Part shown: positions 1 through 34,680 of the stretch, in pieces
How the letters are laid out: every line of letters begins with the position of its first letter
Numbering within the stretch: position 1 is the first letter of the stretch
NCBI GenBank assembly: GCA_902826685.1
Contig: CADEFT010000002.1
Span: forward strand, 341,071-375,750
From: an uncultured Acidobacteriota bacterium
GTDB lineage: Bacteria; Acidobacteriota; Terriglobia; Bryobacterales; Bryobacteraceae
Length of the DNA stretch: 34,680 nt
Reading direction: 5' to 3'
Notes under the pieces: model-generated
The model's input: only the letters and a program-made list of their open reading frames with translations
Told to the model about the DNA's origin: nothing
Database searches by the model: none
Position numbers and translations under genes: made by a program

Positions 1-480
1 GTGATCGCATAGAATCCCCAGACCCGGCGGTCGCCGATGTGCGGCGGTGTCGAGGGGCCAGCGCCCGAAAGCGGACATTTCGAAGCGGCGATCCGACATA
101 GATCCCAGAAACTGTCGGCCGCCGATGTCGCGCGGCGGGTATCGAGGCACGCGCGGGAACATAGCGACGCGGTGATCGCACAGAATCCCCAGACCGCCGG
201 TCGCCGATGTTGCGCGGCGGTGTCGAGGCGCCAGCGCCCGAAGCGGACATTTCGAAGCGGCGATCCGACCTAGATCCCCAGAACTGTCGGCCGCCGATGT
301 CGCGCGGCGGGTATCGAGGCACGCGCGGGAACATATCGACGCGGTGATCGCATAGAATCCCCAGACCCGGCGGTCGCCGATGTGCGGCGGTGTCGAGGCG
401 CCAGCGCCCGCAGCGGACATTTCAAGGCGCTGATCCCACAGAGATCCCCAGAACTGCCGGGCACCGATGCGTTCGGCGGC
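1..480. repeat. Decayed tandem repeats (84-88 bp units) related to the neighbouring small gene
   Basis: The motif acatttcgaagcgg or a variant recurs at 75, 159, 247, 331 and 417, so the steps are 84, 88, 84 and 86 bp. Alternate units are more alike, which gives a higher-order period near 172 bp (1-171, 172-343, 344 onward). Read on the minus strand, the units contain peptides such as DIGGRQFWG...DRRFEM and RIGARQFWGSLWDQRLEM. These match HIGTRQFWRFLWDHRLEM of the small protein encoded at 600-806. The unit nearest that gene (417-480) matches best, with about 50 of 63 bases aligning to 647-709. Frames are broken, so I read these as non-coding remnants. Bases 481-599 hold nothing I recognise. 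Confidence 0.8.
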
Positions 481-599
481 ATCGAGGCGCACGCGACTGG
501 CGGAAGCCGGTGTGTATCCATGTCCAACTCCGGATGCCGCGGTGAGGAACATCAACAACGGGCGAATGACGGAAAGCCAACCGGCAACAAGCCCGTAGC

Positions 600-806
600 C
601 TAACGCGACGTGCGGCGCATCCGGCCCGCCCAGCGCAGGAACCGCAACATTTCGAGACGGTGATCCCACAGAAACCGCCAGAACTGGCGGGTGCCAATGT
701 GTTCGGCGTGCAGGCCCCAGTAGGTCTCGATGCGCCACCGCAGGTAAGGGCTCCGCCAGGGCGTGAGCCGGTACCCTTTCGCCGCTTGCCAGATAAACGG
801 AATCAC
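600..806 (-). CDS. Small Trp/Arg-rich conserved-looking protein, 68 aa
   Basis: I do not recognise a named family. The GTG start overlaps the TGA stop of the upstream VWFA gene (GTGA at 803-806), so translation is probably coupled, and this is the main support for a real gene. The protein is very basic and aromatic, with WRSPYLRWRIETYWGLHAEHIG in the middle (broken here as WRSPYLRWRIETY, then WGLHAEHIG) and FWRFLWDHRLEMLRFLRWA near the end. It has no signal peptide or clear membrane segment. A second argument for gene status is that its 3' half has been copied repeatedly into the spacer at 1-480, where the same peptide is still readable. Function is unknown; a cytoplasmic accessory of the VWFA operon is possible from context only. 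Confidence 0.6.
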   Translation of the reverse strand: MIPFIWQAAKGYRLTPWRSPYLRWRIETYWGLHAEHIGTRQFWRFLWDHRLEMLRFLRWAGRMRRTSR

Positions 807-1747
807 TTTTTCGGCGGCGCCGACTGGCTCATTCGCTTCTGTGTCCCGTCGGGCGTGGCGTAATAGCCGGAACGGGTCCGCACCTGCGGCCGGCCGGGCG
901 CATTCACCGTCACCTTGATCTGCCGGAACGTGCCGTCGAGATTCTGATTCAACGGGGAATAGGACATCATGAACTGATTGCGGATCTCATGCGCCACGTC
1001 GAGGGCGATCTTTTCCACCTCGGCCAGTTCCTTGGGAAAGAACACCAGGCCGCCGGAGGCGTTGGCCAGACTGCTGAGGGCGCGCTTGGCTTTCGCCGCC
1101 TCGCGCTTCTCTTCCTCGTTGAGCAGGCCAATGGCATAGATCAGCACTTCGGCGCGATGCGCCTTTTCAAGCAGTTTCTCCAGAGTAAGCAGCGACGTGT
1201 TGTCGTTGCCGTCGGTGATCACCAGCAGCACCTTCTTTGGACGCTTCCCTTTTTCCTTTACCTCGTCGATCGACATACTGAGCGCATCGCGCATGGCGGT
1301 GCCGCCGCGCGAATCGATGCGGGTCAGCCCCTCTTCCAGCTTCTTGATATCCGAGGTGAACGAGACGTCGAGGAACGCATCGTCGTTGAAGTTGACGATG
1401 AACATTTCATCGTTGCGATTGGATGCCTTCACCAGGGCGAGCGCGGCCGCCTCCACCTTCTGGCGCTTATCGCGCATGCTGCCGCTGTTGTCGATAACGA
1501 TGCCCATCGAGACCGGAATATCCTCGCGCTTGAACTCGTGAATGGGCTGCTCCACGCCGTTTTCAAGAACCTTGAACGATTCCTTGGGAAGCGAAGTAAG
1601 AAGCTTACCCGCCTTGTCCATGACGCTGGCGTGAAGAACCACTAATCGCGTATCGGAACGGAACGTGGGGGGCTCTTCCGGCTGTTGCGCGGCCAGGCTG
1701 GCCGCGAGGAGGGTAACTACGAAAAACGGTTTATTGCTGCGGAGCAT
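803..1747 (-). CDS. Secreted VWFA-domain protein (acidobacterial VWFA-related family)
   Basis: A 314 aa protein with an N-terminal signal peptide (hydrophobic stretch to about residue 20, LAASLAAQQ). A short beta-rich N-terminal region (30-80) is followed by a von Willebrand factor A domain (about 80-285). The metal-ion-dependent adhesion site is intact: DNSGS at 86-90, the Thr of GGTAMRDAL at 150 and the Asp of ITDG at 179. VWA domains bind protein ligands through a divalent cation, so an extracytoplasmic adhesion or assembly role is likely; the partner is unknown. The start lies 17 bp inside the upstream VWFA gene and the stop overlaps the small gene downstream, making a three-gene minus-strand operon. 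It is clearly a paralogue of its upstream neighbour. Confidence 0.9.
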   Translation of the reverse strand: MLRSNKPFFVVTLLAASLAAQQPEEPPTFRSDTRLVVLHASVMDKAGKLLTSLPKESFKVLENGVEQPIHEFKREDIPVSMGIVIDNSGSMRDKRQKVEAAALALVKASNRNDEMFIVNFNDDAFLDVSFTSDIKKLEEGLTRIDSRGGTAMRDALSMSIDEVKEKGKRPKKVLLVITDGNDNTSLLTLEKLLEKAHRAEVLIYAIGLLNEEEKREAAKAKRALSSLANASGGLVFFPKELAEVEKIALDVAHEIRNQFMMSYSPLNQNLDGTFRQIKVTVNAPGRPQVRTRSGYYATPDGTQKRMSQSAPPKK

Positions 1748-2768
1748 AGTAGCCCAGCCGCCAGAACGCCCGTAGTGGCGGGAGTCCCTTGGGCTGGTTC
1801 ACCTTCACTTTCACTCTGCGGTACTTTCCATCCTTGCTCTGATTGGCGGGCGTATAGCCCAGCACATACTGGTTCCGCAGTTCGATGCCGATCTTAGCCG
1901 CGACGTCCGGCAGTTCATTGATATTCTCCACGGGGAAATGACGGCCGCCGGTTTGTTCGGCAATCTCGCTCAGCAGTCCGGGCCCCGACAGTTCCTCCGC
2001 CGTACGGCCACGCGACGCGGCGGGCTCGAAAATTCCGATCGCATAGATCTGGACGTCCGCCTCGCGCACCAGGTTGCGAATCTCGCTTTCGGTATAGCGG
2101 CTGGAATTGTCCCCGCCGTCGGAAAGAATCAGGATCGCTTTCCGTGGATTCTTGGCCTTTTTCATCTGATGCAAAGCGAGGTAAACGGCATCGAGCAGCG
2201 CCGTGCGCCCTTTCGCATTGGTGAAGGTCAGCCGGTTCTGCACTTCTTCGGTGTTGTAAGTGAACGGGACCATCAATTCGGCGCGGTCGTTGAACTGCAC
2301 CAGGAAGAATTCATCCTCGGGATTGGCGGTCTTGAAAAACTGCGCGGCGGCCTGGCGCGACTTCCCGAGCTTGTTGCCCATGCTGCCGCTGGCATCGAAT
2401 ACAAGTCCCACCGAAAGCGGCGCATCCTCGCTCGAAAATTGCGAAATCGATTGCTCTGAGTTGTCTTCCCAAAGCCGGAAGTAATCTTTATCGAGGCCGG
2501 TGACGAAGCGATTGAGAGGATCGGTAACCGTGACGTTGATGAGGACCAGGGTGCTGTCGACGCGGATGTTGGCTCCGCCGCGCCGTTGCTCCGCCGGATT
2601 GGGCTCGCTACCCGGTTTGGCGCGCGGTTCAATTGAAACCCGCGCCGGCGCGCTCAGTGGCTTCTGCTCCGCCTCTACCTTGTTTTTGTCTTCCGCCTGA
2701 GCGGCTCCGAGGCTTGCCCAGGCGAGCGATGCGGCGGCGATACGGATGAGCGACCTTTGGATGGCCAT
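1731..2768 (-). CDS. Secreted VWFA-domain protein, first gene of the operon
   Basis: An upstream ATG exists at 2786, but the ATG at 2768 is preceded by GGAGGG with 7 bases spacing and is followed directly by MAIQRSLIRIAAASLAWASL, a normal signal peptide, so I chose it (345 aa). After a Lys/Glu/Pro-rich linker comes a beta-rich segment (RVDSTLVLINVTVTD) and a VWA domain with the MIDAS motif DASGS (about residues 125-129), the GRTALLDA threonine and ILSDGG. The end of the domain, LGYTPANQSKDGKYRRVKVKV, resembles the end of the downstream paralogue (MSYSPLNQNLDGTFRQIKVTV). The two genes overlap by 17 bp. Likely acts at the outer surface or in the periplasm; the ligand is unknown. Confidence 0.9.
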   Translation of the reverse strand: MAIQRSLIRIAAASLAWASLGAAQAEDKNKVEAEQKPLSAPARVSIEPRAKPGSEPNPAEQRRGGANIRVDSTLVLINVTVTDPLNRFVTGLDKDYFRLWEDNSEQSISQFSSEDAPLSVGLVFDASGSMGNKLGKSRQAAAQFFKTANPEDEFFLVQFNDRAELMVPFTYNTEEVQNRLTFTNAKGRTALLDAVYLALHQMKKAKNPRKAILILSDGGDNSSRYTESEIRNLVREADVQIYAIGIFEPAASRGRTAEELSGPGLLSEIAEQTGGRHFPVENINELPDVAAKIGIELRNQYVLGYTPANQSKDGKYRRVKVKVNQPKGLPPLRAFWRLGYYAPQQ

Positions 2769-2797
2769 CGATGGTCCCTCCATCAAAAACTACCCAA

Positions 2798-2803
2798 AGT
2801 ATA
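2798..2803 (-). promoter_or_regulatory. Candidate extended -10 promoter of the VWFA operon
   Basis: On the minus strand the sequence reads TGTTATACT, an extended -10 (TGn followed by TATACT) about 29 bases upstream of the chosen ATG at 2768. No convincing -35 is visible at the usual distance. The implied leader is about 20 bases long and contains the GGAGGG ribosome-binding site. Confidence 0.45.
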
Positions 2804-2883
2804 ACACCCGGGTTGTGGAGGCGAGCCGCGGACTTTCGTCCCATTCGCGGGATTGCCGCAGTACCGGAAATCGCGTTGCGGTA

Positions 2884-2889
2884 TAGAAT
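2884..2889 (+). promoter_or_regulatory. Candidate -10 box, leaderless start of the Rieske gene
   Basis: TAGAAT ends 6 bases before the ATG at 2896, so a transcript from it would begin at or next to the start codon. No Shine-Dalgarno sequence is present in front of this ATG. The -35 side is weak (GTACCG at 17 bp spacing). The same -10 hexamer sits at almost the same distance from the start of the esterase gene at 23475. Confidence 0.35.
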
Positions 2890-2895
2890 ATCGGC

Positions 2896-3402
2896 ATGTC
2901 TGAAACACAGGGGTCCGACCGCAATTTATCCCGGCGCCGATGGTACATCGGTGCCATCTACGGACTGCAGGCGATGATGGGCGCCGCGCTGGCCATTCCA
3001 GCCGCCGTCTATCTGCTGTTTCCTCCGAAATTGAAGAAGGAAGACCACTGGGTCGAGACGGCGGACCTGGCCAAGCTGACGCCCGGCACGCCTGAAGAGG
3101 TCGTGTTCCGGCGCGACCGTGTCGACGGGTGGAAGGTTTCGAGCGAAAAGGCCTCGGCGTGGGTCGTGAAAAAGAACGACGCCGAAGTGATCGCCTTTTC
3201 GCCGCAATGCACACACCTCGGCTGCGCCTTCCGGTGGGAGGCCAGAACGAAAACGTTCTTGTGCCCCTGCCACACGTCGAACTTCAGTCTCGACGGCAAG
3301 GTGGTGGACGGCCCGGCGCCTCGTCCGCTCGACCAGTACCAGGTGAAGATCGAAGGAACCAAAGTGCTGCTCGGTCCCATTCGCGTATCGCCAGAGGCTT
3401 AG
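2896..3402 (+). CDS. Rieske [2Fe-2S] protein of a bc-type complex
   Basis: A 168 aa protein. The N-terminus has a twin-arginine-like stretch (LSRRRWYIG, residues 11-19) followed by a hydrophobic anchor (about 19-42), as expected for Rieske proteins exported folded and left membrane-anchored. The cluster-binding boxes are CTHLGC (105-110) and CPCHTS (123-128). By family precedent Cys105, His107, Cys123 and His126 bind the cluster, and Cys110 and Cys125 form the disulfide. The second box has Thr where most family members have Gly. The role is to take one electron from quinol at the Qo site of cytochrome b and pass it to cytochrome c. The next gene, 4 bases downstream, encodes the cytochrome b partner, so the two form an operon. 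Confidence 0.95.
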   Translation: MSETQGSDRNLSRRRWYIGAIYGLQAMMGAALAIPAAVYLLFPPKLKKEDHWVETADLAKLTPGTPEEVVFRRDRVDGWKVSSEKASAWVVKKNDAEVIAFSPQCTHLGCAFRWEARTKTFLCPCHTSNFSLDGKVVDGPAPRPLDQYQVKIEGTKVLLGPIRVSPEA

Positions 3403-3406
3403 ATTC

Positions 3407-5032
3407 ATGAGACACGTTCTGGATTGGATCGAGTCCCGTACGGGGCTCGAGACCATGGTGAAGCATTTTCTATACGAAGACATTCCGGCCTCCGCGGGCT
3501 GGCATCAGGTCTTCGGCAGCGTGGCGCTGTTTCTCTTTCTCATCCAGGTCTTCACGGGCGCGATGCTCGCGTTCAACTATGCCCCCACGCCGGGCGAGGC
3601 CTACAACAGCTTGAAATACGTCGTCACCGAACTGACCGGTGGAACGCTGATCCGCGGCCTGCATCACTGGGGCGCGAGCACGATGATCGTGGTGGTTGTG
3701 CTTCACATGCTGCAGGTGTTCATTTGGGGCGCTTATAAGAAGCCGCGCGAGGCTACCTGGATGGTGGGCGTCATCCTGCTAATGCTCACGATGGCCTTCG
3801 GCCTCACGGGCTATCTGCTGCCCTGGGACAATCGAGCCTATTGGGGCACGGTGGTGACCACTCAGATCGCGGGCCTGGCGCCCGGCGCGGGCCCTTATGT
3901 GCAACGGCTCATGGGGGCCGAAAACGGAGTGGGCGTGGTAACGTTCGCGCGCTTCTACGCCATGCACACTCTGCTGCTGCCGCTCATCATGGTGGCCATC
4001 ATCGCCTTCCATGTGTACCTGGTGCGCAAGCACGGCGTGACGCCGGCGCCTGGCGACAACGCTCCGAAGAAGAAGTTCTTCCCGGAGCAGGTGTACAAGG
4101 ATACGGTGGCGGTGTTTCTCACTTTCCTGGTGTTATTCACGCTGGCGGCGGTGGTGAAGGTGCCGCTCGGCCGGCTGGCGGATCCGACCGACACCAGTTA
4201 CATCCCTCGTCCGGAATGGTACTTCCTGTTCCTTTTTCAGTTACTCAAGTTCTTTGAAGGAAAGATGGAAGTGGTGGGCGCGGTGATTCTGCCGAACTTG
4301 GCCATTGTCGCCTTGTTTCTGGTGCCGTTTATCGACCGCGGCAAGGTGATGCGGGTGACCCAGCGCACGATGGCGATGGCGGTGGTGGTGGCGGCGGCCA
4401 TTGGATGGTCGGCGCTTACGGTGGCGGCGGTACGCAGCACTCCGGCGCAGACCGAAGTGGATGTCACGCTGGCCGAACCCGCGCCGGAGACCGTGGCGTG
4501 GGCCAGTCTTTCGCCCGAGGAACTGGCGGGTCTCGGCTACTTCCGCGCCGAAAAGTGCGGTACCTGCCACGCGGTGGGTTCCGGTCCCGCCAAAAAGGGG
4601 CCGGATTTGAGCGGCACCGCCGGCAAGCGCGACGCCAGTTGGCTGATCGGCCATTTCAAGAATCCGCAGAGTCACGTGCCGGGGTCGGCCATGCCGGCCG
4701 TGAATCTGCCGGCGGCGCAATTGAACGCCCTGGCGGCATTCCTGTTGAAGCTGACTCCGCAGACCGCGACGGTGCTGATGGCTTCACCCGAAGCCGCGGT
4801 GGATGGGGCCATGGTTTACCAGCAGAACCGCTGCGGTACCTGCCATCAGGTGAATGGCGTTGGGATGAAGCTTGGCCCGCCGATGAATGGATTGGCGAAG
4901 CGGCGCGACCGGAAATGGGTGGAAGGGCACTTCCTCGATCCACAAAAGTTCTCGCCCGGTACGGTGATGCCGCCTTACCGTCTGTCGCCGGGGGAATTGG
5001 ACCGGCTTACGACGTACCTGATGTCGCTGTAA
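3407..5032 (+). CDS. Cytochrome b fused to a C-terminal diheme cytochrome c
   Basis: A 541 aa fusion. Residues 1-210 are the heme-bearing b6-like four-helix part. The heme ligand pairs fit His86/His187 and His100/His202, with 13 residues between the first pair and 14 between the second, as in cytochrome b6. Residues 225-310 are the subunit IV-like part, with PEWY at 269-272 (Qo site). One extra transmembrane helix (about 320-342) leads to a periplasmic tail with two heme c sites, CGTCH at 384-388 and 476-480, each with a later Met (429, 521) as the likely axial ligand. Together with the Rieske protein this gives quinol:cytochrome c oxidation without a separate cytochrome c1. A typical bc1 cytochrome b is about 400 aa, so roughly 200 residues are the added cytochrome region. 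The 3' end of this gene is copied in the spacer downstream. Confidence 0.94.
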   Translation: MRHVLDWIESRTGLETMVKHFLYEDIPASAGWHQVFGSVALFLFLIQVFTGAMLAFNYAPTPGEAYNSLKYVVTELTGGTLIRGLHHWGASTMIVVVVLHMLQVFIWGAYKKPREATWMVGVILLMLTMAFGLTGYLLPWDNRAYWGTVVTTQIAGLAPGAGPYVQRLMGAENGVGVVTFARFYAMHTLLLPLIMVAIIAFHVYLVRKHGVTPAPGDNAPKKKFFPEQVYKDTVAVFLTFLVLFTLAAVVKVPLGRLADPTDTSYIPRPEWYFLFLFQLLKFFEGKMEVVGAVILPNLAIVALFLVPFIDRGKVMRVTQRTMAMAVVVAAAIGWSALTVAAVRSTPAQTEVDVTLAEPAPETVAWASLSPEELAGLGYFRAEKCGTCHAVGSGPAKKGPDLSGTAGKRDASWLIGHFKNPQSHVPGSAMPAVNLPAAQLNALAAFLLKLTPQTATVLMASPEAAVDGAMVYQQNRCGTCHQVNGVGMKLGPPMNGLAKRRDRKWVEGHFLDPQKFSPGTVMPPYRLSPGELDRLTTYLMSL

Positions 5033-5054
5033 ACCGTAGTTCGGCGGCGATAAC

Positions 5055-5345
5055 TGATGCCGCCGTCTCTCGCCGGTGAATTGAACCGGCTTACGACCGA
5101 CCTCGCTGTAGCGCGGCGGCGATTTCGAGCTTCTGTGCCGTCACGTCGCTGAGCTTGGCGCGGGGAAAGCGATGCTGCCTCACCGTCTCTCGCCGAGGGA
5201 ATCGATCCGGCCCACGACCTGCCTCGCTGCAGCGATTTCGAGCTTCTGTGCCGTCACGTCGCTGAGCCTGGCGCGGGGCGAGCGATGCTCACCGTCTCCC
5301 TATGGCGGCGGCGATTTCGAACCCGGACGAGCCGCCTCACCGTCT
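5055..5345. repeat. Decayed copies of a convergent gene junction (cytochrome tail + GAF tail)
   Basis: The plus strand at 5057 reads MPPSLAGELNRLTTDLAV then stop, a clear copy of the cytochrome end MPPYRLSPGELDRLTTYL (4970-5032). At 5172 it reads MLPHRLSPRESIRPTTCLAAA, and near 5331 PPHRLSAEKSNG. The minus strand of the same stretch reads LSDVTAQKLEIAAA twice, matching the GAF protein end FTEAETAALLEIAAA. The element gatttcgagc occurs at 5121 and 5234 (113 bp apart), and gatttcga again at 5313. So the unit that was multiplied spans the tail-to-tail junction of the two convergent genes. I see no independent gene between 5033 and 5336. Confidence 0.8.
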
Positions 5346-5795
5346 GTCCGCGGAGAAATCGAACGGCGGTGCGGCGGCGGCAATCTCGAGCAGCGCCGCC
5401 GTCTCCGCCTCCGTGAACGAACGCTCGGCCCGGTTGGCGATACCGAAGCTGCCAATCGCCTTGCCGTCGCGCAGCACGGGAACCACGATGGCGCCTTCCA
5501 TCCCCGTAAGCCTGGCGCCGGGGCGCACATCGCCGCTCGCATCGGTCTGGATGTTGCAGGCGGTGACGGGCGCCGCGCGCTCCACCGCCAGGCCCGCCAT
5601 GCCCTTGCCGACCGGGATGCGCCGCACCATTTTCAATACGGGCTCCGGCAGCGGCGGACTCATCGCCTTCAGGTGCAGGAATCCATCCGGCTCCAACAGA
5701 TGAACGGTGCCGCTATCGGCGGCGAAGTGGCGCAAGGTCAATTCGAGGACGCGTTGACAATCGCCGGCGGCGGCTCGGATCTCGTCTGGAATCAC
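5337..5795 (-). CDS. GAF-domain protein, 152 aa
   Basis: The start is a GTG that overlaps the TGA of the DUF1501 gene (GTGA at 5792-5795); upstream codons in this frame lie inside DUF1501 and do not belong to it. The whole protein is one GAF domain: ELTLRHFAADSGTVHLLEPDGFLHL, then IPVGKGMAGLAVERAAPVTACNIQTD (about 60-85, each quoted in parts: IPVGKGMAGLAVERAAPV), then GAIVVPVLRDGKAIGSFGIAN (101-121, given here as GAIVVPVLRDGKAIG) and FTEAETAALLEIAAAA at the end. GAF domains bind small molecules such as cyclic nucleotides, or sense redox state. There is no output domain, so it must act through a partner or be a free-standing enzyme of the fRMsr type; Cys80 is present but the full fRMsr cysteine set is not visible. 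Position at the end of the PSD1-DUF1501 operon suggests a link to that pathway. Confidence 0.85.
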   Translation of the reverse strand: MIPDEIRAAAGDCQRVLELTLRHFAADSGTVHLLEPDGFLHLKAMSPPLPEPVLKMVRRIPVGKGMAGLAVERAAPVTACNIQTDASGDVRPGARLTGMEGAIVVPVLRDGKAIGSFGIANRAERSFTEAETAALLEIAAAAPPFDFSADRR

Positions 5796-7234
5796 GCGAT
5801 GATCTGCGGAATCGGAGTGCCGTAGACGTCGGTCAGCCGCATGTTGCGGCCCTGGTAATGATAGGTGAGCTTGGTGTGATCCATGCCCAGCAGGTGCAGG
5901 ATGGTGGCGTGCAGGTCGTGCACGGTCACCGGCTGCACGGCGGCCTTGTAGCCGAATTCGTCGCTCTCGCCGATCGCCTGTCCGCCCTTGACCTTGGCGC
6001 CGGTCATCCAGATGGTCATCGTGCCGGGGTTGTGATCGCGGCCGAGTCCGCGCTGCGAGATCGGCATACGGCCAAACTCGCTCTGGAAAATAACCAGGGT
6101 CGAATCGAGCAGCCCGCGTGCCTTCAGATCCTTGAGCAGGCCGGCGATGGGGAAATCGGATTCGGCGGCATGGCGCCCGTGATTGTCGCGGATATCGCCA
6201 TGTGCGTCCCAGGTGTCGGAGTTCTGATTGCCGAGTCCGCCGTGGTAAAGCTGCACGAAGCGTACGCCCCGTTCGACCAGCCGCCGCGCGATCAGGCACT
6301 GGCGTCCGAAGGGCTCCGTCACGGGATTATCGAGCCCGTAAAGCTTGCGCGTGGGCTCGGATTCAGAATTCACATCGACCGCTTCCGGCGCGCAGGCTTG
6401 CATGCGGTACGCCAGTTCATAGGAGGCGATGCGTGCGGCGAGCTCTGAATTGGCCGGGTTCTTGGCTTCGTCGAGGGCGTTCAATTTGCCCAGCAGGTCG
6501 AGCCGGGCGCGCTGCTGATCGTGCGTCACGCTCGCCGGCGGCGTGAGGTCCATGATCGGATCGCCGGCGGAGCGGAAGATCGTGCCCTGGTAAAGCGCGG
6601 GCATGTAGCCCGAACTCCAGTTGGCGGGACCGCCATAAGGACCGCCGCGCGCGTCGTAAAGCACGACGAACGCCGGCAGATTCTGATTCTCCGAGCCCAG
6701 GCCATACGTGACCCACGAACCGACGCTCGGCCAGCCCATGCGCAGCGTGCCGGAGGCGAGCTCATAATGCGCCTGCACGTGATCGTTCGACCGGCCAATG
6801 ACCGACCGGACGAACGCCAGACCGTCCACATGATTGGCGATATGCGGGAAGAGTTCGGAGACCGGAAGGCCGCTCTGGCCATATTGCTTGAACTCGAACG
6901 GCGACGGCATGAGGGGACCCGGATGGCCCTGGCGTACGACAATCTCGCCCTTGCCTTCAAGCGGCTTGCCGGCGTACTGCTTCAGCATCGGCTTGGGGTC
7001 GAAGGTGTCCATGTGGCTGATCCCGCCGCTCATGAACAGCGAGATGACGTTCTTGGCGCGCGGGGCGAAGTGCGGCTGGCGCGGAGCGAACGGAGTCTTG
7101 CCTCCGGCCACGCACGTCTGCCCGGCGGTCGCCCCCAGCAGTCCTTCCTGGCCCAGCATGTAGGCGAGCGCGACACCGCTAAGACCTCCACCGGCCTCAA
7201 ACAGGAACTTGCGTCTGTCGATGATCTTCGCCAT
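5792..7234 (-). CDS. DUF1501 family protein with Tat signal
   Basis: A 480 aa protein starting MAKIIDRRKFLFEAGGG, a twin-arginine signal (Arg7-Arg8-Lys-Phe), so it is exported folded. DUF1501 proteins have a sulfatase/alkaline-phosphatase-like fold. Visible family marks are FMSGGISHMDTFDPKP near residue 70, YELASGTLRMGWPSVGSWVTYGLG in the first half (quoted here only as GWPSVGSWVTYGLG), WDAHGDI, and FQSEFGRMP...GRDHNPGTMTIWM towards the C-terminus. The start has GAGG 7 bases upstream and lies 4 bases after the PSD1 gene. DUF1501 genes are usually paired with DUF1549/DUF1553 (PSD1) genes, as here. The biochemical reaction of the pair is not established. Confidence 0.93.
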   Translation of the reverse strand: MAKIIDRRKFLFEAGGGLSGVALAYMLGQEGLLGATAGQTCVAGGKTPFAPRQPHFAPRAKNVISLFMSGGISHMDTFDPKPMLKQYAGKPLEGKGEIVVRQGHPGPLMPSPFEFKQYGQSGLPVSELFPHIANHVDGLAFVRSVIGRSNDHVQAHYELASGTLRMGWPSVGSWVTYGLGSENQNLPAFVVLYDARGGPYGGPANWSSGYMPALYQGTIFRSAGDPIMDLTPPASVTHDQQRARLDLLGKLNALDEAKNPANSELAARIASYELAYRMQACAPEAVDVNSESEPTRKLYGLDNPVTEPFGRQCLIARRLVERGVRFVQLYHGGLGNQNSDTWDAHGDIRDNHGRHAAESDFPIAGLLKDLKARGLLDSTLVIFQSEFGRMPISQRGLGRDHNPGTMTIWMTGAKVKGGQAIGESDEFGYKAAVQPVTVHDLHATILHLLGMDHTKLTYHYQGRNMRLTDVYGTPIPQIIA

Positions 7235-7238
7235 GGTG

Positions 7239-9833
7239 CTACCTCAGATAAACGAACTCGCTCAGGTTCAGCAGAACGTGCGCGAGGTCTTCGAGCTTGT
7301 TCCGGTTAAGAAATTCGAGGCCGAGGGCGCGCTCGTTTTCATCGGGCGCGCGGGACAGCGCCAGTTCGTAGGCAAGGCTCAACTGTTCGCCGGGGTCGCC
7401 GGGGGAAAGCTTGCGCACACGGCCCGCAAAAAGCCTGGACTGCGTCAACACGAAATCGTTGTTGAGCAGCGTGAGCGCCTGGGTGGGTACGGTCGATACG
7501 TTGCGCCGCCCGCAGGTCTGTGTCTGATCCGGCAGGTCGAACACTTCGAAGAACGGGAAGGGAAGTCCGCGCTTGCGATACACGTACACGCTGCGGCGCC
7601 AGCTTTCCGATTCTTCCTGCCTGTTCCAGATGCCGTATTTCATCGAAGCCAGCGTTTCTTCCTTCAGCGATGGGAACACCGCCGGTCCGCCCGCCTTGGC
7701 GTCGAGCGAGCCGGCGACATAAAGAATGGAATCGCGCACGGCCTCGGCTTCGAGCCGCTGCGGCCGGAAGCGCCACAGATAGACGTTATCGGTGTCTTTG
7801 GCAACGTTGCCGTCCTCGGCGAATCCCGAAGCCATCTGGTAAGCCGCCGACGTCATCATCAGGCGGTGCATTTGCTTGATGCTCCAGCCGCGCTCACGAA
7901 ACTCCACCGCCAGCCAGTCGAGCAGTTCCGGATGCGTCGGTTTATCGCCGTTCTTGCCGAAGTTGTCGAGCGTGGGGACGATGCCGCGTCCAAAATGGTG
8001 ATGCCAGATGCGATTCACCGCCACGCGCGCCGTCATCGGATTTTCCGGCGAGAACAGCCACTTGGCGAGCGCCAGGCGGCGTCCGGACGTGTGCCCGTTG
8101 GCGGGTGGCGTGGCGACGGGCGCATTCCAGGTATTGGCCACTTTCACGAAGCCGGGCTGCATCACCGAGCCCTTGCTGTAAATATCGCCGCCATAAAGGA
8201 AATGAGCGGGCGGCGCGACGTAGGCGTCCGAGCCTTCGTGCAGGAACGTGCCGTCGACCGCTTCCTTCTTCACACCTTTTCCAGGCGCGGGTTCGTCGCC
8301 GGCGCCGTCGGGAGCGAAGCGGTAATCGCCGTCGGTGATTCCCATGGCTTGGGGAATCGGCGCGGGCCGCTGCTTTTCAAGCGCCGCGATCTCGGCATTC
8401 ACCCGGTCGATTTCAATCTTCTCTTCCGGCTTCAAAAACTTGGCGATTTCGGCGCTCGAAACACTGGTGGTGCGGATGATCTGGTTGGCCAGCAGCACCT
8501 GTCCGGCGGTCCGCTTCTCTTCCGGCGTGTTGATGGCTTCCTGAATATTCTCCGGGAACTTTTTGTACTTGACCTTCAACAGTTGCTGCCGGTAAGGCTC
8601 TTCCACTTCGCGAACGCGCAGCTTCAAAGGAGCCGTTTTCGCCACGATCTCATCGTTCTTCTTCCGCCATTCCCGCGCCTGATCGCGCGGCACCAGCGGA
8701 TGATCGACTTCCACGTAGCTGAACAGCGTGGTTTGCAGCCGGTAGTAATCTTTCTGCAGAATCGGATCGAACTTGTGATCGTGGCAGCGCGCGCAGTGAA
8801 CCGTCAATCCCATCACGCCGCGCCCGAGCGTAGCGATCATATCGTCGAGATAGTCGTAGCGGTAGTGCGGATTGTCCTTCTCGCGGAACCCGACCTTGGC
8901 ATAGCTGCGCAGGAAGCCCGTGGCGATGAGGTTGTCGTAATTGTCCTCGTCAAGCTCATCGCCGGCCAGTTGTTCGGTCAGGAAGCGGTCGTAAGGCGTG
9001 TCCTTATTAAAGGAGCGGATGACGTAGTCGCGATAGCGCCAGGCGTTCGGCCGGTCGAAGTCATGCTCGTAGCCATTTGAATCGGCATAGCGCGCGACAT
9101 CAAGCCAGTGCCGCCCCCACCGCTCACCATACTGCGGCGACGCGAGCAGTTGTTCGATGAGATTGCTCCAGGCGGCGGGCGAAGGGTCATTGGCGAAGGC
9201 GCGCGCCTGCTCGGGGGTGGGCGGCAAGCCTGTCAGATCCAGATAGGCCCGGCGCGCCAGCGTGCGCGCATCGGCTCGCGGCGCCGGTTTGAGTCCCCGC
9301 TTGTCGAGCTCGGACTTGAGAAAAGCGTCGATCGGATTGCCCGACCAGCGTGCCTCGACCTTGGGCGGATCGGCTTTGACCGGCTTTTGAAATGCCCAAT
9401 ATTGGCGAGCGTTTGGCGGCAGCTCATCGTTTTCCTTGGGACCCGATTTGGCGGCGTCCGGCGTGCCGATGGTTCCATCCCACGCCGCACCCTGATCGAT
9501 CCAGTTCTTGATGGCGGCCACTTCCGTACCGGTGAGCTTGCCGCCCATCGGCATTGCCGGTTTGTCGATGCCCGCGATCCTCTTATAGAAAGGACTCTGG
9601 GCGCCGTTGCCCGGTACGATGGACGGGCCGCGCTCGCCACCCTTGATTGCCGCCGCGCGCGTACTGAGGTCGAGCTTGGCCATCTGCATGGCCGAGCCGT
9701 GACACTTGACGCATTGAGCTTCTAGAATCGGTTTGATTTCCTTGGTGAAGGAAACCGGGGCCACTTCGGCCGGCGCGGCCAGTGAACGGACCGCCAGCGC
9801 GGCGAACGTCAGCAGAATACGAGTCGTCGCCAT
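7239..9833 (-). CDS. PSD1 / DUF1549 / DUF1553 cytochrome c-like protein
   Basis: An 864 aa protein. I chose the ATG at 9833 because it opens a signal peptide (MATTRILLTFAALAVRSLAA); the longer frame upstream runs into the divergent gene. A planctomycete-type cytochrome C domain follows, with heme site CVKCH at 41-45, PAMPMGGKLT as the likely Met-ligand region, and ending near IDQGAAWDG (120). The DUF1549 domain covers about 165-390 (AYLDLTGLPPTPEQ, ERWGRHWLDVARYADSNGYE) and holds a second CxxCH, CARCH near residue 346. DUF1553 fills about 560-850 (RRLALAKWLFSPENPMTARV, NRIWHHHFGRGIV). A Lys/Glu-rich segment lies between. It is the first gene of the operon with DUF1501 and GAF. It is likely a periplasmic redox or degradative protein; no substrate is known for the family. 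Confidence 0.93.
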   Translation of the reverse strand: MATTRILLTFAALAVRSLAAPAEVAPVSFTKEIKPILEAQCVKCHGSAMQMAKLDLSTRAAAIKGGERGPSIVPGNGAQSPFYKRIAGIDKPAMPMGGKLTGTEVAAIKNWIDQGAAWDGTIGTPDAAKSGPKENDELPPNARQYWAFQKPVKADPPKVEARWSGNPIDAFLKSELDKRGLKPAPRADARTLARRAYLDLTGLPPTPEQARAFANDPSPAAWSNLIEQLLASPQYGERWGRHWLDVARYADSNGYEHDFDRPNAWRYRDYVIRSFNKDTPYDRFLTEQLAGDELDEDNYDNLIATGFLRSYAKVGFREKDNPHYRYDYLDDMIATLGRGVMGLTVHCARCHDHKFDPILQKDYYRLQTTLFSYVEVDHPLVPRDQAREWRKKNDEIVAKTAPLKLRVREVEEPYRQQLLKVKYKKFPENIQEAINTPEEKRTAGQVLLANQIIRTTSVSSAEIAKFLKPEEKIEIDRVNAEIAALEKQRPAPIPQAMGITDGDYRFAPDGAGDEPAPGKGVKKEAVDGTFLHEGSDAYVAPPAHFLYGGDIYSKGSVMQPGFVKVANTWNAPVATPPANGHTSGRRLALAKWLFSPENPMTARVAVNRIWHHHFGRGIVPTLDNFGKNGDKPTHPELLDWLAVEFRERGWSIKQMHRLMMTSAAYQMASGFAEDGNVAKDTDNVYLWRFRPQRLEAEAVRDSILYVAGSLDAKAGGPAVFPSLKEETLASMKYGIWNRQEESESWRRSVYVYRKRGLPFPFFEVFDLPDQTQTCGRRNVSTVPTQALTLLNNDFVLTQSRLFAGRVRKLSPGDPGEQLSLAYELALSRAPDENERALGLEFLNRNKLEDLAHVLLNLSEFVYLR

Positions 9834-9867
9834 ACCAGTTGGTGCAATTATATCTGAAGAGGTTACC

Positions 9868-10341
9868 GTGCAGAAGGGCCAGTTCTCCGATATCGCGCAG
9901 CTCAAAAGTCTGGAAGGGCAGGAGGTGGCGGTCAGCGATTGGCTCGAAATCACGCAGCGGCGGATCGATGCCTTTGCCGATGCCACCGACGATCATCAGT
10001 GGATTCACGTCGACCCGGAACGCGCGCGGCGCGAGTCGGCGTTCGGCACCACCATCGCCCATGGCTTTCTCACCCTTTCGCTCATTCCCCGTTTTACGTA
10101 CGAGTGCCTCAATTTTCGCGATTTGTTTGCCATGACGATCAACTATGGTGCCAACCGGATCCGATTCGTCAGTCCGGTGCGATCGGGCTCGCGCATTCGG
10201 GCCCGGTTCCAGTTGCTGGAGCTTTCCGAAGTCAAGGGCGGCTGGCAGGCGCGCTTTCAAGTGACCGTGGAAATCGAAGGGCAGGAAAAGCCGGCGTGCG
10301 TGGCCGAGACGTTATCCCGCTATTACACGGTGGCTCCGTGA
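9868..10341 (+). CDS. MaoC-like (R)-hydratase domain protein
   Basis: A 157 aa single hot-dog domain. The open frame runs further upstream, but GTG at 9868 is preceded by GAAGAGG with about 5 bases spacing and fits the normal family N-terminus, so I use it. The catalytic pair of enoyl-CoA hydratases is visible as Asp42 and His47 in DATDDHQWIHVD, followed by the hydratase motif FGTTIAHGFLTLSL (59-72). Family members hydrate 2-enoyl-CoA thioesters or a related unsaturated acid. Only 34 bases separate this start from the divergent PSD1 gene, so the two operons share a short control region. The stop overlaps the next start (GTGA at 10338-10341). Confidence 0.92.
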   Translation: MQKGQFSDIAQLKSLEGQEVAVSDWLEITQRRIDAFADATDDHQWIHVDPERARRESAFGTTIAHGFLTLSLIPRFTYECLNFRDLFAMTINYGANRIRFVSPVRSGSRIRARFQLLELSEVKGGWQARFQVTVEIEGQEKPACVAETLSRYYTVAP

Positions 10342-11165
10342 ACGAACGCTTCATCAAGAGCGTCTGCCATTCGATTTTCGCCCCCGGCACTCCTCTGGCA
10401 CAGCAGTTCCGGCAGGCTCGCGACGCCGGTTTCCAGGCGGTGGAGATCCGTCTGGGTGGGGAACTGACGGCTGCCTCTTCTAAAGAGGATGCCGAGCGCG
10501 TGGGAGAAGCGGCGCGCCGGGCCGGCATCGCCATCGCCAGTCTGTGGGTTTCGAACGTGCTGGCCGAGACTCCTCTGAATCATTCCGAGCCGGAGGTGCG
10601 GGCCCGCGGCACCGCCACGATTCACAAAGCCATCGAGCTTTGCCGCCACATCGGCTGCGGCGCCTTATTGATTGTGCCCGGCCGGCTGGGCGATGGCCCT
10701 CGCTTTCGTTACGGATATCGCGAAACGTGGGATCGCGTGACGGCGGAACTCGGCAAGTGCGTCGCGCATGCCGCCGAGGCGAAGGTGTATCTCACGCTGG
10801 AAAACGTCCGGAACAAGTTCCTGGTGAGCCCCATCGAGATGAAGACGTTCATCGACCAGTTTGAGAGTCCATGGCTGCAATCGCATTTCGACACCGGCAA
10901 CGTGATGGCATTCGGCTATCCGCAGGATTGGATTCTCACGCTCGGCTCCCGCATCAGGCGAGTACACGTCAAGGATTACAAGCTCGATCCGGGACGATTC
11001 GTGCCGTTGCTCGACGGCGATGTCGATTGGAAGGAAGTGATGGCTGCCTTGAAGCAGGTGGGCTATCGCGGGTTTCTTTCACCGGAAGTGGGCTATCGCC
11101 AAGACCATCCGGACCACCTGATGCCGGTTTCGAAGGCGCTCGACCGCATTCTGGCCATGGCATGA
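10338..11165 (+). CDS. Xylose-isomerase-like TIM-barrel protein (sugar phosphate isomerase/epimerase family)
   Basis: A 275 aa protein; the GTG start overlaps the stop of the hydratase gene. The family's metal-binding set is visible at the expected barrel positions: Glu155 in TLENV, Asp185 in HFDTGN, His210 in RRVHVKDY and Glu250 in LSPEVGY. LLDGDVDW (224-231) is also typical. Members isomerise or epimerise sugars, or act on related polyols and keto acids, in the cytoplasm; the substrate cannot be told from sequence. It lies between a MaoC-like hydratase and an exported oxidase-like protein, which points to catabolism of one compound. The gene end overlaps the next start (ATGA at 11162-11165). 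Confidence 0.92.
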   Translation: MNERFIKSVCHSIFAPGTPLAQQFRQARDAGFQAVEIRLGGELTAASSKEDAERVGEAARRAGIAIASLWVSNVLAETPLNHSEPEVRARGTATIHKAIELCRHIGCGALLIVPGRLGDGPRFRYGYRETWDRVTAELGKCVAHAAEAKVYLTLENVRNKFLVSPIEMKTFIDQFESPWLQSHFDTGNVMAFGYPQDWILTLGSRIRRVHVKDYKLDPGRFVPLLDGDVDWKEVMAALKQVGYRGFLSPEVGYRQDHPDHLMPVSKALDRILAMA

Positions 11166-12310
11166 TGTCCCTGGCGCTGGCGGCCGTAGTGACGTTTCGC
11201 GACATTCAGCCGATTCTCGAACGCCGCTGCCTGTCGTGCCATCGCGCGGGTGAGATCGGCAGGATGCCGCTGGTCACCTACAGTCAAGCGCGGCCGTGGG
11301 CCAAGGCGATTCGCGAGGCGGTACTCAGCCGTAGGATGCCTCCATGGTTCGCCGCATCCGGGTCTTTTGCCAACGATCCGCGGTTGACCGCGGCGGAGAT
11401 CGGGGCGATTTCCGATTGGGTGGCTTCGGGCGCCCCCGAGGGCGAGCGGCGCGGCGTGGTGCCGTCGCCTGCCGCCGGGCGGGAATGGGATCTGACGTTA
11501 ACCATGCCGAAGCCGGTTCTTGTACCCGCGCGCGAGGAACTCGAGTATCAACTGGTGGACCTGCCTGCCAGTTTCGCCGAAGACCGCTGGGTGACGGCGG
11601 CCGAGGTGCGGCCCGGCGCCCGCGGCGTGGTTCATCACGCCGTTGTCTACGTGCGCGAAGCCGGCCAGCCGTTGCCCCGGCACGGGCCTACCAAGGCCGA
11701 TATCCTCGCCGTCTACGCACCGGGCCAGCCGCCGATGACGCTTCCCGAGGGCATGGCGAAAAAAATTCCGGCGGGCGCCGCATTGGCCATGCAGATTCAC
11801 TACACTCCCAACGGCAAGGCCGTCGAGGACCGCACTTCCCTCCGCCTGGCGTTCGCCCCCAAGCCGCCCGCCCGCCGGGTGCTCACGCTGCAGATCGCGT
11901 CAACCGATTTTCGAATTCCGCCGGGCGAGCCGAATCATCGCGAATCCGCTTCCGGTACTCTGCCGAACGATGCGCTGCTGCTATCGATGTTCCCGCATCT
12001 GCATCTGCGCGGGAAAGCGTTCGAGTATACGCTGGTGGAACCGGGCGGCCGCGTCGAGACGCTGCTGCGCGTAGCCCCTTACGATTTTTACTGGCAGTTG
12101 AACTACGTGCTCGCGCGGCCGCGCACGCTGCTAAAGGGCTCGCGGCTGCGTGTGACCGCATGGTGGGACAACTCCCCGAACAATCCGCGCAATCCGGATC
12201 CGCTCGCCGAGGTGAGCTATGGCGAGCCGAGCAAAGACGAAATGATGGTGGGCTTCTTCGACGTTGCGGTGGAAGGCGACGTGAGCAAGGAAGAATTTTT
12301 CCGGCGGTGA
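11162..12310 (+). CDS. Cytochrome c fused to a copper monooxygenase-like domain
   Basis: A 382 aa protein. Two ATGs (11162 and 11165) both overlap the upstream stop. The N-terminal hydrophobic stretch MMSLALAAVV is short, so export is likely but not certain. Residues 12-95 form a cytochrome c domain with CLSCH (23-27) and Met59 in SRRMPPW as the probable axial ligand. Residues 105-380 resemble the copper type II, ascorbate-dependent (peptidylglycine-hydroxylating) monooxygenase C-terminal fold: His158-His159 in GVVHHAVVYV, His213 in MQIHYTP, and His279 and His281 in FPHLHLRGKAF. The heme domain could feed electrons to the copper site. Proteins of this architecture are common in acidobacteria, but I know of no established substrate. 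Its place in this operon suggests an oxidation linked to the upstream hydratase and isomerase. Confidence 0.85.
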   Translation: MMSLALAAVVTFRDIQPILERRCLSCHRAGEIGRMPLVTYSQARPWAKAIREAVLSRRMPPWFAASGSFANDPRLTAAEIGAISDWVASGAPEGERRGVVPSPAAGREWDLTLTMPKPVLVPAREELEYQLVDLPASFAEDRWVTAAEVRPGARGVVHHAVVYVREAGQPLPRHGPTKADILAVYAPGQPPMTLPEGMAKKIPAGAALAMQIHYTPNGKAVEDRTSLRLAFAPKPPARRVLTLQIASTDFRIPPGEPNHRESASGTLPNDALLLSMFPHLHLRGKAFEYTLVEPGGRVETLLRVAPYDFYWQLNYVLARPRTLLKGSRLRVTAWWDNSPNNPRNPDPLAEVSYGEPSKDEMMVGFFDVAVEGDVSKEEFFRR

Positions 12311-12314
12311 AACG

Positions 12315-12662
12315 ATGCTTCGAATCGGGTCGATTGTGTGGGGTGTAAGCGATGTTCCGGCGGCGATCCGGTTCTGGAGCGCCGCTCTCGGTTACCGGCC
12401 GCGGGAAGAGCCTTCCGATGACTGGGCCGTGCTGATTCCCTCGAACGGACCAGGCCCGCAAATGGCCATCAAGTTGGTGACGTCCGAAGCCGCAACGCAC
12501 CAGCGTCATCACCTCGATTTGTACGCGGCCGATCAGGCGGCCGAAGTTGAGAGGTTGATTCAACTCGGCGCCAGGCGTGTGCAATGGGACTACGAAACGG
12601 GCGCCGTTTATGTGGTGCTGGCCGACCCGGACGGCAACCGGTTTTGTGTGGTTCAAAAGTAG
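12315..12662 (+). CDS. VOC (glyoxalase/bleomycin-resistance-like) family protein
   Basis: A 115 aa single VOC module starting 4 bases after the monooxygenase-like gene. The fold is seen in SDVPAAIRFWSAALGYRPR (12-30) and the C-terminal LADPDGNRFCVVQK (102-115). HHLDLY at 65-70 supplies a candidate metal-binding His, but the first beta strand has VWGV where metal-dependent members usually have a His, so one ligand may be missing and the protein may be a binding protein instead of an enzyme. It is the last gene of the 9868-12662 operon and ends directly against a convergent gene. Confidence 0.88.
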   Translation: MLRIGSIVWGVSDVPAAIRFWSAALGYRPREEPSDDWAVLIPSNGPGPQMAIKLVTSEAATHQRHHLDLYAADQAAEVERLIQLGARRVQWDYETGAVYVVLADPDGNRFCVVQK

Positions 12663-12968
12663 TCAATCGCCAGAAGCGCTCCTCGAAACCGGAGGGTTGC
12701 CGTGTCGAGTGAGCTGATGGCCGGCGAATTCCTGGAACTCCTTCAGACTCTCTTCCCATGGGCGGGTGCAGTCGAATGTGTAAAACAACGAGCCGCCTCC
12801 CGCTTCGAAGCAGGCTTCGAGAGTTTCGGGCTCCGTAGAATCGCCGAGTTCGAGCGAGACCAGGGTCAGCGGGAAGCGGTCGATGATTCCTGGTTGCTGA
12901 AGAATGCCGGCGAGTTGGCGGACCTTCGCGCTTGGTTCTCTGCCGGCCGCACGTCGAATCAATATCAT
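12663..12968 (-). CDS. Hypothetical protein, 101 aa
   Basis: I do not recognise it. The ATG at 12968 is preceded by AAGGTGAGGAAGC, a good ribosome-binding site, which decides the start and favours a real gene. The protein is soluble-looking with no signal peptide. The first third is basic (MILIRRAAGREPSAKVRQLAG). The middle is acidic (SLELGDSTEPETLEACFEAG), followed by LFYTFDCTRPWEESLKEFQEF. It follows the 257 aa gene on the same strand after 55 bases, so the two are likely co-transcribed. The stop abuts the VOC gene stop (12662/12663), so the two are convergent with no spacer. Confidence 0.6.
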   Translation of the reverse strand: MILIRRAAGREPSAKVRQLAGILQQPGIIDRFPLTLVSLELGDSTEPETLEACFEAGGGSLFYTFDCTRPWEESLKEFQEFAGHQLTRHGNPPVSRSASGD

Positions 12969-13023
12969 GCTTCCTCACCTTCTTATCGGGCAAAAACCGC
13001 GCGAGGGTTACGGATGGCGTGTT

Positions 13024-13797
13024 TCATGGGATTTCCACTCGGGTCATTCTAAGCTGTTTCGCTGAGAACTCCGTTCTGTGGGTGCACCGGCTTAGCGCAT
13101 CCTTGCAATATCCCAGCTTCAGGAAGGCTTCGAACTCTTCCGGCTCGTCAGCCAGCATATCGTAACCACAGCCGCAGGTTTCCCAATCGATGTAGTGGTA
13201 TTGGCTCGGTACGGCGGATCCGGAAAATAGTACCGTGACCTTCAATGGCCTTCGCACGATCACCACTTCGATCTCTGCACTGGCGGAAGCGGGCCAGAAT
13301 CCGCTGAGGGCTCGCGCAGCGAGGCTGGTGACCTTACTCAGCTTGAACCAAAGCGTGCAGCGAACCCGGATCTCGTCGCTCGATGCGATCACCTTCGGTC
13401 TTCCGAATCCCTGGCCGCGCCAGTAGATCAGCCGATGCTTGGGCGGGAGCGGGGTATAACCGCAACGGATCAGATTGTAGAAGGATACGGCCGTGAAGGT
13501 ACCGGTCTTGTCGATGCCAACCTTAATCTCATCCAGAGCCAGCGCGGCGCGGAAATCCTTCTTTTGGACGAAGGAGACGAACTCGCCGGGGCTGGATAGA
13601 CGGCTCGGCGGCGGGTTGTTGCCCAGACTTACGAGAGCATCGAGCGCCTCGTCGACCTTCGAAAGACCGGCTGGAGATAGATTGTCGTGGAATGGAATCC
13701 ACCCGATCGCCGCGACGGCTGGGACCGCGAGTTGCCAATCTGCTTTGGCGTCCCGCGAGATTGGATGGTGTTGGTAGCAAAACAGATCTTCCCTCAT
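13024..13797 (-). CDS. Hypothetical protein, 257 aa
   Basis: I do not recognise a family. The protein begins MREDLFCYQHHPISRDAKAD and has no signal peptide. It contains several Cys residues, with a cluster WETCGCGYDM near residue 210 and GYCKDALSRCTHR near 236, which could be a metal site or simply structural. A Leu/Pro-rich N-terminal third precedes a beta-rich middle (RVRCTLWFKLSKVTSL, AEIEVVIVRRPLKVTVLF). On the minus strand TAGAAT occurs at 13813-13818 and may be part of a promoter, but no good -35 accompanies it. It shares an 81-base divergent region with the outer-membrane receptor gene. Codon use looks native. Confidence 0.65.
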   Translation of the reverse strand: MREDLFCYQHHPISRDAKADWQLAVPAVAAIGWIPFHDNLSPAGLSKVDEALDALVSLGNNPPPSRLSSPGEFVSFVQKKDFRAALALDEIKVGIDKTGTFTAVSFYNLIRCGYTPLPPKHRLIYWRGQGFGRPKVIASSDEIRVRCTLWFKLSKVTSLAARALSGFWPASASAEIEVVIVRRPLKVTVLFSGSAVPSQYHYIDWETCGCGYDMLADEPEEFEAFLKLGYCKDALSRCTHRTEFSAKQLRMTRVEIP

Positions 13798-13840
13798 GCC
13801 TAAAATTCGATTCTAGACCGAAGCAATTTTTCAATCCCGA

Positions 13841-13870
13841 TTGACGCCGCCCGGCCGCCGCACATACGAT
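13841..13870 (+). promoter_or_regulatory. Candidate sigma-70 promoter of the outer-membrane receptor gene
   Basis: TTGACG (13841-13846), 18 bases, TACGAT (13865-13870). The -10 box ends 8 bases before the ATG at 13879 and no Shine-Dalgarno sequence is present, so the mRNA may be leaderless. Confidence 0.5.
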
Positions 13871-13878
13871 ATCCGGAC

Positions 13879-16800
13879 ATGATGCTCCGAATCGCGGTTT
13901 GCATTCTCAGCATAAGGGCCCTGTCACACGCCCAAGTCACAACGGCCGATCTGCTTGGGACCATTCGCGACGCTTCGGGCGCCATCGTGGGCGCCGCCGA
14001 AGTCGAGGCCACGGGGATCGCCACCAACTTCAAACGCCAGACCTCTTCCGATAACGACGGCAATTACGTCCTGCCGAATCTGCCGATTGGCGAATACGAG
14101 CTTTCCGTCTCCGCCAAGGGCTTCAAGAAAGAGATGCGCCGGGGCATCGTGCTGCAGGTGCAGCAGCGCGCCCGCGTCGATATCGAATTGCAGCCGGGCT
14201 CGGTCACCGAATCCATCAGCGTTACGGCGGCGGTGCCCATCGTCAATACCGAAGACGCGGTGTTCGGCGACGTAGTGGACAACAAGCGCGTGGTGGAACT
14301 GCCGTTGAACGGCCGCAACTTCAATGTGCTGGCGCTGCTGACTCCCAATATCCAGAACGGCGTGCCGGGCGGCGCGACGCTGCAGGGCTTCCTCGCCGGA
14401 GGCATCGGCATCTGGGCGCACGGCCAGCGCGATACCGACAATGAATGGAACCTCGATGGAGCGACGATGAACGTCGGCTTCTACAACTGGAATTCCTTTA
14501 ACCCCTCGGTCGACGCCATTCAGGAATTCAAAATGCAGACCGGCACCTTCTCCGCCGAGTTCGGGTTCCAGGCCGGGGCGAACGTCAACATCGTCACCAA
14601 GTCCGGCACCAATCGGGTGCACGGCACTCTATTCAATTTCCTGCGCAACGACAAGATGGACGCGCGCGGCTTCTTTCCCACTTCCAAGCCCAAGCTGCGG
14701 CAGAATCAATTCGGCGGGACCGTCGGCGGGCCGGTGTATCTTCCGAAGCTCTACAACGGCAAAGACCGCACGTTCTTCTTTTCCAACTACGAAGGTATTC
14801 GTATCCGGCAGGAACAGTTCGGCCGGTTCATGGTGCCCTCCGATGAGCAGCGCACCGGCGATCTCTCGCGCGACTACCGCGGACTGCCGTTGGCCGGGGC
14901 GGTGCGCGATCCGGCCACCGGCGCGGCGTTTCCGGGCAACCTGATTCCCACCGCGCGGCTCACCCGGCAGGCGCGCGCCATACTCGACTATTTCCCGCGC
15001 GCCAATACGCCGGGCCAGGTGTTCAACTATCAGGTCCTGGCGCCCGTGCTCACCAACAGCGACTCGACGCTGCACAAGATCGACCATCGTTTCAGCCCCA
15101 ACGACGTGTTCTTCGCCCGCGGAGCCTACGACAACCGCGACCGGCCCGACCCGGAATTCTTTCCCGGCTTCGTGCGCCGCACCGGCCTGAAGGCTTACAA
15201 CGTGGTGGCGGCGCACACGCGCATCTGGAATCCGACCGTCGTTCAGGAAACGCGGCTGGCCTTCAACCGGTCGTTCATTTTCCAATCCGACCCGCGCGAG
15301 AACACAGACTTCAGCATTCAGCGAACGCTGGGCATTCCCGGCATTCCGGCCAGCGGGCAGACCAATGGATTTCCGTCGATCAACATCGGCGGGCTATCCT
15401 CGCTCGGCGACTTGACCAACAACCCGCTGATTCAACCCGATCAGGTGTGGCAGCTCGCCACCAACATTTCCGTGAATCGCGCGCGGCACCGTTTCAAGTT
15501 CGGCTTCGACGGCCGGCTGATTCGTTCCGACCGCACCCAAGGGTTGACGGTACGCGGTCAGTTCAATTTCCTCGACAACAATCCGGTGGGCAGCGGCAAC
15601 GCGTTCGGCGACTTTTTGCTGGGATTGCCGCAGCAGTCGGCGCTCGGCGATCGCGCCTGGACCATCCGCATGCGGCAAACGCGGCTGGCGGTCTATGCGC
15701 TCGACGATTGGCAGATCACACCGCGGCTCACGGTGAACGTGGGCCTTCGCTATGAGCCGTCGACGCCCGTGCACGATGCCAGGGGCGAAGTCACCGGCTT
15801 CGATTTCGCTCGCGGTGTGCCGATTCCCATGAAGGCGGGCGATCCGTTCTATCCTAAGGACTGGAATAATTTCGCTCCGCGTGTAAGCTTCGCCTGGCGG
15901 CCGTTCCGAGGCGATAAGACCGTCATTCGCGGCGGCTACGGCATCTACTACAACTACACGATGAACCTGGCGCTGTTCCGGTTGGGCAGCAATCCGCCGT
16001 GGGCGACGCTCACCAACTTCTTCGCCGATCGCGGCGCGCCGCCCATCACCTGGGACAATCCCTTTCCCAGCGCCGTGGCGGGCGCTCCTCCCCCGCCGAA
16101 CTACGGCAGCCTGACCAACGACTTTAAGGCCGGCTATTCGCAATTGCGGTCGTTCCACATTGCGCATCAGATCACGGAGAACAACGCAATTGAACTGGGC
16201 TACGCGGGCAATCTCGCGCTTGGTGGCGATCGCGCCGTGAATGCCAACGACGCGCCGCCGGGCGTGGGCCCCATCCAGCAGCGGCGCCGGTTGCCGCAAT
16301 ATGGCGTGCTGACCGAAGTCCGTTCCGATTCGAAAACCTTCTATAACTCCGGCACGGCCAAGTTCACGCGCCGCTTCAGTAAAGGGCTGACCGTGCTGAG
16401 CTCGTTCACCTTCTCGCGCACCATCGATCAGGCCTTTTCGTCGGTGGCCGGCAATCCGACGGGCACGGCCACGTCGCAGACTTACAGCGATTTATCGCAG
16501 CGCGGCCTGTCGAGCTCGCATCGCAAGTTCGTTTCCGTCACCAGCGCCGTCTACGATCTGCCATTCCGCCGTTCGGGTTGGGCCGCCGTTGCCGTGAATG
16601 GATGGCAGCTCAGCACCATCACCACGCTGCAATCGGGAGGCGCGTTCGCCGTCCAGGTTTTAGGCGGCGTGGCGCGGTTGAACTCGGGCAGCGAGCAGCG
16701 TGCCAATCGCCTGCGAGACGGCAACCTGCCCGAAAGCGGCCGCACGATTACGCGCTGGTTCGATACCGATGCGTTCGTCGCCCCACCCATGTACACCTTC

Positions 16801-17040
16801 GGCACGGAAGAAACGCGCACGCTCATCATGCCGGGTCTGGCCACCGTGGATCTCAACATCAAGAAGGCGTTCCGGTTCAAGGAAGGCGTCCAGCTTGAGT
16901 ATCGCGCCGAGTTTTTCAACGCCTTCAACCGCACCAACTTCAACGCGCCCGGCAATGTGCTCGGGACGCCAAACTACGGCGTCATCGCGGGCTCCGGCGC
17001 CGCGCGCGTCTCGCAGATGAGTTTGAAGCTGGTATTTTAG
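13879..17040 (+). CDS. TonB-dependent receptor-like (Oar-type) outer-membrane protein
   Basis: A 1053 aa protein. A signal peptide (MMLRIAVCILSIRALSHA) precedes a carboxypeptidase-regulatory-like beta-sandwich (about 22-110: LLGTIRDASGAIVGAAEVEA, YVLPNLPIGEYELSVSAKGF). A plug-like region follows (RVVELPLNGRNFNVLALLTP, IQEFKMQTGTFSAEFG, NIVTKSGTNRVHG) and then a long beta barrel with aromatic-rich strands. The last residues, QMSLKLVF, end in Phe as expected for BAM-inserted barrels. Acidobacteria carry many such receptors; most are thought to take up oligosaccharides or peptides, but ligands are rarely known. It is followed 7 bases later by an MFS permease, then an oxidoreductase, which suggests that the receptor brings the same substrate across the outer membrane. 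No TonB box was identified by eye. Confidence 0.93.
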   Translation: MMLRIAVCILSIRALSHAQVTTADLLGTIRDASGAIVGAAEVEATGIATNFKRQTSSDNDGNYVLPNLPIGEYELSVSAKGFKKEMRRGIVLQVQQRARVDIELQPGSVTESISVTAAVPIVNTEDAVFGDVVDNKRVVELPLNGRNFNVLALLTPNIQNGVPGGATLQGFLAGGIGIWAHGQRDTDNEWNLDGATMNVGFYNWNSFNPSVDAIQEFKMQTGTFSAEFGFQAGANVNIVTKSGTNRVHGTLFNFLRNDKMDARGFFPTSKPKLRQNQFGGTVGGPVYLPKLYNGKDRTFFFSNYEGIRIRQEQFGRFMVPSDEQRTGDLSRDYRGLPLAGAVRDPATGAAFPGNLIPTARLTRQARAILDYFPRANTPGQVFNYQVLAPVLTNSDSTLHKIDHRFSPNDVFFARGAYDNRDRPDPEFFPGFVRRTGLKAYNVVAAHTRIWNPTVVQETRLAFNRSFIFQSDPRENTDFSIQRTLGIPGIPASGQTNGFPSINIGGLSSLGDLTNNPLIQPDQVWQLATNISVNRARHRFKFGFDGRLIRSDRTQGLTVRGQFNFLDNNPVGSGNAFGDFLLGLPQQSALGDRAWTIRMRQTRLAVYALDDWQITPRLTVNVGLRYEPSTPVHDARGEVTGFDFARGVPIPMKAGDPFYPKDWNNFAPRVSFAWRPFRGDKTVIRGGYGIYYNYTMNLALFRLGSNPPWATLTNFFADRGAPPITWDNPFPSAVAGAPPPPNYGSLTNDFKAGYSQLRSFHIAHQITENNAIELGYAGNLALGGDRAVNANDAPPGVGPIQQRRRLPQYGVLTEVRSDSKTFYNSGTAKFTRRFSKGLTVLSSFTFSRTIDQAFSSVAGNPTGTATSQTYSDLSQRGLSSSHRKFVSVTSAVYDLPFRRSGWAAVAVNGWQLSTITTLQSGGAFAVQVLGGVARLNSGSEQRANRLRDGNLPESGRTITRWFDTDAFVAPPMYTFGTEETRTLIMPGLATVDLNIKKAFRFKEGVQLEYRAEFFNAFNRTNFNAPGNVLGTPNYGVIAGSGAARVSQMSLKLVF

Positions 17041-17047
17041 AACCCTG

Positions 17048-18298
17048 GTGCCCACTCGCGTCCGCTATTCGATCGTCGCGCTCGCGGTGGCGATCAACCT
17101 GATCTGCTATACCGACCGCTCCTGCATCTCGATTGCCGGGCCTGGCATTCAGAAGGAGTTCGGCTTCTCACCCACGCAGATGGGGCTGGTCTACAGCATC
17201 TTCAGCCTGTCCTATTTCCTGGGACAAACGCCATGGGGCCTGGCGGCGGACCGTCGCGGCGCGCGCGGCCTGGTGACGATGGCCATCGTCGGATGGTCGA
17301 TCTTCACCGGCATGACGGCCGTGGCCTGGAGCTTCGCATCGCTGCTGGCGATCCGGTTCGTTTTCGGCGGCCTCGAAGCCGCGCTTTCTCCTTCCATCGC
17401 GGCGGCGTTCAACCGTTGGATTCCGGTGGGGGAGCGGTCGTCGGCGTTCGGCTTCTTTCTCGGCGGCGGACGCTTGGGCGCCGCCATCACGCCGTTTCTC
17501 GCGGCGGCGGCGCTCAGCGCCTATGGATGGCGCTCCGTGTTCCTTCTATTCGGTGGCTTTGGCGTGGTGGCGGCGGTGGCCTGGTATCTGTGGTTTCGCA
17601 ATACGCCACGCGAGCATCCGGCCGTCAACGGGGCCGAAGTGCAACTGATCGAAGCGGGGTTGCCCGCGGTGCAGGCCAAAGTGAAGCCCGACTGGCCCAC
17701 GCTGCTGCGATCGGGCCGGTTATGGTGCCTGCTGGCGGTGGCGTTCGGTTGCACCTTTCTGTGGCAGTTCTACATCACCTGGTTTCCCACCTACCTCATG
17801 CAGGAACGCCGGATGAGCCTGGGCGAATCGGCGCGATACGCGGGCCTGCCGTTTCTGTTTGGCGTGTTCGGAACGTGGCTTGGCGGGCTGCTGACGGACG
17901 CTCTGGCACGGCGGTTTGGCGTCCCCAGGGCGCGCACGCTGATTGGCACCGTATCGCTGGCGGCGGGCGGGCTGCTGCTATCGGCGGGCGTGTGGTGCGA
18001 GGAGCCGAGGCTGGCGGCGGTGCTGATGGCGTCGGGCGCCCTCGGCGTCGATTTGTTTCTCGGCGCGGCCTGGGCTTCCGCGCTCGATATCGGCGGGGCG
18101 AGCGGCGGCGCGGGGGGCGGACTGATGAACGCCTCCCCCAACCTCTCCCGGGTCGTTTTCCCGGCTTTCCATGGCTGGGTAGTGGAAACATTTCACGACT
18201 GGAATGTTTTTTTGATGGTAGCCGTGGGCATCAATTGGATCGCGGCTGTCGTATGGATGTGGGTCAACCCGCGTCCTCCGGCGCCCGTTCGAACATAG
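17048..18298 (+). CDS. MFS permease, anion:cation symporter (sugar acid) type
   Basis: A 416 aa inner-membrane protein with about 12 hydrophobic segments. The start is GTG at 17048, directly ahead of the first helix (SIVALAVAINLICYTDRSCI). The conserved loop between helices 2 and 3 is GLAADRRGARG (about 62-72), and TQMGLVYSIFSLSYFLGQ before it matches the pattern of the ACS subfamily, which imports glucarate, hexuronates and related acids with protons. The loop after helix 6 (NGAEVQLIEAGLPAVQAKVK) is typical in size. It lies 7 bases after the receptor and 13 bases before a Gfo/Idh/MocA gene, so uptake and oxidation of one sugar or sugar acid is a fair inference. Confidence 0.92.
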   Translation: MPTRVRYSIVALAVAINLICYTDRSCISIAGPGIQKEFGFSPTQMGLVYSIFSLSYFLGQTPWGLAADRRGARGLVTMAIVGWSIFTGMTAVAWSFASLLAIRFVFGGLEAALSPSIAAAFNRWIPVGERSSAFGFFLGGGRLGAAITPFLAAAALSAYGWRSVFLLFGGFGVVAAVAWYLWFRNTPREHPAVNGAEVQLIEAGLPAVQAKVKPDWPTLLRSGRLWCLLAVAFGCTFLWQFYITWFPTYLMQERRMSLGESARYAGLPFLFGVFGTWLGGLLTDALARRFGVPRARTLIGTVSLAAGGLLLSAGVWCEEPRLAAVLMASGALGVDLFLGAAWASALDIGGASGGAGGGLMNASPNLSRVVFPAFHGWVVETFHDWNVFLMVAVGINWIAAVVWMWVNPRPPAPVRT

Positions 18299-18311
18299 TA
18301 TTCTCGTTGGC

Positions 18312-19391
18312 ATGGAACGACGCACCTTCGCTCAACTGGCCGCTTTCGCGCCCGCCCTGGCGGCATCGAATCGCGCCGGGGTGGCTTTGATCACGCACGC
18401 CGGCGGTCCTCACCTCAGCGCCTATATCGAAGGTCTCGCCAGGACGGAAGAAGCGGAGAAGGTCTGGCTGTGCGACCCGAGCGGAGCGACCGAAGAGTCC
18501 GTCCGTAAGGGCCTGGGATCGAAGCTGGCTGGCGCGTTCCGCAGCCCCGGGGATCTGTTCGCGGCGCACAAGCCGTCACTGGCCCTGATCACGATGGAAG
18601 CCAAGCTGGCGCCTCCGGCGATCAATGCCGCGCTCGACGCCGGATGTCATGTGATGGCGGAAAAGCCCGCCTGCGTCAGCGCCCGCGATTTCGCGCCGCT
18701 GGCCGAAAAGGCGGAAGCGCGCCAGCGGCATCTCATGCTGGCTCTCGCAAATCGCGTGGACCCCGTGATGCGGGAAGCGCGCCGCATCGTGCAATCGGGC
18801 GCGATCGGAAAGCTGTATGGCGCCGAACTGCACATCATCGCCGATCAGACCAGGCTCACGCGACCGGAATATCACAAGACCTGGACGGCGCAGAAAGCGC
18901 GCGCCGGCGGCGGCCACCTGATCTGGCTCGGCATTCATTGGCTCGATCTGGCGATGTACATCTCCGGATCGCGCATCACGCAGGTGGCGGGATTCACCGG
19001 CAACGTGGGCGGCCAGCCCATCGACACCGAAGACGCCGCCACCATATCGTTCCGGTTCGCCAACGGAGCGCTGGGCAACATCACCTCCGGCTACTATCTC
19101 GATCGCGGCAAGCAACTGTTCCTCAAGATGTGGGGCTCGGAAGGATGGGTAGAGGTGGACGACACGGCCAATCCGCTGACCTGGTATACGAATCAGGACA
19201 AGCAGACACACCGCTTCAAGCCGCCCGCGGGCGCCGAAACCGCCTACACGGCCTATGTGCGGCACGTCGTACGGGCGTCCCTTGGCATGGAGCCGCCGGT
19301 GCTGTCGCCGGCCGAAAGCCTGTACATCCTGAAGACGATTTTCGCCAGCTATGCGGCGGCGGAAAACGGGCGGGTACAGTCCATTTCCTGA
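18312..19391 (+). CDS. Gfo/Idh/MocA family oxidoreductase
   Basis: A 359 aa protein. The N-terminus MERRTFAQLAAFAPALAAS resembles a twin-arginine signal, and many acidobacterial members of this family carry one. The nucleotide-binding domain covers about 22-140. Its usual Gly-rich loop is degenerate (ALITHAGGPHLSAYIEG), but the signature EKP is intact at 117-119 (GCHVMAEKPA). The C-terminal substrate domain has GGGHLIWLGIHWLDLAMYI, where the His residues of the catalytic region lie. Family members use NAD(P) to oxidise sugars, inositols or their derivatives. The degenerate Rossmann loop means cofactor binding should be treated as probable. It is the last gene of the receptor-permease-oxidoreductase group. 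Confidence 0.9.
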   Translation: MERRTFAQLAAFAPALAASNRAGVALITHAGGPHLSAYIEGLARTEEAEKVWLCDPSGATEESVRKGLGSKLAGAFRSPGDLFAAHKPSLALITMEAKLAPPAINAALDAGCHVMAEKPACVSARDFAPLAEKAEARQRHLMLALANRVDPVMREARRIVQSGAIGKLYGAELHIIADQTRLTRPEYHKTWTAQKARAGGGHLIWLGIHWLDLAMYISGSRITQVAGFTGNVGGQPIDTEDAATISFRFANGALGNITSGYYLDRGKQLFLKMWGSEGWVEVDDTANPLTWYTNQDKQTHRFKPPAGAETAYTAYVRHVVRASLGMEPPVLSPAESLYILKTIFASYAAAENGRVQSIS

Positions 19392-19436
19392 TGCGGGTAT
19401 CGCTCCCGGACTTCGGTGGGGAAGACGTCAAAATCC

Positions 19437-19464
19437 TTGATGGGCCTCGACCCGATCTGATAAG
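19437..19464 (+). promoter_or_regulatory. Candidate promoter of the PEP-CTERM gene
   Basis: TTGATG (19437-19442), 16 bases, GATAAG (19459-19464). Both hexamers are partial matches. A start near 19471 would give a leader of about 100 bases. Confidence 0.35.
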
Positions 19465-19475
19465 GTGGGGCAATT

Positions 19476-19535
19476 GGCGGAGTCTACCGCCCGGGTTCCT
19501 ACAAACGCGTGACGGCGCCGTTTGAGACGAGGACC
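19476..19535 (+). promoter_or_regulatory. Structured leader: two predicted hairpins before the PEP-CTERM gene
   Basis: Hairpin 1 pairs GGCGG (19476-19480) with CCGCC (19487-19491) around AGTCTA. Hairpin 2 pairs GGTTCCT (19494-19500) with AGGACC (19530-19535), with one bulged base, and inside it CAAACG (19502-19507) with CGTTTG (19519-19524). The structure ends 25 bases before the GGAGG site at 19561. I do not recognise a riboswitch class, and no terminator T-tract follows, so this could be a translational control element or only a stable leader. The rest of the 19392-19570 gap holds nothing else I can name. Confidence 0.4.
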
Positions 19536-19570
19536 GCGTTCCCAATCGAATCCGAGTTCCGGAGGCCTTT

Positions 19571-20185
19571 TTGTTTCACCGTCTGCGTTCTTCTCTTCTT
19601 GCCGGCGTCTTGCTTTTCACGCCGGCCGTATCGCGCGCGATTACGATCTACGATAATTTGAGCGAGCCGCTGGGTGGGAGCGACACCGTGAATGTCACGC
19701 AGTGGAACGCTAACAAATTCGTTACCGATTCCTCCACTTACCTCCTGTCGCTGGTGACCTTGCGGTTGAGCGCCACCAACACGACATCGCCCATTGACGT
19801 ATTGCTGTACAGCGACTCAAGCAACAGTCCAGGCACGCAACTTGCTTCCATCGGTTCGACCAGCGCCGTGGGCGGTTCGGCATCCGATTTCGGCTTTGCT
19901 ACGGCCACCAGCCTGGCGGCAAACACGGCTTACTGGATCGTGATGCGCAGCAGCGGTTCGGGCACCTACCTGTCGTATTTCCCCAACACGCTGACCGGGA
20001 CCGGCTCCGCTTTTAGCAGCGTTTATGCACGATCGAACACCGGCGGAGCGTCCTGGGTGCTGGGTGTCTCCAGCTTCCCGCCCTACTACATGCAGCTGAA
20101 TGCGGCGGATGTGCCGGAGCCGGGGTCGATGCTGCTCGGTGCCATCGGGCTCGCGCTTTTGGGTCTTCGCGCCAGACGCTCCTAA
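19571..20185 (+). CDS. PEP-CTERM sorting-signal secreted protein
   Basis: A 204 aa protein with a TTG start, chosen because GGAGG lies 7 bases upstream and the codons after it give a signal peptide (LRSSLLAGVLLFTPAVSRA). The mature part is Ser/Thr/Asn-rich and beta-rich (SSTYLLSLVTLRLSATNTTS, SDSSNSPGTQLASIGSTSAV) and looks like the choice-of-anchor R type of domain. The C-terminus VPEPGSMLLGAIGLALLGLRARRS (181-204; core VPEPGSMLLGAIGLALLGL) is a textbook PEP-CTERM tripartite signal: Pro-Glu-Pro, one hydrophobic helix and an Arg cluster, which is cut by an exosortase and used in EPS/biofilm-associated export. No exosortase is in this window. The stop overlaps that of the convergent membrane protein by 3 bases. 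Confidence 0.9.
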   Translation: MFHRLRSSLLAGVLLFTPAVSRAITIYDNLSEPLGGSDTVNVTQWNANKFVTDSSTYLLSLVTLRLSATNTTSPIDVLLYSDSSNSPGTQLASIGSTSAVGGSASDFGFATATSLAANTAYWIVMRSSGSGTYLSYFPNTLTGTGSAFSSVYARSNTGGASWVLGVSSFPPYYMQLNAADVPEPGSMLLGAIGLALLGLRARRS

Positions 20186-21570
20186 GCCGGCATCGCCGGC
20201 TCCACCGCTCTGGCCGCGGCGCCCACATGCATGCGGTAGGAAACGTAGATCATCCCGGCCAGCGGCAGCACCAGCAGCGAAAGCGGCCAGCCGGAGGCCT
20301 GCATGGTGAAGATCATCAGGGAGACGATCAGGCAGCCCACCGAATAGAAGGGCAGCGTCCAGAAGTAGCACTGGCGCCAGATGGCAAACAAAGGTTGCCG
20401 CTGAAGCATGCTCAGCACCTGCGCAACCATCAGCGTATTGGCGAGGTAGAGCGTACCGGTCGCCGCCACCAGGCGTCCGGCCGAAAGATCCTGCTCAGGC
20501 CAGGCGATGCGGGATAGCAGAAACACCACGCTGGCGGCGACCATCAGGCAGGCGACGTTGAAAGCCACCTGGATGGAGGCCGGCCGGCGAGCGGGCTTCC
20601 ACAGCGCCTGTACCGCCGCCGTGGAGGCGGCCAGGAACACCGTTTCGGCAAACGAAAACTCGATTGCGGCCACCAGCACCGGCACGAAGCCGAACGACAG
20701 CGTTCCTGTCAGGAACGGGAGCCGCACCTTGAAGGCGGCCATCACCAGCGTGACGGCGAGATAGCCCGCAAACCGCGGCCACTCGATCGCCTGCCAGTTC
20801 CAGGCCGCGGCCATGGCGAGAATGAAGCCGCTCAAAATCACGGCGGAGACATAGAATCGCACCGGCACCGGCAGCACGGCCACGTCGTCTTCCGCCTTTC
20901 CCGAGGCGGGCTTGGATTGCGTCAGGCCGTAGAAAAAGTGAATGAGGTGGAACAGCGGCAGAGCGGCGAGCCACGTCGGCGTATTGCCGATCTCGGCGCC
21001 TTCGGAAAGAATGCCGATGAACATCGCTCCCAGGATGTAGTAGGGGAACATCCAGGAATACCATTGCGCGTTCACCTCGGTTAGCGGCTTGCCGTTCAGC
21101 AGCGACAGGATGCGGGAAACCAGCACCGTCGACGTGAAGAAGTAAATGGCCGCCGCCACCGAGAGCCGGAGTGGAAGCATTCCGGCCGCCGGCGGGAAGC
21201 CGTAGTGAAGCAGGCCGAAGCACAGCGCCACCGTGACGATGAGAGCCGAAATGTTGAACGCCGATTGCAGCATCGTCGGCGAAGTCTTACGGTTGATGAG
21301 ACTGCAGGCGGCCGCGCCGACACAGGCCGCCACCATGGTTTCGGCCAGCGTGAAATGCGCTACGCCCACTAGCAGCGGCAGGAAATTGAGCGAGAACGAG
21401 CCATCGAGCTTCGGCAGCCGAAGCTTCACGGGACCGCAGGCGGCCGTGAACAATAAGTAGAGCAGAAATCGTTCCACGTCTCCAAAGCCGGCACTCCATA
21501 ACGAGGCAACGAGTGTAGCGACGCCGGCGGCGATCACCATGGATACGTAGTTCCTGGCGGCGGGGGTCAT
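20182..21570 (-). CDS. Integral membrane protein with internal duplication (no output domain)
   Basis: The frame is open to 21690, but the first 40 residues are Arg/Pro-rich, so I start at the ATG at 21570 (462 aa); ATG at 21603 is the alternative. The protein has about 12-14 hydrophobic segments. Two halves are repeated: FTAACGPVKLRLPKLDGSFS...LLVGVAHFTLAETMVAA (about 41-82) against LVMAAFKVRLPFLTGTLSFG...LVAAIEFSFAETVFLAA (about 275-315). After each comes a matching stretch (SPTMLQSAFNISALIV against RPASIQVAFNVACLMV). The module resembles the N-terminal membrane sensor of acidobacterial HD-GYP and GGDEF proteins, here present twice and without a catalytic domain. Function is unknown; signal sensing or transport are both possible. 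Confidence 0.85.
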   Translation of the reverse strand: MTPAARNYVSMVIAAGVATLVASLWSAGFGDVERFLLYLLFTAACGPVKLRLPKLDGSFSLNFLPLLVGVAHFTLAETMVAACVGAAACSLINRKTSPTMLQSAFNISALIVTVALCFGLLHYGFPPAAGMLPLRLSVAAAIYFFTSTVLVSRILSLLNGKPLTEVNAQWYSWMFPYYILGAMFIGILSEGAEIGNTPTWLAALPLFHLIHFFYGLTQSKPASGKAEDDVAVLPVPVRFYVSAVILSGFILAMAAAWNWQAIEWPRFAGYLAVTLVMAAFKVRLPFLTGTLSFGFVPVLVAAIEFSFAETVFLAASTAAVQALWKPARRPASIQVAFNVACLMVAASVVFLLSRIAWPEQDLSAGRLVAATGTLYLANTLMVAQVLSMLQRQPLFAIWRQCYFWTLPFYSVGCLIVSLMIFTMQASGWPLSLLVLPLAGMIYVSYRMHVGAAARAVEPAMPA

Positions 21571-21707
21571 GCCGCTTCTGATGCAAGGCGGCCGCCATCC
21601 CTCCATTCGCCGGAAGTAATTGATACCGCTGGCGTGACCCGTGCGAGGGCGAGTTCTATGCCGGACAGGCTGTCCGGACGGTCCCGTCACAGTGTCCGTT
21701 CAGGCGA

Positions 21708-22919
21708 TCAATTGGCGCGGATCTGGAACGCGTAAAGAGTGTCCTGCTCGCGCAGATAAAGGCGGCCGTTGGCGATCACAGGCGGGGTCCAGGTGTTGAA
21801 CTCGCCGGGCGGAATCGCGAAACGCGATTTTTCTTTGTAGCCGCCGGACGTCGCCTCCACCAGCGCCACCCCGCCGCGCTCGCCGTATACATAAAGATGC
21901 CCGTCGGCATAGGTGACCGATCCCTTTCCAACGGTCCGGTCGCGCCAGGCGACTTCGCCCGACTTCAGATTCATGGCGGTCAATACGGTGCTGTTGAATC
22001 CGTAAAGATGATCCCCCACCAGCACCGATGAGCTGTAGTGGTTCTTCATTTCCCGGCTGAAATAAACTTCTGAAGCTTTCCCGGTAGCGGAGTCGATCCG
22101 CAACAGCGCGCAGCCGGTCCCGTAGTCGGAGGAAACGAACAGATGGTCGCCGGAAATGATCGGAGTTGCGATGTTGGCCGTGCGGTTGGTCACCTTGTCA
22201 TACCGCCACAGCAATTCCCCCGTGGTGGCATTCAACCCGACTACGGCTCGCGCGTTGAATACCACGTATTGCCGGATCTTCCCCACCTGCACCACGATCG
22301 GAGAGGAATAGGCGGCCGGATCGTCTTCCTTCGATTTCCAGATGGTCTTGCCGGTCTTCTTTTCAAGCGCGACCACGCCGCCGTCGGAGCCGCCCGGCGT
22401 GACGATGAGCTTGTCGCCATCGACCAGCGGCGACTCGCTGATGCCCCAGTGCGGCACATCGCCTTTGAACTTCTCCAGAATCTGCACGGTCCAGACTTTC
22501 TTGCCGGTGCCGGTTTCAAGGCATACCAGCGTGCCGTCGGCCGAAAGCGCCCACAGCCGGTCGCCTTCGATGGTGGGTGTGCCGCGCGGGCCATTGCCCC
22601 GGCGCTCGCGATAGGATCCGCCGGCTTCGACTTCCCAAAGCTTTTTACCGGTGGCTTCCTCGAATGCCATCACGTATTCCTTGTCGCCGCGCTGGCCCTG
22701 CGTGTACAACTTGCCTTTGGATACGGCCACGGCGGAAAAGCCTTCGCTCAACCCGGTAGCCTTCCAGAGGAGTTTGGGACCGGCTTCGGGCCAGGATTTC
22801 AGCAGTCCGGTTTCTGGGGAGATTCCGTCCCGATTCCCCCCGCGCCATTGCGCCCAGTCGTCCGCCAATAAGGGCAAGGCCAAAATCAGAAAAGCACTCG
22901 ATGTGGCCGATAGCTTCAT
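21708..22919 (-). CDS. PQQ-binding-like beta-propeller protein, secreted
   Basis: A 403 aa protein. The open frame continues upstream, but the ATG at 22919 starts a signal peptide (MKLSATSSAFLILALPLLA) and the upstream codons overlap the divergent BON gene. The mature N-terminus DDWAQWRGGNRDGIS is typical of acidobacterial and planctomycetal PQQ-like quinoprotein propellers. Repeated blade motifs with a Trp and a Gly pair follow: EATGKKLWEVEA, GTGKKVWTVQI, KKTGKTIWKSKE, ATTGELLWRYDK, LKSGEVAWRDR. Such propellers may bind PQQ as dehydrogenases or serve as scaffolds (BamB-like). The set of PQQ and calcium ligands of true dehydrogenases is not apparent, so I do not call it an enzyme. It is divergent from the BON gene with 42 bases between. 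Confidence 0.9.
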   Translation of the reverse strand: MKLSATSSAFLILALPLLADDWAQWRGGNRDGISPETGLLKSWPEAGPKLLWKATGLSEGFSAVAVSKGKLYTQGQRGDKEYVMAFEEATGKKLWEVEAGGSYRERRGNGPRGTPTIEGDRLWALSADGTLVCLETGTGKKVWTVQILEKFKGDVPHWGISESPLVDGDKLIVTPGGSDGGVVALEKKTGKTIWKSKEDDPAAYSSPIVVQVGKIRQYVVFNARAVVGLNATTGELLWRYDKVTNRTANIATPIISGDHLFVSSDYGTGCALLRIDSATGKASEVYFSREMKNHYSSSVLVGDHLYGFNSTVLTAMNLKSGEVAWRDRTVGKGSVTYADGHLYVYGERGGVALVEATSGGYKEKSRFAIPPGEFNTWTPPVIANGRLYLREQDTLYAFQIRAN

Positions 22920-22961
22920 ATTGCTAGAGATAACACACAGACTCCCGCCACTAATTAGAGG

Positions 22962-23330
22962 ATGCGCCTTCTTTCCTGGTTCCTTCTCTTTCTCATGCTC
23001 TCGCTGACGCCGGTGACCGCCTTGGCGGCTCCCGCTCAGGCCCGGCGGGCGGCTCCGGCACGCTCCGATGCCGATATCGAACGCGCCATCAAAGCCCGCT
23101 TCGCCCGTTCCAAGGTGAGCCGGAACAATTTCCAGGTGCGGGTGCAGGGCGGCGTCGCGACCATCGAAGGAACCGCGGACGTCGTGCAGCACAAGGGCGC
23201 GGCCACCCGCATGGCGAAGACGGCGGGAGCGCGGGCCGTGGTGAATCGGATCAACGTCTCCGAAGCGGCGCGGCAGAAGGCGGCCGGCCCGTTGGCGGGG
23301 GCGCGCAAGGTTACCGTTCGCGGCCAGTGA
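22962..23330 (+). CDS. Periplasmic BON-domain protein
   Basis: A 122 aa protein. The signal peptide (RLLSWFLLFLMLSLTPVTALA) ends near AAPAQA. One BON domain fills about 35-100: DADIERAIKARFARS, then FQVRVQGGVATIEGTADVVQHKGAA, shown here in parts as FQVRVQGGVATIEG, and AGARAVVNRINV. BON domains bind phospholipids or hydrophobic ligands in the envelope (OsmY-like), and this protein carries a single copy where OsmY has two. A basic, Ala-rich tail follows. GAGG lies directly before the ATG, too close for a normal ribosome-binding site, so the start may be leaderless. Confidence 0.88.
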   Translation: MRLLSWFLLFLMLSLTPVTALAAPAQARRAAPARSDADIERAIKARFARSKVSRNNFQVRVQGGVATIEGTADVVQHKGAATRMAKTAGARAVVNRINVSEAARQKAAGPLAGARKVTVRGQ

Positions 23331-23438
23331 CCCTTCGCCGGGCTTGCCGCCAGCGGCCGGCATACCGCTTCGGCTACGGCGGTCTGGTTGGTCGATCGTG
23401 ACGGAGGTGCTGGAAGTCACGCGCTCGCAGCCGGGCAA

Positions 23439-23467
23439 TTGGAATCTCTTGAGCCATCCGGTAGAAT
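23439..23467 (+). promoter_or_regulatory. Sigma-70-type promoter of the esterase gene
   Basis: TTGGAA (23439-23444), exactly 17 bases, TAGAAT (23462-23467). The expected start of transcription is at about 23474-23475, which is the ATG at 23475, so the transcript should be leaderless. This also argues against the in-frame ATG at 23466, which overlaps the -10 box. The rest of the 23331-23465 gap shows no gene. Confidence 0.55.
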
Positions 23468-23474
23468 GCATCGC

Positions 23475-24935
23475 ATGATGCGGGCTCTCATACCGATCTT
23501 TTTCACACTCTGCCTCCAAGCGCAAAAACCGGATTTCGCCATCGTCAAGGGACTGGTGGACGACCAGGTGCTGCAGCGCGACGGCGCCGGTAAAGCGGCC
23601 GTCGAACTCCAGGGCACTGGCACGCTCAACGACCGCGAGGTGGAAGTGCGGGTGCTCGATAAGACCGGACCGCTACCGGGACTCGACTGGAAGCCTGCCG
23701 GCAGGATCGCGCGCGAGCAATGGAGTGCGAAGCTGGAATTGCCCACCGGCGGCCCTTACCGCGTGGAAGCGCGCGTGGCGCAATCGGGCGTGCAGGCAGC
23801 GATCACGGGTGTGCTGGTGGGCGATCTTTGGCTGCTCGCCGGGCAATCGAACATGGAAGGCGTCGGCGATCTGGTGGGCGTGGAGCCGCCCAACGGCTTG
23901 GTGCACAGCTTCGATATGGCCGACCGCTGGGGGATCGCCGAAGAGCCGCTGCATACGTTAGTATCGGCCACCGATCGCGTTCACTGGCGGCGCAATGCCA
24001 ACAAGGAGCCCGAGCGTTATGAAGGGGAGCGACTGACGAAATACGTCGCCGCGCGGCGCAAGGGTGCGGGCCTCGGCCTCCCGTTCGCCGCCGAGATGGT
24101 GAAACGCACCGGTGTGCCCGTGGGGCTGCTGCCCTGCGCTCATGGCGGCACGTCGATGGATCAATGGAGTCCCGATCTGCGCGATCAGGGCGGAGATTCG
24201 CTGTACGGCGGCGCGATCCGGCGCGCGCGTCTGGCTGGCGGCAAGGTCGCCGGTATCCTTTGGTATCAGGGTGAATCCGACGCGTCGCCCAAAGCCGCGC
24301 CCGAATTCCGCGCCAAGTTCGAGAAACTGGTGGCGGCGTTCCGCTCAGACCTGGGCCAGGCCGAGGTTCCGTTTTATTACGTGCAGATCGGGCGTCACGT
24401 GGCCACTGCCAATGCCAACGAGTGGAACCACGTGCAGGAGATGCAGCGCCAGGCCGAATCGGCTATCCCCTACACGGGCATGGTCACGGCCATCGACCTT
24501 GCGCTCGACGACGGCATCCACGTGGGTGTCGGCGATTTGAAACTGCTCGGCCGGCGTATGGCGAACCTCGCCTGCCACGACCGCTTTCCCGGCGCCGAAG
24601 CGTGTGGCTGGCTGAAGCGCGGTCCGCGGCCGATCAGCGTGCGGTATGCGGGCAATCGCATTCGCATCCGGTTTGCCGAGGTCAACGGGAAACTCACCAG
24701 CCTGGGGCGTGTTTCCGGATTCTCGGTGCATGATGCGGCGGGCGCAGTGGTTCCGTTCTTCTACCGCGCCGAGATCGACTCGACGGACCCCACGGCGATC
24801 GTGCTGCATGCGGGCGGCAAGCTGCCCGAAGGCGCGACGCTGCGCTACGGTGCGGGCAAGGATCCTTACTGCAATGTGCGCGACCAGGCGGGGATGGCGC
24901 TGCCTGTCTTTGGGCCACTGGCAATCGAGCAGTAG
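23475..24935 (+). CDS. SGNH hydrolase of the sialate O-acetylesterase type (acetylxylan esterase-like)
   Basis: A 486 aa secreted protein. Start 23475 follows from the promoter and gives a short signal peptide (MMRALIPIFFTLCLQAQ). A beta-rich N-terminal domain (about 30-112) precedes the hydrolase domain. The nucleophile is Ser125 in LLAGQSNMEG, the Gly block is in PCAHGGTSMDQW (220-231), WYQGESDA (263-270) carries the conserved GES, and the Asp/His pair is DDGIHVG (345-351; Asp346, His349). The C-terminal part is a beta domain ending PVFGPLAIEQ. Such enzymes remove acetyl groups from sugars or plant polysaccharides. It stands alone. Its last 50 bases are duplicated at 29630-29673, on the other side of the ECF block. 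Confidence 0.92.
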   Translation: MMRALIPIFFTLCLQAQKPDFAIVKGLVDDQVLQRDGAGKAAVELQGTGTLNDREVEVRVLDKTGPLPGLDWKPAGRIAREQWSAKLELPTGGPYRVEARVAQSGVQAAITGVLVGDLWLLAGQSNMEGVGDLVGVEPPNGLVHSFDMADRWGIAEEPLHTLVSATDRVHWRRNANKEPERYEGERLTKYVAARRKGAGLGLPFAAEMVKRTGVPVGLLPCAHGGTSMDQWSPDLRDQGGDSLYGGAIRRARLAGGKVAGILWYQGESDASPKAAPEFRAKFEKLVAAFRSDLGQAEVPFYYVQIGRHVATANANEWNHVQEMQRQAESAIPYTGMVTAIDLALDDGIHVGVGDLKLLGRRMANLACHDRFPGAEACGWLKRGPRPISVRYAGNRIRIRFAEVNGKLTSLGRVSGFSVHDAAGAVVPFFYRAEIDSTDPTAIVLHAGGKLPEGATLRYGAGKDPYCNVRDQAGMALPVFGPLAIEQ

Positions 24936-24990
24936 GCTATTTCTCGGCGATCCGGGCGAGGGAACAAGCCGGCCGGCTTCTTGCCAATTT
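24934..24990 (-). pseudogene. Remnant of a methyltransferase 3' end (left copy of a duplicated junction)
   Basis: Directly after the esterase stop, 27 bases (24934-24960) match 29674-29700 with one difference. That segment is the 3' end of the intact methyltransferase at 29677-30318 (minus-strand LAWIAEK then stop). Weaker similarity continues to about 24990 (gccggccggcttc against gccgtccggctcc). The upstream bases, the esterase tail, also match 29656-29673. So both gene tails occur twice. The copy here retains only the last 20 codons or so of the methyltransferase. Confidence 0.75.
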
Positions 24991-24994
24991 CTGT

Positions 24995-25039
24995 CACTTT
25001 TCAAATTATCTGGCGTAGAACTTTGCACCCTATTTGGCG
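24995..25039 (+). repeat. Left terminal inverted repeat
   Basis: The inner 30 bases (25010-25039), starting ctggcgtagaactttgcacc, match the reverse complement of 29536-29565 at 27 positions. The outer 15 bases match about 9 of 15. The three differences in the inner part fall at third positions of the frame SGVELCTLFG, read inward, so this may derive from a coding sequence. Confidence 0.7.
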
Positions 25040-25368
25040 CCGGGCGGGGTCGTTCGGCGGTTCCGTTGCACAGACCCGTCGCCGCGTCACGGCTCAGCGC
25101 AATAGGGTTTTGCAACGCTCAAGTCTCCACCAGCGACCAATGGCTCCACCGTAGCAGAGCCGGTCGTTTCCGCAATCGGCCGGTACGAAGCCCAGGTCCG
25201 CACCAGTTCACCGGAACAAATGCGACTTCCCGCGAGTTTGGCCGACCAAGCTGCGCTTTGGACTCGCCTGCCCACCCAAGACCCTTTCACAGAGCAGCTT
25301 TCCTTGGCGCAATGGAAAAAGTTGTCACAAACAACCGGTCCGCGGTGTTCTTACGTCATACAACCTTG
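25040..25368. other. Non-coding stretch before the ECF sigma gene
   Basis: The sigma-factor frame is open through this region but the codons look non-native, so I do not treat it as coding. An in-frame ATG occurs at 25312. TGTCACA (25323-25329) and CGTC (25354-25357) resemble the two halves of a promoter used by some ECF sigma factors, but 24 bases lie between them, more than the usual 16-17. Otherwise I see nothing. Confidence 0.4.
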
Positions 25369-25935
25369 ATGAATGGAGATCACATCGGCTTGTGGGACGA
25401 GACCGGGAAAGAACTTGGCGAGACCAATGTCGCCCCGCGGCTCAATCTTGAACAAGCCTTCGCAGCCCATCATCAACTCGTGTTTCGTTATGCCATGTCC
25501 CTGAGTGGCAATGAAGCATTGGCGGAGGATGTCGTCCAGGAGGTGTTCATCCGCCTGCATCAGAACATGGAAGAGGCACAGCGTAATGGAGTGCTTCGCG
25601 GATGGCTCTTGCGCGTCGCCGCGAACGTTGCGCGAAACCTGTTGCGCGGCCAGTTCCGCGCCAGGACGAGGGACGAGGCATACGCCGCGCAGACCGGATC
25701 AAGCGGGTCGTCGCCAGAAATAGAACTACTTCGGCGGGCTGAGATTGAGAGCGCCCGTCGCGCCCTGGCCGCCGTTACCGAACCGCTTCGCGGGTGCTTA
25801 CTGTTGCGGAACGAAGGGCTGTCGTATCGGGAGATTTCGATCGCCTTGGATTTGAACGAAGCAAGCATTGGAACGATGCTGGTCCGGGCCCGACGTGAGT
25901 TCGTCCGGCATTTCGAGAAAGGGGGAGGATCGTGA
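25369..25935 (+). CDS. ECF-type RNA polymerase sigma factor
   Basis: A 188 aa protein from ATG 25369; ATG 25312 would add 19 residues. Sigma region 2 is at about 27-90 (LEQAFAAHHQLVFRYAMSLS, LAEDVVQEVFIRLHQNM, GWLLRVAANVARNLLRGQFR) and region 4 at about 125-182 (SARRALAAVTEPLRGCLLLR, LSYREISIALDLNEASIGTM, LVRARREF). Regions 1.1 and 3 are absent, as in ECF factors. The gene ends GGGGGAGGATC, which supplies the ribosome-binding site for the anti-sigma gene, and overlaps it. It would direct transcription of a small regulon, probably including the secreted proteins downstream, when the anti-sigma factor releases it. Confidence 0.93.
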   Translation: MNGDHIGLWDETGKELGETNVAPRLNLEQAFAAHHQLVFRYAMSLSGNEALAEDVVQEVFIRLHQNMEEAQRNGVLRGWLLRVAANVARNLLRGQFRARTRDEAYAAQTGSSGSSPEIELLRRAEIESARRALAAVTEPLRGCLLLRNEGLSYREISIALDLNEASIGTMLVRARREFVRHFEKGGGS

Positions 25936-26627
25936 TGGCGTGTCCCACTGAAGAAAGCCTGCAGGCGTACCTGGATCGTGAGTTGCCGGCCGAAGTAGCG
26001 TCGATGACGCGTCTACATCTGGACGGCTGCCCGAAATGCGCGGCGTCGCTGCGCGAGATGGAATTGGCGTTCGACTCGATGCGCGAGGCTTTCGAGGTCG
26101 AGGCACCGGTGGTCGCCACGAGCGCCCGGTTGCGGGCGCGGCTCGAATCCTCGATGGCGGGCAAGCCCGGCAAGGAATGGATGCCCCAGTGGTTGCGCTG
26201 GGCCGCGATTCCGGCGACTCTCGTGGTGGCAGCCATGGGGTGGTTATTGATTCCCCCAAGCTCCGATTCATCGCGGGGAGCGGCGGTTGTCGAGCCCGTT
26301 GCGCAGTCTTCCTTGCCGGAGCGCAATCCGGTGAAAGTACAGCCGAAGCGCGACGCTCGGCAACGTCGCCCGAGCCGCCGACCTTCCTTGCGTCCCGAAG
26401 CGGAGGCAGCGGCAGGCGTCGAGGAAGTCACAGAGTTCTTCACCTTGCGTGAAAGAGATGAACTACCCACAAGCCAAGGCGTTCGGCTGGTGCGCGTGGA
26501 ACTGACTAGTTCCGCGCTCATTGAAGCTGGTTTCCCTTTGGCATTGCTTCGGGGGAATACCGAAGTTACGGCGGACGTGATTCTGGCCGAGGACGGGTTA
26601 GCTAGATTGATCCGCTTCGTGCGCTAA
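25935..26627 (+). CDS. Zinc-finger anti-sigma factor, membrane-anchored
   Basis: A 230 aa protein. GTG 25932 and ATG 25935 are both in frame; GGAGG 6 bases before the ATG favours 25935. The N-terminal zf-HC2/ZAS motif is HLDGCPKC (His28, Cys32, Cys35), which binds the sigma factor in the cytoplasm. One transmembrane helix follows (about 79-101, WLRWAAIPATLVVAAMGWLL). Outside are a Ser/Pro/Arg-rich linker (to about 150) and a C-terminal domain of about 80 residues (ELPTSQGVRLVRVELTSSAL, FPLALLRGNTEVTADVILAE) that may be the sensor or a target for regulated cleavage. The overlap with the sigma gene keeps the two proteins in step. Confidence 0.9.
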   Translation: MACPTEESLQAYLDRELPAEVASMTRLHLDGCPKCAASLREMELAFDSMREAFEVEAPVVATSARLRARLESSMAGKPGKEWMPQWLRWAAIPATLVVAAMGWLLIPPSSDSSRGAAVVEPVAQSSLPERNPVKVQPKRDARQRRPSRRPSLRPEAEAAAGVEEVTEFFTLRERDELPTSQGVRLVRVELTSSALIEAGFPLALLRGNTEVTADVILAEDGLARLIRFVR

Positions 26628-26657
26628 GCGTTGCGCGCTCACATAAAGGAGACGAAA

Positions 26658-27575
26658 ATGAGGCGAGAAATCAAGTACTGGATGTTTGGCGGGTTGCTTG
26701 TTGCCGGATCCGTAAATGCACTGGCGCAAGATCCAAGCAAGTCCCCGGCCGTTGACGGAGAAGTATTCCGCGTGTTGGCGTCGCAGCCTTTGCCTGTTGA
26801 CGTGATCAAAGGCGCGCCGTACTCGGCAACGGCAACCACCGAGATTGTCCAGACTCTGAGCGACGGTAACCAAATCGTTCAGCGCAACGAAACGCGGCTA
26901 TACCGTGACAGCGCGGGGCGCACGCGCCTCGAGCAGAGCTTGAACACGATCGGGCGGTGGAGAGCCGCGACAGCCTCGACGCTCATCACAATCAACGATC
27001 CCGTGGCGCGAGTGGCCTACACGCTCGACCCGAGCACGCTCACCGCCCACCAGAGCATCGTCGTCCAGAAGCCGCTCACACCTCGTTGGACTGGGAGTTT
27101 TTCCTTGAACGGTAGGGCGCTCTCGCGGGAGGAGTTCGAGGAGATGGCGCAGCGAAAGCTACTTGGCAGCCCCGGCTCGCCAGGCTTCGGAGGCACAATT
27201 GATCCAAGCGATCCTAACGCGAAGCAGAAGCTCACGGCCATACAGCCCGGCAAGACAGGTGGATCTGGACAGAGCAAACGGGAGTCCCTCGGCGCCAAAG
27301 TCATGGAGGGCATCCAGGCATCCGGCACCAGGGTTACAGTGGTCATCCCGGCAGGCGACGTAGGGAACAAGCTGCCCCTCGAAATCGTCGACGAAACCTG
27401 GTTTTCGCCCGACTTGCAGATGAACTTGATGACGACGCACCGAGACCCGCGCTCAGGCGAGACCACCTACAAGCTAACGAACTTGAGCCGGGGCGAGCCC
27501 GCGCCAGATTTGTTTGCCGTGCCCGCGGGCTACGCCCTGAAGAGCGCCAAGCCGGCCAGGACGGCAAAGCCCTAA
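26658..27575 (+). CDS. Secreted protein of unknown function in the ECF operon
   Basis: A 305 aa protein. AAAGGAGA with suitable spacing precedes the ATG at 26658, which I chose over the earlier TTG at 26631. A signal peptide follows (KYWMFGGLLVAGSVNALAQ). The body is beta-rich: YSATATTEIVQTLSDGNQIV, RNETRLYRDSAGRTRLEQS, VARVAYTLDPSTLTA, ETWFSPDLQMNLMTTHRDPR, GETTYKLTNLSRGEP. This order of strands is seen in uncharacterised acidobacterial secreted proteins next to ECF factors. A long Gly/Ser/Pro-rich insert lies at about 150-200. No enzyme motif is visible. It is probably controlled by the sigma factor upstream and may act with the hydrolase fusion, 23 bases on. Confidence 0.8.
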   Translation: MRREIKYWMFGGLLVAGSVNALAQDPSKSPAVDGEVFRVLASQPLPVDVIKGAPYSATATTEIVQTLSDGNQIVQRNETRLYRDSAGRTRLEQSLNTIGRWRAATASTLITINDPVARVAYTLDPSTLTAHQSIVVQKPLTPRWTGSFSLNGRALSREEFEEMAQRKLLGSPGSPGFGGTIDPSDPNAKQKLTAIQPGKTGGSGQSKRESLGAKVMEGIQASGTRVTVVIPAGDVGNKLPLEIVDETWFSPDLQMNLMTTHRDPRSGETTYKLTNLSRGEPAPDLFAVPAGYALKSAKPARTAKP

Positions 27576-27598
27576 CCGAATCGGAAGGATCTTGCTTC

Positions 27599-29464
27599 AT
27601 GAAGGTAACCACCAGCAGCCGCTCATACTCGATGCTCACCGTAGTGGCTATCGCGAGCGTGACTCTGATCTCATTTCCCCAACAAGCAAGCGCCCAGAAA
27701 GAGGCGGCAAAGACGTCAACAAATGCCGGCACGGCGGGCACCGATATGGAACGGCTGCAGGCTCAGAACCGGCTATTGAGCGAGCAGTTGCAGGAGTTCC
27801 GCAGCCAGATGGACTCGGTGGCGCGATATCTCGAATCAGCGCCCGAAATCCAAACCGCCGACTACGCAACAGCGCGAAGCGAATTTCGGACGAAGTTGGT
27901 GCGAGAGGGGCCTCCGCCACAATCGACAGGCTCGTTTCCCAGCGCGCCGGACGGCGTGCGTGAAGTGGCCTTCGCCTCTGGTCCATTGACTTTGAAAGCC
28001 TGGATCAACCCGCCAACTGTCCCCAGCAAGCGGCCTGCGGTGATCTTTCTCCACGGCGGCTTCTCATTCGGACTCGGTGATTGGGAACAGGCACGACCCT
28101 ACAGGGATGCCGGGTTCATCACGCTCGTTCCCGCATTGCGGGGCGAGAACGGGCAGCCCGGTGCGTGGTCCTCGTTCTACAACGAGGTGGATGATGTCCT
28201 GGCGGCGGCTGAGCACCTGATCAAGCAACCCTACATCGACGCCGGCAACGTTTTTCTTGCCGGCCATAGTGTGGGAGGGACCTTGTCTCTCTTGTCGTCC
28301 ATGGCGTCTTCCCGGTTCCGAGCGGTCGCGGCATTTGACGGCCTGCCGGTCTTCACGGAACGACGCGCCGGGTTGGTGCCGTTCGACAGTAGCGACGCGC
28401 GCGAAGCCCGGATGCGATCAGTTGCGGCATTTCCGGGCAGCTTCAAGTGTCCCGCGCGAATTTACTCCGCGACGTCGAGAGTGGGCAGCGGCCGCCAACA
28501 GCTACCGCTGGCGTGGCGTCGCACCGCATATCTTGCCAAGCAGCAAGGCTTGGACGTCGAGGCGATTGAAGTGGAGGGAGATCATACTTCTCATGTCCAG
28601 GCCGCAATGCGGCAGAGCATCCAGTTCTTCCGAGGGATCTACGGGCGCGATATGGACGAATGGACAGCGCCACCGGCTCCGCTGCCAACCGCCTTGGATG
28701 TGGAATTAGGGCCGGGCATGTTGTTGAAGACCGTACGCATCGAACCCGGCTCATTCCGAATGGGATCGCCGGACGACGAGGCGGGCCGAGGCACCGATGA
28801 GACGATTCGTACCGTCACCATCCAAGCACCGTTCACAATGGGGATCTTTGAGGTAACGCAAGCCCAGTACCGGCAAGTGATGGGAGTGAGCCCCAGCCTC
28901 TTCGCGCCAAAGAGAGGAGGGCTCGGCGCCGAACGCGTTGTGGGAATGGACACCAGCAACTTCCCGGTTGAGTATGTGACCTGGGAGGCGGCGATGGACT
29001 TCTGCCGGGCCGTTTCGCTGATGCCCGGAGTCGTCGAAAAAGGCTGGATGGTCGATCTGCCGACCGAAGCGGAGTGGGAATACGCGGCGAGGGCGGGCGC
29101 CTCCACGGCCTTCCCTTGGGGGAATACGATTTCCAGCACACAGGCGAACATCAATGGAGACAAGCCGTATGGGGGTGCGCCAGTGGGGCCATTTCTGGGC
29201 CGACCGACGACGGGGGGTAGCTACGCATCCAATGCTTGGGGACTCTACGACATGATCGGCAATGTGAACGAACGGACCAAGGACTGGTACGTGCCGAACT
29301 ACTCGGACGGTGCCAACGAGGAGCGGAGGGCTCGTACGATTCGAGGGGGCGGCTGGGCCGCGGATGGAAGCGCCAGCCGGTCCGCGCAGCGGGGGGCGCT
29401 GGAGCCGTCGCGAGGCGCGCTTCACACGGGTTTCCGTGTTGTTGTACGTCAGCGCACGAAGTAG
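27599..29464 (+). CDS. Fusion: alpha/beta hydrolase + formylglycine-generating-enzyme-like (SUMF1) domain
   Basis: A 621 aa secreted protein. After a signal peptide (ends about ASA, 32) comes a Gln/Leu-rich coiled-coil-like stretch (48-75, MERLQAQNRLLSEQLQEF). The hydrolase domain (about 120-350) has HGG at 152-154, the nucleophile elbow GHSVGG (Ser224) and a late DHTSH (328-332) that supplies the catalytic His. It resembles dipeptidyl-peptidase or prolyl-oligopeptidase catalytic domains. Residues 372-618 form an FGE-sulfatase-like domain (FRMGSPDDEAGRGTDE, FTMGIFEVTQAQYRQVMGVS, LPTEAEWEYAARAG, IRGGGW, TGFRVV). In the family the core reads GNVWEW; here it is GNVNERTKDWY. The copper Cys pair of true FGE is not seen, so the domain is probably not an FGE enzyme; sugar, protein or ligand binding fits better. 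Confidence 0.88.
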   Translation: MKVTTSSRSYSMLTVVAIASVTLISFPQQASAQKEAAKTSTNAGTAGTDMERLQAQNRLLSEQLQEFRSQMDSVARYLESAPEIQTADYATARSEFRTKLVREGPPPQSTGSFPSAPDGVREVAFASGPLTLKAWINPPTVPSKRPAVIFLHGGFSFGLGDWEQARPYRDAGFITLVPALRGENGQPGAWSSFYNEVDDVLAAAEHLIKQPYIDAGNVFLAGHSVGGTLSLLSSMASSRFRAVAAFDGLPVFTERRAGLVPFDSSDAREARMRSVAAFPGSFKCPARIYSATSRVGSGRQQLPLAWRRTAYLAKQQGLDVEAIEVEGDHTSHVQAAMRQSIQFFRGIYGRDMDEWTAPPAPLPTALDVELGPGMLLKTVRIEPGSFRMGSPDDEAGRGTDETIRTVTIQAPFTMGIFEVTQAQYRQVMGVSPSLFAPKRGGLGAERVVGMDTSNFPVEYVTWEAAMDFCRAVSLMPGVVEKGWMVDLPTEAEWEYAARAGASTAFPWGNTISSTQANINGDKPYGGAPVGPFLGRPTTGGSYASNAWGLYDMIGNVNERTKDWYVPNYSDGANEERRARTIRGGGWAADGSASRSAQRGALEPSRGALHTGFRVVVRQRTK

Positions 29465-29535
29465 ATCACGATAAACGCCGCACGGCCACGCAGACCGGTA
29501 CGGCCTTCCTCGGCGTACCAGAAGCAGGCACGCCA

Positions 29536-29580
29536 CGCCAAATAGAGTGCAAAGGTCTACACCAGAAACCGTGCAAAGTG
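29536..29580 (-). repeat. Right terminal inverted repeat
   Basis: The reverse complement of 29536-29565 matches 25010-25039 at 27 of 30 positions, and matching is weaker out to 29580. Read inward on the minus strand it gives SGVDLCTLFG, against SGVELCTLFG on the left. The short space between the fusion gene stop (29464) and this repeat shows nothing else. Confidence 0.7.
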
Positions 29581-29673
29581 TCCCACATTTCCCCCATGGC
29601 GCGTTCGGCCTTGACGGCGTATTCGAAGGACTCGGCGGGGATGCCGTCCGTGAGCCGCTGGCGATCGAGCCGG
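29581..29673 (-). pseudogene. Right copy of the duplicated junction: methyltransferase fragment then esterase tail
   Basis: 29581-29640 aligns without gaps to 29891-29950 in the intact methyltransferase, at 43 of 60 positions. The minus strand reads SFEYAVKAERAMGEMWD, against SLEHAVEIDRAVEEMCR. From about 29630 to 29673 the plus strand resembles the end of the esterase gene: gcggggatg, then ctggcgatcgagc against ctggcaatcgagc, that is PLAIE, with a 7-base deletion between. The intact methyltransferase stop follows at 29677. So this is the other half of a tandem duplication that began in the esterase tail and ended inside the methyltransferase. Confidence 0.75.
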
Positions 29674-29676
29674 AGG

Positions 29677-30318
29677 CTATTTCTCGGCGATCCAGGCGAG
29701 AAACATGCCGTCCGGCTCCACGTCTTCCCAATAGGAGATGAACTGGCTCGACACGCTGCGGCAGTGCCGCCCGAGCAGCTTTTCCAACTCCTCGCGGCGG
29801 AACCATTTTTCCCATTCGGGCGTTTTCAGTTTGCCCCAATGTTCGGCGTTTTTGTCGATGATCACCAGCCGGCCGCCGGTCTTCACGACGCGGCACATCT
29901 CCTCGACGGCGCGGTCGATCTCGACGGCGTGTTCCAAAGACTCCGTGGCGTAGGCCGCGTCGAAGGCTCCGGAGGCGAACGGCAGCGCCGTCATCGTGCC
30001 CGAAACCGCGCCGATGCCCGGCGGAACGAAGCGCAGCATGGCTTCGGAAAGGTCGAAGGCGCAGATCCGGGAGCCGGGATTGCGCTCCTTCAAAACGCGC
30101 GCGAAGCGTCCCTTCCCGCTACCTACGTCGAGCACGCGCTTGCCGTCCAGCGGCCCGAAGGTTTCGGCGATCAGCTTGACGTGATAGATGCGCGGGTCGA
30201 TGGTGGAGGGGAAGTGCTCCTCATCGGTGGCCGATTCGTCGAACGAACGGCGGATCTCCTTGAGCGGCACCGCAGCCCCGCCCGACCGGCCGAAAACTTT
30301 GCGCAGCTTGCCGAACAA
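29677..30318 (-). CDS. SAM-dependent methyltransferase, class I
   Basis: A 213 aa cytoplasmic protein with a TTG start one base after the phosphofructokinase stop; there is no better start nearby. The SAM-binding fold is complete: motif I VLDVGSGKG (62-70), acidic residue Asp89 in ICAFDLSEAML, motif II region LPFASGAFDAAYATESLEH (112-130) and VVKTGGRLVIIDKN (144-157). It looks like a Methyltransf_11 type small-molecule methyltransferase; the substrate cannot be told. It is last in the OsmC-PFK-methyltransferase group. A partial paralogous copy of its sequence lies at 29581-29630, and its 3' end is copied again at 24934-24990. Confidence 0.9.
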   Translation of the reverse strand: MFGKLRKVFGRSGGAAVPLKEIRRSFDESATDEEHFPSTIDPRIYHVKLIAETFGPLDGKRVLDVGSGKGRFARVLKERNPGSRICAFDLSEAMLRFVPPGIGAVSGTMTALPFASGAFDAAYATESLEHAVEIDRAVEEMCRVVKTGGRLVIIDKNAEHWGKLKTPEWEKWFRREELEKLLGRHCRSVSSQFISYWEDVEPDGMFLAWIAEK

Positions 30319-30319
30319 A

Positions 30320-31493
<1,174 letters not shown>

Positions 31494-31501
<8 letters not shown>

Positions 31502-31937
31502 CGATGCCCTTTACCTTTACTTCGACCGCGATCCCGTCGCGGATGCTCTGGGTCACGGTGCAGAAATCCTCGAAAACGTCGCGCGCGCCCTTGGCTTTGG
31601 CGGCCTCTTCGGCGCTCAAACCGGGGTCGATGGTGACCAGGACCTTATGGACGCGCAGGCGGCGCTTTTCATTGCGCTTGATTTGTACGTTCACGTCCGC
31701 GTGGACGCCGGTGAGTTTCAATCCCGACTTGCCGCAGGCGAACATCAGGCTGGCGGCCAGGCAGTTGCCGATGGCCGCGGCCAGCATCCGCGAAGGATTG
31801 GGTCCTGCATCCTTGCCAAGCGGCGGGCTTTCGTCGGTACGAATGCCGCCGCCTTCGGGCTTGTCGAGCTTGACCAGGAACTCGTAGTCCTGAACCTGAT
31901 CGATGCTGATGGAAAACTCACTCAGGGGTTCGCTCAT
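31494..31937 (-). CDS. OsmC/Ohr family protein
   Basis: A 147 aa protein. The two conserved Cys are Cys59 in AAAIGNCLAASL and Cys126 in EDFCTVTQSI, the spacing of OsmC-like peroxidases that reduce organic hydroperoxides with a thiol pair. The active-site Arg region is GIRTDESPPLGKDAGPNPSRML (quoted part: PLGKDAGPNPSRML). The gene starts the run that continues with phosphofructokinase (8-base overlap) and the methyltransferase. It starts 29 bases after the large repeat protein on the same strand. Its job is probably protection from peroxides; why it is joined to glycolysis is not shown by the sequence. Confidence 0.9.
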
Positions 31938-31966
31938 CGGAACCCATCAGCATAGCAGGGACGGGG

Positions 31967-34680
31967 CTAGCGGAAGTAGCCGTTCACATCGAGAATGACG
32001 TGGGTTGCATCGGTGGTAAACAGGCTCACCGAAGCGTTGGCGCCTGTGGGCACGATAGCGGCGTTGGCCACCACGCGGCCAAGGAACGAGTTCAACGTCG
32101 AGACCTGCGGCTGTCCTTTGCCGGCGGGCCAGAGCGTGAGGAAACTGAGCGGCGCCGGAGGCACCACCGTGGCGTTGATCGACAGCGCTTTGGCATCGGC
32201 GGGGATACCGCATTTCCCGCCGATCGCGGCATCGCGTTTTTCGAGCGCCCCCATGATCGGAGCGCCCTGCCCGGCGACTCGCGAATCGAAGGCCCGGCAT
32301 GGCGTGACCGGATAGAACAGCAGTTCGCCCGCGCCGCCGGCGTTGTTGAAATAGCCGTTGGTGTCGACGATGGCGTGGCTCGCATCGGTGACATAAAGGC
32401 TGACGGCGCCCTGCGCCGAAGCGGGCACGATGGCGGCGTTGGCGACAATTGCGCCATCGAACGAATTCAGCGTCGACACGAAGGGCTTGGGCGTGCCGGC
32501 CGCCCACGCCGTCAGAAAGCTCAGCGGCGCCGGAGGCACCACCGTCACGTTCAGCGAATAAGCCTTGGCGGCAGGCATCGCGCACAGGGAAGCGGGCAGC
32601 GGCAGATCGCGCACGCCCGCGGCCGGAAGGATGGGCGGGCCATACGCCCCGGTGAACCCGGAGCCCGAGCGGGTATCGGCTGCGCGGCACGGATCGGTGG
32701 CATAGAAGGAGTAGCCGCCGGCCGCCGAGTCGAAGTATCCGTTGATGTCGAGAATCACATCGGTGCGGTTGGTGGCGAAGACCGAAACCGAGCCGTTGGT
32801 TCCGGCAGGCACGATGGCGGCGTTGGCGACAATGCCGCCGTGGAAGGAGTTGAGCGTGGAAACCTGCGGCTGCGCCACTCCGGTGGGCCACAGCGAGAGA
32901 TAGGCCAGAGGTTCGGTGGGAACGACGGTGGCATTGAACGAATAGGCTTTGGCCGTGGAGGGAATGCCGCACGGACCGGCCGGTACGGGAACATCGCGCG
33001 AGGTGCCTGCGGCGAACGTGGGTGGCCCGAAGGAGCCGGTGGTGCCTTGTCCGGCGCGCGTGTCCATGATGCGGCAGGGCGTGATGGGAACGAATCGCAG
33101 ACCGGAGGACGGCGGAGTGACCCCGGCCGTGGTGAAACTCCAGATGGGGGACGTGGTCATGCCCACGGCGTTGCGCGCCACCACGCGCCAGAAATAGGTG
33201 GTGGATGCGGCCAGAGCGCCGGGCGCCACGCTGGTGTTGGTGGTGTTGAGGGCGAAGGCCGGGTTGGAGGCGGTCCCGAAATAGAGATCGTAGGAGAGCG
33301 TGGCCGTGGCGGCGGTCCAGCTAAGGGTGGGGGAAGTGGATACGCCAGAGGCGCCGTTTGAAGGCGTGGGCGAGGCCGGCGTTCCCGGAAGTACCGGCGC
33401 CGCCGTGATGGCGAAAGCAGCCGCGTTCGATGTGCCGCCCTGCGTGTCGACGACATCGACGGCGGCGGTGCCCGCGCCTTGCACATCGGTGGCGAGGATC
33501 GTTGCCATCACGGCGTTCGAACTGAGCAGCGCGGTGGCGCGCGCCGATCCGTTCCACCGGACCGTGCTTTGAGCGGTGAAGTTGGCCCCGTTAACCGTGA
33601 GGTTGAATGCGGCCGAGCCCGCGGTTACCGACGACGGGCTGAGCGAACTGATGGCCGGAGGCACGGGGGCGGCGGAGATGGTGAAGGTCGCGGCGTTCGA
33701 GGTTCCCCCCGTTGTGTCGTTGACGGTGATGGAAGCGGTTCCGGTGGCGGCCACATCGGCGGAGTTGATGGCCGCCCGCACGGCGTTGGCGCTCAGCAAG
33801 GTGGTGGTTCTCGGGGAGCCGTTCCAGCGGACGGTGCTTTGAGCGGTGAAGTTGGCCCCGTTGACGGTGAGGTTGAAGGCCGCGGCTCCCGTGGTTACAG
33901 AGGGCGGGCTGAGCGAAGTGATGCTGGGTGGCACGGGTGCGGCGGAGATGGTGAAGGTCGCGGCGTTCGAGGTTCCCCCTGTTGTGTCGTTGACGGTGAT
34001 GGAAGCGGTGCCGGCTGTGGTGACATCGGCGGCGCTGATGGCGGCTTGGAGGGAGTTGGCGCTGAGGAGGGTGGTGGACCTTGGAGAGCCGTTCCAACGG
34101 ACGCTGCTTTGGCCGGTGAAGTTGGCTCCGTTGACGGTGAGGTTGAAGGCGGCGGCTCCTGCCGTCACCGACGACGGACTCAACGAACTGATCGAAGGTG
34201 GCACCGGCGCGGCGGAGATGGTGAATGTCGCGGCATTCGAAGTACCGCCGACGGTATCGAATACGGTGACCGAAGCGGTGCCGGCCGAAGCCACATCACC
34301 AGCACTGATCGCGGCCTGAAGGGCGTTGGCACTTAGCAGCGTGGTGGATCTCGGAGACCCATTCCAACGGACGCTGCTTTGGCCGGTGAAGTTGGCTCCG
34401 TTCACAGTGAGATTGAAGGCGGCGGCTCCCGCCGTCACCGACGACGGACTCAACGAACTGATCGAAGGCGGCACCGGCGCGGCGGAAATGGCGAATGTCG
34501 CGGCATTCGAAGTGCCGCCGACGGTATCGAAGACGGTGACCGAAGCGCTCCCGGCCGAAGCCACATCACCAGCACTGATCGCGGCCTGAAGGGCGTTGGC
34601 GCTCAGCAGTGTGGTTGACCTCGGGGACCCATTCCAACGGACGCTGCTTTGGCCGGTGAAGTTGGCTCCGTTCACAGTGA
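31967..34680 (-). CDS. Large secreted TIG/IPT-repeat protein, C-terminal part (5' end outside the window)
   Basis: At least 904 residues, open to the window edge, so the start and signal peptide are missing. Going towards the C-terminus: about five 90-residue IPT/TIG-like Ig-fold repeats (each with SISSLSPSSVTAGAAAFNLT, NGANFTGQSSVRWNGSPR and GGTSNAATF), then one fibronectin type III-like domain (SPTLSWTAATATLSYDLYFG, STTYFWRVVARNAVG), then three repeats of about 120 residues ending at the stop. The last type has TPCRIMDTR...GPP, AKAYSFNATVVP, PQVSTLNSF, VANAAIVPAGTNGSVSVF and DINGYF, and is seen in acidobacterial and actinobacterial surface proteins. An adhesin or matrix protein at the cell surface is the likely role. 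The stop lies 29 bases before the OsmC start. Confidence 0.88.
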   Translation of the reverse strand, partial: TVNGANFTGQSSVRWNGSPRSTTLLSANALQAAISAGDVASAGSASVTVFDTVGGTSNAATFAISAAPVPPSISSLSPSSVTAGAAAFNLTVNGANFTGQSSVRWNGSPRSTTLLSANALQAAISAGDVASAGTASVTVFDTVGGTSNAATFTISAAPVPPSISSLSPSSVTAGAAAFNLTVNGANFTGQSSVRWNGSPRSTTLLSANSLQAAISAADVTTAGTASITVNDTTGGTSNAATFTISAAPVPPSITSLSPPSVTTGAAAFNLTVNGANFTAQSTVRWNGSPRTTTLLSANAVRAAINSADVAATGTASITVNDTTGGTSNAATFTISAAPVPPAISSLSPSSVTAGSAAFNLTVNGANFTAQSTVRWNGSARATALLSSNAVMATILATDVQGAGTAAVDVVDTQGGTSNAAAFAITAAPVLPGTPASPTPSNGASGVSTSPTLSWTAATATLSYDLYFGTASNPAFALNTTNTSVAPGALAASTTYFWRVVARNAVGMTTSPIWSFTTAGVTPPSSGLRFVPITPCRIMDTRAGQGTTGSFGPPTFAAGTSRDVPVPAGPCGIPSTAKAYSFNATVVPTEPLAYLSLWPTGVAQPQVSTLNSFHGGIVANAAIVPAGTNGSVSVFATNRTDVILDINGYFDSAAGGYSFYATDPCRAADTRSGSGFTGAYGPPILPAAGVRDLPLPASLCAMPAAKAYSLNVTVVPPAPLSFLTAWAAGTPKPFVSTLNSFDGAIVANAAIVPASAQGAVSLYVTDASHAIVDTNGYFNNAGGAGELLFYPVTPCRAFDSRVAGQGAPIMGALEKRDAAIGGKCGIPADAKALSINATVVPPAPLSFLTLWPAGKGQPQVSTLNSFLGRVVANAAIVPTGANASVSLFTTDATHVILDVNGYFR
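33571..34680 (-). repeat. 270 bp tandem repeats encoding the TIG domains
   Basis: The marker gcggtgaa (or gccggtgaa) recurs at 33571, 33841, 34111, 34381 and 34651, exactly 270 bp each time, so every unit is 90 codons and the frame is kept. Units nearest the window edge (34111 onward) are almost identical in DNA, while the unit at 33571 has diverged. The tract probably continues beyond the window. Confidence 0.9.

Follow-up and report, generated by a model that had tools for sequence, protein, structure and literature searches.

Worn copies of gene ends in spacers between convergent genes of an uncultured Acidobacteriota bacterium

Results

Gene ends are duplicated in three spacers of the window

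The window, a stretch of 34,680 nucleotides from an uncultured bacterium of the Bryobacteraceae (Acidobacteriota), contains three spacers between convergent genes, referred to as sites 1 to 3, as well as two convergent pairs that have no spacer (Table 1). An initial annotation had claimed that gene 3' ends are duplicated in the three spacers (1-480; 5055-5345; 24934-24990 with 29581-29673), which was confirmed by alignments and shuffles. It had also described the two spacer-less pairs as free of duplication, and the local repeat scan detected no repeat cluster at either of these junctions.

Table 1. Features of the duplicated and abutting convergent junctions, in window coordinates.
Feature	Position	Strand	Details
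Site 1, left gene, RmlD-like	outside window, stop at -537		Pfam on its two pieces
Site 1, tandem array from tail of 68-aa gene	1-480, continuing leftwards beyond window		across 100-N gap
Site 1, copy of last ~100 bp of RmlD-like gene plus junction	490-639	+	source -639 to -499
Site 1, right gene, 68-aa ORF	600-806	-	conserved downstream of VWA gene
Site 1, tail segment of 68-aa gene matching array units	647-708	-	repeat family D3; 68-82% to reference copy
Site 2, left gene, cytochrome b / cytochrome c	3407-5032	+
Site 2, source tail of cytochrome gene	4947-5031	+
Site 2, duplicated spacer	5033-5336
Site 2, cytochrome tail, first copy	5038-5110	+	63/71 aligned columns; 0/500 shuffles as good
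Site 2, repeat pair, 65 bp	5112-5176 and 5225-5289		92%; repeat family D8
Site 2, cytochrome tail, second copy	5171-5229	+	48/59 columns; E 4e-10; repeat family D9
Site 2, third, short cytochrome-tail match	5331-5364	+	34 nt, 79%; family D9
Site 2, right gene, GAF domain	5337-5795	-	GAF found in longer frame 5337-6299
Abutting convergent pair	12315-12968		stops 12662/12663; no spacer
Overlapping convergent pair	19571-21690		stops 20185/20182; no spacer
Site 3, junction, first copy	24906-24960		SASA esterase end plus methyltransferase tail copy; family D11
Site 3, 4.6-kb insert splitting the duplicated tail	24986-29589
Site 3, insert ends, imperfect inverted repeats of 54 nt	24986-25039 and 29536-29589		78% complementary
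Site 3, methyltransferase tail copy, second piece	29584-29670	-	source 29894-29986
Site 3, junction, second copy	29646-29700		family D11; continues into intact methyltransferase gene
Site 3, methyltransferase gene (Methyltransf_11), intact	29677-30318	-
902-aa repeat ORF, split	31967-34675

At site 1 the duplication is real and larger than the region first described (1-480). The left gene, correctly placed outside the window by the initial annotation, is RmlD-like, and the copy of its tail and junction agrees with the source in 111 of 131 aligned columns, a match equalled by none of 500 block shuffles. The opposing 68-aa gene has relatives of 69-74% identity in three loci (L142, L146 and L154). 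Repeats of its tail start less than 70 bp from the RmlD stop and run to position 480, with periods of about 81 and 165-172 bp and a 100-N scaffold gap inside the array.

At site 2 the cytochrome tail occurs in two copies and a third short match, which overlaps the present stop of the GAF gene. The tail of the GAF gene is only weakly recognizable in the spacer (1 of 500 shuffles was as good), making a junction-spanning unit less sure at this site. Twenty cytochrome loci were examined, with three contigs counted twice, and 18 of them had the next gene called within 2206 bp. Because none of these 18 neighbours matched the GAF or the DUF1501 protein, the site 2 junction cannot be polarised.

At site 3, in line with the proposal that the duplicated unit spans the convergent junction, the junction itself is common to both copies (85%; 0/500 shuffles as good). 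The second piece of the methyltransferase tail copy resembles its source over 50 bp at 78% (E 4e-8). The insert that splits the duplicated tail carries genes for an ECF sigma factor, a zf-HC2 protein, a protein without assignment and a hydrolase/FGE-sulfatase, and no transposase domain was found among these four genes with Pfam. Its right end occurs once in the whole own genome, and 1 of 20 relatives has a single weak match to it; its left end matched only its own locus in the sampled sequence. A simple transposon that had generated a long target duplication was considered and rejected: the lack of a transposase domain, the unrepeated right end and the presence of both gene tails in the flanking copies fit better with an earlier duplication followed by insertion. 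Site 3 also hints at a way in which a place could form where a new operon can land without doing harm.

Duplicated gene ends are enriched at convergent junctions

Junctions were tallied over 1.96 of the 7.42 Mb of the same genome (stretches C1-C7), in which a home-made gene caller gave 231 convergent, 1059 co-directional and 227 divergent junctions. In a curated count, made by hand after the data had been seen, tail duplications were found at 12 convergent, 4 co-directional and 1 divergent junctions. This corresponds to 12/231 versus 5/1286 for all others (odds ratio 14), and the excess persists when the three window sites are removed (p = 3.5e-5). About one in 20 convergent junctions in the sampled part thus holds worn copies of gene ends, while 219 of the 231 have no curated duplication. 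An automatic rule, applied as an alternative count without hand removal of rows, gave 9 convergent, 8 co-directional and 0 divergent cases for the same junction totals (9/231 versus 8/1286, p = 3e-4; odds ratio 5.3 for convergent versus co-directional). The genome-wide comparison of spacers with their flanking gene ends that the initial annotation had called for therefore shows, over 1.96 Mb, unequal frequencies with convergent junctions enriched, and duplications are present at further junctions besides the three loci of the window.

Sites 1 and 3 are curated yet missed by the automatic rule because their copies lie too far apart; also missed are C4:200647, curated from a cluster and reading by eye beside a gap, and C1:144775, the sole curated divergent case. 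Four co-directional junctions kept in the automatic count were left out of the curated one: C2:375635 and C4:33136 are broken repeat ORFs, and at C2:255901 and C3:266558 it was not clear that the repeats copy a gene tail. When the first 1.56 Mb (383 spacers of 60-6000 bp) was scanned with blast, convergent C2:375390 and divergent C2:373008 were dropped by hand as belonging to the split 902-aa repeat ORF, and weak matches at co-directional C1:71592, C1:132271 and C2:18239 stayed outside the curated set. So did a 22-bp match at convergent C6:7012 and spacer repeat clusters without a demonstrated gene tail, e.g. at convergent C4:280359 and C1:47646. C1:299916 was first classed as co-directional and became convergent after a 160-aa minus-strand gene was called.

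In the last 400 kb (C5-C7) the automatic rule found 0/51 convergent and 1/220 co-directional junctions duplicated, implying that the density is uneven along the genome. The comparison sequences, comprising a same-genus stretch, a same-order stretch and a GC-matched replicon, had no duplication at their 150 convergent junctions taken together; an E. coli stretch served only for a list of nine convergent gaps. The initial annotation had suggested a general process, of which there is no sign across bacteria in these sequences. Local direct-repeat clusters of all kinds number 21.4 per Mb here versus 2.5, 5.0 and 2.2 in the comparison sequences. The process seems confined to the lineage and commoner at convergent junctions, though not restricted to them.

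The repeats are probably local tandem duplications

At the sites one unit recurs head to tail and always directly oriented, as expected of local tandem duplication, and own-flank matches among the 383 spacers of the first 1.56 Mb were direct in 19 cases and inverted in 1. The unit extends across the junction at several convergent loci. At C1:266881 a repeat from -106 to 11, across the left stop, pairs with 170 to 286, across the right stop; at C3:327385 (-84 to 31 with 491 to 606) and C4:168426 (-78 to 59 with 70 to 207) the repeats are in register across both stops. The repeat likewise spans the junction at co-directional C2:137766, C4:123596 and C6:105603, which indicates that converging transcription is not required.

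Insertion of a mobile or palindromic repeat family between genes would also place repeats in spacers, and two arrays, C1:39622 and C4:280359, look alike by eye, while the site 3 insert has inverted-repeat ends. However, the spacers of sites 1 to 3 (site 3 represented by two ends) match their own loci only (E <= 1e-3), with no off-locus match in 1.96 Mb of the own genome or in 800 kb of G007 and G016. With the units so confined in the sampled sequence, we rejected such a family as the source of sites 1 to 3 and regard it as highly improbable for the spacers in general.

We judge it equally improbable that the repeats are artefacts of a draft assembly. A 100-N gap lies within or next to 4 of the 12 curated convergent cases, and in places identical copies flank a gap on both sides, but the remaining 8 cases, including site 2, are gap-free. 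Moreover, convergent copies in the automatic scan differ by 8-26% with indels, except for one 35-bp match at 100%, which is unlike overlapping contig ends. The 1.96 Mb contain seven 100-N scaffold gaps, each of them within a local repeat cluster or immediately next to one, which is the pattern expected of unresolved arrays; the three 10-N gaps do not lie at such clusters.

Discussion

The origin of bacterial spacers is rarely visible; here, duplicated gene ends can be recognized in some spacers between convergent genes, which otherwise abut in this genome. We propose as the simplest mechanism, with a probability of roughly 60%, that short tandem duplications across abutting convergent junctions, filtered by selection, built these spacers. 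The lineage would make short tandem duplications (roughly 60-200 bp) more often than its relatives, perhaps by slippage or template switching during replication. Since convergent genes abut, with a median gap of 3 bp and 157 of 231 pairs (68%) at 15 bp or less, duplicating a segment in tandem across the junction keeps both genes intact; harming neither, such copies are likely to persist. Within genes, copies would last almost exclusively where they preserve the reading frame, and those beside promoters or within operons would mostly be lost, so that convergent junctions may become collecting places where copies accumulate, expand into arrays and then decay. Inserts such as the 4.6-kb segment at site 3 could then land there without harm. 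This would probably be junk-making as a habit of the lineage, not the work of a new machine. If mutation were equal everywhere and filtering alone produced the bias, other junctions would have to lose about 92% of their duplications (relative survival 0.07 and 0.08). This demand and the uneven density along the genome count against the proposal. Highly identical copies were too few to rank young versus old duplications by bias. A constraint of the kind that filtering calls on, initiation signals restricting divergent ends more than convergent ones, is named in PMC2174442, partly in a reviewer's report published alongside it.

The initial annotation had offered either a mechanism acting at converging transcription or a spacer-building process. 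Under the first, polymerases colliding where genes abut would cause forks to stall or R-loops to remain, and the junction would be copied by template switching; convergent junctions would then be duplication hotspots of this lineage, with spacers made of the genes' own tails that collapse later, when new gene ends form within the copies. The convergent excess in both counts agrees with this, and most convergent genes abut, so that their transcripts would have to collide. Yet the same anatomy occurs at the three co-directional junctions named above, the great majority of convergent junctions lack a curated duplication, and selective survival would leave the same excess. The enrichment stands; we consider both the collision step and the hotspot history built on it unlikely.

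Less likely still is that the spacers themselves are selected because separating abutting convergent genes cuts antisense read-through or gives room for termination. Spacers of 117-1339 bp are now present at 10 of the 12 curated convergent junctions, compared with the usual gap of 3 bp, but most convergent pairs stay at 15 bp or less. In addition, a terminator scan of window positions 1-6000 gave 6 sites versus 5.6 in shuffles, neither the site 2 spacer nor 1-480 contained one, and we rejected intrinsic terminators as the selected product.

Should selection explain the bias, as in the tandem-duplication reading that we prefer, the junctions would be a neutral recorder of short tandem duplication, showing what selection removes elsewhere; should mutation explain it, collisions of converging polymerases would reshape genomes.

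Several known systems resemble these repeats in part. Intergenic VNTR or minisatellite loci are short head-to-tail spacer arrays whose growth is usually ascribed to slippage, but the unit here is made of the flanking gene ends and crosses the junction in the clearest cases. The relatives searched included no second strain of this species. REP and other palindromic extragenic repeats also lie in spacers next to gene ends and form dispersed families, unlike the units of sites 1 to 3, which were not found at other loci in the sampled sequence. In a literature search, largely at record level, no paper was seen to describe duplications that span convergent junctions. The relevant passages of PMC2174442 ask why compression is better tolerated at convergent than at divergent ends; they concern overlap of convergent genes and do not mention junction duplication.

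The tandem repeats of Borgs, as described in PMC9879509, are head-to-tail and characteristic of particular genomes, with next to none in the host genomes of that comparison; they are intergenic or begin in gene ends, with in-ORF unit lengths divisible by three. Borg units are perfect, A-enriched and about 20 nt long in the examples given, and nearly all genes of a Borg replichore lie on one strand (PMC9879509). The repeats described here differ from these in collecting at convergent junctions of a 63% G+C genome, in their units of roughly 60-200 bp and in their convergent copy pairs, which are mostly 74-92% alike and not perfectly identical. They resemble them in their periods inside genes: of 18 clusters within called genes, 17 have listed periods that are multiples of three, a result that also speaks for filtering. 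As many of these clusters are probably ordinary protein-domain repeats, the signal is only partly about the junction process. The single exception among the 18 lies at the end of a gene and includes a scaffold gap.

Gene tails are duplicated at three convergent junctions

The initial annotation had described duplicated gene 3' ends at three junctions of convergent genes, and clear copies of gene tails were found at all three. At site 1, the left-hand gene does lie outside the window and is RmlD-like. Copies of the tail of the opposing 68-aa gene start at most 70 bp from the RmlD stop and fill the array, which contains a 100-N gap, up to position 480. Relatives of the 68-aa protein, at 69-74% identity, lie beside the VWA gene in three other related loci. 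The neighbouring genes next to it share DNA similarities of 28-48 bp at an offset of 904 bp and are likely a tandem pair of VWA-type paralogues, the Pfam scan having covered 803-1747. At site 2, between the cytochrome and GAF genes, a further 34-bp match to the cytochrome tail overlaps the present GAF stop. The GAF tail itself was weakly matched in the spacer (1 of 500 shuffles was equally good), which makes a junction-spanning unit less certain at this site.

At site 3, a 4.6-kb insert sits between the two junction copies and divides the duplicated methyltransferase tail, one piece of which lies before it and the other after it; the duplication probably preceded the insertion. The insert carries genes for an ECF sigma factor, a zf-HC2 protein, a protein without assignment and a hydrolase/FGE-sulfatase; no transposase domain was found in these four genes with Pfam.

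Coordinates of features at the three sites and at related loci (window positions unless a contig is given)
Feature	Position	Strand	Remark
Site 1, left gene, RmlD-like	stop at -537		Pfam
Site 1, right gene, 68-aa ORF	600-806	minus	conserved directly downstream of VWA gene
Site 1, copy of RmlD tail and junction	490-639		111/131 aligned columns
Site 1, neighbouring genes	803-1747 and 1731-2786	minus
Site 2, cytochrome tail copies	5038-5110 and 5171-5229		direct repeat of gene end
Site 3, SASA esterase/methyltransferase junction copies	24906-24960 and 29646-29700
Site 3, insert	24986-29589
Site 3, insert ends	24986-25039 and 29536-29589		54-nt imperfect inverted repeats
Site 3, methyltransferase tail, second piece	29584-29670
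902-aa ORF	31967-34675	minus	four-copy internal repeat
L055, convergent spacer of gene tails	C3:154436-155493		nine listed matches to right gene's tail
L099, convergent spacer of gene tails	C3:327385-327918		several junction-spanning copies
L023, spacer array	C1:39622-39952
L096, spacer array	C4:280359-280698

Tail duplications are in excess at convergent junctions of the sampled genome

The genome comprises 7.42 Mb in 83 contigs (G+C 63% in the sampled part), of which we sampled 1.96 Mb (all of C1, C2 and C3, 320 kb of C4 and stretches of C5-C7), with genes called by a home-made in-frame dicodon model. The window lies at C2:341071-375750. Each spacer of 60-6000 bp was searched by BLAST against the nearest 400 bp in its own flanking genes, and same-strand matches at E <= 1e-4 were counted. 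Over the first 1.56 Mb, such matches occurred in 9/48 convergent, 2/133 divergent and 8/202 co-directional spacers; one of the nine convergent and one of the two divergent cases come from a repeat ORF that the gene caller had split. With flanks taken instead from other genes of the same class, no match was obtained in the same 1.56 Mb; an earlier form of this control, run on a smaller amount of sequence, produced a single inverted match. When each spacer was aligned by Smith-Waterman with up to 60 borrowed flanks, 13/96 convergent gene ends (1.6 expected), including two in the split repeat ORF, beat all controls, as did 7/266 divergent 5' ends (4.4 expected) and, at co-directional junctions, 7/200 3' ends and 4/200 5' ends (3.3 expected for each).

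An automatic junction-level scan of the 1.96 Mb, by junction class as the initial annotation had proposed, likewise found the excess at convergent junctions (9/231, against 8/1059 co-directional and 0/227 divergent; convergent versus rest, p = 3e-4). Curation by hand, carried out after the data had been seen, added four cases, three convergent and one divergent, and removed four co-directional ones (12/231, 1/227 and 4/1059). The curated bias persists without the three prompting sites (p = 3.5e-5), so the similarity extends beyond them, and convergent still differs from co-directional when the weak co-directional hits are restored to a total of eight (p = 2.7e-5). The locus C1:299916 counts as convergent solely through a called 160-aa minus-strand gene, and C3:183418 and C4:200647 adjoin scaffold gaps. 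The last 400 kb sampled yielded by BLAST 1/11 convergent (a 22-bp match), 1/58 co-directional and 0/36 divergent spacers, and by the junction scan no convergent and one co-directional case; the convergent excess thus rests on C1-C4. The array units of L023 and L096 look similar by eye and may belong to a dispersed family of repeats distinct from the tail duplications.

All seven 100-N gaps in the 1.96 Mb lie inside or directly beside local repeat clusters; the three 10-N gaps lie away from them. Some copies that are identical across a gap may represent contig ends that were left unmerged. However, gaps are absent from eight of the 12 curated convergent cases, and most copies show indels and differences of 8-26%, which unmerged ends cannot explain.

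The bias appears limited to the lineage

A general process, as the initial annotation had suggested, is not borne out by the comparison sequences. The junction scan found no convergent case in 400 kb of a same-genus genome (G007, 0/56), 400 kb of a same-order genome (G016, 0/47) or 450 kb of pSymB, an S. meliloti replicon of matching G+C (0/47), and one co-directional case in G007 (1/179); BLAST matched one co-directional spacer in G016. By Smith-Waterman, 0/62, 1/58 and 0/54 convergent ends in G007, G016 and pSymB, respectively, beat all controls. A further 389 kb from 37 loci, of related and other records, gave 0/19 convergent spacers of at least 60 bp and one co-directional match, and small same-genus loci (115 kb) gave 0/4. 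The density of local direct-repeat clusters of all kinds is 21.4 per Mb in the genome under study, whereas the three sequences compared with it have 2.5, 5.0 and 2.2. As far as sampled, the bias is lineage-limited; other same-genus genomes are thinly represented, so it may be genus-wide. Relatives of the window's cytochrome protein occur at 24 named loci (17 with acidobacterial names, e.g. Bryobacterales, six with Nitrospirae-type names and one with a Chlamydiales name); the genome studied is likely acidobacterial. The window's DUF1501 protein has 54 matches in the whole genome at E <= 1e-100.

Selective survival of short tandem duplications would account for the bias

Convergent genes in the sampled part nearly abut, with a median gap of 3 bp and gaps of at most 15 bp in 157/231 pairs (11/56, 4/47 and 5/47 in the comparison sequences). 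An exact 4-bp overlap occurs in 32/231 convergent pairs, and the median divergent gap is 110 bp. A tandem duplication across abutting convergent ends would be preceded by the complete left gene and followed by the complete right gene, with the extra tails outside both; an equivalent duplication between co-directional or divergent genes would copy starts or promoters. Divergent ends have been described as more constrained by initiation signals than convergent ones (PMC2174442), partly in a printed reviewer's report. For 17 of the 18 repeat clusters within genes, the listed periods are multiples of three, which makes selection on such repeats visible, although many of these clusters are probably ordinary domain repeats.

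The alternative, a mechanism that acts where transcription converges, was also raised initially. Three co-directional junctions carry junction-spanning repeats like the convergent ones, and converging transcription is thus not required to make them. General short tandem duplication followed by selective survival most simply accounts for the real bias. With an equal hit rate at all junctions, the observed counts would imply that about 92% of the duplications at non-convergent junctions were lost, a loss that we infer.

In the literature portions reached by our search, junction-spanning duplication at convergent genes was not found as a described process. Borg tandem repeats (PMC9879509) resemble those described here in being genome-specific, at gene ends and in frame within genes, but differ in being perfect and A-enriched. 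The 902-aa ORF near the window's end, which has no Pfam match, contains four copies of a 270-bp internal repeat at 73-82% to the reference. A 100-N gap lies beyond the ORF, directly past the window end.
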